Below are positions 1 through 64,000 of a stretch of 64,000 nucleotides of DNA, piece after piece. Every line of letters begins with the position of its first letter. The stretch's first letter is position 1. The position numbers were made by a program, and so were the translations under genes. The notes beneath the pieces were generated by a model. It worked only from the letters and a program-made list of their open reading frames with translations. It searched no databases and was not told where the DNA came from. Source of the stretch: Leisingera aquaemixtae (lineage in GTDB: Bacteria; Pseudomonadota; Alphaproteobacteria; Rhodobacterales; Rhodobacteraceae); assembly GCF_019801145.1 (NCBI RefSeq), contig NZ_JAHVJQ010000015.1, positions 1 to 64,000 on the forward strand, given 5' to 3'.

Positions 1-100
1 GCAGCTCGTTCCAGCCAAACGTCCGCCGCGCCGCCTCAGCCTGCTGCCGCGTCAGCCCGCAAAGCGGCCCGCCGCCGCGCTCCTCAACAGGCTCTCCCAT
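1..100 (-). CDS. P-type cation-transporting ATPase, N-terminal fragment (cut by window edge)
   Basis: The reverse complement from base 100 starts with ATG and stays open to the window edge, 33 codons. A GGAGGT Shine-Dalgarno sequence lies about 8 bases before the ATG, which supports this start. The peptide contains GLTRQQAEAARRTFGWNEL, resembling the cation-ATPase N-terminal domain (GLs-x-EAxxRLxxxGxNEL) that precedes the first membrane helices of P-type pumps. The gene diverges from repA. Metal or proton specificity cannot be told from this fragment. Family assignment is an inference from one short motif. Confidence 0.55.
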   Translation of the reverse strand, partial: MGEPVEERGGGPLCGLTRQQAEAARRTFGWNEL

Positions 101-177
101 GCTCCGACCTCCGCTGACCAGATGCCCCCGCCGCACCGCCGTGACGGCCAACTGTATCTGCCAACTATAGAAAACAC

Positions 178-206
178 TTGCACGAATCCCGCTCTTTGGC
201 CAATAG
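178..206 (+). promoter_or_regulatory. Possible repA promoter
   Basis: TTGCAC and CAATAG are separated by 17 bases, about 145 bp before the repA start. The -10 match is weak, so this is only a candidate. Confidence 0.25.
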
Positions 207-236
207 TCACGGAAAAGAGGCGGCAAACGCCAAATT

Positions 237-279
237 CCGTGAACACGGACCGGGCAGGACACACGGTCGGATGCATCCG
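237..279. promoter_or_regulatory. Palindromes in the repA leader, possible RepA operator
   Basis: Two inverted repeats lie close together upstream of repA: CCGTG-AA-CACGG (237-248) and the perfect 12-mer CGGATGCATCCG (268-279). RepA proteins of repABC plasmids repress their own operon by binding palindromes in this leader, so an operator role is plausible but unproven. Confidence 0.35.
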
Positions 280-350
280 CACAGCACCGCCCCCGGACCA
301 AACCGCGGAGCATAAAGGCAGAGCGGCGCAGATGGCAGGCACAAGGGCAG

Positions 351-1538
351 ATGGATCATACATACACACCTGAGGATCTCAATGCGGTGATCCGGCAGCA
401 TTCCGAATGGATTGCGGCGCAGCTGCACGCGCAGCGCGAAAGCCTGTTCCCGCCGAATGCCTCCAAGACCATGCGCAAATTCACCTCCGGCGAGGCCGCG
501 GCCCTGCTCGGGGTGAATGATTCCTACCTGCGCAAGCTGCATCTGGACGGCAAGGGCCCCTCGCCCGAGCTCACTGCCGGCAACCGCCGCCAGTACTCCG
601 CCGAGGACATCCAGGAACTGCGCGAGCTGCTGGAGAAAACCGCCCGCAAGCCCGGCGACTACCTGCCCGGCCGCCGCGAAGATGATCACATGCAGATCAT
701 CGGCGTGATGAATTTCAAGGGCGGCTCCGGCAAGACCACCACCTCCGCCCACCTCGCGCAGCGCCTGGCGCTCAAGGGCTACCGGGTGCTGGCGATCGAC
801 CTCGATCCGCAGGCCTCCTTGACGGCGCTGCACGGCGTCCAGCCGGAGTTCGACCTCAAGGACGGCGGCACGCTTTACGATGCCATCCGCTATGACGACC
901 CGGCGCCGATCCAGTCGGTGATCCGCAAGACCTACATCCCCAACCTCGACCTCATCCCCGGCAACCTCGAACTGATGGAGTTCGAGCACGACACCCCCCG
1001 GGCGCTGGCCCAGGGCAGCGCCGGGCTGTTCTTCTTCCGGGTCAAAGAGGCTCTGACACAGGTCGATTCCGACTATGACGTGGTGGTGATCGACTGCCCG
1101 CCGCAATTGGGCTTCCTCACCATGTCAGCGCTGTCCGCCGCCACCGGCGTGCTGGTGACGATCCACCCGGAAATGCTCGACGTGATGTCGATGTCGCAAT
1201 TCCTGCGCATGACCGCCGACCTGATGGACGTGATCGCGCAGTCCGGCGCCGACATGAGCCACGACTGGATGCGCTACCTGCTCACCCGCTACGAGCCGTC
1301 GGACGCGCCGCAGAACCGCATCGTCGCCTTCCTGCGCACCATGTACGGCGACAAGGTGCTGAACGCTCCGATGCTGAAATCCACCGCGATTTCCGATGCC
1401 GGCCTTACCAAGCAGACCCTGTACGAGGTCGAACGCAGCGCCTTCACCCGCTCCACCTATGACCGCGCGGTCGAAAGCCTGAACGCGGTCAACGACGAAA
1501 TCAGCCAGCTCATTCAGGAAACCTGGGGGCGCACATGA
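351..1538 (+). CDS. repA: Plasmid partitioning ATPase RepA (ParA family)
   Basis: A 395-residue ParA-type ATPase that segregates the plasmid together with RepB and represses the repABC operon. A MerR-like helix-turn-helix region (about residues 44-64, FTSGEAAALLG) precedes the ATPase. The deviant Walker A motif KGGSGKTTT begins near residue 123 and the Walker A' motif VVVIDCPPQLG lies near residue 244. Length matches usual RepA proteins (about 400). Its stop overlaps the repB start (ATGA), which is the normal repABC arrangement. Confidence 0.95.
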   Translation: MDHTYTPEDLNAVIRQHSEWIAAQLHAQRESLFPPNASKTMRKFTSGEAAALLGVNDSYLRKLHLDGKGPSPELTAGNRRQYSAEDIQELRELLEKTARKPGDYLPGRREDDHMQIIGVMNFKGGSGKTTTSAHLAQRLALKGYRVLAIDLDPQASLTALHGVQPEFDLKDGGTLYDAIRYDDPAPIQSVIRKTYIPNLDLIPGNLELMEFEHDTPRALAQGSAGLFFFRVKEALTQVDSDYDVVVIDCPPQLGFLTMSALSAATGVLVTIHPEMLDVMSMSQFLRMTADLMDVIAQSGADMSHDWMRYLLTRYEPSDAPQNRIVAFLRTMYGDKVLNAPMLKSTAISDAGLTKQTLYEVERSAFTRSTYDRAVESLNAVNDEISQLIQETWGRT

Positions 1539-2554
1539 CCAGCAGCAAGAAATCCCGCCTCTCGATGCTCGACAGCCTGGCCGCGGCCGGCGCGCCGGTG
1601 GCCTCCCCTGCCCCGGCGGCGTCGATGATGTCCAGCAACCGCGCCCTGCGCTCCGCCCGCGACGCGGTGGATTCGCACCGGGTCTGGGATCTGGAGCCGC
1701 ACCAGATCGAGGACACCAGGATTCACGACCGGCTCGACCCGGAAGACGTCCTCGACCTGCGCGACGCGATCGAGGCAAACGGCCAGACCGTGCCGATCCT
1801 GGTGCGCCGCCATCCCTCTGAGGCCGACCGCTACCTGCTGGTCTACGGCCGCCGCCGGCTGGAGGCGATCCGCTCCTCGGACAAGGTAACCAAGGTCCGG
1901 GCGCTGGTCGCCAATCTGGATGAGGACGCTGCCGTGCGCGCCCAGATTTCGGAAAACATGGCCCGGCGCGACCTGTCCTTCATCGAAAAGGCGCTGTTCG
2001 CGCAGGAGCTGGTGGAAAACGGCTTCGGCAACCAGTCACAGGTCGCCGAGGTGCTGACCGTCACCAAATCCTCCGTCTCCATGGCCATCGCCATTGCCGA
2101 GGCCATCGGAGGCGACCTGATTCGCGCCATCGGCCCGGCCCAGGGCATCGGCCGCCCGCGCTGGGATGCGCTGGCCAAGGCAATCTCGGAAACCGGCGCC
2201 GACCGTGAAGCGCTCATCCGAATTGCCGAGAAGGAATATACCAATTTCGCCGTCGATTCGGTGACCGAAGGCTCAGACGCCGCGCCCGCCGACCCCTCGG
2301 TGCTGGCGTTTGAGGCGGTTTTCAAGGCCGCGGTCCCCTCCCCTGCCCCGCAGAAGGGCACGCGGGAGCGCAAGGCCCGGACGCTGGCGCAGCCGCTGAC
2401 CGTCGGCGGCCGCCGCAGCGGCACCTTGCGGCGCACCGCCAAGGGGGTGAGTCTTGAACTCCCCGGCGGCGGCTTTGCCGACTGGCTGGAGTCCGAGGCC
2501 CAAACACTGATCGAAGAGCTTCACGCGCGCTGGCAGTCGCGCGGCGAAGGTTAA
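1535..2554 (+). CDS. repB: Plasmid partitioning protein RepB (ParB family)
   Basis: A 339-residue centromere-binding protein that loads on parS and is moved by RepA. The ParB core is seen as YLLVYGRRRLEAI near residue 105 and the ParB box ENMARRDLS near residue 140, followed by a helix-turn-helix (QSQVAEVLTVTKSSVSMAIA, about residues 168-187) for parS recognition. It is translationally coupled to repA by a 4-base overlap. A likely target palindrome lies right after repC. Confidence 0.95.
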   Translation: MTSSKKSRLSMLDSLAAAGAPVASPAPAASMMSSNRALRSARDAVDSHRVWDLEPHQIEDTRIHDRLDPEDVLDLRDAIEANGQTVPILVRRHPSEADRYLLVYGRRRLEAIRSSDKVTKVRALVANLDEDAAVRAQISENMARRDLSFIEKALFAQELVENGFGNQSQVAEVLTVTKSSVSMAIAIAEAIGGDLIRAIGPAQGIGRPRWDALAKAISETGADREALIRIAEKEYTNFAVDSVTEGSDAAPADPSVLAFEAVFKAAVPSPAPQKGTRERKARTLAQPLTVGGRRSGTLRRTAKGVSLELPGGGFADWLESEAQTLIEELHARWQSRGEG

Positions 2555-2587
2555 TATATAACAATAACTTAGGAGGCACAGAGCAGG

Positions 2588-2642
2588 CAAAAAAGAAGGC
2601 CCCGCAAAACCGAAGCTCCACGAGACCAACTTGTTTCTAGCA
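2588..2642 (-). ncRNA. incA: Antisense countertranscript RNA of the repABC replicon (ctRNA)
   Basis: The 171-bp repB-repC gap has the expected elements on the minus strand. A promoter TTGCGG (complement of 2671-2676) and TAACTT (complement of 2648-2653) has exactly 17 bases between the hexamers. About 50 bases further on, a GC-rich stem ends in a run of T on the minus strand (complement of 2589-2594). This predicts a roughly 55-nt RNA antisense to the repC leader. In repABC plasmids such RNAs cause early termination of repC mRNA and set incompatibility. On the plus strand a second hairpin followed by TTTTTT (about 2686-2712) could be the conditional repC attenuator. Confidence 0.75.
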
Positions 2643-2725
2643 CCCTCAAGTTAGTGGCCGGAGCCTGAAACCGCAAGTCGAAAGCGATTCGCGGGCCGCT
2701 CTTTTTTGTCTTTCGTGATGATGAC

Positions 2726-3979
2726 ATGGGATATATGCCCCTCACGCCTTTTGGGCGAACGGTGGATGCTGTCCTGCTGAAACATCAGCAGGCCGCCGCC
2801 GGCCACTCCCCTATGCACAGCGCCGTCAGCAAATGGGACGCCCTGCGCGAGCTTGCCGCCGCGCGTAAGACCCACGGCCTCAGCGACCGCGACCTCTCGG
2901 TGCTGCAGGCGCTGCTCAGCTTCCTGCCCGGCAAGGAGATCAAGCCGGAGCCCGGCGCGACCGTGGTGCATCCCTCCAACCGGGCGATCTGCGAACGGCT
3001 GAACGGCATGCCAAACTCCACCATGCGCCGCCACATGGCCAAGCTGGTTGCCGCGGGCATCCTGATCCGCCGCGACAGCCCCAACGGCAAACGCTACGTG
3101 CGCCGTTATCAGGGCGAACGGGTGGCCTACGGGTTCGACCTCTCCCCCCTCGCCCGCCGCTTCGCCGAATTCGCGGACGCGGCTGAAGCCGAGCGCGCCC
3201 TGGAGGCCCGGATCAAGCAGCTGCGAGAAACCGTCAGCCTGATGCGCCGCGACCTCCTGAACCTGGCGCTCCTCGGCGCCGCAGAGCGTCCTGAACTCTC
3301 CGTCTGGGACCAATTCCACGACCTCGCCCATCTGACCGCCCGCGACCTGCGCCGCAAGCTGGGCCTGGCGGAACTGGCAGAGATCCAGGCCCGTCTCGCC
3401 GCTGCACTGGACGACACTAAACAGCATTTAGAGCCTGCAATTACAGAAGATCCGAGCACCAACGGCGCTCAAAATGAGCACCACTATCAGAATTCAAAGA
3501 AAGACTCTTTTGAATCTGAACAGGCCGTTAAGGCAGCGCACGCACCGGAAACGGAATCGAAAGACGAAACCGGGTATGCTGAGAAACCTTCAGCCGAAAG
3601 GCCAGCGCACCGAGAAACACCGCCCCAACCGCCTGAGGCCCCTGCCCCCAGCGGCCCAAGCCTGCCGCTCCGCCTGATCCTCTCCGCCTGCGGCGAGATT
3701 CACGGCTATGCCGATGGCGCCATCCGCCACTGGACCGATCTTCTGCGCGCCGCTGACACCGTGCGCCCGATGATGGGGATTTCCGCCGCCGTCTGGGAAG
3801 AAGCCAAAACCGCCATGGGCGCGGCAGAAGCCGCAACCGTGGTCGCCGCGATGCTCGAGCGGTTCTCCGATATCCGCTCTCCCGGCGGATACCTCCGGCA
3901 TCTCAGCGCCAAGGCCAGGATCGAGAATTTCTCCAGCGCCCCGATGGTCATGGCCCTCGCCCGCAAGGCCGCGGCGTAG
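2726..3979 (+). CDS. repC: Replication initiator RepC
   Basis: A 417-residue plasmid initiator of the repABC family, which contains the replication origin within its own coding sequence in studied members. The N-terminus (TPFGR, residues 7-11) and the winged-helix part (GATVVHPSNRAICERLNGMP and STMRRHMAKLVAAGIL, about residues 74-113) are typical of RepC. The middle is low complexity (about residues 235-310), and a conserved C-terminal block follows. The gap to repB holds the ctRNA locus. A parS-like palindrome begins 3 bases after the stop codon. Confidence 0.95.
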   Translation: MGYMPLTPFGRTVDAVLLKHQQAAAGHSPMHSAVSKWDALRELAAARKTHGLSDRDLSVLQALLSFLPGKEIKPEPGATVVHPSNRAICERLNGMPNSTMRRHMAKLVAAGILIRRDSPNGKRYVRRYQGERVAYGFDLSPLARRFAEFADAAEAERALEARIKQLRETVSLMRRDLLNLALLGAAERPELSVWDQFHDLAHLTARDLRRKLGLAELAEIQARLAAALDDTKQHLEPAITEDPSTNGAQNEHHYQNSKKDSFESEQAVKAAHAPETESKDETGYAEKPSAERPAHRETPPQPPEAPAPSGPSLPLRLILSACGEIHGYADGAIRHWTDLLRAADTVRPMMGISAAVWEEAKTAMGAAEAATVVAAMLERFSDIRSPGGYLRHLSAKARIENFSSAPMVMALARKAAA

Positions 3980-3981
3980 AA

Positions 3982-3997
3982 GTTCACAGCTGTGAAC
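3982..3997. promoter_or_regulatory. parS: parS-like centromere palindrome
   Basis: GTTCACAGCTGTGAAC is a perfect 16-bp palindrome fitting the GTTNNNNGCNNNNAAC pattern of repABC parS sites bound by RepB. It lies immediately downstream of repC, a common parS position. Confidence 0.85.
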
Positions 3998-4013
3998 TCC
4001 ACCCCTTTCCTGG

Positions 4014-4027
4014 GTGATCAGGATCAA
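4014..4027 (+). promoter_or_regulatory. FNR-type box (adh)
   Basis: GTGAT-CAGG-ATCAA matches TTGAT-N4-ATCAA at 9 of 10 positions and lies 47 bp before the preferred adh start. Confidence 0.6.
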
Positions 4028-4074
4028 CCCGGGAGCCGCGGGTTTGGGGTATGCTGAACCACGGGAGTCGCAAG

Positions 4075-5019
4075 ATGCGTGCCATGGTGTTCCGCAAAGC
4101 AGGTGAGTCGCTCCGGCTGGAGCACATTGCCCGGCCGGACCCGGGGCCTTGGGACGTGCTGATCCGGGTCGAGGCCTGCGGCGTGTGCCGCACCGATCTC
4201 CATATCGCTGATGGCGACCTGACCGAGGCGGCGGTGCCGCTGATCCCGGGGCATGAGGTTGTCGGCCGCATCGTCGCGGTGGGCAGCAAGGTGGAGGGGC
4301 TGGAGACCGGCCAGCGGGTGGGCGTGCCCTGGCTGGGCGCCACCTGCCGCCGCTGCCGCTATTGCCGGGAGGCGCAGGAGAACCTCTGCGATGCGCCGGT
4401 GTTCACCGGCTACACCCGCAACGGCGGCTTTGCCGAATTCTGCCTGGCCGACGGGCGCTACGTGTTCCGGCTCGACGGGGATGCCGGCCCGGTGCAGCTG
4501 GCGCCGCTGCTGTGCGCCGGGCTGATCGGCTACCGCAGCTACCGGATGGCGGGCGAGGCTGCCAGTCTCGGTCTTTACGGCTTTGGGGCGGCGGCGCATA
4601 TCCTGACCCAGCTGGCGGTCTGGCAGGGCCGCAAGGTGTTTGCGCTGACCCGGCCCGGAGACACCGCGGCGCAGGAGTTTGCCCGCAGCCTGGGCGCGGT
4701 TTGGGCGGGCGGCTCTGATGAGAGGCCGCCGGAGGCGCTGGACGCGGCCATTCTCTTTGCGCCGGTGGGCGGCAGGGTGGTTTGCGGCGGCATTCACATG
4801 AGTGACATTCCGGGCTTTCCCTATGCCGACCTGTGGGGCGAGCGGCATATCCTGTCGGTGGCCAATCTGACCCGGCAGGACGGCGAAGAGTTCCTGCCGC
4901 TGGCGGCTGAGGCCGGTATTGCCACGCAGGGCCGCAGATACGCGCTGGAAGAGGCCAATCAGGCGCTTGCGGACATGCGGCAGGGGCGTTTGCAGGGCGC
5001 CGCGGTGCTGGTTCCCTGA
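4075..5019 (+). CDS. Zinc-dependent alcohol dehydrogenase family protein
   Basis: A medium-chain zinc dehydrogenase of 314 residues, expected to interconvert alcohols and aldehydes with NAD(P). Catalytic-zinc ligands are visible: CGVCRTD (Cys34), GHE (His59, Glu60). The structural-zinc cysteines are Cys92, 95, 98 and 106 in CRRCRYCREAQENLC. A Rossmann motif is present as GLYGFGAAAHI. I chose the ATG at 4075 because GGGAG lies 7 bases before it; an in-frame ATG at 4051 would add 8 residues. An FNR-type box lies upstream, consistent with a fermentative role under oxygen limitation. The substrate is unknown. Confidence 0.88.
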   Translation: MRAMVFRKAGESLRLEHIARPDPGPWDVLIRVEACGVCRTDLHIADGDLTEAAVPLIPGHEVVGRIVAVGSKVEGLETGQRVGVPWLGATCRRCRYCREAQENLCDAPVFTGYTRNGGFAEFCLADGRYVFRLDGDAGPVQLAPLLCAGLIGYRSYRMAGEAASLGLYGFGAAAHILTQLAVWQGRKVFALTRPGDTAAQEFARSLGAVWAGGSDERPPEALDAAILFAPVGGRVVCGGIHMSDIPGFPYADLWGERHILSVANLTRQDGEEFLPLAAEAGIATQGRRYALEEANQALADMRQGRLQGAAVLVP

Positions 5020-5034
5020 TGTTGAGAGGATAAA

Positions 5035-5298
5035 ATGATTGAAAAACAAAAGCTTAACGAGTTGAAGGCGGTCCAGCTGCGGCCTGTGCTGCCATCTGAG
5101 GGGCTGAATTTCGCGCTGACGGACGAGTTGGACGGCGATCCCGGCTGGCTGGGGCAGGACCGGGCGGTGGATGCGATCCGAATGGGGGCGCTGGCCGCTC
5201 ATGAGGATATTTCAGGTGCGCATGAAAGCGAGATGGCCGAGGTCTTTGAGGACGCCCGCACGGCGCTGGAGGCAGCGTGCTGTCCGCTGGTGATTTAA
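5035..5298 (+). CDS. Short protein resembling the N-terminus of Lon-like AAA_32 proteases (likely relic)
   Basis: An 87-residue protein with a Shine-Dalgarno sequence (GAGAGGA) before its ATG, 15 bp after adh. Residues about 11-50 (ELxxxxGWLGQDRAVDAIRMG) resemble the start of Lon-related AAA_32 ATPases, where GQxRAxxAixfG precedes the Walker A region. After residue 55 the match ends and there is no ATPase or protease domain. It is probably the remnant of a larger protease gene shortened by an internal deletion, though a functional small protein cannot be excluded. Confidence 0.5.
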   Translation: MIEKQKLNELKAVQLRPVLPSEGLNFALTDELDGDPGWLGQDRAVDAIRMGALAAHEDISGAHESEMAEVFEDARTALEAACCPLVI

Positions 5299-5340
5299 AG
5301 CTGGGGCTGAGGCGGAGGGGCCGCGGGTCGGCGGGCGGGA

Positions 5341-5354
5341 TTGATGGAGATCAT
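5341..5354 (+). promoter_or_regulatory. FNR-type box (gene at 5415)
   Basis: TTGAT-GGAG-ATCAT, 9 of 10 matches, 60 bp before the start codon of the next gene. Confidence 0.65.
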
Positions 5355-5414
5355 TTCGACCTGCGGCAGCAGGCGTAGACTGACAGCATCTGGGGAGACC
5401 GCGAGGGTAGGGGC

Positions 5415-5924
5415 ATGGACACCAACTGCCTGCCAAAAATGGACATGACGGACAACACGACCGGCTGCTGCCCCAAGTTTAACCCGGCAGGATGGGATGG
5501 CCGCAATCTGCATTTCGAAAACAAGCCGTTTGTCCGGGCGAAAACACGCAGTCTTCTGCATTTTCCGCTGAACATGGGAAAAGTCATTTCGCGGGTGCAG
5601 AGGCATATCGAAGACGCCGGCGTGCAGGATCCGGAAGGGTATCTGGTCCTCAGCCGGGATCTGTCCCACGCGGAAGCAGAGCATTTCTTTGCGGTGACCG
5701 GCGGGGTGCCTAATGAAGAAATGACGGAGATTACCGGCGACTTTATCACCCGGGTGTTCGAAGGCCCCTACCGCAGGGCCAAGGACTGGATGCATGACAT
5801 GGAGGTTGCCGCCGAAGCCAGCGGCAAAAACGCGGGGCGCATTTTCATGTTCTATACGACCTGTCCGAAATGTGTCCGGGCGTACGGCAAGAACTATGTC
5901 ATCGGAGTTGCCGAAGTCAGTTAA
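5415..5924 (+). CDS. Conserved protein with CCPKF and TTCPKC cysteine motifs
   Basis: A 169-residue soluble protein of a family often labelled only as hydrolase or hypothetical. It has paired cysteines near the N-terminus (GCCPKFNPAGWDG) and a TTCPKCVRAYGKNY motif near the C-terminus, which suggests metal binding or redox chemistry. The centre (LVLSRDLS, FEGPYRRAKDWMHDM) resembles small-molecule-binding GyrI-like folds, by impression only. The ATG at 5415 follows an AGGGTAGGGG Shine-Dalgarno-like stretch; in-frame ATGs at 5439 and 5445 are alternatives. An FNR box 60 bp upstream makes it part of the island regulon. The function is not known. Confidence 0.75.
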   Translation: MDTNCLPKMDMTDNTTGCCPKFNPAGWDGRNLHFENKPFVRAKTRSLLHFPLNMGKVISRVQRHIEDAGVQDPEGYLVLSRDLSHAEAEHFFAVTGGVPNEEMTEITGDFITRVFEGPYRRAKDWMHDMEVAAEASGKNAGRIFMFYTTCPKCVRAYGKNYVIGVAEVS

Positions 5925-5948
5925 CGATTCACTCTGCAGGAGGTGGCT

Positions 5949-6320
5949 ATGCAAGACCCGGAACTGGAAATTCTCATTGACCGGCTGGAAAATGAGGCGG
6001 ATCTCACCCTGGCGGATTTTGACGGTGTGCTGCATGCGCTGGCCTATTTGCTGCCGGGAGCGGCGCCGGATGACGAACACGCCGCGCAGCACATCGGCAC
6101 CGCGGATGGGGCCATGCATGTGGCCGACGCGGCTTTCCCGGACTGGGACGTGCATATCCGGGGGCGGGCCTATGGCAAGCATGGCCGCTGGCATTGCACC
6201 CTGCGGGAGAACGACAATCTCGACAATGATGCGGCGATCGGCCTGGGACAGTCGCCGGTTTTGGGGCAGGCGATCCTGGCGGCGGTTTTGCGGCTGGCGA
6301 TGATCCTGAAAAAGGACTGA
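5949..6320 (+). CDS. Hypothetical protein
   Basis: A 123-residue protein I do not recognise. The ATG at 5949 is chosen because AGGAGG (5938-5943) sits 5 bases before it; a GTG at 5943 would overlap that ribosome site. The sequence is acidic at the N-terminus (residues 3-20), has a histidine-rich centre, and ends in an alanine/leucine helix with a basic tail (LKKD). It lies 24 bp after the preceding gene and 39 bp before pfkB on the same strand, so it is probably in one transcript driven from the FNR box at 5341. Confidence 0.7.
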   Translation: MQDPELEILIDRLENEADLTLADFDGVLHALAYLLPGAAPDDEHAAQHIGTADGAMHVADAAFPDWDVHIRGRAYGKHGRWHCTLRENDNLDNDAAIGLGQSPVLGQAILAAVLRLAMILKKD

Positions 6321-6359
6321 ACAGGTGCGGCCCGGAGGGGCAGCGGGGAAGGAAGGCTG

Positions 6360-7307
6360 ATGTCCAGAATTTTGACAATCACACTGAACCCCGCTGTCGA
6401 CCTGGCGACGTCGATCGAACGGGTGGCGGCAGGCCCCAAGCTCTATTGCAAGGCGCCGCGGGTGGACCCCGGCGGCGGCGGGGTGAATGCGGCGCGTGCG
6501 ATCCGCAAGCTGGGCGGCCAGGTGACGGCGCTGGTGGCAGTGGGCGGCGCCATGGGGGAGCAGCTGCTGCAGCTGCTGGCGGCTGAGGACGTGCTGGCGC
6601 TGGCAGTCCATGTGGCCGGCGAAACCCGGCAGAGCTTTGCGGTGACGGATGAGACCACCGGCGAGCAGTTCCGCTTCAGCGTTCCCGGTGAGACCATGGA
6701 CAGCGCCGACGGCGCCCGCCTGCTGAGCGCGATCGCGCAGGCCGCGCCGCGGGACGGCTATGCGGTGCTGAGCGGCGGCGTCACGCCTGGGCTGGACGAC
6801 GATTTCCCGCAGCAGGTGCTGGCGGCCGTTGTGCCGCGCCGGTGCAAGCTGGTCGTCGATACCTCCAAGGCGGCGCTGGCGCATCTGCTGGCCGCGCCCG
6901 GCAAGCCGGTGCATGTGCTGCGGCTGGACCAGCGGGAGGCGGAACAGGCGGCGGGGCACGAACTGGCCACGGTGGCGGACAGCCTGGCGTTTGCCCAGGA
7001 CCTGATTGCACGCGGCGTGGCGGATATTGTGGCTGGCGGGCGCGGTGCGGAAGGGTCGGTTCTGGCCACCAGGGACCAGCGGTTTTTCTGCCGCGCGCCT
7101 TATGTTGAAGTGCAGAGCAAGATCGGGGCAGGGGATGCCTTTACCGGCGCGCTGACGCTGGCGCTGTCGCGCGGCGAGGCACTGGATCAGGCGCTGCGCT
7201 GGGGTGTTGCCGCGGCCAGTGCCACGGTTGGCACCGAAGGCACGGCGCTGTTCGGGCGCGGCGAGGTGGAGGCACTGCTGCCGCAGTGCGAGGTAGCGGC
7301 GGCCTAG
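6360..7307 (+). CDS. pfkB: PfkB-type 6-phosphofructokinase / sugar kinase
   Basis: A 315-residue ribokinase-fold kinase, most like 6-phosphofructokinase II and 1-phosphofructokinase. It shows the N-terminal TLNPAVD motif, the glycine motif GGGGVNAARA (about residues 38-47) and the PfkB signature GAGDAFTGA with the catalytic base near Asp259. It would phosphorylate a sugar phosphate with ATP in glycolysis. The gene converges on ppsA: the two stop codons share the bases CTAG at 7304-7307. A glycolytic kinase beside a gluconeogenic synthase suggests switching of carbon flow. Confidence 0.9.
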   Translation: MSRILTITLNPAVDLATSIERVAAGPKLYCKAPRVDPGGGGVNAARAIRKLGGQVTALVAVGGAMGEQLLQLLAAEDVLALAVHVAGETRQSFAVTDETTGEQFRFSVPGETMDSADGARLLSAIAQAAPRDGYAVLSGGVTPGLDDDFPQQVLAAVVPRRCKLVVDTSKAALAHLLAAPGKPVHVLRLDQREAEQAAGHELATVADSLAFAQDLIARGVADIVAGGRGAEGSVLATRDQRFFCRAPYVEVQSKIGAGDAFTGALTLALSRGEALDQALRWGVAAASATVGTEGTALFGRGEVEALLPQCEVAAA

Positions 7308-9685
7308 CTTGCCTTTTCGGCCTCGGCGGCGTTGCGCAGGACCTGCAGGAAACTGTCTGGCGTGACGGAGATGCTGTCGATGCCAAACTCCACCAGGCGG
7401 CGGGCATAACCCGGGTTGTTGCTGGGCGCTTGGCCGCAAAATCCGACCTTGGACTCTGCCTTGTGCGCCTCGCGGATCACCGTTTCGATCATCCACAGCA
7501 CCGCCGGGTCATCCTCGCGGAACAGTTCTGCCAGCGCGTCGGAGTCGCGGTCGATGCCGAGCGTCAGCTGGGTGAGGTCATTGGAGCCGATGGAAAAGCC
7601 GTCGAAGCGTTCGGCAAATTCCGCCGCGCGCAGAACGTTGGAGGGGATTTCGCACATGACGTAGACCTCCAGCCCGTCCTGGCCGCGTTTCAGGCCGTGC
7701 TCTGCCATCACCGCCAGCACCTTGTCGGCCTCCTCGGGCGTGCGGCAGAAGGGGATCATCACGATCACGTTCTTGAAGCCCATCTGGCCGCGCAGCCGGG
7801 CAATCGCCTGGCATTCCAGTGCAAAGCCGTCGCGGTAATCCTCCGAGTAGTAGCGGGAGGCGCCGCGGAAGCCGATCATCGGGTTTTCCTCAGCAGGTTC
7901 AAAGACTTGCCCGCCCAAGAGGTCGGCGTATTCGTTGGTCTTGAAATCGCTCATCCGGATGATCACCGGCTTGGGGTGGCAGAAGGCGGCGATCCGCGAC
8001 AGGCCGCGTGCGAGGCGGTCAACGAAGTATTCGGTCTTGGGGTCATAACCTGCGGTCAGCGCCTCGATTGCGGCGCGGGTTTTTGGGTCGGGCACCTGAT
8101 CGAAGCGCGCCAGCGCCATCGGGTGGACGCGCACCGCGTTGCTGATCACGAATTCCATCCGCGCCAGGCCGACTCCGTCCACCGGCAGCCGCCACCAGCG
8201 CAGCGCAGCGCCGGGGTTGGCGAGGTTGAGCATGATCTGGGTCTTGGGGCGGGGCAGGTCCGAAAGGCTGTCTTCGGTCACGGCGATCTGCGACAGGCCC
8301 GCGGTCACGACGCCCTGTTCGCCGCCTGCGCAGGAGACCGTGACGTCCTGCTGGTCGTGCAGAACCGCGGTGGCATTGCCGCAGCCGACGATGGCGGGCA
8401 GGCCCAGCTCGCGGCTGATGATCGCCGCGTGCGAGGTGCGGCCGCCGTGGTCGGTGACGATGGCGGCCGCCCGTTTCATGACTGGCACCCAGTCGGGGTC
8501 GGTGGTGCCGGTCACCAGCACCGAGCCGTCCACGAAGCGGCTGATGTCCTTGGCGCTTTCTATGATCGACACCCGGCCCGCGACGGCGCCGCTGCCGACG
8601 CTGAGCCCGGTCAGCAGCAACGGGCCGGGATCCGTCACCGCATAGGACCGGAGGGTGCTGATGGCGGCGCGCGACTGGACGGTTTCCGGGCGGGCCTGCA
8701 CGATATAGATCCTGCCGCCGGCCCCGTCCCGGGCCCATTCCATGTCCATCGGGCAGCCATAGTGGTCTTCGATCACCTTGGCCTGGCGGGCCAGCATCAG
8801 GATCTCCGCGTCGCTGAGGACGTATTGCGCCCGCTCGGCTTTGGAAGCGGGGACGTTGCGCGGGCTGCCGTCCCGGTCCTGGATCATCTTGACGGCCTTG
8901 GCGCCCAGCCGCTTTTCCAGGATCGGCGTCAGGCCTGGGGTATCGAGGAAGGGTTTGAAGACCTGGTATTCATCCGGGTCCACGGCACCCTGCACCACGT
9001 TTTCGCCCAGCCCCCAGGCGGCATTGATCAGGACGGCATCGGGAAAGCCGGATTCGGTGTCGATCGAGAACATCACGCCGGCGCCGCCGGTGTCGGCGCG
9101 CACCATCTGCTGCACCCCGACCGACAGCGCTACCTTCATATGGTCGAAGCCGTGGATCCGGCGGTAGGAGATCGCCCGGTCGGTGAACAGCGAGGCATAG
9201 CATTTCCGGCAGGCCTCCAGCAGCGCCTGCCCGCCGCTGACGTTCAGGAAGGTCTCCTGCTGACCGGCAAAGCTCGCCTCCGGCAGGTCCTCGGCAGTGG
9301 CGCTGGAGCGCACCGCGACGGGCACATCCGGCTGTCCTGCCGCGGTGCTGAGGCTGCGGTAATGGGCAAGGATCGCCTGCGCGGTCTTTGCAGGCCAGTC
9401 TCCGGCCAGGATCATGGAGCGGATCGCCTTGCCCGCTTTTTGCAGCGTCGTCCGCCCTGCGGCCAGCGCGTCCAGTTCCTGGTGAATCCGTGCTTCGAGC
9501 TTATTGGCGGACAAGTAGCCGCGGTAGGCATCGGCGGTGGTGGCAAAGCCCGGCGGCACGTGGATCCCCTTGGAGCCAAGCGCCCTGATCATTTCTCCCA
9601 GAGAGGCGTTCTTGCCGCCGACCAGGCCGGTATCGGCGCGTTTCACCTTGTCGAAGCTGATGACGGGCGGGGTGGAATGGGCCAT
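7304..9685 (-). CDS. ppsA: Phosphoenolpyruvate synthase
   Basis: A 793-residue enzyme that makes phosphoenolpyruvate from pyruvate with ATP, AMP and phosphate as the other products. The N-terminal PPDK/PEP-binding domain starts FDKVKRADTGLVGGKNASLGEM. The phosphohistidine loop GGRTSHAA has its His near residue 419, close to the position in E. coli PpsA, and the C-terminal domain has the IGSNDLTQLTLGIDRDS signature. The start at 9685 gives the usual family length and follows GGAGACC. Longer reading frames upstream are not supported. An FNR-type box lies 58 bp upstream. Confidence 0.95.
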   Translation of the reverse strand: MAHSTPPVISFDKVKRADTGLVGGKNASLGEMIRALGSKGIHVPPGFATTADAYRGYLSANKLEARIHQELDALAAGRTTLQKAGKAIRSMILAGDWPAKTAQAILAHYRSLSTAAGQPDVPVAVRSSATAEDLPEASFAGQQETFLNVSGGQALLEACRKCYASLFTDRAISYRRIHGFDHMKVALSVGVQQMVRADTGGAGVMFSIDTESGFPDAVLINAAWGLGENVVQGAVDPDEYQVFKPFLDTPGLTPILEKRLGAKAVKMIQDRDGSPRNVPASKAERAQYVLSDAEILMLARQAKVIEDHYGCPMDMEWARDGAGGRIYIVQARPETVQSRAAISTLRSYAVTDPGPLLLTGLSVGSGAVAGRVSIIESAKDISRFVDGSVLVTGTTDPDWVPVMKRAAAIVTDHGGRTSHAAIISRELGLPAIVGCGNATAVLHDQQDVTVSCAGGEQGVVTAGLSQIAVTEDSLSDLPRPKTQIMLNLANPGAALRWWRLPVDGVGLARMEFVISNAVRVHPMALARFDQVPDPKTRAAIEALTAGYDPKTEYFVDRLARGLSRIAAFCHPKPVIIRMSDFKTNEYADLLGGQVFEPAEENPMIGFRGASRYYSEDYRDGFALECQAIARLRGQMGFKNVIVMIPFCRTPEEADKVLAVMAEHGLKRGQDGLEVYVMCEIPSNVLRAAEFAERFDGFSIGSNDLTQLTLGIDRDSDALAELFREDDPAVLWMIETVIREAHKAESKVGFCGQAPSNNPGYARRLVEFGIDSISVTPDSFLQVLRNAAEAEKAS

Positions 9686-9743
9686 GTCCGGTCTCCGGTC
9701 CTGCAGGGGTAAACCCATAATGGCAGGAATCCGGCGTTGGCCA

Positions 9744-9757
9744 TTGATGCAGATCAG
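9744..9757 (-). promoter_or_regulatory. FNR-type box (ppsA)
   Basis: TTGAT-GCAG-ATCAG, 9 of 10 matches, 58 bp upstream of ppsA. Confidence 0.65.
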
Positions 9758-9806
9758 TGGCCCGGTCCGGCCGCCCCGGGGGCGGCAGCATGGGCGCAGG
9801 CGCGGA

Positions 9807-9820
9807 TTGAGCGGCATCAA
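9807..9820 (+). promoter_or_regulatory. FNR-type box (gerW-like gene)
   Basis: TTGAG-CGGC-ATCAA, 9 of 10 matches, 66 bp upstream of the gerW-like gene. A separate box serves ppsA on the other strand. Confidence 0.65.
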
Positions 9821-9886
9821 TTCACGCAGGAGGGCGGGCTGATAGGCTCGCCCCGTTGACTGTTGCTTTTATGAAAGGTGAGCGGG

Positions 9887-10252
9887 ATGGAAAACGTCGA
9901 ACGTCTGCTGAAAGGCACTGTGGAGGAACTGGACCGGCTGCTGAACGCCAAGAACGTGCTGGGGGATCCGATCGAGAAGGGCGATGCGACGGTCATTCCG
10001 ATTGTCAGCTACGGGTTCGGCTTCGGGGCCGGCGGCGGTGCGGATGCCAAGACCGGCGAAGGTGCGGGCACCGGGGCGGGCGGCGGCATCAAGCCGCTGG
10101 GGGCCATCATCATCGACCAGCGCGGCGCGCGGGTGGAATCTGTGCAGGGGGCGATGACGACGCTGGCGGCGGTGCTGGGCGACGCAGCCGGAAAGGCCAT
10201 TGAAACGGCGGCGCAGACTGGGGGCGCGAAGGGCAGGAAAGGGCAGGGCTGA
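9887..10252 (+). CDS. GerW/YtfJ-family protein
   Basis: A 121-residue member of the GerW (YtfJ) family, named for a Bacillus germination protein but widespread in non-sporing bacteria. It has the family pattern: an N-terminal helix, a central glycine-rich stretch (SYGFGFGAGGG and GAGGGIKPLGAIII, about residues 41-83), then a C-terminal helix. The ATG at 9887 follows AAGGTG by about 7 bases; a GTG at 9878 is an alternative. The next gene, 2 bp on, is a DUF2953 protein. The same two families neighbour each other as ytfJ-ytfI in Bacillus. An FNR-type box lies upstream. The biochemical role is unknown. Confidence 0.85.
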   Translation: MENVERLLKGTVEELDRLLNAKNVLGDPIEKGDATVIPIVSYGFGFGAGGGADAKTGEGAGTGAGGGIKPLGAIIIDQRGARVESVQGAMTTLAAVLGDAAGKAIETAAQTGGAKGRKGQG

Positions 10253-10254
10253 TC

Positions 10255-10794
10255 ATGGCGGGCCTTGGCGCAGCCCTTGCCGCGCTGCTGGCGGTGCTGT
10301 TTGCCCTGATTGTTCTGGTGCTGGTTTCGCCGCTCAGGATCGAGCTGGTGCTGCGCAAGGAGGCGGGGCTGGCCTATTCGGCGGCGCTGCGCCCGCTGGG
10401 CGGGTTCGGGCCGCGGATCAGGCTCTCCGGCAGGCGGCAACCGCACCCTGCGGCCAAAAAGCCAGGCCGCAGGCGGCAGTTCGATGCACGCAGGTTTATC
10501 CCTGCGGCAGCACGGCTGGCAGTTGCAATACTGCGCCGCATCCGCATCCGCGCCCTGATCCTTGACGCGGAATTCGGATCCGGCGATCCGGCGGAGACGG
10601 GGCAGATGTTCGGGATGCTGGCGCCGCTGGCATACGCAACCCTTCCGGCCCGGAGGCTGCAGGTCAGCCTGCAGCCGGTCTTTGACCGTGCGGTGCTGTC
10701 CGGTCGGGCAGAGCTGGACGTTTCCCTGGTTCCGGCGGCGCTGATCGGGCCGGCGGTGCGGTTCGGATGGGACGCCTTCAGGCCGGTGCGGTGA
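10255..10794 (+). CDS. DUF2953-like membrane-anchored protein
   Basis: A 179-residue protein with one N-terminal membrane helix (about residues 4-26, mostly Ala, Leu and Val) and a basic segment at residues 58-76. The rest resembles DUF2953 proteins (YtfI). The start is 2 bp after the GerW stop, so the two are cotranscribed and probably coupled. Pairing of DUF2953 with GerW is known in Firmicutes, which supports the assignment more than sequence similarity does. The function is unknown. Confidence 0.7.
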   Translation: MAGLGAALAALLAVLFALIVLVLVSPLRIELVLRKEAGLAYSAALRPLGGFGPRIRLSGRRQPHPAAKKPGRRRQFDARRFIPAAARLAVAILRRIRIRALILDAEFGSGDPAETGQMFGMLAPLAYATLPARRLQVSLQPVFDRAVLSGRAELDVSLVPAALIGPAVRFGWDAFRPVR

Positions 10795-11060
10795 GCTGGG
10801 TGGTCGACCCTCCGGTCCGGGCCGGAGCGCGGGCCTTTGCGGCGGTGTGCCGGGTTGAGCGGTCGCACCACTGCGGCGCGGCAGCAGCCGCCTGCTCCGG
10901 GGAGAAGCGGCCCGTGCTTATCCTGGCCTTTCACCGCGGCGGGGTTACGGCAGCGGGTGTTGATGGCAAAAGCTATTCTGCCGCGGAAATCGAAGAGAGG
11001 TTTCCGCAGGCCATCGCCAGGACGCTGGCCCGGCTGGAACGGACGCCGGAGGACCGGTGA
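10791..11060 (+). CDS. Small hypothetical protein
   Basis: A 89-residue frame starting at a GTG that overlaps the previous stop (GTGA), typical of translational coupling. It contains SHHCG and a C-terminal helix (YSAAEIEERFPQAIARTLARL). I do not recognise a family. A long antisense frame covers the same bases, so coding status rests mainly on the tight coupling. Confidence 0.45.
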   Translation: MSWVVDPPVRAGARAFAAVCRVERSHHCGAAAAACSGEKRPVLILAFHRGGVTAAGVDGKSYSAAEIEERFPQAIARTLARLERTPEDR

Positions 11061-11229
11061 GGCCTTTTTTGCCGTTGCCAAGGCCGGGGCCGGAGCGTTT
11101 CAAGTTGTCAAAGTTGAAGGCAAGACAAGGTAACTTCCGGTCACTGGCCCTGCGCGGTTGATACCGTAAGTGCAGGAAACTGGCTCAGGAGATTGATAAA
11201 GACCGGCGGGCCCATTGATGTGGCAGACC

Positions 11230-12888
11230 TTAGTCCAGTTCGGCATCCAGCTTCGCTTCCTCCCCAGTCACCGCCTTGAGGCCGGGGCCGGCAGCGTCCT
11301 TTTCCAGCAGGTTCAAGTGCAACCGGATGCGCCAGAGGTGATAGGCTACCCTGTGCAGCCAGCGGACCGCATCGAGTCTCAGCCAGGCTGTTTCGTCCGG
11401 CAAGGTGCCGTCTGTGGCCTCGGAGATAAGCCGGTCTCGTTGCGACTTCCGCTGCTGGCGCATGATGCGGCGGACACGGTTCAACAACTGTTCGCATTCA
11501 TCAGGGCTGCCGGCGTGCCCGGCATCGGCAGTTGCCAGGGTCAGCACCCCGGTGAGGCGCCGCAGCCGCATGTCATTCGGCAATTCGCTGATCCTGTCCG
11601 TTTGCGTGCAGCGGTAAAGCAGCCGGTCCAGATGGTCGAGGATGTGATACATGCCCTTGATCTCGGCAAATTCCGCGCTGGCATTGCCGGACAGTTCAAT
11701 CTTGTCGAGGTAGGTGCTGGTTTCCGTGACTGCCGAGGAGAGGTGGCCCCACTCGTAATCGCTGTTGCCCGGAACGGGGGCGCCGGTGAGTGTTCTGAGG
11801 TGATGAATGGCAGCTGCGGTAACCCGGTTTACCGCAACTTTGGCGGCGGCGGTTGCGGCTGCCGGCTCGCGAAGGATCAGGTGGTCCAGCGATTGCGTCA
11901 GTGCAGCGCCCCGGTCCGGGATCAGGAACTCGATCAGCCGCGCAAACGGGCGCGCGAAGGGCAGGATGAAGATCACGCCCAGGAGGTTGAAGAAGCTGTG
12001 AAAGGCGACGAGCGCTGTAAGAGAGTCCTGGGAGCCAACCCAATAGGACACGGCGGCAGCAAACGGGCCAAGCAGGAAAAACGCCAGGGCGCCTGTCATC
12101 AGGTTGTAGATCACATGCGCAAAACCGGTGCGCCGGGCCATGGTGCCCCCGCCCAGCGTGGCCAGAACAGCCGTGAAGGTTGTGCCGACGTCCATCCCGA
12201 TGACCAGTGCCGCCGCTTGCGGAAAATTCACCGCCCCGGCGCTCAGGGCCGCCAGGGCGGTGGCAACGCCCGCGCTCGACGACTGGGTGACCAGGGTGAT
12301 CAGGACACCGGCCGCAACAAGTTTCAGCCTGCCCGCAAGGCTGTCGGAGGGGAAGCTGTCCGGGGTTACGATGCCTTGAAAGGCTTCCAGGCCGGATTTC
12401 ATCTGCTCGATGCCGATGAAGATCAGGCTGAAGCCCGCCAGGGCCTGGCCGAGATAGGAGATCTTGCGCCTGCCGGAGAGAGCGAGCAGGGCACCCAGCA
12501 GGACGACCGGCAGCATGGCCTGCCCGAGGTCGAGCTTGAAGCCCAGGATAGCGACCAGCCAGCCGGTCATCGTGGTGCCGATGTTGGCGCCGAAGATGAT
12601 CCCGAGCGCCTGCGGAAAAGTGAGAAGGCCGGAGGCGACAAATCCGACCGCAGCGACGGTTGTGGCGCTGGAGGACTGGATCGCCGCGGTTGTCACCGCG
12701 CCGGTGGCCGCGCCGGTGGCCGGGGTCGATGTGAACCGGCCCAGAATGCTGCGCAGGCGCGCCCCGGCGAGTGTCTTCAGGCCGCCGGTCAGCAGCAGCA
12801 TTCCGATCAGAAAGAGGCCGATGCCGCCAAGTGCCGGCAACACATTCCAGTACATCTGAAACAGAGTGCCAGAATTGCCGCCGGCCAT
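11230..12888 (-). CDS. Na/Pi cotransporter family protein
   Basis: A 552-residue membrane transporter of the PNaS (NptA/YjbB) family, moving phosphate with sodium or exporting it. The duplicated Na/Pi motifs are clear: AIQSSSATT near residue 70 and TQSSSAGVA near residue 200, in about eight hydrophobic helices. The C-terminal 200 residues form a PhoU-like helical domain ([18 protein letters not shown] and following). The start at 12888 is a best guess, as no strong ribosome site is seen; ATG at 12855 is possible. It diverges from acsA, with a shared FNR-type box between them. Confidence 0.9.
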
Positions 12889-12933
12889 CAAATCCGGCGC
12901 GCCCCGGCCAGCGCGGCAGCCCTCTGCAGCCGA

Positions 12934-12947
12934 TTGATGCGTATCAT
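12934..12947. promoter_or_regulatory. FNR-type box shared by Na/Pi transporter and acsA
   Basis: TTGAT-GCGT-ATCAT, 9 of 10 matches. It lies 45 bp before the transporter start on one side and 48 bp before acsA on the other. Confidence 0.65.
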
Positions 12948-12995
12948 AGCGGCGGGGGCGTTCCCGGGGGAACATGGGGCCGGGAGGATGGCATC

Positions 12996-14726
12996 GTGGA
13001 TGACCGCAAGACAGGTGATGAGGGCCCGCGCACCGGGGAGGTATCCGCTGCGGGTGGCGAAGGCAGCCGGTGGGCCGGGACCGAGAAACTGGTCAGCGGC
13101 CTGAGTGGCGGGCTGAACATTGCGCATGAAGCCGCCGATCGCCACGTGGCCGCGGGCTATGGCGCCCAGACGGCGATCCGCTGGCTGGGCAAGGACGGCA
13201 GCCGGAGTGAGCTGAGCTATGCTGATCTGGCGGCATTGTCTTCAAAATTTGCAAATCTGCTGCGGGCGCACGGGCTGCAGCGGGGCGATAGTGTCTATTC
13301 CCTGATCGGGCGGGTGCCGGAGCTTTACGCCTGCGCTCTTGGCACGCTGAAGGCGGGGCTGGTCTATACGCCGCTGTTTGCCGCCTTTGGCCCGGAACCG
13401 ATCCGGACGCGGATGGAGATCGGTGCGGCCAGGGTGCTGGTCACCACTGCGGCGCTGTACCGGCGCAAGATTGCGCCGTTCCGGGACCAGCTGCCGTCCC
13501 TGAAGCTGGTGCTGGTGGCCGGCGGCGAGGCGCCCGAGGGCTGCGTGGCGCTGGGGCCGGCGCTGGAGCGGGCAGGGGAGAACTTTGAAACGGTGCGCAC
13601 CGGTGCCGAAGATCCGGCGCTGGTGCATTTCACCTCCGGCACCACCGGCAAGCCCAAGGGGGTGGTGCATGTGCATGGCGCGGTGGTCTATCACGCCTAT
13701 TCGGGGCGCATCGCCCTGGGGCTGGAGCCGGGTGCGGTCTATTGGTGCACCGCCGACCCCGGGTGGGTGACCGGCACCTCCTACGGCATCATCGCGCCGC
13801 TGGTGAACCGGGTGACGATGATCGTGGATGAGGCCGAGTTTGACGTTGAACGCTGGTACGGCATCATCGGGCGCGAGAGGGTCGAGATCTGGTATTCGGC
13901 GCCCACCGCCATCCGGATGATGATGCGGGCGGGGGCGGAAGCGGCGGCGCCTTATGATTTCTCGTCGCTGACGTTTCTGGCCAGCGTCGGCGAGCCGCTG
14001 AACCCGGAGGCGGTGGAGTGGAGCCGTAAGGTGTTTCCGCAGCCGTTCCACGACAACTGGTGGCAGAGCGAAACGGGCGGCATCATGATTGCCAACCTGC
14101 CGGGCATGGCAGTGAAGCCCGGATCGATGGGCAAGCCCTTGCCGGGGATCACGGCGGCCATTCTGAAACAGGGCAATGGCGGGCTGGCGGAATGCGGGGC
14201 AGGGGAGACCGGGGAGCTGGCGCTGCGGCCGGACTGGCCTTCGGTGATGCGGGGGTATCTGGATGAGGAGGAGCGGTTCCGGAAATGCTTTGCCGGGGGC
14301 TGGTATCTGTCCGGCGACTTGGCCACCCGTGATGAGGAGGGCTATTACTGGTTTGTCGGGCGCAAGGACGACCTGATCAAGACGTCCGGCCATCTGATCG
14401 GCCCGTTCGAGGTGGAAAGCGCGCTGATCGAGCACCCGGCGGTGGCCGAGGCGGCGGTGATCGGTGTGCCGGATGAGACCGCGGGCGAGATCGTCAAGGC
14501 CTATGCCACGCTGAACCCGGGCTTTGAGCCGGGCGAAGACCTGGAGCGCGAGGTGCGGGCCCATGCGCGCAAGCGGCTGGGGGCGGCGGTGGCGCCGCGC
14601 GCCATCCTGTTCCGCAACACTCTGCCCAAGACCCGTTCCGGCAAGATCATGCGGCGGTTGCTGAAGGCGCGCGAGCTGGGCCTGCCGGAGGGGGACATCT
14701 CGACATTGGAGAGCGATGAGACATGA
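12996..14726 (+). CDS. acsA: Acetate-CoA ligase (AMP-forming acetyl-CoA synthetase)
   Basis: A 576-residue adenylate-forming enzyme, similar in length to Bacillus AcsA, converting acetate, ATP and CoA to acetyl-CoA. It has the AMP-binding signature [10 protein letters not shown] (about residue 211), the YWCTADPGW and NWWQSETGG motifs and the C-terminal [10 protein letters not shown] with the catalytic lysine. The GTG at 12996 is chosen because GGGAGG precedes it by 8 bases; no in-frame ATG fits. Its end overlaps the next start (ATGA), so it heads a four-gene operon with the pyruvate dehydrogenase genes and an acyl carrier protein. Confidence 0.9.
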
Positions 14727-16720
14727 GCACCCATGAGAAAACCCGCCTTGACCGGAGCCATGTTCGCGAACTGCTGACTGCGATGATGCGGGTCCGCATG
14801 TTCGAGGACAGCTGTGCCGAGCTTTACACCCAGGAGAAAATCCGCGGCTTCCTGCATCTGTACGATGGCGAGGAGGCGATTGCCGCGGGCGTGATCCCGG
14901 TGCTGGAGGAGGGCGACCGGATTGTCGCCACCTACCGCGAGCACGGCCATGCGCTGGTGCGCGGGGTGTCGATGAATGCGGTGATGGCGGAGATGTTCGG
15001 CAAGGCAGAGGGCTGCTCGGGCGGGCGCGGCGGTTCAATGCATCTTTATGATGCGGCGGCCAATTTCTATGGCGGCAATGCAATTGTCGGCGGCGGGCTG
15101 CCGCTGGCGGCGGGGCTGGCACTGGCGGATCATCTGCGCGGCGATCCCAATGTGACCGCCTGTTTCTTTGGCGAGGGGGCGGTGGCTGAAGGCGAATTCC
15201 ACGAGGCTATGAACCTGGCCGCCCTTTGGGGATTGCCGGTGCTGTTTGTCTGTGAAAACAACGGCTATGCCATGGGTACCGCGCTGAAGCGCAGCGAGTC
15301 CGAGACCGATATCAGCGCCAAGGCCGCCGCCTACGGGGTGCGCGCCGAGGTGGTGGACGGGATGGATGTGGTGGCGGTTGAAGCCGCCGCGCGGCGGGCG
15401 CTTGCCGAGATCCGCGAAACTGGCAAGCCGGTGTTCCTGGAATGCCGCACCTACCGGTTCCGCGCCCATTCGATGTTCGATGCTCAGCTCTACCGCGACA
15501 AGGCCGAGGTCGATGACTGGCGCAAGCGCGGTCCGATTGTCCGGTTCCGCAACTGGCTGCTGGAGGCCAAGCTGATCCACGAGGACGAGATTGGCGGGAT
15601 CGAGGCGGGGATCAGGGCGGAGATTGCAGAGGCGGTTCAATTTGCCGAAGACGGCACGTGGGAGCCCGCTGAAAACCTGACGCGTCATGTTCTGGGGCCG
15701 CAGCCCGGTCCTGTTGAACCTGCGGCGCCTGGCGGGGAAACCCGGGTGGTGACTTACCGGGAGGCTGTGCGCGAGGCCCTCCGCGATGCAATGACACGCG
15801 ATGAACGGGTGTTTCTGATGGGCGAGGACGTAGGCGCCTATGGCGGCTGCTATGCGGTGTCCAAGGGGCTGATGGAAGAATTCGGAGAGGCCCGCATCCG
15901 CGACACGCCGCTGTCTGAGTCGGGCTTTACCGGCGCCGGGATCGGCGCGGCGATGGCTGGGATGCGCCCAATTGTAGAACTGATGACAGTCAATTTTTCG
16001 CTGCTGGCGCTGGATCAGATCCTGAACACGGCAGCCACCGTCCGCCACATGTCCGGCGGCCAGTTCGGGGTGCCGCTGGTGATCCGCATGGCCACCGGGG
16101 CGGGTAAGCAACTGGCGGCACAGCACTCGCACAGCCTGGAAGGGTGGTATGCCCATATCCCGGGGCTGAAAGTGCTGGCGCCGGCCACGGTCGAGGACGC
16201 GCGCGGGATGCTGTGGACGGCGCTGTGCGATCCCGACCCGGTGCTGATCTTCGAGAATGTGATGCTCTACAACCGCGAGAATCCGCTGAGCAGCATGGCG
16301 GGACCTGTGGATATCTCACGGGCCGCAATCCGCCGCGAGGGGACCGATATCAGCCTGATCACCTATGGCGGGTCGCTGTTCAAGACGCTGGAGGCGGCGG
16401 AGGAACTGGGGGACACGGGCATCTCGGCGGAGGTTCTTGACCTGCGCAGCCTGCGGCCGCTGGATGAGGCAACAATCCTGGCCTCGGTCGGCAAGACCCG
16501 CCGTGCTGTCATCGTCGACGAGGGCTGGCGGTCGGGATCATTGGCAGCCGAGATTTCGGCGCGGATCATGGAGCAGGGGTTCTGGACGCTGGACGCGCCG
16601 GTCGGGCGGGTCTGTTCGGCGGAGGTGCCGATCCCCTATCCCAAGCATCTGGAAGACGCGGCAATCCCGCAGGTGCCGGCCATTGTGGCGGCGGTGCGGT
16701 CTGTGATGGGAGCCGGGTAA
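14723..16720 (+). CDS. Pyruvate dehydrogenase-type E1, alpha and beta subunits fused
   Basis: A 665-residue thiamine-diphosphate 2-oxo acid dehydrogenase E1 in which the usual alpha and beta chains are one polypeptide. The alpha half (residues 1 to about 325) has the TPP motif [18 protein letters not shown] ending in ENN. A proline/glycine-rich linker near residues 327-345 ([14 protein letters not shown]) joins the beta half, which starts [10 protein letters not shown] and has [10 protein letters not shown]. It would decarboxylate pyruvate or another 2-oxo acid and load the product onto the E2 lipoyl group. No E3 gene is present in the window. Confidence 0.9.
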
Positions 16721-16721
16721 G

Positions 16722-17909
16722 ATGGGTCTCTTCGTCATGCCCTCGCTCGGCGCTGACATGGAAAGCGGCACCCTGGCCGAATGGCTGGTCGCGCCCGGTG
16801 ACACCGTGGCCCGCGGCGATGCGGTTGCGGTGGTCGAGACCCAGAAGGGGGCGATCGAAATCGAGTGTTTCGAGGCCGGCACGGTGCAGGAGCTGAAGGC
16901 GAAGCCCGGCACGGTGCTGCCGGTGGGGGCGCCGATGGCGGTGATCCGGGCTGAGGGGGAAGCGGCGCCTGAGCTGGATGCGGTGCCGGAGCCGGAACAG
17001 GAACTGGAGCCGCAAATCAAACCGGAACCTGCTGCTGAAACCGCACCCGCGCCCGCCCGGGGCACTGTGCCTGCCGCGGCAACTGCTGTGGCAGGTACGG
17101 TCAAAGCGTCGCCTGCGGCGCGGGTGCGGGCGGCGGAGCTGGGGCTGGACCTGGGCACCGTGACGGGCAGCGGCCCCGGCGGCGCCGTCGTGCTGGCGGA
17201 TGTGGAACCGGCCGGAAACCGCGATACCGGCGCGCCGGCCTCGCGCCTTGATGAGATGCGCAAGGCGATTGCCGCCGCGATGACGCGCTCCAAGCAGACG
17301 ATCCCGCATTTCTACCTGTCGCAGACCATGGACGTGCAGGGCGCCCTCGACATGCTGGCGGCACGCAATGCCGGGGTGCCGCCGTCGGAGCGGATCCTGC
17401 TGGGCGCAGTGCTGCTGCGGGCGGCGGCGCTGGCGGCGCAGAAGGCGGCAACCCTGAACGGCCATTTCACAGACGGCGCCTTCCATCCCGCAGAGCAGGT
17501 CAATCCAGGCCTTGCGGTGGCGCTGCGCGGCGGCGGTCTGGTGGCTCCCGCGCTTGCCGATGTGCCCGCGATGACATTGGACGGGACCATGGCTGCGATG
17601 CGGGATATCGTCGCCCGCGCGCGGGCGGGGCGGCTCAAAAGCTCCGAGCTGACCCGCGGCACGATCACGGTGTCCAGCCTGGGCGAGACCGGCGGCGAGG
17701 TGATGGCCGGGGTAATCTTTCCGCCGCAGGTGGCGCTGATCGGGATCGGGGCGCCGCAGCTGCGGCCCTGGGTGCACGGCGGCGAGGTCGTGCCGCGCAG
17801 GGTCGTCACCGTGACCGTCGCCGCCGACCACCGGGTCAGCGGCGGGCGGCAGGCAGCCCGGTTCCTGAGCGAATTCGAAACTCTGATTTCACAGCCGGAG
17901 GCGTTATGA
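16722..17909 (+). CDS. Dihydrolipoamide acyltransferase (E2) with altered catalytic motif
   Basis: A 395-residue E2. A lipoyl domain (residues 1-75) carries the lipoylated lysine at position 42 in ETQKGAIE. An Ala/Pro/Glu linker follows, then an E3/E1-binding domain (SPAARVRAAELGLDLGTV, about residues 128-145) and the catalytic domain. The conserved HxxxDG active-site motif reads H370-R-V-S-G-G, so the usual aspartate is glycine (GGC at 17841). It begins 1 base after the E1 stop and its stop overlaps the acyl carrier protein start. Pyruvate is the likely substrate but other 2-oxo acids are possible. Confidence 0.88.
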   Translation: MGLFVMPSLGADMESGTLAEWLVAPGDTVARGDAVAVVETQKGAIEIECFEAGTVQELKAKPGTVLPVGAPMAVIRAEGEAAPELDAVPEPEQELEPQIKPEPAAETAPAPARGTVPAAATAVAGTVKASPAARVRAAELGLDLGTVTGSGPGGAVVLADVEPAGNRDTGAPASRLDEMRKAIAAAMTRSKQTIPHFYLSQTMDVQGALDMLAARNAGVPPSERILLGAVLLRAAALAAQKAATLNGHFTDGAFHPAEQVNPGLAVALRGGGLVAPALADVPAMTLDGTMAAMRDIVARARAGRLKSSELTRGTITVSSLGETGGEVMAGVIFPPQVALIGIGAPQLRPWVHGGEVVPRRVVTVTVAADHRVSGGRQAARFLSEFETLISQPEAL

Positions 17910-18157
17910 CACAGACCGGAATGCGTGCCCTGTTTCTGGAAGAGCTGACGCGGGTTGCTCCGGATATTGACCCCGCTGAGGTGTCGGACACGGATCATCT
18001 GCAGGAGGACCTGGAACTGGATTCGATGGATGTGCTGAATCTGGCCGCGGCTTTGCACCAGCGGCTTGGCATCGATATCCCGGAGGCCGATTACGCGCAG
18101 ATCGCAACGGTGGGCTCAGCCGTGCGCTACCTGTCTGCTGCGGCTAGTGCGGATTGA
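17906..18157 (+). CDS. Acyl carrier protein
   Basis: An 83-residue acidic protein with the phosphopantetheine site LELDSMD (Ser40) and the usual four-helix pattern. It is not the housekeeping AcpP by context: it is the last gene of the acetate-CoA ligase - E1 - E2 operon, overlapping the E2 stop by 4 bases. It may carry an acyl group made by the complex, which is an inference from position only. Confidence 0.88.
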   Translation: MTQTGMRALFLEELTRVAPDIDPAEVSDTDHLQEDLELDSMDVLNLAAALHQRLGIDIPEADYAQIATVGSAVRYLSAAASAD

Positions 18158-18589
18158 GGCTGGGCGTGATATCCCGCTGCGCCCGCTAGCCTGCGAGGCG
18201 GAAGCCGAAGCGCCAACACGGCACAGGACGACCAAGCCTTCTGCGGGGGGCTCGCCGAGCCACGCGAATTTTCTGTTGTGGACCGCGTCGAGTGCACATT
18301 CGGGCCATGCCCTGTCCTTTTCCATCCTGCATTGCGACGAGCGAATACGCCGGTTTTGCCGTGCAGGCCCGCTCGCTTCCCCCGGAAGAACGGAAGTATT
18401 TTGGCGAAAAAGTCGCCTTGAAAGGCAAACCGAACAGCGATGCCATCCCGGCATTCATGTACTACATCGCGCCCGACCGCTTCGCAAAACCCGCGTTGCT
18501 GCATTTTAGTTCGCGAACCGATCCATGCGGTTTCGTGGAGTTGATCATGACGGGCAATGTATTCTTTGACAGAGAACGGCCCCCTGGGG
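18158..18589. other. 432-bp stretch without a supported gene
   Basis: Both strands have open frames here (for example plus from 18292 and minus through the whole stretch), but none has a ribosome site or a recognisable domain. The minus frame is only an extension of the out-of-frame exchanger gene. It may be a decayed repeat or rearrangement scar next to the broken exchanger. Confidence 0.4.
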
Positions 18590-19125
18590 TCAGCCGATAT
18601 GGTAGAGGGCGGCGATGGAGCCGAAGTAGACGGCCAGCACCAGCCAGGAATCGAGGCCTGCGCCGAGTATCCTGGGGTGCGGCGGATCAGCAGGCCGGCC
18701 ACGTAGATCGCGGTGACCAGGATGCCGGCGGCGATGCTGAGCTGGGCGCCGGCGGGCTGCCGGACGAGCAGGAGCACCAGCAGCGCGTGGTTGGGTTTGC
18801 GGGGCCAGGAGGTCAGCGCATAGCGCACTGCGAAAATGCCAGCGACCGCCAGGATTGCGGTTTGCATTGTGATGCCGCCGAACATGTTGCCGAGGACCAG
18901 TTGGGCAGTGTCCACTTGCGCAGCGGTGGCGGTTGTCACGATTTCCGGCAGTTCGGTGACGGTGGCGAGGAACAGCAGGCCGGCAAATTCCCTGGCCAGG
19001 TTGTAGCGCCCTGACAGTTCGTCCCCGGCCATTGCCAGCCGGGTGCCTGCGAACCAGACCACCAATGCGGCAGCGGCAAAGACCGCAGCAAGACCGTAGA
19101 CGGGCAGGGCATCCGGAGCGGGCAT
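18590..19125 (-). pseudogene. Sodium/calcium exchanger, half-length and frameshifted
   Basis: Starting at 19125, the frame encodes an alpha-repeat of the cation/calcium exchanger family: GTRLAMAGDEL, then LATVTELPEIVTTATAAQV and LGNMFGGITMQTAILA. After RRTP (near base 18675) the natural continuation RILGAGLDSWLVLAVYFGSI lies in another frame and ends at a TGA (18590-18592). Restoring one C in the CCCC run (complement of 18674-18677) rejoins the frames. Even so the product would be only about 178 residues, half of the usual two-repeat exchanger. It follows the universal stress gene by 11 bp on the same strand. Confidence 0.7.
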
Positions 19126-19136
19126 CGCGGCACCGT

Positions 19137-19979
19137 TCAGCCGGACTTCAGCACCGGAATCCGGGCCTCGCGCAGCACATGTGCAGAGGCGTTTCCGAAT
19201 ATCAGGCGGTGCAGCCGGGAATGGCCGCAGCCGCCCATGATCAGCAGATCGCATTGCTGGCTGGCTGCCTCCATCAGGAGGCGGGTGCCGGTGCCGTACT
19301 CCCTATCCTGGATCTGGCGGACCTCTGCCGTCACCCCGTGCCGGGACAGCACCCGGGCGATCTCGTGCCCTTCGGTGGAGAATTCCGCGGCCTCGTGCGG
19401 GTGCTCTTCGATGGTGACGATCTCTGCAAATGCGGCGGTTTTCAGGAACGGCAGCCCGTCGTGCAGGGCGCGGGCGGCTTCCCGGGTAGGTTTCCAAGCG
19501 GCGAGGATGCGGGTGCCGATGGGCTTATCGCACCAATCGTCCGGAAGCAGCAGCACCGGACGGCCGCTGTGTACGACGAGATCCTTCTGAAACCCCCTCT
19601 GATCAAACCGCTCCTGTTGCGAGTCAGGAAACAACGCTATGGCCAGATCGGAGCGGATAGCGGATTCCAGCAGTTCATCCGTGGCATCCGGAGAGCGGGC
19701 CGCCTGCGAGCGCCATTCCGCCATGCAGCCGGCCTGGTCTGTCGCTGCTTGAAACTGCATTTCTATTCTATGGTCTTCTTCAGCCACCCTGTTGTTGAAA
19801 TCCCCGAACGTGACGTCGTCGGCGGCGATGGCGATGCCGGAATAGGGAACAAAGGCTTCCCGGGTGTGGAGGCCGGTCAGGTGGGCATTGAACCGCCGGG
19901 CCAAGCCGCAGGCCGCGGGCAGAAGGTGCCCGGCGGTAAATTCCGATGTCAGGCAGGCAAGTATGGTCTTGTAACTCAT
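19137..19979 (-). CDS. Universal stress protein, tandem-domain
   Basis: A 280-residue protein of two UspA-like domains. The first begins MSYKTILACLTSE; the second begins IGTRILAAWKPTREAARALH (about residues 150-169) and ends with DLLIMGGCGHSRLHRLIFGN and VLREARIPVL. The C-terminal G-x2-G-x9-G pattern is only partly kept, so ATP binding is uncertain. Such proteins support survival in stasis and anoxia. Two FNR-type boxes lie in the divergent gap to the CBS gene. Confidence 0.92.
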   Translation of the reverse strand: MSYKTILACLTSEFTAGHLLPAACGLARRFNAHLTGLHTREAFVPYSGIAIAADDVTFGDFNNRVAEEDHRIEMQFQAATDQAGCMAEWRSQAARSPDATDELLESAIRSDLAIALFPDSQQERFDQRGFQKDLVVHSGRPVLLLPDDWCDKPIGTRILAAWKPTREAARALHDGLPFLKTAAFAEIVTIEEHPHEAAEFSTEGHEIARVLSRHGVTAEVRQIQDREYGTGTRLLMEAASQQCDLLIMGGCGHSRLHRLIFGNASAHVLREARIPVLKSG

Positions 19980-20072
19980 GGCTCACATATCCTCCCCCGC
20001 TTCGGGCCTCCGGCGCGGTATGCGCATACCTTAGCCGCTTATGACATATAGCAGTTTCAAGAGAGGGTACGG

Positions 20073-20086
20073 TTGACACCGGTCAA
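20073..20086 (-). promoter_or_regulatory. FNR-type box (universal stress gene)
   Basis: TTGAC-ACCG-GTCAA, a perfect palindromic pair of arms, 93 bp before the stress-protein start at 19979. Confidence 0.7.
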
Positions 20087-20112
20087 GGGCAGATGCGCGG
20101 CCGCCGGGTGTG

Positions 20113-20126
20113 TTAACGCCGGTTAA
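20113..20126 (+). promoter_or_regulatory. FNR-type box variant (CBS gene)
   Basis: TTAAC-GCCG-GTTAA, symmetric arms followed by TGC as in other boxes here, 142 bp before the CBS gene start. Confidence 0.5.
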
Positions 20127-20268
20127 TGCAGCGGCGGCTGCGCTGATCAAGGCTGGAAATGGAGCGGCTCACGCTGGTTCGAGGACAGCTGAGCGGTTCC
20201 TTTGGCGCAAGCAGCCCGCTGGCGGCTTTCGAGTGGCTCGCCAGGGGCGGTCCAGAGAGGATATGACC

Positions 20269-20685
20269 ATGCTTGTACAAGAGATCATGACCGTTCCTGC
20301 AAGCTACACCAGCCCGCAGGACAGTGCCGCCAGCGCGGCCGAGCAGATGCAAAGCCGTGGCATCGGCGTGCTGCCGGTTGTCGAGGAAGAGCGGATTGTG
20401 GGCATTCTGACCGACCGGGATCTGGTGCTGGCGCTGGCCGGGCAGGAGCGCGGGCTGGAGGGGCTGTCCATTGCCGCCGTCATGAGCCCGGGCGCGGTCT
20501 GCTGCCGGGCAGAGGACACGGTCGAGGCTGCGGCGGCCCTGATGGGGGATCATCAGGTGCGCCGCTTGCCGGTGCTGGATGACGAAGGGCATCTGGCAGG
20601 GCTGCTGTCAGTTACCGACATTGCGGTGAATGCGTCGGAGCAGCTGGCAGGGGAGGCGCTGGGAGAGATTTGCGAGTACCGCTAG
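20269..20685 (+). CDS. CBS-domain pair protein
   Basis: A 138-residue stand-alone pair of CBS domains, which usually bind adenosine nucleotides and sense energy charge. Repeats are visible as GIGVLPVVEEERIVGILTDRDLV and QVRRLPVLDDEGHLAGLLSVTDI. The ATG at 20269 is favoured because AGAGAGG lies 8 bases before it; the ATG at 20263 is too close. Its stop lies inside an inverted repeat that also contains the stop of the convergent regulator gene. Confidence 0.9.
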   Translation: MLVQEIMTVPASYTSPQDSAASAAEQMQSRGIGVLPVVEEERIVGILTDRDLVLALAGQERGLEGLSIAAVMSPGAVCCRAEDTVEAAAALMGDHQVRRLPVLDDEGHLAGLLSVTDIAVNASEQLAGEALGEICEYR

Positions 20686-20699
20686 GGGCGTGACCCTAG
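20682..20699. terminator. Inverted repeat spanning both convergent stop codons
   Basis: CTAGGG-GCGTGA-CCCTAG is a 6-bp-arm hairpin that includes the TAG stops of the CBS gene and of the convergent regulator. There is no T run, so it is a weak bidirectional terminator candidate. Confidence 0.35.
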
Positions 20700-21448
20700 T
20701 CCGGCACTGGTGTGATCTCGGCGGCCAGGCGGTCCGGCTCGACGCCTGCCACTTTAGCCAGGGTGGTGAGGTCGTTGATCCGGACGTCCATGTGGTCGGC
20801 GGTTTCCACAAGGCCGTTTCTGACAAAGCGGCGCAGGGTGCGGCAGACATGCACCGCGGTGAGGCCGGTGAAGTCGCCGATGCGCTGCTGGGTCAGGGGC
20901 AGGTGAAAGGCGCCATTCTCCGAAAGGCCCAACGGTTTCAGCCGCAAGGACAGTTCGATCAAGGCATAGGCGATGCGGCTTTCGGCGCTGCCGCGGCCCA
21001 GCCGCAACATGCGTTCGGACAGCCTGCTGCGTTCGGCGGCCTGCACCAGCTCATTGGCCCGCGCCAGCCGCGGAGAGGCGGCCAGCATCTTGTGCCAGAC
21101 GGGCAGGGGAATGGCGCAGACCTTTGCATCCGTCACCGCCTCGATGTTCAGCCCGGCTGTTTTGCCGTCAGCGGAGGTCGGATCGGCGATATCCCCCGGC
21201 AGCAAGAGGTCGATCAGCTGCACCTCGCCGCTGAGGGAGGATTTGGAGGTGGCAAGCCAGCCGTCGGCGACGATGATGATCTTGCCGCTGTCGGCGCCGT
21301 CATGCAGCAGGGTTCTGTTGGCCGGGACGCTTTGGAGGCTGTTGCGGAAATTCAGCAGCGCAATGTCGCTGCCGTCAAAATCCATTGCGCCGATGCGCAG
21401 GCTGGAAGGGCAGGCAGATTGGCTTGGGATCGGGGTTTGCCGTGTCAT
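20696..21448 (-). CDS. Crp/Fnr-family transcriptional regulator without Fe-S cysteines
   Basis: A 250-residue regulator with a cyclic-nucleotide-type beta-roll (VPANRTLLHDGADSGKIIIV, about residues 40-60), a dimer helix and a C-terminal winged helix (LPLTQQRIGDFTGL). The recognition helix reads VHVCRTLRRF with Cys201 and Arg202. Histidine stands where FNR has glutamate, so its DNA target may differ from TTGAT. No N-terminal cysteine cluster is present, so it is not an Fe-S FNR. The start at 21448 follows AGGGAA. It may govern part of this island. Confidence 0.9.
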   Translation of the reverse strand: MTRQTPIPSQSACPSSLRIGAMDFDGSDIALLNFRNSLQSVPANRTLLHDGADSGKIIIVADGWLATSKSSLSGEVQLIDLLLPGDIADPTSADGKTAGLNIEAVTDAKVCAIPLPVWHKMLAASPRLARANELVQAAERSRLSERMLRLGRGSAESRIAYALIELSLRLKPLGLSENGAFHLPLTQQRIGDFTGLTAVHVCRTLRRFVRNGLVETADHMDVRINDLTTLAKVAGVEPDRLAAEITPVPD

Positions 21449-21683
21449 CAGAACGTTCCCTGTCAGAAATGACCGCGCGGGCGCAGGGCCAGGTCCCGTA
21501 CTTTCCACCTATCCGCATTGGAGAAATTTGGTTTCGCGCTGCAATCATCACGATACCGGGGCAGTGCGATTCTGTCGACCTGCCAGGGCTGGCCGGCGCA
21601 ATGCCGCCTTTCCTGCGGCGCCCTGCCGGATGCGGAACCGGCCAAGGCGGGGGGGACACGGCGCGCAAGCCTGTGGCGGAGTT

Positions 21684-22508
21684 TTATTGCTGTCCGGCGA
21701 GCGGGCGCATTTCCAGGCGGAAATCTTGTGTTGCCTGGAACACCACACCGTTGGGCACTTCCTCCCAGTCCTCGTCGAAGGTGACGGGCTCCGAGGCCAC
21801 CTCCACCGCCATGTAGGGGGTATCGTGCTTATGCTTCACATGCGTTTCGCCGCAAATCGTGCAGGTATGCAGGCTGCTGCGGCTGAGGTGGAAAAGCGTG
21901 CGGTTGAACCTGGAACCCACCAGGTTCTGCCCGTCGGTCAGCACAATGTTCAAACCAGCCGGGCGGGCGGGATCAATTTCCGCGCACCAGGATATGATCT
22001 GGCTGAGCCCGAGGCGCACGGTTTCCAGCAGCCCTTTTTCCGGGTGCTGCAGAAACAGGCTCAGCAGGTAGCGGAAGACATGCTCGCTGTCAGTCTGGCC
22101 CTGGATTTCTGACCGGTGCAGCGGGTCCATTTGGTCCAACAGGCGGAAGCGGAGCTGCTCGAAGTTGGGCAGCGTTCCGTTATGGGCAAAGATCCAGCGC
22201 CCGTGATGGAAGGGATGGGTGTTTTTGACACTGGTGGTTCCAACTGTTGCCTTGCGGACGTGGGCAACAGCAGTTCGGGCATAGACCCGTGCGGCAGCCT
22301 TGGCGAAATGTTCGCCGTGGTAGGCTGCCCAAACCTGTTTTTCGATGACCGGAACGCCATCGGGATAATCTGCAACCCCCCAGCCGTGGCCGTGCATCAT
22401 GCCTTCCATGTCGCCCTGGCTTTGCGCCATGAGCGCATTCTGGGCCTTGACCAGGCCGCATTCGACCCGGGTCGGCTCATTTGCATGCATTGCGTACAAG
22501 CGGCACAT
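21684..22508 (-). CDS. Class II glutamine amidotransferase (YafJ type)
   Basis: A 274-residue Ntn-type glutaminase domain protein. Cys2 becomes the nucleophile after Met removal (MCRLYAM). GHGWGVADY near residue 41 and the HVRKATVG, NTHPF and FAHNGTL motifs (about residues 85-115) are standard for the family. A CTICGETH motif near residue 222 may bind zinc. The start at 22508 is fixed by the need for Cys2 and by AGGAGC upstream. It diverges from an ATP-grasp ligase gene, hinting that it supplies ammonia or processes a gamma-glutamyl product. Confidence 0.9.
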   Translation of the reverse strand: MCRLYAMHANEPTRVECGLVKAQNALMAQSQGDMEGMMHGHGWGVADYPDGVPVIEKQVWAAYHGEHFAKAAARVYARTAVAHVRKATVGTTSVKNTHPFHHGRWIFAHNGTLPNFEQLRFRLLDQMDPLHRSEIQGQTDSEHVFRYLLSLFLQHPEKGLLETVRLGLSQIISWCAEIDPARPAGLNIVLTDGQNLVGSRFNRTLFHLSRSSLHTCTICGETHVKHKHDTPYMAVEVASEPVTFDEDWEEVPNGVVFQATQDFRLEMRPLAGQQ

Positions 22509-22590
22509 TTTTCTGCTCCTGTCAGAGCGGTCCAGCAAGCAACTGTGATACTATGGACTGCATTTGCAGCCGTAAAGAAGGGGACCGGCT

Positions 22591-24015
22591 TTGTATTCGT
22601 CGCGGGCTGGGAGCGGACGGGAGGCAGGCATCGACGCGATCGCCAGGCGGCTGGTAAGGGATGAGCCTGCGCTGATCACGTCGCGGGATCTGTGGCCGGG
22701 TGTCCGGCAGGGCCGGGGCCTGGGTGCATCCGTGTTCATTGGGGATCAGGTCGGCATTGCGCTGTTCACGCCTGCGATGGTCGGGTTTCACGATCACCGG
22801 ATGGCCTTGCTGGCTGAACCCGGCGATGCAGTTGTGGTCCGCCAGCGCTGCCCGGAGTTTGAAACCTACCTGTCGGAACACCTTGGCATGAGGCGGGTCC
22901 GCTTCCTGGAGGCGCATGGTGCGGATCTGGCCCCGGTGGCCAAACAGTGCCTTTCAGACCCGGGCCTGTTCAAGCATCTGCTGGAGGCGCTTGAGGCCGC
23001 GGGTTCGCTGACCCTTTATGCCTATCTGGTGACCGGGCATCTGTGGCATCTTGCGCAGGCCCTGGCAGCCGCCGCGCAGCTGCCGGTTCATGTTGCAGGC
23101 CCGTCCCCCCGCATCTCGCGCAGGGTGAATGACAAGCTGTGGTTCTGGGACGTGGCACGGGAGATAGCCGGGCCGGACTCCGTGCCGCCCTCGGCCTTTG
23201 CATTCGGCCCCGCTGCGGCGGCGGGCCGGATTGCCCGCCTTGCCAGGACTGCCGCGCAAGTGGTGGTCAAAGTGCCGGACAGTGCCGGCGCTGCCGGAAA
23301 CATCCGGTTCAGTGCTGCGCAGCTTGAAGGTCTTGGCATTGCCGAAGTCCGCGGCCAGCTGGAACAGCGTTTGCGGGCAACGGGATGGGACGGCAGATAC
23401 CCTGTTCTTGTGGGGGTTTGGGAAAGCGGGGTGGAGAAAAGCCCGTCAGTGCAAATGTGGATTCCCCATACCGGTGAAGGCCAGCCGGAGGTTCTTGGTG
23501 TTTTCGAACAGCTGGTGCATGGAAATGAGGGCAAATTCGCCGGGGCGAGATTTGCCAGCTTGGGCAGCGAAACTGAGCAAGCGCTGAAAAACGACGCCAT
23601 ACGCCTTGGCGCCATGTTCCAAAGGGCAGGCTATTTCGGGCCCTGTTCGCTGGACGCAGTCCTGAGAAAATCCCATTCAGGCGCTGATCAGATCCACTGG
23701 ATCGAATGCAACGGGCGCTGGAGCGGTGTTTCAATTCCGCTTGCCGCAGCCGGCAGGCTGCTGGGCCGGCGCCCGGAAGGGATCGTTGTTGTGCAGGAGA
23801 ATCTCGAGGCTGAGGCATCCCTGGACATTGCGCAGCAGTGCAAAGCCGTTGGTGATCTCCTGTTCCGGTGCGGGCAGTCACGCGAAGGCGTAATTCTGAT
23901 TTCACCACCGCACCCCGGCCGGGCCTCGCTCAATGCAATGGCGGTTGCAGGCAGCCAGGCGCGGGCGGAGAAACTCATGGAAGAAGTCTTTGACCGGATC
24001 CGGGCGGGACGCTGA
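22591..24015 (+). CDS. ATP-grasp family ligase-like protein (PGM1-related)
   Basis: A 474-residue protein. The N-terminal 170 residues look like a pre-ATP-grasp domain. An ATP-grasp fold begins with RISRRVNDKLWFWDVAREIAG (about residues 173-193) and VVVKVPDSAGAAGNIRF, with the metal-binding end GYFGPCSLDAVLR and IHWIECNGRWSG. This resembles peptide ligases related to PGM1 of pheganomycin biosynthesis. A TTG start at 22591 is supported by GAAGGGG nine bases upstream. It should form an amide or peptide bond, but substrates are unknown. Confidence 0.75.
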   Translation: MYSSRAGSGREAGIDAIARRLVRDEPALITSRDLWPGVRQGRGLGASVFIGDQVGIALFTPAMVGFHDHRMALLAEPGDAVVVRQRCPEFETYLSEHLGMRRVRFLEAHGADLAPVAKQCLSDPGLFKHLLEALEAAGSLTLYAYLVTGHLWHLAQALAAAAQLPVHVAGPSPRISRRVNDKLWFWDVAREIAGPDSVPPSAFAFGPAAAAGRIARLARTAAQVVVKVPDSAGAAGNIRFSAAQLEGLGIAEVRGQLEQRLRATGWDGRYPVLVGVWESGVEKSPSVQMWIPHTGEGQPEVLGVFEQLVHGNEGKFAGARFASLGSETEQALKNDAIRLGAMFQRAGYFGPCSLDAVLRKSHSGADQIHWIECNGRWSGVSIPLAAAGRLLGRRPEGIVVVQENLEAEASLDIAQQCKAVGDLLFRCGQSREGVILISPPHPGRASLNAMAVAGSQARAEKLMEEVFDRIRAGR

Positions 24016-24087
24016 GAATGCCTGCCATCCGTGATGCAGTTGGGATTGTAGGTGCCGGGAGGGCAAGTTCAGCCATGTTCGGCGCCA

Positions 24088-24101
24088 TTGACGCCCATTA
24101 A
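24088..24101 (+). promoter_or_regulatory. FNR-type box (DUF2267 gene)
   Basis: TTGAC-GCCC-ATTAA followed by TGC, 59 bp before the start codon. Confidence 0.6.
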
Positions 24102-24160
24102 TGCGGGGCGGCTGGGCTTGTAGGATCCTGAACGGGTAAACCCAATCCGGAGGGAAAACT

Positions 24161-24586
24161 ATGGCAACCACAGGTATCAAGACCCTCGATCATTCCCCGC
24201 AGGTTTTCGCCGAATGGCTGAACCAGCTTTGCGACGATCTAGGCTGGCCAGATAAGTCCAGGGCCTATCTCTTGCTGCACGAAACGCTGCACACTGTACG
24301 CGATTTTCTGTCCGTTGACGAAGCCGCCGATCTGGCAGCGCAGCTTCCGGTTCTGGTGCGGGGGGTCTTCTATGATGGCTGGGACCCGTCCAAGACGCCG
24401 GTGAAACCCCGCAGCAAGAAAGATATGCTGGCCAGAATTGAGGCGCGGTTCGACAAGGAGCCGCTGGAAGACACGGAGCGCGCAGTGTCCGCGGTGTTCG
24501 ATCTGCTGCGGCGGCATGTGTCGAAGGGAGAGTTCGACCAGGTCAGGAAAGCGATGCGCAAACCCATACAGGAACTTTGGGATTAG
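24161..24586 (+). CDS. DUF2267 protein
   Basis: A 141-residue helical protein of the DUF2267 family. It shows the usual opening (FAEWLNQLCDDLGWPDKSRAYLLLHETLHTVRDFL), the middle LAAQLPVLVRGVFYDGWDPSKTP, and a second half-repeat (DTERAVSAVFDLLRRHVSKGEFDQV). The family has no settled biochemical role but is frequent in stress clusters with BON, CBS and Usp proteins, as here. The ATG follows CGGAGGG. An FNR-type box lies at the usual distance. Confidence 0.92.
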   Translation: MATTGIKTLDHSPQVFAEWLNQLCDDLGWPDKSRAYLLLHETLHTVRDFLSVDEAADLAAQLPVLVRGVFYDGWDPSKTPVKPRSKKDMLARIEARFDKEPLEDTERAVSAVFDLLRRHVSKGEFDQVRKAMRKPIQELWD

Positions 24587-24621
24587 GGGCGGGCCAGTCG
24601 CCGTTGCGGAATTCGGAAGGA

Positions 24622-24640
24622 GCTGCCTTACCAAGGCAGC
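24622..24640. terminator. Inverted repeat between convergent genes
   Basis: GCTGCCTT-ACC-AAGGCAGC has 8-bp perfect arms, between the DUF2267 stop and the end of the convergent small gene. Without a T run it is only a possible bidirectional terminator. Confidence 0.5.
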
Positions 24641-24687
24641 CAGCGCAGCGCGTGGCGCAATCTTTCGGCAAGCCGGGTCAGGCCTAC

Positions 24688-24942
24688 TCACCAGGGCGGT
24701 GTGGCCGGCGGATCCCTTGGGCGCCAGGCTTCGAGCAGGCTGCCGCCTTGGAACACCGGCTGCCGGCCCCGGCGCCCTGCTTGACGCAGCTGCGCGATCA
24801 GGGAAGGCGCGACACCGAAGTACCTGGCGATCTCGCCATCATCCATGCCCAGATCTGCAAACACCGTGACCGCGGCAACAGGCCAGGGACCTAACCGGCC
24901 GCTGCCCTGGGCCTTGTTCTGGGCGTCCGCGTAAAGACCCAT
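24688..24942 (-). CDS. Small hypothetical protein with possible helix-turn-helix
   Basis: An 84-residue protein. The ATG at 24942 is preceded by AAGGAA. The centre (LGMDDGEIARYFGVAPSLIAQLR, about residues 32-54) reads like a helix-turn-helix of the type that recognises DNA, though it might be structural only. The C-terminus is Pro/Arg rich. It lies just after the universal stress gene on the same strand and ends before the inverted repeat at 24622. The family is not recognised. Confidence 0.6.
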   Translation of the reverse strand: MGLYADAQNKAQGSGRLGPWPVAAVTVFADLGMDDGEIARYFGVAPSLIAQLRQAGRRGRQPVFQGGSLLEAWRPRDPPATPPW

Positions 24943-24986
24943 AGCGCGTTCCTTGGACTCCAAACCAAATGTCTGCTGGTTTCCGG

Positions 24987-25514
24987 CTATTGCGTGACAA
25001 CCACTGTGCAATTCGCGTGGTGCAGCACCTTCTGGGAGACACTGCCCAGCAGGATCTCGCGGGTCAGACCCAGCCCGCGCCTGCCAATCACGATCATCCC
25101 GGCATTCTCGGTTTCAGCGGTTTTCAGAATGGCTTCGGCGTAATCGCCGGCGCAAATATGCGTCTCCACGTCGCGTGCACCGGCTTCCTTGGCACGGTGC
25201 GCTGCCCAATCGAGGATTTTTTCGCCGATCGCCAGTGTTGCCTTGGCCCTGTCAGCCTCTTCTGCAGCGCCGGCGAAGAGGCCGAGAAAATTTGCGGGCT
25301 GGCCGCGCGGTGTGAGGTTCTGGGCCTTGGCGGCCTGTTCAATGAGATGCTCGGAATCGGCCAGCTGCATCATTTCCGCCGGCGGCCGCCCGTGCAGAAA
25401 GACGTGAACGATGCTGAGCCCGCGTCCAAGCTTGCTTGACAGTTCCGCGGCGCAATCGAGCGCGCGGTTGCCTGCTTCCGATCCATCTGTGGCAACGAGA
25501 ATTCTTCCGGTCAT
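24987..25514 (-). CDS. Universal stress protein, single-domain
   Basis: A 175-residue UspA-type protein with the ATP-binding signature intact: ILVATDGSEAGNRAL at residues 4-18 and IGRRGLGLTREILLGSVSQ near residue 150, fitting G-x2-G-x9-G-S. It differs from the two tandem-domain Usp proteins in the window, which lack a full signature. The downstream small gene is in the same direction. A degenerate FNR-type box lies 62 bp upstream. Confidence 0.93.
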   Translation of the reverse strand: MTGRILVATDGSEAGNRALDCAAELSSKLGRGLSIVHVFLHGRPPAEMMQLADSEHLIEQAAKAQNLTPRGQPANFLGLFAGAAEEADRAKATLAIGEKILDWAAHRAKEAGARDVETHICAGDYAEAILKTAETENAGMIVIGRRGLGLTREILLGSVSQKVLHHANCTVVVTQ

Positions 25515-25576
25515 GGCCAGCCTCCTATCATCCCAGCGATTCCCGGAAAGCCTAGCCAAGAGCGAACCTGGCTGCA

Positions 25577-25590
25577 TTGCTTGGCATCAA
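25577..25590 (-). promoter_or_regulatory. Degenerate FNR-type box (universal stress gene)
   Basis: TTGCT-TGGC-ATCAA keeps both TTG and CAA arms and lies 62 bp before the start at 25514, matching the spacing of better boxes. Confidence 0.45.
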
Positions 25591-25764
25591 CAGCAGCTGC
25601 CCGACCCGAAACTCAGAGGGTTCTTGCGCCGGGTCAATGCGCGGCACGTTCCGGTCAGGCAGGGTGGGCTTATTCTGTGGAGCTGGCAGCAGGGCCTGGC
25701 TGCGGAGGCCAGCTTTCGCACCTCGTTCATCACAGCAAGAAAACGGTGATTGGAGGCGTTGCAG

Positions 25765-26205
25765 ATGACCGGAATAGAAACAACCTTCACACCCTGGATG
25801 TCCCTTGCCGGAGGCGTGCTGATCGGTGTCGCTTCGGTGCTGCTGATGGCCGTGCAGGGCCGCATTCTGGGGGCCACCGGAATTCTTTCGGGACTCTTGC
25901 CGCCATCCGGGGCCGCCGACGCGGGCTGGCGGGTTGCGCTGTTGCTGGGCATGGTCACAGGGCCGGCGGCGGTCATGGGGGTTACTGGTGCGATGCCGGT
26001 GGTCCAGGTGCCCGTGCCGGCGGCGATGCTGGCAGTTGGAGGGTTTATTGTCGGCATCGGCGTCACCTTTGGATCGGGGTGCACGTCCGGCCATGGCGTT
26101 TGCGGTATGGCGCGGATGTCACCGCGGTCGGCCGTGGCCACGCTGACCTTCATGGCGGTCACCGCCCTGACCGTATTTGTGCTGCGCCACGTTGTCGGAG
26201 GATAG
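25765..26205 (+). CDS. YeeE/YedE-type sulfur transporter subunit (PmpA-like)
   Basis: A 146-residue membrane protein, four predicted helices, with the family motif GSGCTSGHGVCGMAR (about residues 103-117). The cysteines are thought to relay sulfur compounds across the membrane. The ATG at 25765 follows GGAGG by 9 bases. It pairs with the next gene (4-bp gap), each supplying half of a full-length YeeE/YedE channel, followed by a persulfide dioxygenase gene as in other sulfide-detoxification clusters. Confidence 0.88.
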   Translation: MTGIETTFTPWMSLAGGVLIGVASVLLMAVQGRILGATGILSGLLPPSGAADAGWRVALLLGMVTGPAAVMGVTGAMPVVQVPVPAAMLAVGGFIVGIGVTFGSGCTSGHGVCGMARMSPRSAVATLTFMAVTALTVFVLRHVVGG

Positions 26206-26208
26206 GCG

Positions 26209-26661
26209 ATGAAATTGATCTCCAGCTATGCTATCGGCCTGATTTTCGGCATCGGAATATCCATATCGGGAATGGCAAATCCGGCCAAAGTCCTGAACTT
26301 CTTTGATTTTGCCGGTATGTGGGACCCTTCCTTGATCTTTGTGATGGGGGGTGCACTGGCCACTGCCTTTATCGGCTACCGCATTGTGTTCGGCTTCAGC
26401 CGCCCGCTGCTTTCAGACCGTTTCAACCTGCCGGCACGCCGTGATCTCGATCTGCCCCTGATCGGCGGCGCGGCCGTTTTCGGCGTGGGCTGGGGCATTG
26501 GCGGTTTCTGCCCCGGCGGCGCGCTGCCTGCGCTTGGCACCGGCAACTACGAGGTCTTTATCTTTGCCGCCGCCATGGTCGCTGGAATCCTTGCGGCCAA
26601 GCGGCTCCAGAGGTGGTCCGGTCAGCGCACATCAGCACAGAAGCACCAGGAAAGGACGTGA
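26209..26661 (+). CDS. YeeE/YedE-type sulfur transporter subunit (PmpB-like, DUF6691)
   Basis: A 150-residue partner of the preceding protein. It opens with a helix (SYAIGLIFGIGISISGMANP) and carries the sulfur-relay cysteine motif GGFCPGGALPALG near residue 103. Its C-terminus is basic and cytoplasmic. The gene is 4 bp after its partner and 4 bp before the dioxygenase gene. Confidence 0.88.
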   Translation: MKLISSYAIGLIFGIGISISGMANPAKVLNFFDFAGMWDPSLIFVMGGALATAFIGYRIVFGFSRPLLSDRFNLPARRDLDLPLIGGAAVFGVGWGIGGFCPGGALPALGTGNYEVFIFAAAMVAGILAAKRLQRWSGQRTSAQKHQERT

Positions 26662-26665
26662 AATC

Positions 26666-27226
26666 ATGACCGGCTACCATGTGAACCGCAATGTGAAACC
26701 GGCCGTTAAGGGGTTTTTCGATTCTGAAACGAACACGATCTCCTATGTTGTCAAAGACCCGGCGTCGAACGCCTGCGCAATTGTCGATTCCGTGATGGAT
26801 ATCAACTATGCCGCCGGGCGCATCAGCTTTGAACATGCCGATGAGATTATCTCCTTTGTCAGGAGCAATGCGCTGCAGGTGGAATGGCTGATCGAGACGC
26901 ATGTCCATGCCGATCATCTGTCGGCGGCCCCCTATATCCAGAAGGAACTGGGCGGCAAGCTGGGCATCGGGCGGAACATCACTGTCGTGCAGGAGACCTT
27001 CGGCAAGATATTCAATGAGGGCACGGAATTCCGGCGCGACGGGTCGCAGTTCGACCGGCTGTTCGACGATGGCGACAGCTATGAGGTTGGCAGTATGGAG
27101 TGCCTGGCCATCCACACTCCGGGCCATACGCCCGCATGCATGACGCATGTCATGGGTGACGCCGCACCTGTCGGAGGTCAAGGGGCCGGTGATGGACCGT
27201 CTGCAAAAGACGCATTTCCTCGATGA
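26666..27226 (+). pseudogene. blh: Persulfide dioxygenase (Blh/ETHE1 type), truncated by deletion
   Basis: Residues 1 to about 166 match the N-terminal half of metallo-beta-lactamase persulfide dioxygenases: HVHADH metal ligands at His79, His81, Asp83, His84, and HTPGHTPACMTHVMGD with further ligands. Right after MGD the family sequence stops and the frame runs 20 residues of unrelated sequence to a TGA. The usual C-terminal third, including the last metal ligand, is missing. Bases from 27165 in another frame encode the end of a SulP permease, so a deletion fused the two genes out of frame. The product is probably inactive. Confidence 0.8.
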
Positions 27227-27290
27227 CCTCAACGGCCGGGTGTACCTGTCGCAGTTCCAGACCTGGAAGGATCTTGCGGCAGCCGGATGA
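27165..27290 (+). pseudogene. C-terminal remnant of a SulP-family anion permease
   Basis: In the frame offset from the truncated dioxygenase, 41 codons read HLSEVKGPVMDRL, THFLDDL, GRVYLSQ, then a TGA at 27288. This resembles the end of the STAS domain of SulP transporters (LSxVKGPVxDRL). It has no start codon of its own. It is the right-hand side of the deletion joint near 27165. Confidence 0.6.
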
Positions 27291-27338
27291 CGGCGCCGGG
27301 CCCGCCAGGCAAGGCGTGCGCCAGGGCGCGCGCCGGGA

Positions 27339-28721
27339 TCATGACGGTTTACCGATGCGGATCGATTCCAGGTGCTCGGGCACCCGCGACGGGCGGCCCA
27401 GTTCATGCGCGAGGCGCCGCCGGAGCGCGTCGGAGGCTTCGGGCTCGCCATGTGTCAGATATGTCATGGCAGGTGCCGGGCCGGCTGCCATCCAGCGCAG
27501 CAGCTCATCGGCGTCGGCATGGCCTGAAAAGGTCTGAAGCTGGGCGACCTGGGCATTGATGCTGTAATCCTGCCCGAACATGCGCAAACGGCGCTCGCCT
27601 GCGGCCAGTGAGGCGCCGCGGGTGCCGCCTGCTTGATAGCCGGAAAGCACGATCATGGTCTGCAGGCGGCTGCCGAAGTTCACCACGTGATGCAGGATGC
27701 GCCCGCCGGTGATCATGCCGCTGGCCGAGATAATGACCATCGGGCCTTCGCGGGTGTTCAGGTCCTTGGATTGCGCAACCGTATTGGTCCGGACAGGGAG
27801 CTGGAACACCGCCGCGCAGTCCTGCTGGGCAATCCGGTGCTCGGCGCAGTGGCGGGCATATATTTCCGTGGCGTCCGCCGCCATCGGGCTGTCGAGGAAT
27901 ACGGGAACCCGCGGAATGCGGCCGGCCGTCATCAGGCGGGAGAGGAGGTATATGATGCCCTGTGCGCGGCCGACGGCAAAGGCGGGGATCAGCACGATGC
28001 CCTTTTGCTTCAGGAACGGGGCCAGGATACCGGCCAGTTCGTCTTCGGGGGAAATGGCAGGGTGCAGGCGGTCGCCGTAGGTCGACTCGCAGACTAGCAC
28101 ATCGGCGCCTGCAAAGGGCTCCGGCGGCGGCATCAGCGGATCGCGGTCCTGGCCGAGGTCGCCGCTGAAATGCACCGTCTTGCCGCCGGCCCTGACCCGG
28201 ATCTGAGCAGCCCCCAGCAGGTGGCCCGCCCGGATGAATTCGGCGCTCAGGCCGCCGCCAAGATCCAGTTGCTTGCCGAAGGGGTGGGGCCGGAACCGGC
28301 GCAGCGCCGCCCAGGCGTCTGCTTCAGTGTAGAGCGGGGCCGGGCGCTTGTGCTTGGAATAGCCTTTGCGCCGCGCATGCTGCGCCTCCTCCTCCTGCAG
28401 GCGGCCGCTGTCCGGCAGCAGCAGCCCGCAAAGGTCGCGGGTCGGCGGGGTGCAGTAGACCGGTGCCTGGCAGCCCGAGCGGAACAGCGCCGGGAGGTAG
28501 CCGGTATGATCGAGATGGGCATGCGTCAGCAGGATGGCGGTGATGGATCCGGGGCGGACCGGGAATGGCTTGCGGTTGCGCCGCCTGAGATGCTTGTAGC
28601 CCTGATAGAGCCCGCAATCGATCAGCACCCGCTGGCGCCCGGATTCGATCAGGTAGCGGGAGCCGGTGACTGTTCCGGTGGCCCCGAGGAAACGCAGCCT
28701 GGCATTAATTGGCGGCGGCAT
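27339..28721 (-). CDS. MBL-fold beta-CASP ribonuclease-like protein
   Basis: A 460-residue metallo-beta-lactamase/beta-CASP protein of the RNA-processing group. Metal motif THAHLDH is at residues 66-72 (His67, His69, Asp71, His72). FSGDLG and CESTYGDR follow, and beta-CASP motifs appear as VFLDSPMAADATEIY and SASGMITGGRILHH. The C-terminal FSGHADADELLRW is also present. It likely cleaves or degrades RNA. It lies 24 bp downstream of a universal stress gene on the same strand. A decayed relative of its N-terminus is found at 53958. Confidence 0.92.
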   Translation of the reverse strand: MPPPINARLRFLGATGTVTGSRYLIESGRQRVLIDCGLYQGYKHLRRRNRKPFPVRPGSITAILLTHAHLDHTGYLPALFRSGCQAPVYCTPPTRDLCGLLLPDSGRLQEEEAQHARRKGYSKHKRPAPLYTEADAWAALRRFRPHPFGKQLDLGGGLSAEFIRAGHLLGAAQIRVRAGGKTVHFSGDLGQDRDPLMPPPEPFAGADVLVCESTYGDRLHPAISPEDELAGILAPFLKQKGIVLIPAFAVGRAQGIIYLLSRLMTAGRIPRVPVFLDSPMAADATEIYARHCAEHRIAQQDCAAVFQLPVRTNTVAQSKDLNTREGPMVIISASGMITGGRILHHVVNFGSRLQTMIVLSGYQAGGTRGASLAAGERRLRMFGQDYSINAQVAQLQTFSGHADADELLRWMAAGPAPAMTYLTHGEPEASDALRRRLAHELGRPSRVPEHLESIRIGKPS

Positions 28722-28745
28722 GGCACCCTCCTGTCCTGCCGCGGC

Positions 28746-29576
28746 CTACTTGGAAAACAGGACCGGCAGCTTCGAACGTTCCAGCAGTTCGCGCGTGGCG
28801 GCCCCGATCACGAAGTCATAGGCCCAGGAATGCCCGAAGGCGCCCGCCGCCAGCATGTCGGCGCCGCATTCCATTGCCACCTTGAGCAGTGTGGACCCGA
28901 TATCCTGTGAGGATTTTTCGCGGTCGATCAGGGTCACGGCATGCCCGTGCCTGTCAAAAGCCGCAGCCATGTCCTCGCGGCAGGCGAGCCCAAGGCCGCC
29001 GTCGCCGATGTGGAGGATCGAAATACTGGCACCGGGCTGCGCCAGTGCACGGGCATAGTGAGCGGCGCGGATAGCCTCGCGGGTATTGCTCCAGCCGATC
29101 AGGATGTTTGTGCCGATGAGGGCGGGGGGCCAGCCGTCCGGGAGGATCAGGACAGGGCGCCCGGAATGGCGGATCAGCTGTTCCTGCAGCTGGCGGTGGC
29201 TGTGCCTGGCACCCTGATGCGGGCATTGCCCCGCCAGCACAAGGTCCGCAGCGGCCACATTCTCGAGCAGAAAATTCTCCGCGCTTTCGCTGCCCAGCGG
29301 CTGCTGGCGGAAATCGGACAGGAAATCCCGTCCCGCCACAGCAGCCTGAAAGGCCTCGGCGACAGCCACTGCTTCCTGCCGCTGCCATTCGGGGATGAAT
29401 GCCGCGCCGTAGCTTACCAGGCTGCCTTCGGTGCCGGCAAAGGGCACCTGGGCTTCCATCGGCAGCACGCCGGTCAGATGGGCGCCGGTGCGGCTGGCCA
29501 TATCCGCGGCTGCAGGGATGAGCCACTGCGCCTCTTCTGCCGAAAACAGCGCAACCGCCAGGGTCTTGATTGTCAT
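28746..29576 (-). CDS. Universal stress protein, tandem-domain
   Basis: A 276-residue protein with two Usp domains, a relative of the one at 19137. The first domain starts MTIKTLAVALFS; the second starts IGTNILIGWSNTREAIRAAH and ends GADMLAAGAFGHSWAYDFVIG and LPVLFSK. The ATP-binding glycines are incomplete. It is followed by the beta-CASP gene and preceded by the sulfite dehydrogenase genes on the same strand, with a 28-bp gap to sorB. Confidence 0.9.
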   Translation of the reverse strand: MTIKTLAVALFSAEEAQWLIPAAADMASRTGAHLTGVLPMEAQVPFAGTEGSLVSYGAAFIPEWQRQEAVAVAEAFQAAVAGRDFLSDFRQQPLGSESAENFLLENVAAADLVLAGQCPHQGARHSHRQLQEQLIRHSGRPVLILPDGWPPALIGTNILIGWSNTREAIRAAHYARALAQPGASISILHIGDGGLGLACREDMAAAFDRHGHAVTLIDREKSSQDIGSTLLKVAMECGADMLAAGAFGHSWAYDFVIGAATRELLERSKLPVLFSK

Positions 29577-29604
29577 CGCTCTACTCCTTGCTGCAGGTTC
29601 GCTC

Positions 29605-29964
29605 TCAGCGGAGCGGGAAATTCGGCCGGTCCGTGTTGTAGTGGGCAGAGAGGTAATCCAGGATGATCCTTCGCTCGTCAGGGTCGAGTTCGGGCATGCC
29701 TTGCTCCTCGGTCATCCAGTCCAGCAAACCGCTCCAGCCTTCGCGGGTCTTGCCCTGCTGGGCGACGATCATCTCGGAATGGCAGGCGGTACAGACATAG
29801 TAGGTTTCCTCCGCCCCCTCAGCCGCGACCAGCTGGCCGAATTCGCTGTCCTCAGAAGCTTGGGCGTGGGCCTGAGAAATCGCGCTGCACAGGGCGGCAC
29901 AGGCGGCTGCAAGCCTGAGCAGTGCCTGACGGGAGCCCTTCCCTGATGCCGGATGCCCGGGCAT
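29605..29964 (-). CDS. Sulfite dehydrogenase cytochrome c subunit (SorB-like)
   Basis: A 119-residue periplasmic monohaem cytochrome c. It has a signal peptide with an AHA-Q cleavage site near residue 34 and the haem motif CTACH (Cys58, Cys61, His62). A C-terminal segment DPDERRIILDYLSAHY is typical of small c-type domains. Its start codon overlaps the stop of the upstream molybdenum oxidase by one base (TGATG), so it is the likely electron acceptor. It is much shorter than SoxD, which argues for a SorAB-type enzyme. Confidence 0.87.
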   Translation of the reverse strand: MPGHPASGKGSRQALLRLAAACAALCSAISQAHAQASEDSEFGQLVAAEGAEETYYVCTACHSEMIVAQQGKTREGWSGLLDWMTEEQGMPELDPDERRIILDYLSAHYNTDRPNFPLR

Positions 29965-31235
29965 CAGCTGACCCGCAGGCCGACACGGTGCATCCGGTTG
30001 TTCAGATACCCCTTGGGATTCCAGTTGATGGCGAAACGCTGCATTTCGCCGGCGCTGTCGATGGCGCGGGCCCAGATCTCGTAATAGCCGGCAACCGGGA
30101 AGCGCACGCTGCTGCGCCAGTTCTGCCAGGCGCCTTCGTTGACCGGCGGGTCCAGCTCTGCGGCCTGCCAGCTGGCGCCGAAGTCATAGGAGATGTCGAG
30201 CCGGTCCACCGTGCGGTCGCCGGACCAGGCGTGGCCGCGCACTTCTGTCTCCAACCCGGACGCGGCGCCGTTGGCGGGGAAGGTGATCAGCGATTTCACC
30301 GGCATCCGCTCGATAATCCGGAAATCCTCCTTGGGCACGTCGTCGCCCGGGGCCACCGGGTACGCGGGCACGCGGTAGGAAGTGCCGGTCATCTTGGGGC
30401 CGTCATGCACCTGGTCGCGCAGCTCGATCCGGGTCAGCCATTTCTGCGAGCAGGAGCCGGGCCAGCCCGGCACCACCAGCCGCAGCGGCGCACCGTTCAT
30501 CGGGTGCAGGTCCGCCCCGTTCATCGCAAAGGCGATCAGCACGTTGTCCGTCAGTGCCTTGGCAATCGGCAGCCCGCGCGAGATCGGCAGCTTGTCCGGA
30601 TCACCAGAAAGATGCCCGTCCGCCCCGTAGTGCGCGGTATAGACCACGTTGTCCTGGACGCCAGCCGCCTGCAGCACATCGCGCAGCCGCACCCCGGTCC
30701 ATTCCGAGCAGGCCACCGCGCCGTAGGTCCACTGGTTGCCGCTGGCAGGCGGGTCGAAGAAGGCCCGCCCGTTGCCGCCGCATTCCAGCGTCAGCGCCAG
30801 CGTGAGCACCTCGAAGCGGTCTCTGAGGTCCGCAATCGAAAGTTCCAGCGGGCTGTCTACGAAGCCGTCAACCGACAGCATCCAGCCTTCGGGGCTTGTG
30901 TCATCTGGCGCGAGCCCGTTGTTGCGGATGAAATGGCGTTCTGTCGGGGTGATCGGATCATCCAGCAGCTCCGGCGGCGTCTCGGCATTCAGCGGGCGGT
31001 CATTCAGCAGGGTGAGACCGTTCTTGCCCGCCAGCCCGTTTTCGCTGGCCATCGCGGCCGGGAAAAACCCGTGCGGCAGGTTGCGGTGAAACGGAACCGC
31101 CATGCCTGCCACTGCGCCAAGGCCAGCCAGGCCTGCGGTTTTCAGGAAGCGGCGGCGGCCCGGGCCGGGAGCCGCTTCCGTTTCAGCAGTGCCGCCCCGC
31201 GCGGCGGCAGGGTTTCGCTTGTGTTCCGAGGTCAT
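29964..31235 (-). CDS. Sulfite dehydrogenase, molybdopterin subunit (SorA/SoxC-like)
   Basis: A 423-residue periplasmic sulfite oxidase family protein, oxidising sulfite to sulfate. A twin-arginine signal RRRFLK is at residues 27-32 with a hydrophobic stretch after it, indicating folded export with its Mo cofactor. The Mo-ligand cysteine is near residue 152 in LECGGNG, and a C-terminal dimerisation domain ends with AGYYEIWARAID. The ATG at 31235 follows AGGGAG; ATG at 31256 is an alternative. The gene has an FNR-type box upstream and forms an operon with the cytochrome gene. Confidence 0.88.
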   Translation of the reverse strand: MTSEHKRNPAAARGGTAETEAAPGPGRRRFLKTAGLAGLGAVAGMAVPFHRNLPHGFFPAAMASENGLAGKNGLTLLNDRPLNAETPPELLDDPITPTERHFIRNNGLAPDDTSPEGWMLSVDGFVDSPLELSIADLRDRFEVLTLALTLECGGNGRAFFDPPASGNQWTYGAVACSEWTGVRLRDVLQAAGVQDNVVYTAHYGADGHLSGDPDKLPISRGLPIAKALTDNVLIAFAMNGADLHPMNGAPLRLVVPGWPGSCSQKWLTRIELRDQVHDGPKMTGTSYRVPAYPVAPGDDVPKEDFRIIERMPVKSLITFPANGAASGLETEVRGHAWSGDRTVDRLDISYDFGASWQAAELDPPVNEGAWQNWRSSVRFPVAGYYEIWARAIDSAGEMQRFAINWNPKGYLNNRMHRVGLRVS

Positions 31236-31332
31236 GAGTGCACTCCCTTTGCTCATGCCGGTGGCGGCTGGGCCTCCCGGCGCTAACCACGGCATGTTGC
31301 TGGCATTTGACCACGCGCTCCTGCCAGGCGCA

Positions 31333-31346
31333 TTGACGGCGGTTAA
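31333..31346 (-). promoter_or_regulatory. FNR-type box (sulfite dehydrogenase operon)
   Basis: TTGAC-GGCG-GTTAA followed by TGG, 97 bp before the start at 31235. Confidence 0.55.
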
Positions 31347-31369
31347 TGGGCAAGGAGCAGTGCGGCCTG

Positions 31370-32269
31370 TCAGTTCTCCACCGGCTGGCCGGCCCAATAG
31401 CGGGCGCATTCGCTCTCGCGGCCGCGCACCACGCGGCGGCCTTCCAACGGCCCCTGCCGCTGTGTCACCACGGTGAACTGCATTTCGGGTTCGTCCTCGA
31501 AGTGGCAGAAGACAAGCACCCAATCTGCCGTTCTCCCGAGCGCGTGCGCGCGCGCGGAGTTGGAAAACAGCAGTGTCAAATGCCAGCCGCCGCGCGTCAG
31601 GTGGAGGACAGGCAGCCAATCCTTGCCTTCTGGGTTGAACCGGCGCGGTGCTATTGTGCGCAGCTTGCCGGCCGCAGCCCTTGTCCGGTAGATGGCGTCT
31701 GCCTCAAGCAGCAGTTGTACAGGAGGCTCGTGCCCGCCGCGGCGCGGAGCCCGGATCCGGCGGATTGCTTCAAGCCTGCCGGACAGCGCGGCAAGAATGG
31801 CGCTGCGGCGGCGCGGGCCGAGACCGGAGACCTTCATTCTGGGATTGCGCAATGCGGTTTCCAGGTCCTCCAGCGTCTGGGCATCAAATTGTTCGGTGAA
31901 TCTGCCTGCCAGGGCTGGCCCTATGCCCGGTACTGTTTGGAACAGGTCTTCCGGTCCGGTTTCCCCCTGCAGACGGTCAAGCTGCTGCCATCGTCCCGTG
32001 GTCAGGATTTCTGCAATCGCCGCTGCAATGCCACGCCCGATTGCGGGCAGCCCGATCAGCGCGGCGCCGCCGCCCTCTTGATAGAGTGTGCGCAATGGCT
32101 GGCGCAGTTCGGCAACTCTGGCGGCTGCATTCCGGTATGCCCGGACCCGGAAACCGTCGCCGCCCTGCGCTTCAAGAAGGTTGGAATAGAGGTTCAGCTG
32201 CTCTGCGATCCGGCTGTTTTCTTGCAGACCCGGACTGTCCTCGGTGCCTATGGCGGGTTTGGTTTCCAT
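31370..32269 (-). CDS. Helix-hairpin-helix protein resembling PolX N-terminal region
   Basis: A 299-residue protein. Its first 140 residues match the DNA polymerase beta/PolX fingers region: NSRIAEQLNLYSNLLEAQGG, FRVRAYRNAAARV, then LIGLPAIGRGIAAAIAEIL (helix-hairpin-helix), and a second one at TVPGIGPALAGRFTEQF. The nucleotidyltransferase aspartates of a true polymerase are not seen, so it is probably a DNA-binding or structure-specific protein. The start at 32269 is chosen as the point where family similarity begins. A shared FNR-type box stands 60 bp upstream. Confidence 0.75.
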   Translation of the reverse strand: METKPAIGTEDSPGLQENSRIAEQLNLYSNLLEAQGGDGFRVRAYRNAAARVAELRQPLRTLYQEGGGAALIGLPAIGRGIAAAIAEILTTGRWQQLDRLQGETGPEDLFQTVPGIGPALAGRFTEQFDAQTLEDLETALRNPRMKVSGLGPRRRSAILAALSGRLEAIRRIRAPRRGGHEPPVQLLLEADAIYRTRAAAGKLRTIAPRRFNPEGKDWLPVLHLTRGGWHLTLLFSNSARAHALGRTADWVLVFCHFEDEPEMQFTVVTQRQGPLEGRRVVRGRESECARYWAGQPVEN

Positions 32270-32329
32270 GCGGCTGCCTGGCTGTTGGAAGGCGTTACCG
32301 GGATTTTCCTTTGTTTGCGGACGGCTGCA

Positions 32330-32343
32330 TTGCGCCCCATCAA
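32330..32343. promoter_or_regulatory. FNR-type box shared by HHH gene and hsp20
   Basis: TTGCG-CCCC-ATCAA followed by TGC. It lies 60 bp from the minus-strand start (32269) and 57 bp from the plus-strand start (32401), so it could serve both. Confidence 0.5.
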
Positions 32344-32400
32344 TGCAGCAGTGCTCTTGTTGCCGCAAACAGGGTGGAAGCAGGTATCAGGACACGGAGA

Positions 32401-32808
32401 ATGCCAAAGGAAACCGCGCAAAACAGGATGCTGTCACAGGCGCTGAGCCTGCTGGCCCGGGCGGAGGAACTGCACCGGGTGACTTTCGGCCTGGGGCCGG
32501 TCCCGGCCTGGGAGCCGCCGCTGGACCTGATCGAGACAGACTCTGAGGTTCTGGCCTATGTCGCGCTGCCGGGGGTCGACATTTCCAGCGTGGAGATTTC
32601 GGCCGAGAGCGGCTTTCTTGTCCTGCGCGGTTGCAGGCAGCGGCCGCCGGAATGGCGCACCGCAGGGTTTTTGCGCCTCGAGCTGCCCAATGGCCCCTTC
32701 GAGCGCAAGGTCAGGATCCCGGACGGGCATTACCAGGTCAGCAGCCGGGAGGGGCAGGGCTGTCTGATTATCCGTATGCGGAAGTTGCGGAGCAGTTGTG
32801 ATGACTGA
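32401..32808 (+). CDS. Hsp20/alpha-crystallin family protein
   Basis: A 135-residue small heat-shock protein that would hold unfolded proteins. The alpha-crystallin domain covers about residues 45-130 (VLAYVALPGVDISSVEIS, FLVLRG, FLRLELPNGPFERKVRIPD). The C-terminal I-x-I tail is replaced by a short basic end. The start ATG at 32401 is less certain, as GGAGA is directly adjacent to it. The last codons overlap the lon start, so this chaperone and the protease are translationally linked. Confidence 0.85.
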   Translation: MPKETAQNRMLSQALSLLARAEELHRVTFGLGPVPAWEPPLDLIETDSEVLAYVALPGVDISSVEISAESGFLVLRGCRQRPPEWRTAGFLRLELPNGPFERKVRIPDGHYQVSSREGQGCLIIRMRKLRSSCDD

Positions 32809-35209
32809 GGAAACGGCGGCAAAGCAAACGGCAGAAAATGGAGGCCCGGCTCCGGCGGCAATTTCGTCGCCCTGTGCCGTTGACGGTCTGATACTGCTTC
32901 CGGTGCGCAATTTCGTCGCTTTTCCGGGCACGGTTTTCCCGCTTGCGGTCGGCCGCGAGGCCTCTGTCGCCGCTGTCGAGCTGGCCGTCCGCGAGGACCG
33001 GCCGCTTGGCGTCATTCTTCAGCGCGATCCTTCCCTGGAACAGCCCGCTGCCGAGGATCTGCACAGAATTGGCTGCACAGCAGATATTCTGCGCTACGTG
33101 AGATCGCCGGACAGCGGCAACCACATAATTTGCCGGGGCACCGGGCGTTTCCGCCTGTCGAAACTGCTTCAGGAAAGGCCGTTTGCCGTCGCGCATGTGG
33201 AGCAAATCACCGAGCCGGCTGACCACCGGCCTGAGACAGAGGCCCGGTTTCTGCATCTCCGGGATCTGACGGTGGAGCTTCTCGAACTGCTTCCCGACGC
33301 GCCTGGCGGGCTGGCCGAGTCGGTGAAGGATATGGCGGAACCGGGCCTGCTGGCAGATCTGGCGGCAGCCTATTCTGATTTTCCGGTCGCGGAGCGGCAG
33401 GAGATTCTTGAGACGCTCGGAATCGGGGCGCGCATAGAAAAAACCGCGCGTCTTCTGGCCAGGCGCGTCGAAGTGCTGCGCATTACGAAGGAAATCGGAG
33501 AACAGACGCGCGAGGCGCTGGATGAGCGGCACCGGAAAGCCGTGCTGCGCGAACAGCTTGCCGCCATTCAGCGGGAGCTTGGCGAGGGGGAGGGCAGCAC
33601 CGCTGACGAGTTTGCCGAACTGTCCCGCCGCATCACCGCAGCCGGAATGCCGGAAGACACGGAAAGATATGCGCTCAAGGAGCTTGGGCGCTACAACCGG
33701 ATGCCGGAAGCCGCAGGCGAGACGGGGATGCTTCGGACCTGGCTTGAATGGATGACGGAAATGCCGTGGCAGCTTCCGGAGGCCCAGCCTGTCGATCTGC
33801 AAGAGGCCCGGGGAATTCTGGATGAGGATCACTATGGGCTGGAGAAGATCAAGGCCCGGATCATCGAGTATCTTGCCGTCCGCAAGCTTGCACCTGCCGG
33901 CAAGGCACCGATCCTGTGTATCGCCGGGCCGCCCGGTGTCGGCAAGACCTCCTTGGGCCAGTCAATCGCCCGCGCCCTGGGACGGCCCTTTGCCCGGTTC
34001 AGCCTGGGCGGGGTGCATAATGAGGCGGAAATCCGCGGCCACCGCCGCACCTATATCGGGGCAATGCCGGGTATGGTGATTCAGTCCATCCGGCGGGCAG
34101 GGGCGCGGAACTGCGTGCTGATGCTTGACGAGATTGACAAGCTGGGCAGAGGCCCTGGCGGCGATCCTTCCTCGGTGTTGCTAGAAGTTCTGGATCCGTC
34201 CCAGAACGCGGCGTTCCGCGACAATTACCTGGGTGTCAGCTTTGACTTGTCGCATGTGGTTTTTCTGGCAACCGCCAATCTGCTGGAGACAATTCCGGCC
34301 CCGTTGCTTGACCGGATGGAAGTCATAACACTGCCCGGGTACCTCGAGGACGAGAAGCTGGAAATCGCCAAACGGCACCTTTTGAAGGGCCAACTGGAGG
34401 CCACCGGCCTGGCACCGGAGCAGGCCGCAATCAGTGATGCCGCGCTGCTGGGCGTTATCCGCAGTTACACCCGGGAAGCAGGGGTCCGGAACCTGGAGCG
34501 CATGATCGGCGCATTGTTGCGGCACGCCGCCGTCGGAATTGCCGGCGGCAAGGCGGCCAGCGTGCAGATCGGCGCAGACGATCTGAAAGAGATCCTGGGG
34601 CCGCCCAGATATGAGGATGAGGTTGCAATGCGCACCTCGGTACCTGGGGTGGCGACCGGGCTTGCCTGGACGCCGTCCGGCGGCAGCATCCTGTTCATCG
34701 AGGCCAGCCGCGTTCCCGGCGAAGGCAAGCTGGTGCTGACCGGGCAGCTTGGCGATGTCATGCGCGAAAGCGCGCAGGCGGCCATGACGCTGGTCAAGGC
34801 ACGGATGGGCGAGCTCGGCATAGATCAAGCCGTGTTCGAGAATTCCGATATCCATGTGCATGTTCCGGCCGGAGCAACGCCGAAGGACGGGCCGAGCGCC
34901 GGCACCGCCATTTTCTCCGCAATGGTTTCGCTGCTTGTTGACCGCAATCTCAGGAATGACACTGCAATGACTGGTGAGATTTCGCTGCGCGGCCTTGTTC
35001 TTCCGGTGGGCGGCATACGGGAAAAGGTGATGGCTGCAGCCACCGCGGGGCTGTCGCGTGTGCTTTTACCTGACCGCAACCGGCGTGATCTCGATGACAT
35101 TCCCAAGGCCGCGCGGGACGTGCTGGAGGTCGTCTGGCTGGAAACCGTTGATGATATTCTGACCCATGCTTTTGATACCGATTTGAAAACAAGGGATTTT
35201 AACCGTTGA
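32801..35209 (+). CDS. lon: ATP-dependent protease Lon
   Basis: An 802-residue Lon protease. The N-terminal substrate domain begins LILLPVRNFVAFPGTVFPL. Walker A GPPGVGKTS is near residue 377, Walker B LMLDEIDKLG follows, and the serine-lysine dyad is Ser699 (PKDGPSAGT) and Lys742. The ATG at 32801 or the GTG at 32798 may start it; both overlap the hsp20 stop. It is likely an accessory Lon for stress conditions, since such replicons usually coexist with a chromosomal copy (inference). An FNR-type box for the next gene overlaps its stop codon. Confidence 0.95.
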   Translation: MTEETAAKQTAENGGPAPAAISSPCAVDGLILLPVRNFVAFPGTVFPLAVGREASVAAVELAVREDRPLGVILQRDPSLEQPAAEDLHRIGCTADILRYVRSPDSGNHIICRGTGRFRLSKLLQERPFAVAHVEQITEPADHRPETEARFLHLRDLTVELLELLPDAPGGLAESVKDMAEPGLLADLAAAYSDFPVAERQEILETLGIGARIEKTARLLARRVEVLRITKEIGEQTREALDERHRKAVLREQLAAIQRELGEGEGSTADEFAELSRRITAAGMPEDTERYALKELGRYNRMPEAAGETGMLRTWLEWMTEMPWQLPEAQPVDLQEARGILDEDHYGLEKIKARIIEYLAVRKLAPAGKAPILCIAGPPGVGKTSLGQSIARALGRPFARFSLGGVHNEAEIRGHRRTYIGAMPGMVIQSIRRAGARNCVLMLDEIDKLGRGPGGDPSSVLLEVLDPSQNAAFRDNYLGVSFDLSHVVFLATANLLETIPAPLLDRMEVITLPGYLEDEKLEIAKRHLLKGQLEATGLAPEQAAISDAALLGVIRSYTREAGVRNLERMIGALLRHAAVGIAGGKAASVQIGADDLKEILGPPRYEDEVAMRTSVPGVATGLAWTPSGGSILFIEASRVPGEGKLVLTGQLGDVMRESAQAAMTLVKARMGELGIDQAVFENSDIHVHVPAGATPKDGPSAGTAIFSAMVSLLVDRNLRNDTAMTGEISLRGLVLPVGGIREKVMAAATAGLSRVLLPDRNRRDLDDIPKAARDVLEVVWLETVDDILTHAFDTDLKTRDFNR

Positions 35210-35219
35210 CGCGGGTCAA
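35206..35219 (+). promoter_or_regulatory. FNR-type box overlapping the lon stop (SPW gene)
   Basis: TTGAC-GCGG-GTCAA followed by TGC. The lon TGA (35207-35209) is inside the left arm. The SPW start is 72 bp downstream. Confidence 0.7.
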
Positions 35220-35291
35220 TGCCATGCCTGGAGGCCGGGGCATAATGGAGTTGGCGGCGGTGTGCCGCGGAAGAACTCAGGAGGCTCGGGA

Positions 35292-35648
35292 ATGCAACGT
35301 ATTCATTGGCAGGATGGAGTTACCCTGCTGACAGGGTTTGCGCTGGCAATAGCCCTGTTTTTTTTCAACGTCACCCCGGCGGACGGTGGAAGCCTGACAC
35401 CGGCGACTTGGAACTTTGTTCTTGTCGGGATTGCGGCGGCGGCACTCGCTGCCACTGCCCTGTTGAACTTCAATATCTGGGAGGAATGGATTGAGATCGT
35501 ACTTGGTGCCTGGCTGATCATTTCACCATGGGTTCTGGGCTATTCCAGTGTGGCCATTCTGACCTGGATGGCCGTTATCGGCGGTGCGGTCATCGTCGCG
35601 ATGGGCGCAACGGTTGTGTATGCTGACTGGCCAATGAAACGGCGGTGA
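35292..35648 (+). CDS. SPW-repeat membrane protein
   Basis: A 118-residue integral membrane protein with four hydrophobic helices. The SPW motif is at LGAWLIISPWVLGY (about residues 72-85), preceded by a related first half (DGVTLLTGFALAIALFFF). The start ATG at 35292 follows AGGAGG by about 9 bases. SPW proteins are often found beside stress genes and have no assigned activity. A terminator hairpin lies just downstream. Confidence 0.88.
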   Translation: MQRIHWQDGVTLLTGFALAIALFFFNVTPADGGSLTPATWNFVLVGIAAAALAATALLNFNIWEEWIEIVLGAWLIISPWVLGYSSVAILTWMAVIGGAVIVAMGATVVYADWPMKRR

Positions 35649-35671
35649 CACCTGTCCGGACAGGCTGATGG

Positions 35672-35702
35672 CGGGGCGGCATTCGGTCTGCCCCGTTTTT
35701 TT
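35672..35702 (+). terminator. Rho-independent terminator after the SPW gene
   Basis: CGGGGC and GCCCCG arms enclose a 12-base loop and are followed by seven T, 24 bp after the SPW stop. Confidence 0.75.
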
Positions 35703-35735
35703 GGGGGGCACGCGCCCTTGATTGAACGGTGCGCT

Positions 35736-36038
35736 TCAGCCCGCCAACAGCTTCTTGCGGGTGGTATACTCCTCGGGTTCGATTTCGCCGCGTGCGAAAC
35801 GCATGTCGAGTTCGGCAAGCGCGCTTTCGCGGCTGCGCGAAGCCTTGCTGTCCTCGTTGCGCCGGACAAACCAGATGATGCCGGCAATGATAAGACCCAG
35901 CACGGCCAGCCACAGGATGGACCCGAAGATCATGAACAGGCCATGGCCGTAGCTCCAATCCGGCATATGCCTGTAGCCTTCCACGTCCGCCATTGCAGGG
36001 GACGCGAGTACAATTAAGGTGAACGCGAAACGTTGCAT
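35736..36038 (-). CDS. SHOCT-domain membrane protein
   Basis: A 100-residue protein. It has a signal or first helix (residues 3-18), a second helix (LFMIFGSILWLAVLGLIIAG, about residues 34-53) and a C-terminal SHOCT domain (ALAELDMRFARGEIEPEEY) ending in KKLLAG. SHOCT modules mediate oligomerisation or membrane association. The ATG at 36038 follows GGAGG. The nearest FNR-type box is 380 bp upstream with no gene between. Confidence 0.88.
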   Translation of the reverse strand: MQRFAFTLIVLASPAMADVEGYRHMPDWSYGHGLFMIFGSILWLAVLGLIIAGIIWFVRRNEDSKASRSRESALAELDMRFARGEIEPEEYTTRKKLLAG

Positions 36039-36447
36039 GACAGCCTCCGCAGAGAAAGTTGCATAGCTGCAGTCTGAAGAGCCGGAAGGACCGGAGCTTT
36101 GATACATGGCAATTCCGGGAGCATTTTGCTCTGAAGAGCGCGGTCCGGTATTGGCGCAAGCGGTGCGGATTTCACGGATCCTGACCCCGGTAGCCAGCGA
36201 CTGAAAACAGCGAAGGATTGCCGGTCCCAGCTTCCACAACAAAGGTCTCCCCTATTGCGCTCGCTGAAATGCCGGCAATCCCAGACCGATGGCATTCATT
36301 GCCGCGCCAGTCCATCGTTCCGCAGCTCCGCGCCTTGCGGCGGTTCGCCTGGGACCCTTACTGGTTTTGGTTCCCTCCATCGATGAAAACAGTATTGCTG
36401 GGTCCTGGCCGCACGCCATTGACAGCCGTCAACGAAATGCCAGGAAA
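36039..36447. other. Gap with an unassigned FNR-type box
   Basis: No well-supported gene was found. A 42-codon minus-strand frame (36252-36380) lies 39 bp from the box at 36419 but has no ribosome site. The stretch may be a long leader for the SHOCT gene or encode a small RNA. Confidence 0.4.
36419..36432. promoter_or_regulatory. FNR-type box without an obvious target
   Basis: TTGAC-AGCC-GTCAA, symmetric arms. To the left the first clear start codon (SHOCT gene) is 380 bp away. To the right lies the 3' end of the minus-strand DUF3775 gene, so rightward transcription would be antisense to it. Confidence 0.6.
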
Positions 36448-36873
36448 TTACGCGAGGTCATTGCCGCTGAGGCCAAGCCGGTCCAAACCGGCTTGCAGGT
36501 AATCGGCGAAAAGCGGGGTTCCGAGCGGATAGTCAGCGGTGAAGTCGTTGTGCTCCAACTCGGCCAGTTCGCGGAGTTCCTGCCAGTCGCTCTCTTCCCG
36601 GCGCAGCCACATGAGGGCGACAAGATCGGTTTGCGCTTCCTCATCGAGATCCGAGATCACGGATCTGAGCTCTTCCTCTGCCGGATCCCGGCCTCAGTCT
36701 TCCAGTATGTCTGCGGCAGGGTTGTCGTCGTCCCCGGCATCCTCCGGTGCCGTGCTGGCGCTTTTTCCCATCAGGTCCTGTGCCAGTTCTGTTATGAACC
36801 AGACCACCTTGGGCGGCACCCGGAGATCTGCGGTATCCGGTTCGGCGGCAGGCGGTGTTTTTTGAGGGTTCAT
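36448..36873 (-). pseudogene. DUF3775 protein interrupted by an in-frame TGA
   Basis: From the ATG at 36873 (ribosome site AAGGAAG) the frame reads VPPKVVWFITELAQDLMGK and ends PAADILED at a TGA (36694-36696). In the same frame it continues GRDPAEEELRSVISDLDEEA, LVALMWLRREESDW, TADYPLGTPLFADYLQAG to a second stop at 36448. Both parts together (140 residues plus the stop) match a whole DUF3775 protein, so one codon, probably aromatic in relatives, has become TGA. No insertion or deletion is needed. Nonsense mutation is the simplest view; readthrough cannot be excluded. Confidence 0.75.
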
Positions 36874-37008
36874 CGGTCTTCCTTTCGAAATGCGGGTCAG
36901 CTCCGGACCGCGGAAAGGCGCATAGCTTTCCGTCAGGTGCTGCCTGCCTTTCAACTCTTGCCCTAGCAGTCGGTGTGATTGCATGGACCGCTGTCACTCC
37001 GGGCCTGC

Positions 37009-37022
37009 TTGACAGCCATCAA
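37009..37022. promoter_or_regulatory. FNR-type box (CBS gene, perhaps DUF3775)
   Basis: TTGAC-AGCC-ATCAA followed by TGC, 56 bp before the CBS gene and 135 bp before the divergent DUF3775 start. Confidence 0.7.
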
Positions 37023-37078
37023 TGCACAAAGGCCCTCGCGGGCCAGAATGGGTCAGAAGCTTTGGCATGGAGGATACA

Positions 37079-37498
37079 ATGAAGATCAGTGAAGCAATGC
37101 ATGCCCCTGCAGAGTGGGTCAGCGCTGATACACCTGTCAGTGAAATTGCCGCCCGCATGGCAAAAGATGACATCGGGGCGGTGCCGGTTGGGAAGAATGA
37201 CAAGCTCATCGGCATGATCACCGACCGCGATCTTGCGACGCGGGTTGTTGCAAAGAACCTTAGCGCCAAGAAGACAAAGGCAGAGGACGTGATGTCGCCT
37301 GGCATTGTCTTTTGCCGCACCGAAGAATCCGTGGAGGACGCTGTGCACCTCATGGATCAGAAGAAGATCCGCCGGTTGCCGGTCTTGAACGAGGAAAAAC
37401 GCTATGTCGGCATGCTCAGCCTTGGCGACGTGGCGCATGCTGCCGGCCTGGAACTCACGGGTGAATTGACCTGGGCGGTGGCCGATCATCACAAATAG
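37079..37498 (+). CDS. CBS-domain pair protein
   Basis: A 139-residue pair of CBS domains, paralogous to the one at 20269. Repeats read DIGAVPVGKNDKLIGMITDRDLA and KIRRLPVLNEEKRYVGMLSLGDVA. It likely binds AMP/ATP and reports energy state. The ATG at 37079 follows GGAGG by 5 bases. The host-attachment gene begins 6 bp after its stop, so the two form an operon under the FNR-type box. Confidence 0.93.
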   Translation: MKISEAMHAPAEWVSADTPVSEIAARMAKDDIGAVPVGKNDKLIGMITDRDLATRVVAKNLSAKKTKAEDVMSPGIVFCRTEESVEDAVHLMDQKKIRRLPVLNEEKRYVGMLSLGDVAHAAGLELTGELTWAVADHHK

Positions 37499-37504
37499 GA
37501 CAGG

Positions 37505-37966
37505 ATGATGCCGCCCGGCCCTTCAGAACGGATCTGGTATGTGGTCATGAACACCAGCCGCGCCCGGATAATCCGGGAGTTGCCCGGCGCCCGCAATCAG
37601 GCAGCGGCAGAGATAACGATGCAGTCTGCGCGCCGGAACCTGCGCGACATTCTGCACAACAAACCCACCCGCAGTTTTGCTTCGGCCAGAGATGGCCGAA
37701 GATCCGGTGTGGAACCGGGCGCTGACCCCTTGCAGGAGGACGCGCGTGCCTTTCTTAGAGAGGTTCTGGGCTTTCTGGACGAACAGTACCGGCTTCATGC
37801 CTTCGATGGGCTGGTACTGATTGCGCCTTCTGGCTGCGTCGGCCTTTGGCGGACTGAACTGCCCGGAACGCTGCGCGAATGTGTGCGCCAGGAATTTCAG
37901 AAGAACCTCGTGCGGCTGTCGTCCGGGGAGCTGGCAGCGGCGGTGCGGGCGCTGGTTTCCGGTTGA
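37505..37966 (+). CDS. Host attachment family protein
   Basis: A 153-residue member of the family annotated as proteins required for attachment to host cells. It opens with IWYVVMNTSRARII, has a variable loop with ASARDG, and ends with DGLVLIAPSGCVGLWRTELP and a helix (ECVRQEFQKNLVRLSSGEL). The fold is related to eRF1-like baeRF domains, so a role in translation arrest is possible despite the family name. The next FNR-type box overlaps its stop codon. Confidence 0.8.
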   Translation: MMPPGPSERIWYVVMNTSRARIIRELPGARNQAAAEITMQSARRNLRDILHNKPTRSFASARDGRRSGVEPGADPLQEDARAFLREVLGFLDEQYRLHAFDGLVLIAPSGCVGLWRTELPGTLRECVRQEFQKNLVRLSSGELAAAVRALVSG

Positions 37967-37976
37967 CCGCCATCAA
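37963..37976 (+). promoter_or_regulatory. FNR-type box overlapping a stop codon (hsp20)
   Basis: TTGAC-CGCC-ATCAA followed by TGC. The TGA of the host-attachment gene (37964-37966) lies in the left arm. The hsp20 start is 171 bp downstream. Confidence 0.6.
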
Positions 37977-38147
37977 TGCCTGCACACCGCGATTCTTCCA
38001 TAATTTTGTTCGCGGACACGACGCGTTGAGCAGTCGCAGGCAGCCACGTCCCTTGTCCTAGTGTTCCGCAAACTTCTCCGCTGGCCGGGGAAAAGGTTTT
38101 CCCCTGTGCCCCTGTCAGCGGAGTTCTTTTGACAAAGGAGAATGCCC

Positions 38148-38669
38148 ATGACCAGGAAAGCCAAAGTTCCCGTTGCCCGCGAGACGGCACCGGCGCAGCG
38201 TTCACCCGCGCTCAGCCCTTGGGGCGGCTTTGGAACCCTGCGGGAGGAAATGGAGCGCCTGTTCGATGCCTTCGAGCCGCGCTCATGGTTTAGCCGCGAA
38301 GGGCCGGATTTCGGATCCTTGCGCACGGAAATGGCCTTGAGCCCGGCTATCGACCTGACCGAGAACGGCACCGAGTATTCCGTCACCGCGGAATTGCCTG
38401 GTCTGGACCCGGAGTCCATCGAGGTGAAGACAAGCAACGGCACATTGTCGATCAGCGGCGAGAAGACGGAGGAAAAGCAGGAGGATGAACCCAGCTACCA
38501 CCTCAGCGAGCGCCGCTGGGGCAGCTTCTTCCGTTCGGTCAGGCTGCCGGACAATATCGACCAGGATAAGATCAGTGCGACGTTTTCCAATGGCGTGCTG
38601 ACGGTGCACCTGCCGAAATCCGAGGCAGCCATCGCCTCCGAGAAGAAGATTGCTGTCAAGGCGGCGTGA
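38148..38669 (+). CDS. Hsp20/alpha-crystallin family protein
   Basis: A 173-residue small heat-shock protein. An N-terminal amphipathic part (GGFGTLREEMERLFDAF) precedes the alpha-crystallin domain (about residues 65-160: AIDLTENGTEYSVTAELPGL, GTLSISGEKTEE, FSNGVLTVHLPK). It is a canonical form, unlike the shorter Hsp20 at 32401. The ATG at 38148 has AAAGGAG 7 bases upstream; the ATG at 38142 is too close to that site. Inverted repeats follow its stop (TGCGCCGC at 38681 with GCGGCGCA at 38705). Confidence 0.93.
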   Translation: MTRKAKVPVARETAPAQRSPALSPWGGFGTLREEMERLFDAFEPRSWFSREGPDFGSLRTEMALSPAIDLTENGTEYSVTAELPGLDPESIEVKTSNGTLSISGEKTEEKQEDEPSYHLSERRWGSFFRSVRLPDNIDQDKISATFSNGVLTVHLPKSEAAIASEKKIAVKAA

Positions 38670-38846
38670 CATCTGAATCCTGCGCCGCCAAGGGGAAGTC
38701 TTTCGCGGCGCAGCACGTTGTATGCAGCCCCTGAGACCGCCGCCTTGCGGCGAAGGTATTCCGGCGGTGCAGAAATACCGGATTCAATAACGCAAGTGTG
38801 ATAGGATGTCTTTGGATCACGCAGTGATTGTAAAAGTGCCACTTGC

Positions 38847-39560
38847 ATGCAGCCAATTGAAATTCTTGTCGTAGATGACGAAGCCGGCGTCAGGGCGGCG
38901 CTTCGTCAAGGGCTGGAGCCGGAAGGCTGGACGGTCCGTGAGGCGTGGGACCGCAAGGGGCTGTTTGCAGCGCTTGAGACCTATGAGATAGACCTTGTCA
39001 CGCTGGACATTGGCCTAGGGCAGCAGGACGGCCTGGAGCTGGCCCGGGAATTGCGGCGGCGGCGCAATATTCCAATCCTCATGATTACCGGGAAAGCCCA
39101 TCCTTTTGACCGGGTGAGGGGGCTGGAATGCGGTGCCGATGACTATATCGTCAAACCCTTCCATATCCGGGAGGTGGTCCTGAGAACCCGCAAGACGCTG
39201 GAACGTTACCGCGGGGCCTCTGATCTGGCGGCGGCGGTCCGTTTTGGCCATTGCGAGTTCGATGTGAAGGCCAGGCTGGTCCGGGACTCGGGTGGCAGCC
39301 CCATAGACCTGACCGGTACCGAGTTGCAGCTGCTGGAGCTGTTCTTGCACAATCCCGGGCGCGTCCTGAGCCGGGATGAAATCTCGCAAGAAGTGCTGGG
39401 GCGGAAGTGGGCACCCCTCGACAGAACGGTGGACGGCCATGTCGCACGGCTGCGCAGAAAAATCGAGCCCGGCGGTGAAGCGCCGCTGTTGATAAGGTCG
39501 GTGCGGGGGGTCGGCTATGTCTTCAGCGGCGAGGTCACTCCTCCTGCTGCACGGTCCTGA
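38847..39560 (+). CDS. OmpR-family response regulator
   Basis: A 237-residue regulator. The receiver domain has the acidic pair DDE near residues 10-12, phospho-acceptor Asp54 (LVTLDIGL) and Lys of VKPF near residue 105. The winged-helix DNA-binding domain runs from ELQLLELFLHNPGRVLSRDEI to RSVRGVGYVF. Its 3' end overlaps the convergent kinase gene by 26 bases. The kinase next door is a plausible partner, though it already has its own receiver domain. Confidence 0.93.
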   Translation: MQPIEILVVDDEAGVRAALRQGLEPEGWTVREAWDRKGLFAALETYEIDLVTLDIGLGQQDGLELARELRRRRNIPILMITGKAHPFDRVRGLECGADDYIVKPFHIREVVLRTRKTLERYRGASDLAAAVRFGHCEFDVKARLVRDSGGSPIDLTGTELQLLELFLHNPGRVLSRDEISQEVLGRKWAPLDRTVDGHVARLRRKIEPGGEAPLLIRSVRGVGYVFSGEVTPPAARS

Positions 39561-41478
39561 GTGCCCGCGAAACGGCCTGAGCCAGCACCTTGAGCGTGTA
39601 GGGCTTCCGCAAGAGTTCCGGCCGGTTGTTCATTTCCAGCGCGGCTTCCACGGCCCGGGAAAGGTACCCTGAGGTCAGCAGTACGGCAACTTCGGGGAAC
39701 AGGCGCCTGACCTCTGCCGCCAGCCCGTAGCCCGACATCCCGCCCGGCATCACGACGTCGGAGAACACCAGATCCACGGGTTCTCCTTCCGATAGCTGCT
39801 TCAGGGCAGTGGCGGCATCCGCCGCCTCGGTCACGGCATAGCCAATCGCCTCAAGGCGCTGCAGCGTTGCTTCGCGGACCCTCGGGTCATCTTCCACCAC
39901 CAGCACCAGCTCGCCGTTTCCGAATTGAATGTCCTTCTGGTCTGCCTGCGGTTCAGCGGCCTGCCGTCCGGTGGCAGGCAGGAACAGAGATACGGATGTA
40001 CCCTGGCCCGGTTCGGAACTGATGTGAACAAACCCCTCTGCCCGGGCAGCGGCAGCAGCAACGCTGGCCAGCCCCAGCCCGGTTCCCAGACCGCTTCCCT
40101 TGGTGGTGAAGAACGGCTCCAGCGCGCGTTTCCTGACGTCGTCGGTCATGCCGGTGCCCCTGTCCGACACGGAGAGCCGGACATACTCGCCGGGCCGCCC
40201 GTCCGGATAGCGGCTGGCGGCAGCCTCGTCCAGGGACACATCCGCGGTGCGAATATCGATGCGCCCGCCGTCCGGCTGAGCGTCGCGGGCATTGATCACC
40301 AGATTGATCACGGCGCCGTCGAGTTCCGGCGGATCAACTCGGACATAGCAGCCATCGGCACCCGGCAGAAAGCGCAAGGTGGTGGACTCGTTCAGCAAAT
40401 GCTCCAGCATTGCCCATGTCTTGAGTATATGGCTGTCCAGCTGCAAGACTTCCGGATTGCGGCCGTTTTCCCCTGTCAGGGCCAGCAGCTTTGCGTTGAA
40501 ATTGCCGCCGGCCTCAGCCGCATCAATCGCGCGCTTCAGAAAGTCTTGAGCATCGCCGCCCGGCACACGCAACGCCGCCAGTTCCAGGTTGGCAAGAATG
40601 ATCGATAGCAGGTTGTTGAAGTCATGGGCGATCACCCCGGCCAGCTGCCCCGCCGTTTCCAGACGCTGGGCCTTGGCCAGTGCCGCTTGCAATTGCTGAC
40701 GTTTGGTTTGGTCGATGAGAAGACAGACAAAATGCTCCGGCCGGGCGCCCTTGCCCTTGCCGTTGAAAAAAACCTTGCCGAAAACCTGCAGGTGTTTTTC
40801 GCATCCGCTGACCAGCGGACGCAGTTCGCTGCTGATCAAGCCATTCCCATTTGGATCAAGCGCCTGATCGCTCATCGCGCGGAACGCGTCCTGGTCAGCT
40901 GGCCGCAAAACCTTCGTCCAACCGGTTAACGTTTTCGGAATATCCTGTTCGCCTATTGCCAGCAGGGACAGGAAGCCGTCTGATGCCTTCACTAAGCCGG
41001 TGCGGTAATCGAGTTCGAGTACGCCGATTCCGGTTGCATCCATCGCCTGGAGGAAACGGTCCCTGCTTGCGGTTTCCAATATCCCTGGGTCAGTGACTTG
41101 CTGGGACCAGACAACCGCCCCGGCGACCGCGCCGCTGGTGTTCAGGACCGGCTGAACCTGCCTGCGCTCCCACGCGGTGCGGCCGCTTGGGTACTGGTAG
41201 CGTTCCGCCTCGCAGGAGGTGCTTTCCCCGGCCAGTGCCTGTGCAATGGCCTTGCGGAACTGCGGCGGCAGATCAGGGAGTTCTTCGTGGTAACACCGCC
41301 CCTGAAGGCCGGATCCATCTGCGCCATGATCAAGAGCCCATTGCCGTGACCAGGCAACATAGCGCATCTGCCGGTCGAACATGGCCGCGGCCAGCGGAGA
41401 TTCTGAAATAAAGGTGGACAGGCGGGCAGACAGCGCCTCGGCGGCGGGTTCAGCATCCTGCGGATCAGGATTGGACAT
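39535..41478 (-). CDS. PAS-containing hybrid histidine kinase
   Basis: A 647-residue sensor. Two PAS-like regions (from about residues 25 and 140; SPLAAAMFDRQMRYVAWS and DRFLQAMDATGIGVLELDYR) precede the histidine box IAHDFNNLLS with His285. The ATPase domain has the N-box VINLVINARDA, DRGTGM and GTGLGLA. A C-terminal receiver carries Asp574 (LVFSDVVMPGG). There are no membrane helices, so it senses a cytoplasmic signal. The ATG at 41478 follows GAGGTG. It belongs to the group often called PAS hybrid kinases. Confidence 0.93.
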   Translation of the reverse strand: MSNPDPQDAEPAAEALSARLSTFISESPLAAAMFDRQMRYVAWSRQWALDHGADGSGLQGRCYHEELPDLPPQFRKAIAQALAGESTSCEAERYQYPSGRTAWERRQVQPVLNTSGAVAGAVVWSQQVTDPGILETASRDRFLQAMDATGIGVLELDYRTGLVKASDGFLSLLAIGEQDIPKTLTGWTKVLRPADQDAFRAMSDQALDPNGNGLISSELRPLVSGCEKHLQVFGKVFFNGKGKGARPEHFVCLLIDQTKRQQLQAALAKAQRLETAGQLAGVIAHDFNNLLSIILANLELAALRVPGGDAQDFLKRAIDAAEAGGNFNAKLLALTGENGRNPEVLQLDSHILKTWAMLEHLLNESTTLRFLPGADGCYVRVDPPELDGAVINLVINARDAQPDGGRIDIRTADVSLDEAAASRYPDGRPGEYVRLSVSDRGTGMTDDVRKRALEPFFTTKGSGLGTGLGLASVAAAAARAEGFVHISSEPGQGTSVSLFLPATGRQAAEPQADQKDIQFGNGELVLVVEDDPRVREATLQRLEAIGYAVTEAADAATALKQLSEGEPVDLVFSDVVMPGGMSGYGLAAEVRRLFPEVAVLLTSGYLSRAVEAALEMNNRPELLRKPYTLKVLAQAVSRALRTVQQEE

Positions 41479-41648
41479 AAGCGCACCTCGTTAAAAACAC
41501 TCAGCCTTTTTTTGCCGTTCCCAGCCCGCACAATTCTGCACAATTTCCCCCCTGCCGCCGCTGCCTCTGTTCTGCGAGGGTTTTTGCAGGAGCCGGCGGT
41601 CCGCCGGGACTGTGTGATGAGTAAAACTTTAAACCACGGGGGGGCAAA

Positions 41649-42530
41649 ATGCCAAACTGCGCCTTTTCTCCAACATCTGCAGGCGGCCTTTGCGAAACCT
41701 GTGCCTCAAGGGAAAACGGGCTGTGCCACATGCTCGGCAGCGGATCTCTGTCCCATCTGGCGTCCAGAAGTTTCCGCGCGCATTACAAGCAGGGTGCCAG
41801 CATATCGGTTCAGGGGGAAGAGGCCGGGAACATCGGCATTCTCGTTTCCGGCCTGGTCAAGGTTTTTCTGATCACGGAGGATGGCGAGGAGCTGTTGCTC
41901 CAGATACTCGGCCCCGGACAGCTGATCGGAGAGCTGAACGCGGTGGAAAACGCCTTCTCCTGGGAAGCTGCTGTCCCGGCGGAGGTGTGCTGGGTGGCCC
42001 GCAGCACATTCCAGGATTTCGAGTCTGAAAGACCGCAGATCTTCTTTGCCTATCTTTCTGCACTGGAGCATCAGCTGACCGAGCACCGGCTTTGGGCGGC
42101 AGCCTTACGGGGCCGCACGTCGCTTCAGCGCATCGCCTACTGGCTGGTTCAGCAGATGCCAATGGGCACCGGAACGGGCGCGCCGGAAATTGAGGTGATC
42201 CTGACACGGCCGGATGTCGCGTCCTTTTTGAACATGACCGTGGAAACGCTCTGCCGCGGGCTGCACCAGCTGGCGGACAGAGGTGTCATAAGCTTGCAGG
42301 CATCCAATCGCTTCAGAGTTACAAACACGGGTGAGCTGCAGGCCTTGGCGGATTTCGGCCAACCTCGGACCCGGCCGGCTGCCGAGGCGGTCAAACACTT
42401 GCTCCGGGCCGTCCCAAGAGCCGGTTCCCGCGAGAAAAAACGGTTTGGCCCGGGCAGGAAGCGGGTTACCTGCCAGCTTCGGAAGCAAGCCGCATCCACT
42501 GCCACGGGTATAGGCAGTTGCCGGCAATGA
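41649..42530 (+). CDS. FNR-type Crp/Fnr regulator with cysteine cluster
   Basis: A 293-residue regulator. The N-terminus carries Cys4, Cys15, Cys18 and Cys26 (CETCASRENGLC), and a central cysteine at residue 114 (EVCWVARS) corresponds to FNR Cys122. Together they fit an oxygen-labile Fe-S cluster. The recognition helix reads VETLCRGLHQL: Glu199 and Arg203 match FNR's DNA contacts, while Cys202 replaces serine. A tail of about 55 residues beyond the usual end is basic and unusual. The ATG follows a GGGGGG stretch. It is the best candidate controller of the TTGAC/TTGAT boxes. Confidence 0.9.
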   Translation: MPNCAFSPTSAGGLCETCASRENGLCHMLGSGSLSHLASRSFRAHYKQGASISVQGEEAGNIGILVSGLVKVFLITEDGEELLLQILGPGQLIGELNAVENAFSWEAAVPAEVCWVARSTFQDFESERPQIFFAYLSALEHQLTEHRLWAAALRGRTSLQRIAYWLVQQMPMGTGTGAPEIEVILTRPDVASFLNMTVETLCRGLHQLADRGVISLQASNRFRVTNTGELQALADFGQPRTRPAAEAVKHLLRAVPRAGSREKKRFGPGRKRVTCQLRKQAASTATGIGSCRQ

Positions 42531-42820
42531 CCTCTGTCAAAGGCTCCGATGCACTGTTTCGGTAGAGTGGAAAAGGATCAAGCAACCCGGAATAGGGGTG
42601 TGATTGACTTGGCTGCGGAGCCGGACGCATCAGGCTGAATTCTGCCCGGCTGAGCAATTTTCGGGCTCCATGGTTGAGAATACGTTTCAATTGGAGACTT
42701 CGGCACGGTGATCAGGACAAGCAGTCTCATCTGCTTTGACAGCAGCCAAGCTGCGGGCGCGCCCACGGCAATGCCCTGTTGTTGCCGGGCGGGCTTCATT
42801 CGCCCGGCTTCATGACTGCG

Positions 42821-43471
42821 TCAGTTGCCGATGGAAATATGGTCAACCACATTCGAGACGCCCGGTGCTGCCCAGGCTGCGCGTTCAGCCGCGTCACGCT
42901 CCGCCAAGGTCCGGACCTGGCCTTCAAGTGTGACTTCCCGGTCATGGACATTGATCCGGATACGCTTCGCTTCCAGTTCCGCATCGCGCCTGAGCGCGTC
43001 TTCGATGCGCTGACGCACATCGGCCGGCTTGACCGAAGGGACAATCTGGACCTGATTGGAAACAGCTTTGACACCTGCCAACCCTTGAACAGCTCGTTCC
43101 GCGGCCTGCTTTTCATAGTACCATCGGACGTTCCCGGTGAGCGTCACGAGCCCGTTCTCGACTTTTACCTTGATAGCATCTCTGGGTATCGAGCTGTCCC
43201 AGCGCAGCGAATTTACCGCCCGTTTCGCGACTTCGTCATCTGCTGTCCTGTGGGCTCCAAACGGCCGCACCTCGATTTCCTGTGCAATGGCCCGCACGCC
43301 CTTCACCCTTTTGACGATGTTCTCGGCCGCCAGCTTCTGGGAATAGGTCGGGACATGCCCGGTCAAGGTGACTGTGCCATCTTCAACCGCGATGCCGATG
43401 TCAGCGGCATCAATGCTTGGATCATAGTCCAGCTCGTCCAAGATGTCCTGCTTGAGATCGATATCCTTCAT
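42821..43471 (-). CDS. BON-domain protein (OsmY-like, three BON repeats)
   Basis: A 216-residue cytoplasmic protein with no signal peptide. Three BON domains are seen, each with a glycine-hydrophobic core: VEDGTVTLTGHVPTYSQKLAA, VENGLVTLTGNVRWYYEKQAA and VHDREVTLEGQVRTLAERDAA. BON domains bind phospholipid or act in osmotic stress. The ATG at 43471 has GAAGGATG upstream at good spacing; the ATG at 43480 is closer to it and adds three residues. An FNR-type box lies 76 bp upstream. Confidence 0.9.
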   Translation of the reverse strand: MKDIDLKQDILDELDYDPSIDAADIGIAVEDGTVTLTGHVPTYSQKLAAENIVKRVKGVRAIAQEIEVRPFGAHRTADDEVAKRAVNSLRWDSSIPRDAIKVKVENGLVTLTGNVRWYYEKQAAERAVQGLAGVKAVSNQVQIVPSVKPADVRQRIEDALRRDAELEAKRIRINVHDREVTLEGQVRTLAERDAAERAAWAAPGVSNVVDHISIGN

Positions 43472-43547
43472 CTCATTCATCCTTCAGAGAAACGCGAGTC
43501 ACTCGCAAACACTGCAGCCAATCTTATGGTTCCGGGGGCATAAGGCA

Positions 43548-43561
43548 TTGATAGCCGACAA
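43548..43561 (-). promoter_or_regulatory. FNR-type box (BON gene)
   Basis: TTGAT-AGCC-GACAA, 76 bp upstream of the BON start. The right arm has one mismatch (GACAA). Confidence 0.5.
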
Positions 43562-43649
43562 CGGCGTTCCTGAGGAGGCGGGGCAAAATTCAAAATAATT
43601 ATATATTTTCAGCCCCTTATGCCCTTCCCTCGTGCATTTTAACGCAGGG

Positions 43650-43925
43650 TGCTAGGCGTGTTTCCGCTGGTGCGGATGATTTGGTGGGGCAGGCGGATTG
43701 ATCGGCGAGGATGCAAATGTGAATAACCCCGAGTGCTTCCGTGATCGGTGGTCAAACGTGCCCGGATCAATTGGCCGGGCGTCAGGTGCGACAATTGCCA
43801 GAAGCAGAAATCCGGTCCGAGAACGGTATTCACGACAGGCCTTGGCGACGTTTCCGATTTCCTCAGCATAGGCAAGTACGCGCTTCTTGCATGCGATGCC
43901 GCTCAGAGCTTCTTTGTTCACGCTG
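43650..43925 (-). pseudogene. Transposase N-terminal remnant
   Basis: A GTG-started minus frame begins NKEALSGIACKKRVLAYAEE and GNVAKACREYRS, resembling the helix-turn-helix start of IS481/IS3-type transposases (NVAKTCRxFGIxRxxFYRW). Similarity ends there and the frame closes after about 60 further unrelated residues, without the DDE domain. It marks old insertion activity next to the PHA synthase gene. The exact ends are uncertain. Confidence 0.45.
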
Positions 43926-43944
43926 GTTTCTCCTTCGGCTGCAA

Positions 43945-43962
43945 GACAGATCAAAATCTGTC
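43945..43962. repeat. Inverted repeat upstream of the transposase remnant
   Basis: GACAGAT-CAAA-ATCTGTC has perfect 7-bp arms. The flanks CGGCT and AGCCG extend the stem with a short bulge. It may be a terminator stem or part of an insertion-sequence end. Confidence 0.5.
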
Positions 43963-44103
43963 AGCCGAACTCGGAAACTCCACATTAGCCGGGGTCAGAA
44001 CTGCCACACCCGATCGAAGCCGCTGCCAGTGCCATGGACCTTTATGGGCGGCAGGCCGTCTCCGGCGACAGCGCATTCCAACGCCCCAGGTGTCTTAGAC
44101 TGT

Positions 44104-45903
44104 TTATGGGACGCGCACATAGGCGCCGGGTGCCGAGTAAAGCCTTTTCGGCCGTTTGCTGTCTGTCTTCGATAAGTGCGGTTTCGCCCGCTCGCCCGAG
44201 CGTCCAGCCAGCCATGCTACCCACTCAGGCCACCACGAGCCCTTCTTGGGTTTATGCGATGCAATCCACTCGTCCGGCGGCTGATAGAGCGCGCCGGCAG
44301 GCCGGTGGCCGATCCTGTAGCGTCGGCCGGGATGTCCTGGTTCGCTCAGGATACCGCCGTTGTGTCCGCCTTTCGTCAGGACGAATGTAAGATCGCCGTC
44401 AGTAAACAAGCGCATCTTGAAGACCGACTTCCAGGGCGCGATGTGATCGGTCTCGGTCCCCACAACGAACATCGGCACGCGAATATCCTTGAGCGCCACG
44501 ACCCTGCCTTCGACAGCGAAGCGCCCCGCACTCAACCGGTTTTCAAGAAACAGCCCGCGCAGGTATTCGGAGTGCATCCTGGCAGGCATGCGCGTGGTGT
44601 CATTGTTCCAGACCGTGATGTCGCTAGGCAGGTCGTCTTCGCCCAGAAAATAGCGTCGCACTGCGCGTGAGTAGATCAGATCCTCGGCCCGGATTGAGGT
44701 GAAGGTGCGAGTCATCTGCGGCCGGTCGAGGTAGCCCTGCAGCCACATCAGATCTTCGACGAAGGCGACCTGGCTGTCATCGATGAAAAGCAGGAGTTCG
44801 CCCGCCTCGGCGAAATCGACCTGCGCGGCCATAAAGGTCAGGCTCGCTAATCGGTCGTCCGCATTCCGCGCCATGACGGCCGCTGCGATGGCCAGAAGCG
44901 TCCCGCCAAGGCAGTAGCCATTCACATGGACCTTTCGTTCCGGCAGAATGGACCCGATCACATCGAGCGCCGTCATGATGCCCCTGAGACGGTAATCTTC
45001 AAGCGACAGATCAGCTTGGCCGGCGCCGGGATTGACCCATGAGATCATGAAGACGGTAAAGCCCTGTTCCACGAGGTAGCGCACCATGGAGTTCCTGGGC
45101 GACAGGTCGAGGATGTAAAATTTCATGATCCAAGCCGGGACGAAGAGAACCGGTTCCGGATGCACGAGGTCTGTTGCCGGCTTATACTGTATCAATTCGA
45201 AAAGCTCGTTCCTGAAAACCACGTCGCCTGGTGTGCAGGCCAGGTCCTTGCCGATCTCGAAACCTTCGGGCGCCGGCTTATGGTTTTGCGTCACGGTATG
45301 GTTGAAATCCTCCCAGAAGTGGTGTGATCCTTCGATGATGTTCCGGCCGCCTTCCTTCATCGTCCGTTCGATGATTTCGGGGTTCGACCACGGGAAATTC
45401 GATGGCGAGAAAAGATCAAGGGCCTGGCGCACCTGGAACCGGGCGCGGTCGGCGTCCCGTCTGGCAAGTCCCGGCATCTCTCCCGTTGCCGCTTCCCACC
45501 AGTCCTGGGTCGCAAGGAAGGCCTGTTGCCATACGGAGAAGGGCGCCTTCTTCCAGCCATCGGCCTCGAAGCGGTGATCGAAGCTTCGCGGTTTGAACGG
45601 TGGCGTGCCGGTCAGGTTCGATGCTGACAACCCGACCTTTGCCGCGTTGTTCAATGCCCGCTCCGCCAATTCCAGCTGCCGGCCGGGAGACCTGCTGAGA
45701 TGCAGCGCCCAGTCCATCCAAGTGGCCATGATCGAATGAGGCGACACGCCGGCCGTGACGCGCGCCAAGGCCGCGCGGGTTGCACGGTCCAGCTTTTCAT
45801 AAGGGTGCATAGGCTGCGGTTCTGACGGAGCGGCCACCCGGCAACTTTCAAGCTTGGCAGTTTTCTTTGCTGCCGAAGGGTTCGCTTTGGAGTGTTTGAC
45901 CAT
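44104..45903 (-). CDS. phaC: Poly(3-hydroxyalkanoate) synthase
   Basis: A 599-residue class I-type PHA synthase, polymerising hydroxyacyl-CoA into storage polyester. The lipase-like box GYCLGG has the catalytic cysteine near residue 331. The triad aspartate is in GTETDHIAPW and the histidine in TKGGHNGG. The N-terminal domain (SIMATWMDWALHLSRSPGRQLELA) and the WWEAATG region are standard. The ATG at 45903 is chosen by length and context; a longer frame reaches 45957. No phaA, phaB or phasin gene is adjacent. The nearest FNR-type box is 308 bp upstream. Confidence 0.93.
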   Translation of the reverse strand: MVKHSKANPSAAKKTAKLESCRVAAPSEPQPMHPYEKLDRATRAALARVTAGVSPHSIMATWMDWALHLSRSPGRQLELAERALNNAAKVGLSASNLTGTPPFKPRSFDHRFEADGWKKAPFSVWQQAFLATQDWWEAATGEMPGLARRDADRARFQVRQALDLFSPSNFPWSNPEIIERTMKEGGRNIIEGSHHFWEDFNHTVTQNHKPAPEGFEIGKDLACTPGDVVFRNELFELIQYKPATDLVHPEPVLFVPAWIMKFYILDLSPRNSMVRYLVEQGFTVFMISWVNPGAGQADLSLEDYRLRGIMTALDVIGSILPERKVHVNGYCLGGTLLAIAAAVMARNADDRLASLTFMAAQVDFAEAGELLLFIDDSQVAFVEDLMWLQGYLDRPQMTRTFTSIRAEDLIYSRAVRRYFLGEDDLPSDITVWNNDTTRMPARMHSEYLRGLFLENRLSAGRFAVEGRVVALKDIRVPMFVVGTETDHIAPWKSVFKMRLFTDGDLTFVLTKGGHNGGILSEPGHPGRRYRIGHRPAGALYQPPDEWIASHKPKKGSWWPEWVAWLAGRSGERAKPHLSKTDSKRPKRLYSAPGAYVRVP

Positions 45904-46472
45904 GACTTCTGGTTGCCTAGTGTACGGGAAGGACCGCAAGGCCGGTCCGTCCAGCAAGAATTCGCATGTTGCCGGTCAGCATTTTCTGTCATGCGCGTGA
46001 GTGCTCGCAGATGCCCGTGACGACATTGCCAGAGACATTGCGCCGTCAGAAATGATGGAGAGATGCGAGGACTTTGCGCGCGCTGCCGCAGACAATAGCT
46101 GGCATCTGCCAGGGACAGACTTCCGGTCGGCCCAGACAGGGAAGGTTGCGTTTTTCATAATCGTGATCCCATGCAGTCAAGGGAATGGTAGCCTTTGACC
46201 GCGCGCGCGCCTTGACGGCCATCAATTGTATTCCTGGGTTGCGACGTATCACGAGATTGTTAGGCTGGCCCGTCTGATACAAATGCTGCCAGATTGCCTT
46301 CTTCCTTTGATGCGGAAGGCTTCAAGAGGGTCTCTGCGAGATAAGTACGGGAGGTAAAGAGCCGTTGACCCGGATATGACCACCGGAAGATAACTGTCAG
46401 GCGGGTCACCTCTTTACAAAAAGACCCGGGTTAGATCTCGGCGGGGAACAGCAAACTGGCACCTGATAGAAC
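45904..46472. other. 569-bp gap between phaC and the SLC13 gene
   Basis: It holds the FNR-type box at 46212 but no well-supported gene. A 60-codon minus frame (45976-46158) starts 53 bp from the box with only a weak GGGAT upstream and no recognisable domain. The box could drive phaC through a long leader, or an unannotated small gene. Confidence 0.4.
46212..46225. promoter_or_regulatory. FNR-type box (target unclear)
   Basis: TTGAC-GGCC-ATCAA. It lies 308 bp before phaC on one side and 247 bp before the SLC13 gene on the other. Confidence 0.6.
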
Positions 46473-48239
46473 ATGACTGTCGAAATCATACTGGTTCTGG
46501 CCTTTCTTTCATTGACGATCCTTTTCTTCGCGATGGAGTGGTTGCCGGTCGACGTCGTTACGCTGTCCCTCCTTGCGGCTCTCGTCGTTTCGGGCGTCCT
46601 GACACCTGCCGAGGCTTTCTCCGGTTTCGCGAACGAGATGGTGATCATTCTGGCTTCGGTGTTTGTATTATCCAGCGCTTTAATCAAATCCGGTGTGATG
46701 GAATGGCTTAGCGGCAGCATTCGGAACTTGGGCGGCAAGACGGAATGGCGCGGAATGGGCATGTTGCTGACCATCGCTGCCGCTGCTTCCGCCTTTTTGA
46801 GCAACACGGTTGCAACCGCAATACTTATGCCAGCCGTGCTCCAGATCGCAAGAAACGCACAGGCCAGCCCGAGCCGGTTTCTCATGCCGGTGGCATACGC
46901 TTCGATCCTTGGAGGAGCTTGCACGTTGGTCGGGACGTCGACGAACATCGCGGGAAGCGCCATGGCAGCACAGTTGGGGCTTGAACCGTTCTCAATGTTC
47001 GAATTTCTGGGAATTGGCCTTTTAATGGCGGCCTGCGGCATCGTTTGGCTGGTGTTATTTGGCAGCCGTCTAGTGCCGTCTCGTGCTCCGGTGGAACTTG
47101 AGGATGAATTTGGGAAACCTGATTATCTGTCGGCACTCGTGGTTCCGCCAGGGTCACGTGCCGAGGGGCGGACGATTGGCGAACTCAAGCTAGGGGCGTT
47201 CAATGTGACCGCGCTTGCAGCTGTTCAGGCCGGCAAGCGCCTGCGCCCTCATCACCGGCGCAAGCTGCATGAGGGGGATCTCCTGATTGTGAGAGCTTCG
47301 CGCCAAGACCTGCTTCGCGCCGAAGCGCAACTCGGATTGGTAATTGATGCCACTCAGCATTTCTCCGTGCAGGACCTTCAACCCGAAGAGATCGCTATGG
47401 CAGAGGCGGTTCTGCTGTCGCAATCAAACTTAGTTGGCCGAACCCTGAGACAAATAAATTTTCACCGCAGATACGGTGTCACCGTCGTGGCAATTCACCG
47501 CCCTGGTCACGCCCGGCCGGCCAAGATTGAAAACCTGCGGCTTCAGGTCGGGGATGTTCTTTTGCTGCAAGGCGCACGGGAGGAACTGGAGAACTTGAAG
47601 GGAAACCGCAATCTTTGGGGCCTATTGGAAGTGGAGAGCAGGATCCTCACACATCAGCAAGGAGCGATTGTTATAGGTATAGTAGCAATCGCCGTATTTA
47701 TTGGTGCATCAGGCTTTCTGCCCTTATCGGTTTCGCTGCTGTTGGCTGCGTTGGTGCTTGTCATGGCGCGGTTTGTCACCATGGAAGAAGCGTACCGGTT
47801 CATCGAATGGCGCCTTCTTATTCTAATCGCCGGACTCACCAGTTTTGGAGGGGCCATGGTCAAGACGGGTGCTGCGGCCTATCTGGCGGACTTGATCGTA
47901 AGCGCAACCCTGCCGTTCGGTGTCACTGCCTCCATGGCGGCTTTCGCGGTTCTCACCATCCTTCTAACGCAGCCGATGTCCAACGCGGCAGCCGCATTGA
48001 CGGTGTTACCAGTAGCCACGGCTTCGGCCGAAGCCTTGGGTGTTGATGCGCGATCTCTGGTGGTTCTGGTCACCCTAGCGGCCTCGCTTTCCTTCATCAC
48101 GCCGTTCGAGCCCGCCTGTTTGCTCGTTTATGGACCGGGACGCTACCATTTCCGGGACTTTGTCCGGGCCGGTCTGCCGCTCACAATAATCTGCCTCACT
48201 CTTTTGCTGATACTTGTTCCGGTGTTCTGGCCGCTTTGA
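46473..48239 (+). CDS. SLC13-family permease with TrkA-C domains
   Basis: A 588-residue anion transporter of the SLC13/DASS type (sulfate, di- or tricarboxylates). Helices frame two cytoplasmic TrkA-C-like domains (about residues 210-385; GRTIGELKLGAFNVTALAA, GDLLIVRA, VGRTLRQINFHRRYGVTVVAI). The sodium/substrate motifs SNTVATAILMP, LVGTSTNIA and QPMSNAAAALTVLP are present. The codon and base composition look less GC-biased than neighbouring genes, so recent transfer is possible. The substrate is unresolved; sulfate would fit the sulfur genes elsewhere in the window. Confidence 0.88.
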   Translation: MTVEIILVLAFLSLTILFFAMEWLPVDVVTLSLLAALVVSGVLTPAEAFSGFANEMVIILASVFVLSSALIKSGVMEWLSGSIRNLGGKTEWRGMGMLLTIAAAASAFLSNTVATAILMPAVLQIARNAQASPSRFLMPVAYASILGGACTLVGTSTNIAGSAMAAQLGLEPFSMFEFLGIGLLMAACGIVWLVLFGSRLVPSRAPVELEDEFGKPDYLSALVVPPGSRAEGRTIGELKLGAFNVTALAAVQAGKRLRPHHRRKLHEGDLLIVRASRQDLLRAEAQLGLVIDATQHFSVQDLQPEEIAMAEAVLLSQSNLVGRTLRQINFHRRYGVTVVAIHRPGHARPAKIENLRLQVGDVLLLQGAREELENLKGNRNLWGLLEVESRILTHQQGAIVIGIVAIAVFIGASGFLPLSVSLLLAALVLVMARFVTMEEAYRFIEWRLLILIAGLTSFGGAMVKTGAAAYLADLIVSATLPFGVTASMAAFAVLTILLTQPMSNAAAALTVLPVATASAEALGVDARSLVVLVTLAASLSFITPFEPACLLVYGPGRYHFRDFVRAGLPLTIICLTLLLILVPVFWPL

Positions 48240-48703
48240 ATGCTCCCCTGAACTCCGTTTTTTCGGGTGTATGGGTGCTTTCCGGTGGGCATTTCCGATG
48301 GGCGCGTAAAGGGCCAAGCCGTCTGCGCCAGCCACAGCAGCAGAATTATCGTTCAGGGGGCATCACGCACCGATGGCCGACAGCAGCTCTTCCGGAGCGA
48401 CCGGGCGAGACTTTCATTAATGTAATTTTTGCAAATGCTTATGTCTGATTCACTTGTGCTTCGGCGCGTGTTGCGAAGCCTGTCACTGCTGGTCTGCGCG
48501 GATCAGTGTTTCCGCTGCCGGCGCCACCGCGGTGGAGTTTCCGAAGGACGGATCGGTGCTGGCCGTTCTCATAGCGGCTGGCGGGCGGTCCGGCGCTGCA
48601 ACAAAACCGAGCTGACGGATGGCGCCGCCAGCCAGCGATCCTTACTCAGCGCGGGCAGCTGAGGTTACCCGTCAGGCGAGCCCTGGCGACTTTAAAACGG
48701 GGA
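48240..48703. other. 464-bp stretch without a supported gene
   Basis: Short frames exist (for example 48429-48662) but none has a ribosome site or a family match. An AT-rich patch lies near 48415-48450. No FNR-type box is seen. It may be a decayed region. Confidence 0.4.
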
Positions 48704-49261
48704 TTATCCGGCGCCGGCTAGGGAAACGGCCGTGGCATAGGGGCCTTTTTCACCCTCCATTGCGCGAAACCGGAGCCGCGTGCCCTTAGCAAGCTGGTCC
48801 CACACATCCGCAGTCAGCGCATCCTGCTGAAAGTACACCTCGCGCCCGTCGTCAGCGCGGATGTATCCATAGCCAAGCTCCTTTTCCAGCAGCGAGATGC
48901 AGCCATGCAGCACTGGCGGATGGTGCTTGACCTTAATGGCCGCCATTGTCTTCTTCTGCCGTTTCAGCAGCTTCTCGGCGGCGGAAAACGCCCGGTTCAA
49001 GGCAAGCGCCAAGTCTTCCCTGGCGCTGCCCTTGGCCGATGTCCGGGTTACCGTAATGTCTGGGCCTGGCACACTGAGTGTGAGCCGGACACGGTACTCC
49101 CGTCCGGTAACCTTGCGTTTCTGAGGCGCTTCAATGACGGTTTCGCAACCAACGATCCTGTTGTTGATCCGCTCAAGGGCCTCCACCCGCCTGGCGACCA
49201 GTGCATCCACCGATGGCGAGGGATCGACATTGCGGTATGTTACAACTGGCTCAGTTTGCAT
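48704..49261 (-). CDS. HPF/RaiA-type ribosome-binding protein fused to a cold-shock-like domain
   Basis: A 185-residue protein. Residues about 5-100 look like the ribosome hibernation factor fold (VTYRNVDPSPSVDALVARRVEALERI, RVRLTLSVPGPDITVTR, DLALALNRAFSAAEKLLKRQ). Residues about 125-183 look like a cold-shock domain (LEKELGYGYIRADDGREVYFQQDAL and KGTRLRFRAMEGEKGPYATAV). It may bind ribosomes and RNA in stasis. The start at 49261 follows AAGGGGGT. The C-terminal domain replaces the dimerisation domain of long HPF. Confidence 0.8.
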   Translation of the reverse strand: MQTEPVVTYRNVDPSPSVDALVARRVEALERINNRIVGCETVIEAPQKRKVTGREYRVRLTLSVPGPDITVTRTSAKGSAREDLALALNRAFSAAEKLLKRQKKTMAAIKVKHHPPVLHGCISLLEKELGYGYIRADDGREVYFQQDALTADVWDQLAKGTRLRFRAMEGEKGPYATAVSLAGAG

Positions 49262-49314
49262 TTCGGACCCCCTTTGCAATTTCAGTGTGCCGCTGGATGG
49301 CCGAACACTACTGC

Positions 49315-49593
49315 TCAATAACAGGGCCGGGTGTAGTAGGTTCCGTCTCCGCGCGCGTAGGCGCACCGCCCGGCTGCATTGTTCTGCGCCACCAAAGTTC
49401 CGGCGGCCGCGCCGGCCAGCGCCGCGATCAGCCGCCAATCATCATCTGCCTTCAGCGCATCAGCCGTAATCAGGCCGGCCGCTGCGCCAGCAGTTATTCC
49501 GACAACGGTACGCTGTTCGGGAGTGAGATTTTCGCACGCAGGGAGGAGTCCCAAGGCGATCAGCAAGGATGCAATCCTGTTCTTTAGCCGCAT
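49315..49593 (-). CDS. Glycine-zipper lipoprotein
   Basis: A 92-residue protein with a lipoprotein signal, LLPAC, placing the lipidated cysteine near residue 20. A glycine-zipper stretch follows (VGITAGAAAGLITADAL and LAGAAAGTLVAQ). The C-terminus has CAYARGDGTYYTRPCY with two cysteines that could form a disulfide. The ATG at 49593 follows GGAGGT. It is probably an envelope lipoprotein of the 17-kDa antigen type. The role is unknown. Confidence 0.8.
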   Translation of the reverse strand: MRLKNRIASLLIALGLLPACENLTPEQRTVVGITAGAAAGLITADALKADDDWRLIAALAGAAAGTLVAQNNAAGRCAYARGDGTYYTRPCY

Positions 49594-50066
49594 TTGCTTA
49601 CCTCCAACGTATTTCGCATTTGACCAACGGAACAAAAAATTACTGCAGCGCCGGATTACCCCTGCCGTACGCGGCGCTCCAGCCCCGACATCCTTGCGGC
49701 CGGCTTTCCAGCCCGGCTATGCCGGGGAAGGGAAATCATCGGCACTTCATAGTGTTGGATGAGGGCTGTGGATTGCAGGCCGCCGCAATCCAAACGGACC
49801 TCTTTCGCCGCCGTTGATTGTGAGACACTTTCCGGTCCCTCCTCCTGTCCGGTCTTGGGTCCAGAATGTCCCTTGCCAGTCAGGTGGTCATTGACCGCCG
49901 TCAACCTGAGTTCCCGCAGTCGCGGCGGAAGAACGGCCAGGCGGAGCCGCATGTTGCTGCGCATCAATTCGAGCAGGTCCTTGCTGTGATAAACTTAGAG
50001 TGTGCTGCGGCTGACGCGGACCATTGTGGCGCTAGTGCATATAGCGGGTGAGGGGGCAATGGAGAA
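49594..50066. other. 473-bp gap upstream of groEL
   Basis: No supported gene. It contains the FNR-type box at 49891, 162 bp before groEL. A minus-strand frame (49656-49967) and a plus frame (49759-49989) overlap it but lack ribosome sites and similarity. Confidence 0.4.
49891..49904 (+). promoter_or_regulatory. FNR-type box (groEL)
   Basis: TTGAC-CGCC-GTCAA, symmetric arms, 162 bp before the groEL start. Confidence 0.6.
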
Positions 50067-51690
50067 ATGACGCACAAGAAAATGCTGTTTCATTCACAGG
50101 CACGCGAAAAACTTCTTCGGGGCACAACTGCTCTTGCAGAAGCCGTGCGCGTAACGCTGGGGCCGCGCTCGAAATCCGTTCTGCTGCAAAAGGCATATGG
50201 GGCACCGCTTGTTTGCGATGACGGTGTGACCATAGCAAAAGAGGTCGTCTTGGAAGACCCGGAGGAGAACCTGGGCGCGCAGCTGCTCAGGCAAGCCGCC
50301 GAGAAGACAGGGGATGCTGTTGGAGACGGTACAAGCACTGCAACACTTCTGGCGCATGCAAATCTTTGCTGATGGCACCCGCAACATCGTCGCCGGTGCC
50401 AGCGGCGTTGGCATCCGGCGCGGGCTTGACCGGGGGCTGGCTGCGGCAACCAAAGCGCTGCAAGAACTGTCCCGCCCTGTCAGGTCCCGCACCGAGAAAG
50501 CCCAGGTCGCGGCGATTTCGGCGCATAATGATATGGCGGTGGGCGAGATGATCGCCGATGCGATGGAAAAGGTCGGTGATGACGGCATCGTCTCGCTGGA
50601 GGAATCGCGGACAACCGAAACCGTTCTGGAAGTGGTCGAAGGCATGCAATTCGACCGCGGCTATATTTCGCCCTATTTTGTGACCGACCCTGACAAGATG
50701 GAAGCGGTGCTTGAGGACGCCCTGATCCTGATCTGCGACAGAAAGATCGCCAACCTGAACGATCTGGTGCCGCTGCTGGAAGATATTTCCAAGAGCAGCA
50801 AACCGATCCTGCTGATCGCAGAGGACGTGTCGGGCGAAGCGCTTGCGACGCTTGTCGTCAACCAGCTGCGCGGGGTGTTCCGCTGCATTGCCGTCAAGGC
50901 GCCCGGTTTCGGCGACCGGCGCAAGGCCATGCTGCAGGACATAGCAACGCTGACCGGTGCCCAGATGATCTCAGAGGAACTGGGGCTGAAACTGAAAAAC
51001 GCGGGGCTTACTGATCTGGGGGCTGCGCAACGCGTCGTTGCAGACAATGGCACGACCACGATTATTGGCGGGGCTGGCGATCCCAAGGCGATCAGCGATC
51101 GGGTGGCGCAGATCCGGGCTCAGATAGGGAAAACAACCAGCGACTACGACCGGGAGAAACTGGAGGAAAGGCTGGCCAAGCTTTCGGGCGGGGTGGCGGT
51201 GATCCGGGTGGGCGCGCTGACCGAGGCGGAAATGAAGAACAAGAAGGAGGCCCTGGACGACGCCATCAATGCCACCAAGGCGGCCGTAGCCGAAGGCATC
51301 GTTCCCGGCGGCGGGCTTGCACTTTTGCGCTGCACCGGGGCGGTGCAGGCCGAAGAAGCCAATGCGGAAGGCGATGAGAAGACCGGCCTTGAAATCCTGC
51401 GCCACGCCTTGAGCGCCCCAACGCGCCGGATTGCAGAAAACTCCGCTGTCGACGGCGGGGTTGTCGTTGCAGAGATGTTGAAGGGCACGGGCAGCCATGG
51501 CTATGACGCCGCGCGCAACGAATATGTCGACCTGTTGGAGGCGGGCATCGTGGACCCGACAAAGGTTGTGCGGATTGCATTGGAAAACGCGGTTTCGGTG
51601 GCTGGTGTCCTGCTCCTGACGGAGGCGACAATGACGGAAGTGAAAGATCCCGAAGACAAAGCGCAGGTGCCTCAAGGCCTGGCATTTTGA
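50067..51690 (+). pseudogene. groEL: GroEL paralog with a +1 frameshift
   Basis: The first frame (50067-50372) encodes the equatorial start with [22 protein letters not shown] and [14 protein letters not shown], then runs into a stop. The second frame carries on at [15 protein letters not shown] to QVPQGLAF at 51690. Removing one A from the AAA run at 50360-50362 restores a single protein of about 540 residues, so one inserted base breaks the gene. No groES is adjacent and the GGM tail is absent, which suggests a divergent accessory chaperonin. A homopolymer sequencing error is possible. Confidence 0.85.
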
Positions 51691-51983
51691 GCGCTGATAG
51701 AAGAGCTTGGCCGGAAAGCATGCCGGCAGCCCTGGACAGGTTCCAGCAGCTGCTCAGTTGTGTGTGATAACGTGGCCTTGTTCTTTGCCCGAAAGGAACG
51801 GACCTTGATCAAACAAAGATATGAGGATTGCTACGCCAGAATGCGGCCCGAAACTCCGGACTATCGCTCGCGCCCGAAGCCATTGTGCGGATTGACCAAC
51901 GGCCTGTCATGCACCAGCTATCGAACTGGCCTGTCTGGGCGGAGCTGATCAGGTTTACTACAGATTTTGGCTGCGAGGATCAT

Positions 51984-52409
51984 ATGAACCAAATAAATTC
52001 TATCATAACAGTTGTTTGCATACAGCTTGCTTTGGTTATCAGCGGGTGTACTCCCAGTCAGACCGTCGCGCGAACGGATGCAAGGCATGGCAAGGCGCTC
52101 TTTGCTGAAAAATGCGCGGAATGCCACGGCAGCGGAGGTTTGGGAGCAGGGCCGGCATCGCTTGGACCGGGACAGAGAGCGCCGGCGCTGACATTGCTGT
52201 CGGCGCGCAACGGCGGAGAATTCCCTCGCGACTATGTTATGGGGGTCATCGATGGCTACGAGCGGAGGAACCATCCCCCAGCCGCCATGCCTGAGTTTGG
52301 CGCCGGAGATCTGGGGCCTGTAATATTGGTCGAGAAAGACGACTTGGCCACGCCCATTCCTGCGGATCTTCTGGCACTGGCCAGTTACCTGCAGAGTATT
52401 CAAGAATAA
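51984..52409 (+). CDS. Cytochrome c-like lipoprotein
   Basis: A 141-residue exported monohaem cytochrome c. A signal with a lipobox-like VISGC (cysteine near residue 22) suggests membrane anchoring by lipid. The haem motif CAECH is near residue 48 and the distal methionine may be in PAAMPEFG (about residue 105). The ATG at 51984 follows GAGGA. It probably carries electrons in the periplasm; its partner is unknown. Confidence 0.85.
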   Translation: MNQINSIITVVCIQLALVISGCTPSQTVARTDARHGKALFAEKCAECHGSGGLGAGPASLGPGQRAPALTLLSARNGGEFPRDYVMGVIDGYERRNHPPAAMPEFGAGDLGPVILVEKDDLATPIPADLLALASYLQSIQE

Positions 52410-52458
52410 GCGGCCCGAACTGTGGTGTTTCCCAAAGGCAGAAGGCTTCTCGATAAGG

Positions 52459-53610
52459 ATGATCCAATCTGAACTAATAATTTCAGTTGGGGTGTTGTTT
52501 ACAGTTGGCCTTTTTGCCGACCAAATAGGGCGCAGAAGCAAAGTCCCGCGGGTAACGCTGCTGCTGGCCTGCGGCATGCTTGCATCCGCGTTCGACCTTG
52601 TTCCCGAGCAACTGGCAGACCTTTCGGAAACTGCGACGGTGATTGCACTTTCGATGGTTGCATTTTTGCTGGGCGGGTCGTTCAAGGCCGACACGCTGAA
52701 AGCGCATGGCGCCGCGATCCTCTGCATCTCATTGGCAATCATTTTGACGACGCTGCTTTTGGTTACATCGGGATTGTTCCTATTGGGCGCGGACCCGGCG
52801 CTCGCTTTGGTTCTGGCCAGTGTGGCGACGGCGACCGCTCCGGCGACGACACTTGATGTGATCCGGCAGTCAGGTGTTTCCAACGGGTTTACTCAGACCA
52901 TCCGGGGGATCGTTGCAGTGGATGATGCCTGGGGTTTGCTGGCATTCAGTATTTGCCTGGCCGTCGCAACCCAGGTGGCGGGGTCTGAAGCGGAATTGCG
53001 CGTCTCTGTTGTGCATGAGATCGGCGGTGCGTTGATACTTGGCTGCCTGATAGGCCTGCCGGCCGTGTTTCTTACCGGCCGGATCGACGCGGGCGAGCCT
53101 TTGCTTGTCGAAGCACTGTCTGTGGCGTTTCTTACAGCCGGCCTGGCGGTTTGGCTGGGTGTGTCCTTCCTGATCACAGGCATGACTGCAGGAGCGCTGG
53201 TTGCAAACTTCGCCCGCCATCACCGCAGAGCGTTTCACGAAATCGAGCATATCCAGTGGCCGTTCATGATTGTTTTTTTCATTCTTGCAGGCGCTGCTTT
53301 GGATACCTCCTCAATTTCCAAACTGGGTGTATTGGGGGCGGTGCTTGTCGTTCTGCGCATTGCGGCAAGGCTGCTGGGAGGATGGCTTGGCGCGGCCGTT
53401 GCAAAGGTCCCGAAACCCAAGCGCGGGCTTTACGGTGCCGCGCTTCTGCCGCAGGCCGGCGTGGCAATCGGCATGGCGCTTTTGGCCGGACAGGCGCTTC
53501 CGCAGTGGAAAGACCAGATTATGGGTTTGACGATTGGGGCCACCGTTGTTTTTGAGATTATCGGACCTTTCGCGACGATGTGGGCACTGAAAAAGTCGGA
53601 TCAGGTCTGA
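52459..53610 (+). CDS. Cation:proton antiporter (CPA family)
   Basis: A 383-residue membrane protein with about 11-12 helices and the Na/H exchanger fold. The family motif region is VASVATATAPATTLDVIRQSG with VDDAWG (about residues 154-159) bearing the aspartates expected for ion exchange. It ends after the last helix without a C-terminal nucleotide-binding domain. It starts 49 bp after the cytochrome gene on the same strand, so cotranscription is possible. Confidence 0.9.
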   Translation: MIQSELIISVGVLFTVGLFADQIGRRSKVPRVTLLLACGMLASAFDLVPEQLADLSETATVIALSMVAFLLGGSFKADTLKAHGAAILCISLAIILTTLLLVTSGLFLLGADPALALVLASVATATAPATTLDVIRQSGVSNGFTQTIRGIVAVDDAWGLLAFSICLAVATQVAGSEAELRVSVVHEIGGALILGCLIGLPAVFLTGRIDAGEPLLVEALSVAFLTAGLAVWLGVSFLITGMTAGALVANFARHHRRAFHEIEHIQWPFMIVFFILAGAALDTSSISKLGVLGAVLVVLRIAARLLGGWLGAAVAKVPKPKRGLYGAALLPQAGVAIGMALLAGQALPQWKDQIMGLTIGATVVFEIIGPFATMWALKKSDQV

Positions 53611-53957
53611 TTTGTCCTAAGTACAGCACTCGCCCATGCGAATGATGCCCAAGCCGCGATCCCTAAGGTTCGGCCCCTAATGCCTGCAAGGTATTTTGAA
53701 CTGCACAAGGTTTGCCCCCGATGACCGCACTGACGCCTGTGAGCGGCGCCGTGGAGTCTGATCAGAATACCGCCTTGCTATAAACATTTGGCTTCCTGCA
53801 TTTGCAGGTCCGCCTCAGCCTGCGGGCCGCAAGGTGGGCGGGCAGAAAGTCCTAAAAGCCCCACTGGCAACTTTTTGCGGTCAAGACGGCGGGCCTTGCG
53901 ATCGTACCTCTGCCAGCTAGTTGGTAACCGGAATGCTTCGTGGATAAGGTTTGATCC
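53611..53957. other. 347-bp gap without a gene
   Basis: No supported gene on either strand. It includes a perfect inverted repeat CCTGCA-TT-TGCAGG at 53795-53808 and TATAAA at 53779, which could belong to a promoter for the following operon. Confidence 0.4.
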
Positions 53958-54197
53958 ATGGTACAAGCCGGTCAAATGCGCCTGCGGTTACTTGGGCCTG
54001 CAGATACTGTAACCGGCCCCCGGCCTCAGGTGGAGGTTTGGCAGCTGCTGGTGCCGGCCGTTTGCGGCTTGTTCGCAAGGTACATGAGGTTGCGAACGCA
54101 CAACCGAAAGTCCTTTCCGGTACGCGCCCGCAATATCGGTGCTGTGCTGCTGTCCCCTCCGCACTTGTGCACCATCCGTCTGGAGCACGTAAGATGA
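53958..54197 (+). pseudogene. Decayed N-terminal fragment of a beta-CASP MBL protein
   Basis: A 79-codon frame lines up with the first 79 residues of the intact beta-CASP protein at 27339: MRLRLLG against ARLRFLG, TVTG in both, NRKSFPVRARNIGAVLL against NRKPFPVRPGSITAILL. The metal motif THAHLDH has become SPPHLCT, so it cannot be active. Its TGA overlaps the ATG of the next gene (ATGA), so the original full gene was probably longer and in an operon with the phosphorylase. Confidence 0.65.
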
Positions 54198-55702
54198 AAA
54201 CCAGCCCTCACAGATTGCGGCTGATTCCGGCTGGCATCGACACCTACAGCCACCCTGTTGTCTATATGCACGCGGATTGCCACGTTTGTCAGGCCGAAGG
54301 TTTCCGGGCGCTTACGCGGGTGCGAATTGACTGCGGCCGCAAATGGGTAATTGCAACGCTGAACGTGGTAACCGGCGGCGGCTGGCTGCCGCCGGATGCT
54401 GCTGCTTTGTCAGATGCAGCTTGGCAGGCCTTGCAGCCCGGCCCTGATGCTATGGGACGGCTATCGCACCCGGAACCGCCAGCAGCCGCGTCTTTCATTC
54501 GTGCGAAAGTGTACGGCGAACGTCTTGAACAGGCGCAGTTCAGCACCATCATCGGCGATGCGCTGGCCCGCAGGCTTTCGGACCTGGACCTGGCTGCTTT
54601 TGTGACGGCCTGTGCCGGCGACCGGCTGGATATCGAAGAAACAATTGCTTTGACACGGGCCATGCAGGCCGCAGGCAAGACGCTGAGCTGGGGCAAGGAT
54701 CTTGTGCTGGACAAACATTGCGTCGGCGGACTGCCGGGCAACCGGACCACGCCGATTGTGGTAGCGATTGCCGCCGCAGCCGGACACATCATCCCGAAAA
54801 CGTCGAGCCGGGCCATCACATCACCCGCCGGGACCGCAGATGTCATGGGAGTTATGGCACCAGTGGAGCTGGATTTGACTGCAATGCGCCGGGTGATCGA
54901 GGCGCAGGGCGGCTGCGTTGTTTGGGGCGGCGGGCTTCATCTCAGTCCGGCAGATGACGTCGTGATCCGCATTGAACGGCCTCTGGATTTCGACAGCGAC
55001 GGCCAGCTTGCGGCAAGTGTCTTGTCCAAGAAGGCCGCCGCAGGGGCCGATAGGGTGATCATCGATATTCCTGCAGGACCTACCGCCAAAGTCCGCTCTC
55101 CGGCAGCGGCCGCATCTCTGTCAGCGCGATTGAAAGCGGTTGCAGCAGCGATCGGGCTGGAACTCAAAGTCCACGTCAGTGACGGCAGCCAGCCGGTGGG
55201 CTGCGGGATCGGTCCGGCACTGGAAGCGGCGGATGTGCTGAAAGTGCTGCGCCGGACACCGGATGCGCCTGCGGATTTGCGCACCCGGGCGCTGACGCTG
55301 GCGGGACAATTGCTTGATTTGGGCGGTGCGGCGGGAGCCGGCGCAGACACCGCTGCAAAGCTGCTGGACAGCGGCGCCGCCGAGCAGCGTTTCATGGCAA
55401 TATGCGAAGCGCAGGGCGGGTTTAGAGAACCGGAAGCCGCTGCGCACCGGACACTTGTGACTGCCGCGCACAGCGGGACAATCACCGCAATCGACAATCG
55501 CCTGATTGCCCGGATTGCCAAACTTGCAGGTGCACCGCAGCGCGCGCGCGCCGGGATTCTGCTGCTGGCCCGCCCCGGTGACAGAATTCAACGTGCCGAA
55601 CCCCTTTTTGAAATCCACTCGGAAACCCCGGGAGAGCTTGCATATGCGCGGGACTATACCGCGCGCCAGACTGGTCCGTTTACCATCAGGAGGCAGCGAT
55701 GA
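54194..55702 (+). CDS. Thymidine phosphorylase family protein (AMP phosphorylase type)
   Basis: A 502-residue nucleoside or nucleotide phosphorylase. The N-terminal 85 residues are an extra domain found in AMP phosphorylases and absent from DeoA. The family core has DKHCVGGLPGNRTTPIVVAI (about residue 175) and TSSRAITSPAGTADVMG. The C-terminal beta/alpha domain carries HSGTITAIDNRLIARIAKLAGAP. It would release the base from NMP or nucleoside using phosphate, giving ribose-1,5-bisphosphate or a sugar 1-phosphate. The neighbouring PRPP synthetase supports a nucleotide-salvage role. Confidence 0.88.
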   Translation: MKTSPHRLRLIPAGIDTYSHPVVYMHADCHVCQAEGFRALTRVRIDCGRKWVIATLNVVTGGGWLPPDAAALSDAAWQALQPGPDAMGRLSHPEPPAAASFIRAKVYGERLEQAQFSTIIGDALARRLSDLDLAAFVTACAGDRLDIEETIALTRAMQAAGKTLSWGKDLVLDKHCVGGLPGNRTTPIVVAIAAAAGHIIPKTSSRAITSPAGTADVMGVMAPVELDLTAMRRVIEAQGGCVVWGGGLHLSPADDVVIRIERPLDFDSDGQLAASVLSKKAAAGADRVIIDIPAGPTAKVRSPAAAASLSARLKAVAAAIGLELKVHVSDGSQPVGCGIGPALEAADVLKVLRRTPDAPADLRTRALTLAGQLLDLGGAAGAGADTAAKLLDSGAAEQRFMAICEAQGGFREPEAAAHRTLVTAAHSGTITAIDNRLIARIAKLAGAPQRARAGILLLARPGDRIQRAEPLFEIHSETPGELAYARDYTARQTGPFTIRRQR

Positions 55703-56637
55703 CTCCCGTTCTTGCTCCGTTTTCCGCCATGATGCCTATGGGCGCCCGTCTTGCTCAGTCGGTTGGCGCCCGGATCGTGCCAATCGGCTGGCGGCACTTC
55801 CCGGATGGTGAGAGCCTGATAACCGTGGAAGGGGACGTTGCGGGCTGCGATCTGGCCATATTGTGCACATTGCGGGATCCCGACCGGCATTTATTGCCGC
55901 TGCGTTTTGCGGCAGCCACCGCCCGTGAGATGGGAGCGGCCAGAATCGGGCTGATTGCGCCCTACCTTGGCTATATGCGCCAGGACCGGCGCTTTGCTGC
56001 CGGGCAGGCCGTCAGCGCGCCGTTGTTTGCAGCCTGCCTTGAGGAAAGCTTTGACTGGCTTATAACTGCGGATCCGCATCTGCACCGGATTCAGGATCTG
56101 GCAGAACTTTTTTCAGTTCCCACACGGCGGGTGGCCACAGCTCCGGCACTTGCCGATTGGATCGCCCGGAACGTCGCCGACCCCGTCCTGATCGGTCCCG
56201 ATGAAGAAAGCCGGCAATGGGTGGCCGAGGTTGCGGCACAGGCCGGGTGCCGCTTCGAGGTGTTTCGTAAACACCGAAGCGGCGATCACCAGGTAGAAAT
56301 CAGTGCCCCGTCCAGGGTAGCGCTGACGGCCGGTACTCCTGTCATTTTGGATGACATAGCCTCCTCCGGCGGCACATTGGTCAGATCCATCGAACAGTTG
56401 CCGCCTGTGCGGGAAAGCCCGCCAATCTGTGTGGTGATACATGCTGTGTTTGCTGACGGGGCCTATGCCCGAGTTTTAGCAGCGGGCGCCCGCAGGATTG
56501 TCTCCACGGACAGCATCCCTCACGAAAGCAACGGAATCAGCATCGCATCCTTATTGGCAGGCGCGTGGCGCAGCCTGCTTGAAACCGGTGAAAGACGCCA
56601 GGAAAGCAGAGAAGATCCTGGGTTTTCCCGGAGTTGA
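55699..56637 (+). CDS. prs: Ribose-phosphate pyrophosphokinase-like protein
   Basis: A 312-residue PRPP synthetase family protein, expected to make PRPP from ribose 5-phosphate and ATP. The DPHLHRIQDL motif (about residue 122) and the PRPP-binding loop VILDDIASSGGTL (about residue 215) are present, with FPDGES near residue 35. It overlaps the phosphorylase stop by 4 bases, so translation is coupled. It is likely a second copy beside the chromosomal prs. FtsH follows 57 bp later. Confidence 0.88.
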   Translation: MTPVLAPFSAMMPMGARLAQSVGARIVPIGWRHFPDGESLITVEGDVAGCDLAILCTLRDPDRHLLPLRFAAATAREMGAARIGLIAPYLGYMRQDRRFAAGQAVSAPLFAACLEESFDWLITADPHLHRIQDLAELFSVPTRRVATAPALADWIARNVADPVLIGPDEESRQWVAEVAAQAGCRFEVFRKHRSGDHQVEISAPSRVALTAGTPVILDDIASSGGTLVRSIEQLPPVRESPPICVVIHAVFADGAYARVLAAGARRIVSTDSIPHESNGISIASLLAGAWRSLLETGERRQESREDPGFSRS

Positions 56638-56694
56638 TTTGGCGCAATGCCTGGACACGTGAAATCAGGAATGCTGACAGCATGTGGTGGCGCA

Positions 56695-58599
56695 ATGGAA
56701 AACAACCGCGAGAATGAACCGAATGGGACCGGACCTCCCTGGCAGCTGCCGCTGGTGCGGGGGCTGATCTGGGCTGCCCTTTTCGGCAGCCTAATGCTTT
56801 GGGCCCTGCTAATCTCAGGCGCTGGTGTTCAATCCGTGCCTTACAGCGAATTGAAAGCAATGGTTCAGCGCGGCGAGGTAACCCGAGTTTTACTGGAAGA
56901 ATACAACATCACGGTAGTCAGCGGCAGTTCAAACAGAACCGAACCCGTTCGTGCCGCCATCCCGGCCCAAGGCGACCCGGATCTGCTGCCGCTGCTTGAA
57001 GCCAAGGGGGTGGAAATTACCGCCAAACCGCCGCGAGGCGTTTCGGTTCTGTCTTACATGCTGCCTTGGGTTTTGATCCTTGCGGTCTATCTCTGGTTTC
57101 AGCGGCGGATGTTCAGCCGGATCAGCGGGGGCCTGGGTTCACCTGGGCTGGGCGGGATCTTCAGCGGACGGTTCTCCAAACCCAGCGAAACCCGCCCGCA
57201 AACCACGTTTGATGACGTTGCAGGCCAGGAGCAGGCCAAACGCGAGGTGGCTGAGCTTGTCGAGTTCCTGCGCGAGCCCGACCGCTTCAGCAAAGTCGGC
57301 GCTGAGGTGCCGCATGGGGTTTTGCTGATGGGCCCGCCCGGAACCGGCAAAACCTTGCTGGCCAAGGCACTCGCCGGTGAGGCGGGTGTGCCGTTCTTTT
57401 CTACCTCAGGATCAGAGTTCATCGAGGTCTTTGTTGGTGTTGGCGCCGGCCGGGTGCGGAAGATGTTCGAAGCCGCGCGCAAAGCCGCCCCGGCGGTGAT
57501 TTTCATTGATGAACTGGACAGCATTGGCCGCACCCGCGGCACTGGGCTTGGCGGCGGCCACGATGAGCGCGAACAGACACTGAACCAAATCCTTGCAGAG
57601 CTTGACGGGTTCGAGGGAAAGGAAGCGGTGGTGGTTTTGGCCGCGACCAACCGGCCGGACGTGCTGGACCCGGCGCTGCTGCGCCCCGGCCGTTTCGACC
57701 GCCACGTCACACTGAACCTGCCCGATCTGCCGGCCCGGCGCGCCATTCTCGATCTTCATGCCCGCGGCCTGCCGCTCTGCAGTCCTGACGATCTCAGCAC
57801 CATCGCCGAAGGAACCCCCGGATTTTCCGGCGCTGACTTGAAAAACCTGTTGAACGAGGCCGCCATTAATGCAGCCCGGCGGCATGCCGCGGACATTACT
57901 AGTGCGGATCTTCAGGAAGCCCGGGATAAAGTGATGATGGGAACCGTGCGGACTCTGGCTCTCAAACCCGAAGAGCGGCACCGTTTGGCTGTGCATGAAG
58001 CCGGCCATACAGCTGCAGCCTTTTTTACCCCTGAAGCTGATCCGCTCTATAAGGTCACGATCATTCCACGCGGCCGCACCCTGGGCGGCACCCATATGCT
58101 GAGCCGCGAAGAGCACCATACCCTGCCGGAAGATTACCTGCGCGCCCAACTGATGATCCTGCTGGCCGGCCGTGCGGCAGAAAAGCTGTTGACCGGCACA
58201 GTCAGCTCCGGTGCGGATGACGACATCAACCGCGCAACCACGCTTGCCCGGTCCATGGTGGCACGCTGGGGCATGACTGAGGAAATCGGTCCGATTGACT
58301 TGCGGCAGAGTGAAGATCACCCCTTCCTAGGACAATCCATCGCCCAGCCGCGAGAGCATGCCGACGAGACAGCCGCTCAGGTGGATAGAGCGGTGATGAA
58401 ACTGCTGAAAACAGCTGAGACGGCAGCTACGGAGCTTCTTCAAACCCATCGGGCAGGGGTCAGCCTCCTGGTTCACGAACTGGAAACGAGGGAAACGCTG
58501 AACTTTGAGGAAATCGAAACCTGTCTGACCTCGGGGAGCAAGGTCTGTCCCCTTAGCACATCAGCCTCTGACAGTCTTCCCGGAAGTACCCGCCGTTAG
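56695..58599 (+). CDS. ftsH: ATP-dependent zinc metalloprotease FtsH
   Basis: A 634-residue membrane AAA protease. Two transmembrane helices flank a periplasmic part (residues about 19-41 and 116-137). Walker A GPPGTGKT is near residue 213, Walker [10 protein letters not shown] follows, and the zinc site HEAGH is near residues 434-438. The start at 56695 fits the usual N-terminus; earlier in-frame ATGs at 56647 and 56671 exist, with no strong ribosome site at any of them. It is probably an accessory copy for stress. Confidence 0.93.
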
Positions 58600-58987
58600 A
58601 CAATACTAAGCTTAAGGGGCCGGGCGTGCCGGCAGGTGAACGCCATACAGGCGCAGTCAGCCAGAAAGTTAAAACGATGAAGCCCAAGACGGCTGCGTCT
58701 GAGTATTCTGCATCTGATGCTGTTGCCGCGGCATAGCTGTTTGCGGCGAAGGCCCGAACGTCCTGCCGGCCTCTATCGCCAATGCCACGGTCGGGCTGCG
58801 TTGCGGTTGCAGTATGCCGACCACAGTCAGCTGGTGGCGCTGAAACGTGTTCAAGCAGCAAGCTTACATATTGCTGACGTTGGGAGACACTATTCAACTG
58901 CTGCCTAAGCTGTCACTGCAAGCCAATCTCGCCATTTTTGGAAGATGGGATGCAGAAAGGGTTTCTTGCTTGCAAAAGATCCGGATT
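58600..58987. other. 388-bp gap without a supported gene
   Basis: Several overlapping open frames exist on the minus strand (58553-58897) but none has a ribosome site or recognised domain. No FNR-type box is seen. This gap separates the stress island from the sox cluster. Confidence 0.4.
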
Positions 58988-60049
58988 TTAACGTCCTGCA
59001 ACAAACGGCAAACCTGTGACGAGTTGCCTAAGCCCGAGAGCAGCCCCGGCAAATATCGCTGCGAAAGTGACGGGTGCGCTGTAGGCCAGAAGGGAGAAGG
59101 CCGAAATGCCCTGTCCGACGCTGCATCCGACAGCGATTACCGCCCCGGGCCCCATTATCGCGGCTCCCACCATTTGCCGCTTGAGTTCACGCGGATCCTC
59201 GCAAGCTTCCCAGCGAAAGTGGCCTTTGGACCAGGAACCCAGGAAAGCACCAATGAGCACGCCGGAGACAGATCCGACTGCAAATGAAAGCGTGGTTCCC
59301 GATGCGGTCATGAGGTAGAGCATCGTGTCTCCCAAAGGTGCGGCGAAGGTATGGGTCTGTGCGGTTTCCCCGTCGAAACCATGGGTTGCGACCCAATATG
59401 TGCCGACCCAGCCGGACAGGATTGCCAACCCTACTGCAGCTCCCCATAAGGCTTGCGAAGGACTGCTACGAAACCGGCGGCTTGCCATTGCGAAAACCAC
59501 CAAGGCAGCACCGGCCAGCAAGCCGGCAAATTCCGCTGGAATAGAAGTCAGCCGTTCAGCAAGAAAGCTGAGACTCTGAGTTTCGCTGAGATCCATTTCC
59601 ACCGGGAAAACCCAGATCCGCATATGCGCCAGCGGACCCGACATGACGGCATAGGCTGAAAGGCCAATAATCAAAACGATGACAAAGGACCGCAAATCAC
59701 CGCCGCCAAGCCGCGCCAGCGCGCCGTAGCCGCAGTTGCCACTGATGGCCATGCCGTAACCAAACATCAGCCCCCCGATCACCGAGCCAATCGGGTTCCA
59801 TGTTTGAGCCAGGTAACGGGTCCCTGACGGATCGAACCATTCAAAGGCCATTGCAGCATGGCTGCCAATGACGGCGACACCGATCGCAACAGCCCACATC
59901 CGCAGCCGACGGTCGTCATTCGCGTAGAGGCAGTCTTCGATCGCTCCCAGAGTGCAAAAGCGGCCGATGCGGGCTGCCAGGCCCAGGACAATTCCGCCAA
60001 GAAGCCCGATCAGGGCCACGGAGTTGGCATCTCCCAAGATTTCGAACAT
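58988..60049 (-). CDS. soxT: SoxT-like YeeE/YedE sulfur transporter
   Basis: A 353-residue membrane protein with about ten helices, one polypeptide holding both halves of the YeeE/YedE fold. Cysteine motifs AISGNCGYGALARLGGGD and AVGCSVGQGISAFS (C-terminal) mark the sulfur path. It sits downstream of soxR and soxS on the same strand, as in Paracoccus-type sox clusters, so it probably imports thiosulfate or signals sulfur for SoxR. Confidence 0.88.
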   Translation of the reverse strand: MFEILGDANSVALIGLLGGIVLGLAARIGRFCTLGAIEDCLYANDDRRLRMWAVAIGVAVIGSHAAMAFEWFDPSGTRYLAQTWNPIGSVIGGLMFGYGMAISGNCGYGALARLGGGDLRSFVIVLIIGLSAYAVMSGPLAHMRIWVFPVEMDLSETQSLSFLAERLTSIPAEFAGLLAGAALVVFAMASRRFRSSPSQALWGAAVGLAILSGWVGTYWVATHGFDGETAQTHTFAAPLGDTMLYLMTASGTTLSFAVGSVSGVLIGAFLGSWSKGHFRWEACEDPRELKRQMVGAAIMGPGAVIAVGCSVGQGISAFSLLAYSAPVTFAAIFAGAALGLRQLVTGLPFVAGR

Positions 60050-60091
60050 GGCCAGTCTCCTCCCAAAGCTGGCTGTGTTTCAAACAGGCCC

Positions 60092-60442
60092 TTATTTTTC
60101 CCGGCAGAACAGATCGTAGATGACTTCCAGGATCTTTGTGGATCGGTCGTCAGCCAATCTGTAATAGATCGCTTTTCCTTCGCGCCGCGTTTTGACGAGG
60201 CCTTCAAATCGTAAGCGGGACAATTGCTGGGATACCGCGGCCTGCCGGGCCGAAAGCATTTCCTCCATCTGCGTGACGGATTTTTCCCCCGACGACAAAT
60301 AACACAAGATCATCAGGCGTCCCTCGTGGCTGATCGCCTTGAGGAAGTTCGATGCCGTTTCTGCATTCTCCATCATCCTGTCCAAGTCCTCGGCGCACAT
60401 ATCCTTGGAGAACACTGGCAGTTTCGAAGGTTTGTCCAACAA
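60092..60442 (-). CDS. soxR: ArsR-family repressor SoxR
   Basis: A 116-residue winged-helix repressor. The helix-turn-helix runs MEEMLSARQAAVSQQLSRLRFEGLVKTRREG. Two cysteines, near residue 47 in ILCYL and near residue 113 (DLFCREK), suggest a persulfide/disulfide sulfur switch as in SqrR/BigR relatives. It should repress the soxS-soxV and soxW-soxX promoters when reduced sulfur is absent. ATTC-N8-GAAT-type palindromes sit in both of those gaps. Confidence 0.92.
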   Translation of the reverse strand: MLDKPSKLPVFSKDMCAEDLDRMMENAETASNFLKAISHEGRLMILCYLSSGEKSVTQMEEMLSARQAAVSQQLSRLRFEGLVKTRREGKAIYYRLADDRSTKILEVIYDLFCREK

Positions 60443-60500
60443 GATCGCCTCGCTTTCTTGGCTTCACGTATTCAAAACAATTTATGTGATCTGCTGCGCT

Positions 60501-60875
60501 TTAGCCAGAGGCCTCAATCGATACTCCTCTGCCGCGCAGCAGAACACCGAGCAGGCCCCAGAAAAAATCCTCGCCCGGATAGCCTTCGATGCGGCCTACC
60601 TCCTTGCCATTTTCAAGCAAGACAAAGGTCGGTGTGAAGTAGAGAGGTTTTTCCAGTGCAATATCCCCTGGTGTGGGGCGGTGAATGTCGTGACGCCGCA
60701 GGGGCGCAATCTTTCCTTCGGGGGTTTTTGGGTAAGTCCCGGAAATTTCGGAATCCCAGCGCGCGCACCACATGCAGCCGTTCTCTTCCGCCATCAGCAG
60801 TGTCATTTCAGCCCGTGAAACCATGGGCGCAGCCAGCAGCGCAACAGACAGCAGAAGGGGAAGGAAGCGACGCAC
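60501..60875 (-). CDS. soxS: Periplasmic thioredoxin SoxS
   Basis: A 124-residue exported thioredoxin-fold protein. Signal peptide residues 1-22 (SRA-E cleavage). The redox motif CMWC is near residue 34, and FTPTFVLLENGKEVGRIEGYPG is the usual cis-proline region. In Paracoccus, SoxS reactivates the SoxYZ carrier. The gene diverges from soxV with an operator candidate between. Confidence 0.92.
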   Translation of the reverse strand: MRRFLPLLLSVALLAAPMVSRAEMTLLMAEENGCMWCARWDSEISGTYPKTPEGKIAPLRRHDIHRPTPGDIALEKPLYFTPTFVLLENGKEVGRIEGYPGEDFFWGLLGVLLRGRGVSIEASG

Positions 60876-60913
60876 TACAAGCTCCGATTGACGATGGGAT
60901 TACATCTTTGTTA

Positions 60914-60939
60914 ATTTGAATATGTGAATGATAGCATTC
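60914..60939. promoter_or_regulatory. Candidate SoxR operator, soxS-soxV gap
   Basis: ATTT-N8-GAAT at 60914-60929 matches ATTC-N8-GAAT with one mismatch. An overlapping perfect repeat GAATG-ATAG-CATTC is at 60926-60939. Confidence 0.6.
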
Positions 60940-60955
60940 CTGGGCGGAATTGGCC

Positions 60956-61696
60956 ATGCTCGACATTACTTTCGCAGGGGCGTTGGCCGCAGGCCTGCTA
61001 TCGTTTCTTTCCCCCTGCATATTGCCGATTGTCCCCTTTTACCTCAGCTATCTGGCTGGCGTAGGCATGGAGCAGATTTCGGCCGGTTCCGATGTTCCGG
61101 GGGCTGTCCGCCGCCGGGCAACATTGTCGGCGATGGCATTTGCCGCGGGCATCATAACGGTCTTCATGGCCCTTGGCGCTACGGCCTCGGTCTTCGGGCA
61201 GCTGGTCCGGGAGTATTTTGACATTCTGCGATGGATTGCGGCGGCAATCATCATTGCGATGGGGCTGCATGTTCTGGGCGTCATTCGGGTCGGAATTCTA
61301 TATCGCCAGATCCGCGCGGATATCGGGGAGACCTCGGACGTCAGCCCCGCCGGAGCCTATGTCCTCGGCTTGGCTTTCGCGTTTGGCTGGACGCCATGCG
61401 TCGGGCCGGTTCTGGCTGCCATTCTGTTCACGGCCGCAGGAGCGGAAACCGCCTGGAGGGGAGCCGGTTTGCTGTTCGTCTATGGTGTCGGCATGACCGC
61501 ACCGTTTGTTCTGGCGGCGCTTCTGGTGCGGCCATTCATGCAATGGATGGCGCGCTTCAGAAAACACCTGGGGCTGATCGAGAAGGCGATGGGCGGTCTG
61601 CTGATACTCTTCGGCCTGCTGATCGCAACCAACTCCATAAATCTGATCGCACAATGGATGCTGGACCACATGCCGTGGCTGGCAGCAATAGGCTAG
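60956..61696 (+). CDS. soxV: CcdA/DsbD-type thiol transporter SoxV
   Basis: A 246-residue membrane protein with six helices, passing reducing power from the cytoplasm to SoxW. The redox cysteines are in FLSPCILPIVPFYLSYLAG (helix 1) and FGWTPCVGPVLAA (helix 4). The ATG at 60956 is preferred; a TTG at 60950 is in frame. SoxW follows 14 bp later, a standard order. Confidence 0.92.
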   Translation: MLDITFAGALAAGLLSFLSPCILPIVPFYLSYLAGVGMEQISAGSDVPGAVRRRATLSAMAFAAGIITVFMALGATASVFGQLVREYFDILRWIAAAIIIAMGLHVLGVIRVGILYRQIRADIGETSDVSPAGAYVLGLAFAFGWTPCVGPVLAAILFTAAGAETAWRGAGLLFVYGVGMTAPFVLAALLVRPFMQWMARFRKHLGLIEKAMGGLLILFGLLIATNSINLIAQWMLDHMPWLAAIG

Positions 61697-61710
61697 TACG
61701 GGAGGAAGCC

Positions 61711-62289
61711 ATGCAACGAATTCTTGTCTCCATGATAGCGTGCCTGATCGCCGGGGTGGTTTCTGCCGCAGAGGTTGGCGATGACGGCCTCCACAAAACG
61801 CCCTGGATGCGCGACACATTCAAGGACCTCCGCGAGGACCTTGAAGAGGCTTCCGGGGAAGGCAAACGGCTGGTGTTGTTCATCGAACAGCAGGGCTGCA
61901 TCTACTGCAAGAAAATGCACGAGGAAGTTTTCCCGCAGCCTGACATGGCCGCTTACATCGAAGAAAACTTCTTTGCCGTTCAACTGGATTTGCACGGAAG
62001 CGCAACGGCGGTTGATTTTGACGGAGAGGAGAGCGAGCAAAGATCGCTGATGCGCAAATGGGGCATATTGTTCACGCCAACGCTCGTTTTCCTGCCCGGC
62101 GAGGTGCCTGAGGATGCCACGGCGATCGAAGCTGCAGTCGCAGTTATGCCGGGCGCGTTTTCCAAGGAAACCACCTTGGACCTTTTTACCTGGGTCAACG
62201 AGAAACGGTACGAGATTGAAAACGGGGAAGATTTTCAACGGTACCACGCACGGCGAATTCGTGAGCGCAACAATGTTGCTCAAGACTGA
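61711..62289 (+). CDS. soxW: Thioredoxin SoxW
   Basis: A 192-residue periplasmic thioredoxin. Signal peptide to about residue 19 (VSA-A). The active site CIYC is near residue 62 in EQQGCIYCKKMHEEVF, and FTPTLVFLPGEVPED is the cis-proline part. It takes electrons from SoxV. The ATG at 61711 follows GGAGG. The gap to soxX carries an operator-like palindrome. Confidence 0.9.
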   Translation: MQRILVSMIACLIAGVVSAAEVGDDGLHKTPWMRDTFKDLREDLEEASGEGKRLVLFIEQQGCIYCKKMHEEVFPQPDMAAYIEENFFAVQLDLHGSATAVDFDGEESEQRSLMRKWGILFTPTLVFLPGEVPEDATAIEAAVAVMPGAFSKETTLDLFTWVNEKRYEIENGEDFQRYHARRIRERNNVAQD

Positions 62290-62310
62290 TTTTGCTGGAT
62301 ACATATAAAA

Positions 62311-62330
62311 AAATTCATGAAAATGAATTT
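62311..62330 (+). promoter_or_regulatory. Candidate SoxR operator, soxW-soxX gap
   Basis: AAATTCAT-GAAA-ATGAATTT has perfect 8-bp arms and contains ATTC-N8-GAAT exactly. It lies 89 bp before soxX. Confidence 0.75.
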
Positions 62331-62419
62331 AATGTTGCGACATGCCTTGTTCGTCGACTACGGTACACAAAGTCGTTGGGCCGCAAAGCACTGCCGCGCG
62401 GCAGCAAATGGGAGGGATC

Positions 62420-62896
62420 ATGAAGCTGAGACTCATTACTCTGGCCTGTGCATTGACAGGCGCTGCTGCCATCGCGGCGGAGACCAGTCCAAAGGAAATC
62501 CAATACGACGAGTATGGCGCCGTTGCGGAACCGCTGACCGGCGTCGCTGGTGACGCGGCCAACGGAGCGGTCATTGTTGGCGAAAAATCGAAAGGCAACT
62601 GTGTCGCCTGCCATGAGGTCACAGCCCTGGCAGATATTCCGTTTCATGGGGAAGTCGGCCCGATGCTTGACGGTGCCGGTGACCGGTGGACCGAGGCGGA
62701 GCTTCGCGGACTGGTGGCGAACGCCAAGATGACCTTTGAAGGAACGGTGATGCCGGCTTTCTACAAGGACGAAGGCTATATCCGCCCTGGCGACGGTTAT
62801 ACCGGCAAGGCTCCTTCTGCACCGCTGACCTCGATCCTGACCGCACAGGAAATCGAAGATGTCGTCGCATTTCTTGCGACGCTGAAGGAGCAGTGA
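62420..62896 (+). CDS. soxX: Sulfur-oxidising cytochrome c SoxX
   Basis: A 158-residue periplasmic cytochrome c, subunit of SoxXA, which attaches thiosulfate to SoxY. Signal peptide ends near residue 21 (AIA-A). Haem motif CVACH is near residue 62 and the axial methionine may be in GTVMPAFYKDEGY. The ATG at 62420 follows GGAGGG. The soxYZA genes follow in the usual order. Confidence 0.92.
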   Translation: MKLRLITLACALTGAAAIAAETSPKEIQYDEYGAVAEPLTGVAGDAANGAVIVGEKSKGNCVACHEVTALADIPFHGEVGPMLDGAGDRWTEAELRGLVANAKMTFEGTVMPAFYKDEGYIRPGDGYTGKAPSAPLTSILTAQEIEDVVAFLATLKEQ

Positions 62897-62942
62897 CCGT
62901 GTCCGCAAGCACGGAACCCGAAGGACGCAAAGGAGACTGAAG

Positions 62943-63359
62943 ATGGAACTTACTCGTCGCGAGACGCTGGGCCTGGGCCTGGGCGCCGCGGTGCTGGCCG
63001 TGGCACCATTCCGCGCAAACGCGGCTGCTGAAGACGCGATTGCAGCATTCACGGGCGGAGCGGATATGGCCGAGGGCGGGGTAGCTTTGACGGCGCCGGA
63101 AATCGCTGAGAACGGCAACACCGTTCCGATCGAAGTCAGCGCCCCGGGTGCCACTGCGATCTTGGTTGTGGCTGCGGGCAACCCGGAGCCGGGCGTCGCA
63201 ACCTTCAACTTTGGCCCGCTGGCAGCTGCACAGACCGCTTCCACGCGCATCCGTCTTGCTGGAACGCAGGATGTGATCGCGGTGGCCAAGATGGCTGATG
63301 GCAGCTTCGCCAAGGCCTCGGCGACCGTAAAAGTGACAATTGGCGGCTGCGGCGGCTGA
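62943..63359 (+). CDS. soxY: Sulfur carrier protein SoxY
   Basis: A 138-residue carrier. A twin-arginine signal (TRRETLGLGLGAAVL) exports it folded. The essential C-terminal swinging arm GGCGG has the sulfur-binding Cys136. It forms SoxYZ with the next gene product and holds the substrate during oxidation. Confidence 0.95.
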   Translation: MELTRRETLGLGLGAAVLAVAPFRANAAAEDAIAAFTGGADMAEGGVALTAPEIAENGNTVPIEVSAPGATAILVVAAGNPEPGVATFNFGPLAAAQTASTRIRLAGTQDVIAVAKMADGSFAKASATVKVTIGGCGG

Positions 63360-63393
63360 TCGCCTCGCGCCCTGAAGAACAGGAGATCACCCA

Positions 63394-63723
63394 ATGGCAT
63401 CTGGAGTTAAACCCCGCGTCAAGGTTCCAAAGACTGCCGCCGCAGGTGAAGCGGTCACAATCAAGACTCTCATCAGCCACAAGATGGAAAGCGGTCAGCG
63501 CAAGGACAAGGAAGGCAATGTCATTCCGCGTTCGATCATCAACCGTTTCACCTGCGAGTTCAACGGAGAACTGGTGGTGGACGTGACGATGGAACCTGCG
63601 ATTTCAACGAACCCCTATTTCCAGTTTGAGGCCACTGTGCCCGAAGCCGGGGAGTTCGTGTTCACCTGGTATGACGACGACGGCTCCGTCTACGACACCA
63701 AGAAGTCGATCGAGGTCGCCTGA
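63394..63723 (+). CDS. soxZ: Sulfur carrier partner SoxZ
   Basis: A 109-residue immunoglobulin-like protein, without its own signal, exported with SoxY. It has KPRVKVPKTAAAGEAVTIKTLISH and FEATVPEAGEFVFTWYDDDG, typical of SoxZ. The start follows AGGAG at 63380-63384. Confidence 0.95.
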   Translation: MASGVKPRVKVPKTAAAGEAVTIKTLISHKMESGQRKDKEGNVIPRSIINRFTCEFNGELVVDVTMEPAISTNPYFQFEATVPEAGEFVFTWYDDDGSVYDTKKSIEVA

Positions 63724-63794
63724 TGGTTCGGCCACTAAGGCAGATCAGCGCCCGCCTGTGAACGCTGGCGCTGGTTCACCAAGGGAGGAAAGCA

Positions 63795-64000
63795 ATGAAC
63801 AAAAAGGCACTTACGGCGATCGCGGCAGTTTTGGCCTATCCTGTTGCAGTGATAGCCGGTCCGGACGAAGACAAACTTGTGATCAATGAAGAACTGAACA
63901 TGATCTCGGTGACGGAAGCGCCGGCGCATGCGGAAAACCTGGATACGATCTATTCCGGCTGGCATTTCCGTACCGACGAAACGCAGGCCTTGCAGACTGA
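63795..64000 (+). CDS. soxA: SoxA cytochrome c, N-terminal fragment (cut by window end)
   Basis: 68 codons to the window edge. A signal peptide (MNKKALTAIAAVLAYPVAVIA) is followed by GPDEDKLVINEEL and YSGWHFRTDET, which fits SoxA in position and sequence. GGGAGG lies 9 bases before the ATG. The haem motifs would be downstream of the window. Confidence 0.88.
   Translation, partial: MNKKALTAIAAVLAYPVAVIAGPDEDKLVINEELNMISVTEAPAHAENLDTIYSGWHFRTDETQALQT

What the first reader, a model, noticed from the sequence alone, without database searches (positions are those of the whole stretch)
4014..49904. Eighteen FNR-type palindromes spread over 46 kb tie the island into one regulon
Seen: 14-bp palindromes of form TTGAY-N4-RTCAA or close variants at 4014, 5341, 9744, 9807, 12934, 20073, 20113, 24088, 25577, 31333, 32330, 35206, 36419, 37009, 37963, 43548, 46212 and 49891. 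Most stand 45-100 bp before start codons of fermentation, stress, chaperone or protease genes. Known: FNR/ANR/FixK-family regulators bind such sites. Inference: the region is a low-oxygen survival regulon carried on a plasmid. I did not find such boxes in the sox cluster or repABC.
Basis: partly seen in the sequence, partly recalled or inferred. Interest (0 to 1): 0.8.

Follow-up and report, generated by a model that had tools for sequence, protein, structure and literature searches.

The report
Plasmid low-oxygen survival island, two regulators
A marine bacterium's plasmid carries a large set of stress-survival genes whose switches look like those thrown when oxygen runs out, and the set appears to be two neighbouring gene groups, each with its own switch protein, rather than one.

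Summary
All 18 boxes are at the stated places: 7 exact, 9 with one mismatch, 2 with two. Exact matches are 7 against 0.10 expected, and 7 of the genome's 24 places lie in this 64 kb. A matrix built only from other species gives 15 of the 18 at 12 bits or more; simulated windows hold 1.1 such hits. Eight left-half boxes recur, some in variant form, at matching positions on a Leisingera methylohalidivorans plasmid. In 15 of 18 a -10-like hexamer starts 21-22 bases away, against 1.5 for shifted boxes, as in class II FNR promoters.

"One regulon" fits less well. The right half (32-52 kb) has TTGAC-type boxes and an FNR-like protein with four cluster cysteines and helix VETLCR (41649-42530). The left half has boxes with TTAA halves and a second Crp/Fnr protein, without those cysteines, with helix VHVCR (20696-21508). 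Around relatives of the first, boxes are TTGA-only (28 of 28); around relatives of the second, 16 of 26 have a TTAA half. Gene kinds resemble the lxa locus of Burkholderia cenocepacia. The oxygen response is inferred, not shown.

The parts
41649..42530 (+). FNR-like regulator (P0001): C15-x2-C18-x7-C26 plus C114, recognition helix MTVETLCR
   Evidence: Pfam cNMP_binding and HTH_Crp_2; the four cysteines invariant in 3 aligned sequences; N-terminal motif in 12 of 12 and helix in 11 of 12 relatives (the search pattern favoured this helix)
20696..21508 (-). Second Crp/Fnr regulator (P0002), no CxxC motif, recognition helix TAVHVCR
   Evidence: Pfam; sequence; aligned to solved FNR chains with H at the Glu and C at the Ser position
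38847..39560 (+). Response regulator, Response_reg + Trans_reg_C
   Evidence: related gene near P0001 relatives in several loci
39535..41478 (-). Hybrid histidine kinase, PAS + HATPase + receiver
4014..4027 (.). box GTGATCAGGATCAA; TATGCT at gap 22 towards the ADH gene
   Evidence: (9.25 bits); also in the copy on contig C10
5341..5354 (.). box TTGATGGAGATCAT; TAGACT at gap 21 towards hydrolase 5415
   Evidence: conserved in L081 and L082
9744..9757 (.). box TTGATGCAGATCAG; CATTAT at gap 21 towards PpsA
   Evidence: identical core in L081, lost or merged in L082
9807..9820 (.). box TTGAGCGGCATCAA; TAGGCT at gap 22 towards GerW 9878
   Evidence: identical core in L081, one merged box in L082
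12934..12947 (.). box TTGATGCGTATCAT upstream of acetate-CoA ligase
   Evidence: one change in L081, more in L082
20073..20086 (.). box TTGACACCGGTCAA between USP and CBS genes
   Evidence: variant forms in L081 and L082; no hexamer meeting the -10 criterion
20113..20126 (.). box TTAACGCCGGTTAA (TTAA/TTAA class) upstream of the CBS gene
   Evidence: (variant forms in L081 and L082)
24088..24101 (.). box TTGACGCCCATTAA; GATCCT at gap 22 towards DUF2267 24161
25577..25590 (.). box TTGCTTGGCATCAA; TAGGCT at gap 22 towards the USP gene on the - strand
   Evidence: not conserved in L082, which has another box-like site nearby
31333..31346 (.). box TTGACGGCGGTTAA; TCAAAT at gap 22 towards sulfite oxidase
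   Evidence: box in variant form and TCAAAT kept in L081, L082 and L083
32330..32343 (.). box TTGCGCCCCATCAA; GAAAAT at gap 21 towards the helix-hairpin-helix gene
35206..35219 (.). box TTGACGCGGGTCAA; CATAAT at gap 21 towards SPW gene 35262
36419..36432 (.). box TTGACAGCCGTCAA; AATACT at gap 22 towards the SHOCT gene
37009..37022 (.). box TTGACAGCCATCAA; CAGAAT at gap 21 towards the CBS gene
37963..37976 (.). box TTGACCGCCATCAA; CATAAT at gap 22 towards HSP20
42527..42540 (.). unlisted box ATGACCTCTGTCAA at the end of the regulator gene, TAGAGT at gap 22
   Evidence: (11 bits); similar box just after the regulator in L084 and L090-L092
43548..43561 (.). box TTGATAGCCGACAA; TAAGAT at gap 21 towards the BON gene
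46212..46225 (.). box TTGACGGCCATCAA upstream of phaC; TACCAT at gap 21 on the - side
   Evidence: target start codon unclear
49891..49904 (.). box TTGACCGCCGTCAA; CATTCT at gap 22 on the - side
   Evidence: no clear target
5415..31619 (.). Left block: hydrolase, PfkB, PpsA, GerW, Na/Pi symporter, acetate-CoA ligase, PDH E1/E2, three USPs, CBS, P0002, GATase, DUF2267, DUF6691, beta-CASP MBL, sulfite oxidase
   Evidence: collinear with gaps on two Leisingera plasmids
32798..51690 (.). Right block: Lon, SPW, SHOCT, DUF3775, CBS, host-attachment, HSP20, RR, HK, P0001, BON, PhaC, CitMHS transporter, HPF-CSD, GroEL
   Evidence: similar order in Roseovarius confluentis L084, parts elsewhere

Best explanation
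The boxes are operators of FNR-family activators. In most of these promoters the box centre is near -41.5, so that the dimer touches RNA polymerase (class II). The plasmid carries two adjoining survival regulons. Right block: P0001, an FNR-like protein with a predicted [4Fe-4S] cluster, keeps its cluster when oxygen falls, dimerises, binds GCATTGACNGCCRTCAATGC-like boxes and turns on the SPW, SHOCT, CBS, HSP20 and BON genes and perhaps phaC. Left block: P0002, a Crp/Fnr protein without the cluster cysteines, binds boxes in which one or both halves may be TTAA and turns on USP, CBS, DUF2267 and sulfite oxidase genes. The chromosomal FnrL-like protein may act on either block. Shown here: the boxes, their conservation, the promoter geometry, and the association of each box class with each regulator class. 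Inferred: binding, the signal (oxygen), and the survival role.
For: Enrichment. Conservation: 5341, 12934, 20073, 20113, 24088 and 31333 recur, in like or variant form, in both comparison plasmids, 9744 and 9807 in one. -10-like hexamers: 15 flanks at gap 21 and 34 at gap 22 (48 distinct of 151), against 0-7 at each other gap from 8 to 49; 15 of 18 listed boxes, against a mean of 1.5 and maximum of 6 in 54 shifted controls. Box class by regulator, near-duplicates removed: 28 TTGA/TTGA and 0 TTAA-containing around P0001 relatives, 10 and 16 around P0002 relatives, Fisher 2.5e-7. In 11 genomes with P0001 relatives, 25 of 37 TTGAYNGYCRTCAA places lie within 20 kb of the regulator gene (0.8% of sequence), at least one in each genome; the Nitrobacter genome, whose relative lacks the helix, has none. 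Cysteines and helix. Published: Pseudomonas putida PP_3287, also Cys for Ser in the helix, is a [4Fe-4S] FNR; binding to the FNR box is given there as preliminary (PMC4505428, passages).
Against: No expression, binding or oxygen data were available. Close relatives (three Leisingera, two Thioclava) are not independent, so the P-values overstate. The pattern was loosened using sites from the same loci. One of the two search patterns was the helix itself, so the uniform VETLCR there is partly selection; of five relatives found without it, two at about 39% identity have VETLCR and three at 26-29% have VETVSR-type IETVSR. Three of 18 boxes (20073, 20113, 31333) fail the -10 criterion. 25577 is not conserved in L082. 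Dinoroseobacter FnrL and DnrD use a TTAAC-N4-GTCAA box (PMC5398030), so a TTAA half does not by itself point to P0002. P0002 loci also hold 10 TTGA/TTGA boxes, and 1 of 12 has no box. Boxes 5341, 9744 and 12934 fit neither class well. Lon, the first gene of the right block, has no listed box directly before it. Across 248 family genomes strict TTGACNGCCRTCAA occurs in 74, only 3 of them among the 6 with a P0001 hit; G239 has a 39% relative but no strict box.
Confidence: 0.68

Rival explanations
1. All boxes are read by the chromosomal FnrL-like protein (C5; CGDCPIRHRAVC, helix LETVSR); P0001 and P0002 are minor or act elsewhere, so that the island is a plasmid annex of the ordinary FnrL regulon.
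For: Half-sites match the FNR box. Dinoroseobacter FnrL controls USP and cold-shock genes and uses TTGA and TTAA variants (PMC5398030 passages). An open FnrL-like frame is present in this genome (named from motifs only).
Against: Spacers differ: 0 of the 7 exact island boxes begin the spacer with CT, 8 of the 17 others in the genome do (counted). Exact TTGACNGCCRTCAA is found only in the island in this genome, and the related form clusters around P0001 relatives. TTAA-containing boxes cluster with P0002 relatives.
Confidence: 0.2
2. One regulon: P0001 reads all boxes in both blocks; the TTAA halves are drift.
For: The matrix trained on P0001 loci scores 24088 and 31333 at 20-23 bits. Both blocks share CATT...AATG flanks at several boxes. 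L. aquaemixtae, which has the left block on a plasmid (strain S166), has a P0001 relative elsewhere in its genome (strain CECT 8399, L090), so action from afar is possible.
Against: No TTAA-containing box in 215 kb around P0001 relatives. The left block with its boxes stands on L. aquaemixtae and L. methylohalidivorans plasmids with one annotated Crp/Fnr gene in each stretch read, the P0002 orthologue (that gene table is incomplete). TTAA halves at 20113, 24088 and 31333 are kept between species.
Confidence: 0.2
3. Chance or compositional palindromes in a GC-rich plasmid.
For: One-mismatch hits do occur by chance (3.8 expected), and some hits lie inside genes (34784, 43068).
Against: Shuffles, simulated sequence, native controls, conservation and -10 spacing.
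Confidence: 0.01

Closest known systems
Low-oxygen-activated (lxa) locus of Burkholderia cenocepacia, BCAM0275-BCAM0323
   Same: About 50 genes in one place; USPs, HSP20, BON, Zn-alcohol dehydrogenase, a 51-kDa metallo-beta-lactamase protein, phosphofructokinase and a PHB-pathway gene (PMC6127331 passages and section 7); an Anr-like protein, BCAM0049, was proposed as oxygen sensor.
   Different: Here on a repABC plasmid of a roseobacter, with two Crp/Fnr genes inside the cluster (BCAM0049 is outside lxa by its number); PDH E1/E2, acetate-CoA ligase and sulfite oxidase are not in the table read. The PHB gene here is phaC, there phbB. Gene-by-gene homology was not tested.
PP_3287 of Pseudomonas putida (FNR with Cys for Ser in the recognition helix)
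   Same: Four cluster cysteines and Cys in place of Ser-212 (PMC4505428 passages).
   Different: The passages read do not describe an island or box set; C-x2-C-x7-C spacing here. No direct sequence comparison was made.
FnrL/DnrD/DnrE/DnrF network of Dinoroseobacter shibae
   Same: Several Crp/Fnr regulators in a marine Rhodobacterales member; boxes at -39.5/-41.5 including a TTAAC half; USP genes controlled by FnrL; 73.58% of DnrE-specific genes on plasmids (PMC5398030 passages).
   Different: Described there as one cascade for the aerobic-anaerobic shift; here each block carries its own regulator. P0001 scores 74 bits against the FnrL model with a cut-off of 300.
FnrN-controlled small heat shock gene rlv_1399 of Rhizobium leguminosarum
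   Same: HSP20 gene with an FNR-type box, about 50-fold induced at low oxygen and FnrN-dependent (PMC11784457 passages).
   Different: A single gene, not an island.
DosR dormancy regulon of Mycobacterium tuberculosis
   Same: USPs, alpha-crystallin and phosphofructokinase induced by hypoxia (as compared with lxa in PMC6127331).
   Different: Other regulator and box (recalled); analogy only.

Membership tests
FNR (oxygen-sensing, [4Fe-4S]) for P0001 | Crp/Fnr fold: cNMP-binding plus HTH_Crp domain | tested here: met
FNR (oxygen-sensing, [4Fe-4S]) for P0001 | Three N-terminal cysteines plus a central one | tested here: met
   C15, C18, C26, C114 invariant in 3 sequences; N-terminal motif in 12 of 12 relatives
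FNR (oxygen-sensing, [4Fe-4S]) for P0001 | Recognition helix with E..SR | tested here: not met
   ETLCR, Cys for Ser, in P0001 and in 11 of 12 relatives. The same change occurs in PP_3287, a studied FNR, so this lowers 'canonical FNR', not 'works like FNR'
FNR (oxygen-sensing, [4Fe-4S]) for P0001 | Cluster assembly and oxygen response | not testable with these tools
   bench work
FnrL equivalog (NF045989) | Score above the curated cut-off of 300 | tested here: not met
   P0001 74 bits, P0002 69.5 bits
FNR (oxygen-sensing, [4Fe-4S]) for P0002 | N-terminal cluster cysteines | tested here: not met
   no CxxC in the sequence
Class II FNR-type promoter | Box about 22 bases from the -10 hexamer | tested here: met
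   15 of 18 boxes; 48 distinct of 151 flanks
Class II FNR-type promoter | Transcription start 41-42 bases from the box centre | not testable with these tools
   no RNA data
lxa-type locus | Clustered USPs, HSP20, BON, MBL-fold protein, PfkB, ADH, PHB-pathway gene | tested here: met
   gene kinds present against the published table; homology to the BCAM genes not compared
lxa-type locus | Induction at low oxygen and loss of anoxic survival on deletion | not testable with these tools
   no expression or phenotype data
repABC plasmid | repC beside repA and repB | tested here: met
   RP-C and RP-C_C at 2726-3979; the two preceding ORFs were not scanned against Pfam, but parts of 714-1870 match repA/repB of plasmid L083 at 68-71%

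The most novel reading that the evidence does not exclude
Two Crp/Fnr proteins on one plasmid divide an island between them by one change in the recognition helix: Glu (VETLCR) keeps the G of TTGAC, while His at the same place (VHVCR) lets in A, giving TTRAC boxes. Each block travels with its own reader and box alphabet, and the plasmid is a fusion of two such self-addressed survival modules.
Probability: 0.35. Interest if true: 0.6.

Novelty: new variant of a known kind. Interest (0 to 1): 0.5.

Why it matters
If true, a survival programme like that studied in Burkholderia, and by analogy in mycobacterial dormancy, is carried as plasmid modules in marine roseobacters, each with its own FNR-type regulator and box variant. 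It gives a natural test of how Crp/Fnr recognition helices and box half-sites change together, and gives matrices with which such regulons can be sought elsewhere.

Tried and rejected
Strict TTGACNGCCRTCAA as a marker of P0001 across 248 family genomes fails: 74 genomes have it, 6 have a P0001 hit at 1e-20 or better (own genome included), 3 have both. Clustering near the gene is what counts. G048 (12 hits within about 2 kb) and G166 (86 hits) look like unrelated repeats and were not followed. Rfam (gathering thresholds) and tRNA scans of the window gave nothing. Megablast of window 19.0-64.0 kb against plasmids found no collinear relative of the right block; 1-19 kb was not sent. The simple codon-usage gene caller missed several genes, so gene calls rest on Pfam hits and annotated orthologues. 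The distant hits L048-L050 (26-29%) were left out of the box counts; their helix is IETVSR. For P0002 I took the 12 best hits outside the own genome, out of 65 genomes with hits. Paper searches listed no account of this island in Leisingera; the library lacks most subscription papers, so that is weak evidence of novelty. No structure prediction was run.
Full report
WHAT WAS CHECKED. All 18 14-mers are at the stated coordinates. Seven match TTGAYN4RTCAA exactly, nine have one mismatch, two have two. In the genome (4,877,391 bases, 50 contigs; the window is C15:1-64000) there are 24 exact places, 7 of them in this window (1.3% of the genome), and 5 for the pattern read backwards. The narrower form TTGACNGCCRTCAA occurs five times, all at 36-50 kb of C15. 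Twelve of 18 boxes have an in-frame start codon 49-101 bases from the box centre (starts chosen by eye).

HELD-OUT MATRIX. I took 32 distinct exact sites, five flanking bases each side, from loci around relatives of the regulator in other genomes (10 of 11 loci gave distinct sites; the window was not used). Twenty simulated windows give a mean of 1.1 (maximum 3), and 69,327 bases of 22 other loci of the same genome, taken around Crp-type genes, give 1. All 18 listed sites are within the 22 best; 4014, 12934 and 20113 score 9-10 bits. A scan of the whole genome with a model of the same sites gives 9 places at E up to 10; 6 of the best 7 are in C15 at 35-50 kb. Only 150 of 3732 first-look candidates were scored there.

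CONSERVATION. The left block (about 5.3-31.4 kb) is collinear, with gaps, with plasmids of Leisingera methylohalidivorans (L081) and L. aquaemixtae (L082), at 72-91% identity over the aligned pieces. Boxes 5341, 12934, 20073, 20113, 24088 and 31333 recur at the matching places in both, in like or variant form; 31333 also in L. thetidis (L083). 9744 and 9807 recur in L081 and are reduced to one box in L082. 25577 is not conserved in L082; 4014, 32330 and the right-block boxes were not in these alignments. Flanks recur too: CATT before and AATGC after the core at 24088, GCATT before it at 31333.

PROMOTER GEOMETRY. For 90 sites of 13 bits or more in the window and 15 other loci, I took both flanks and removed near-duplicates, leaving 151. 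A hexamer with A2, T6 and at least three matches to TATAAT starts 21 bases after the box in 15 flanks and 22 bases after in 34 (48 distinct flanks); other gaps from 8 to 49 give 0 to 7. By the usual numbering (recalled) that is the place of the -10 when the box centre is at about -41.5. Of the 18 listed boxes, 15 have such a hexamer on one side or the other; boxes shifted by 4-30 bases give a mean of 1.5 and a maximum of 6 in 54 trials. Those that fail are 20073, 20113 and 31333. For 31333 the sequence TCAAAT at gap 22 towards sulfite oxidase is kept in four species. Targets in the parts list come from these hexamers and the nearest gene.

TWO REGULATORS. The window has two Crp/Fnr genes (both found again in the own-genome scan). 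P0001 (41649-42530) has C15-x2-C18-x7-C26 and C114 and helix MTVETLCR. P0002 (20696-21508, minus strand) has no CxxC and helix TAVHVCR; the alignment to solved FNR chains puts His where FNR has Glu and Cys where it has Ser. A chromosomal FnrL-like protein has CGDCPIRHRAVC and helix LETVSR. A genome-collection scan gave 12 relatives of P0001, 11 from genera of the Rhodobacterales (placement recalled for most) and one Nitrobacter. The 11 have VETLCR and the cysteine motif; Nitrobacter has the motif but not the helix. One of the two search patterns was this helix, so the uniformity is partly selection. Among the five relatives that a plain protein search found in 247 other family genomes, two at about 39% identity have ETLCR and three at 26-29% have ETVSR; one of the two (L047) appears to be the same locus as L088. 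Several relatives sit among Lon, SPW, CBS, host-attachment protein, HSP20, response regulator, kinase, BON and HPF genes; Roseovarius confluentis is the most complete.

BOX CLASS GOES WITH REGULATOR CLASS. In 215 kb around the 11 P0001 relatives there are 38 TTGA/TTGA boxes and none with a TTAA half. In 209 kb around the 12 best P0002 hits outside the own genome (11 genomes, 36-50% identity) there are 10 TTGA/TTGA, 10 mixed and 6 TTAA/TTAA, against at most 0.7 expected for any class; one of the 12 loci has no box. Without near-duplicates: 28 and 0 against 10 and 16, Fisher 2.5e-7; 11 of the 16 TTAA-containing boxes have a -10-like hexamer at gap 21-22, against about 1.6 at other gaps. All 12 P0002 relatives have VHVCR. 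A CBS gene related to that at 20110 lies beside P0002 in 9 of 12 loci, and in 5 of those 9 a TTAA-containing box lies just upstream of it (read), as box 20113 does here. In the window the left block has 1 TTGA/TTGA, 2 mixed and 1 TTAA/TTAA exact box, the right block 6, 0 and 0, and 1-4 and 52-64 kb none. In the 11 genomes with P0001 relatives, 25 of 37 TTGAYNGYCRTCAA places lie within 20 kb of the regulator gene, in 0.8% of the sequence, with at least one in each genome; Nitrobacter has none (regulator contigs matched by position). That pattern was loosened using some of the same loci, and some genomes are close kin, so the P-value is not to be taken at face value.

RESULTS AGAINST. Over 248 family genomes the strict box occurs in 74, only 3 of which are among the 6 with a P0001 hit, and one genome with a 39% relative lacks the strict box. 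Dinoroseobacter shibae FnrL and DnrD use a TTAAC-N4-GTCAA box (PMC5398030, passages), so TTAA halves are not proof of P0002. The own genome has 13 places with a TTRA/TTAA box, of which 3 are in C15 and 3 in C10 beside the second P0002 copy. Boxes 5341, 9744 and 12934 fit neither class well. Boxes 46212 and 49891 have no clear target, and Lon has no listed box directly before it.

COMPARISON. The gene kinds match the lxa locus of Burkholderia cenocepacia as tabulated in PMC6127331 (passages and section 7); the original paper is not held. Pseudomonas putida PP_3287 shares the Cys-for-Ser helix and is a [4Fe-4S] FNR that reacts slowly with oxygen (PMC4505428, passages). Control of an HSP20 gene by an FNR-type protein through such a box is known in Rhizobium leguminosarum (PMC11784457, passages). 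I also read passages of PMC3759415 and PMC5934665. So the kind is known; the plasmid form, the two built-in regulators and the paired box classes are what seems new, as far as eight paper searches in this library tell.

CONFIDENCE BY STEP. Boxes are functional FNR-family operators: about 0.9. P0001 responds to oxygen through a cluster: about 0.75. P0002 governs the left block: about 0.5. The His/Glu change explains the half-site: about 0.35.

Noticed in passing
window 1-119 and L128 10742-10860 (C15:74742-74860): The two ends of the contig carry the same 119 bases in inverted orientation, 100% identical; a repeat, such as a mobile element end, may have broken the assembly there.
   Followed up: no
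window 50067-50372 and 50314-51690: GroEL looks split over two overlapping reading frames: the second ORF matches the family only from about position 96, and the first ORF reads by eye like the missing part. Either a disrupted gene or a sequencing error.
   Followed up: no
window 19098-21502 and 4009-5208; contig C10 8754-11131 and 3924-5162: A second copy of the USP-box-box-CBS-Crp block (82% identical) and of the box 4014-ADH stretch (95%) stands on contig C10 of the same genome.
   Followed up: partly
window 20087-20270, L081 16949-17503, L082 18394-18948: In two other Leisingera plasmids an HSP20 gene lies between the box pair and the CBS gene; here there is no room for it, so the boxes now stand directly before the CBS gene.
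   Followed up: partly
window 53951-58599: AMP/thymidine phosphorylase-like enzyme, ribose-phosphate diphosphokinase and FtsH in a row, next to the island but without exact boxes.
   Followed up: no
L128 1108 and 6624 (C15 about 65108 and 70624); L129 406 (C30): Further box-like sites outside the window, at 13.9, 12.1 and 17.7 bits; their neighbours were not looked at.
   Followed up: no
G048:C3 1834-3645 and G166 (many contigs): Family genomes with 12 and 86 hits of TTGACNGCCRTCAA, probably inside unrelated repeats.
   Followed up: no
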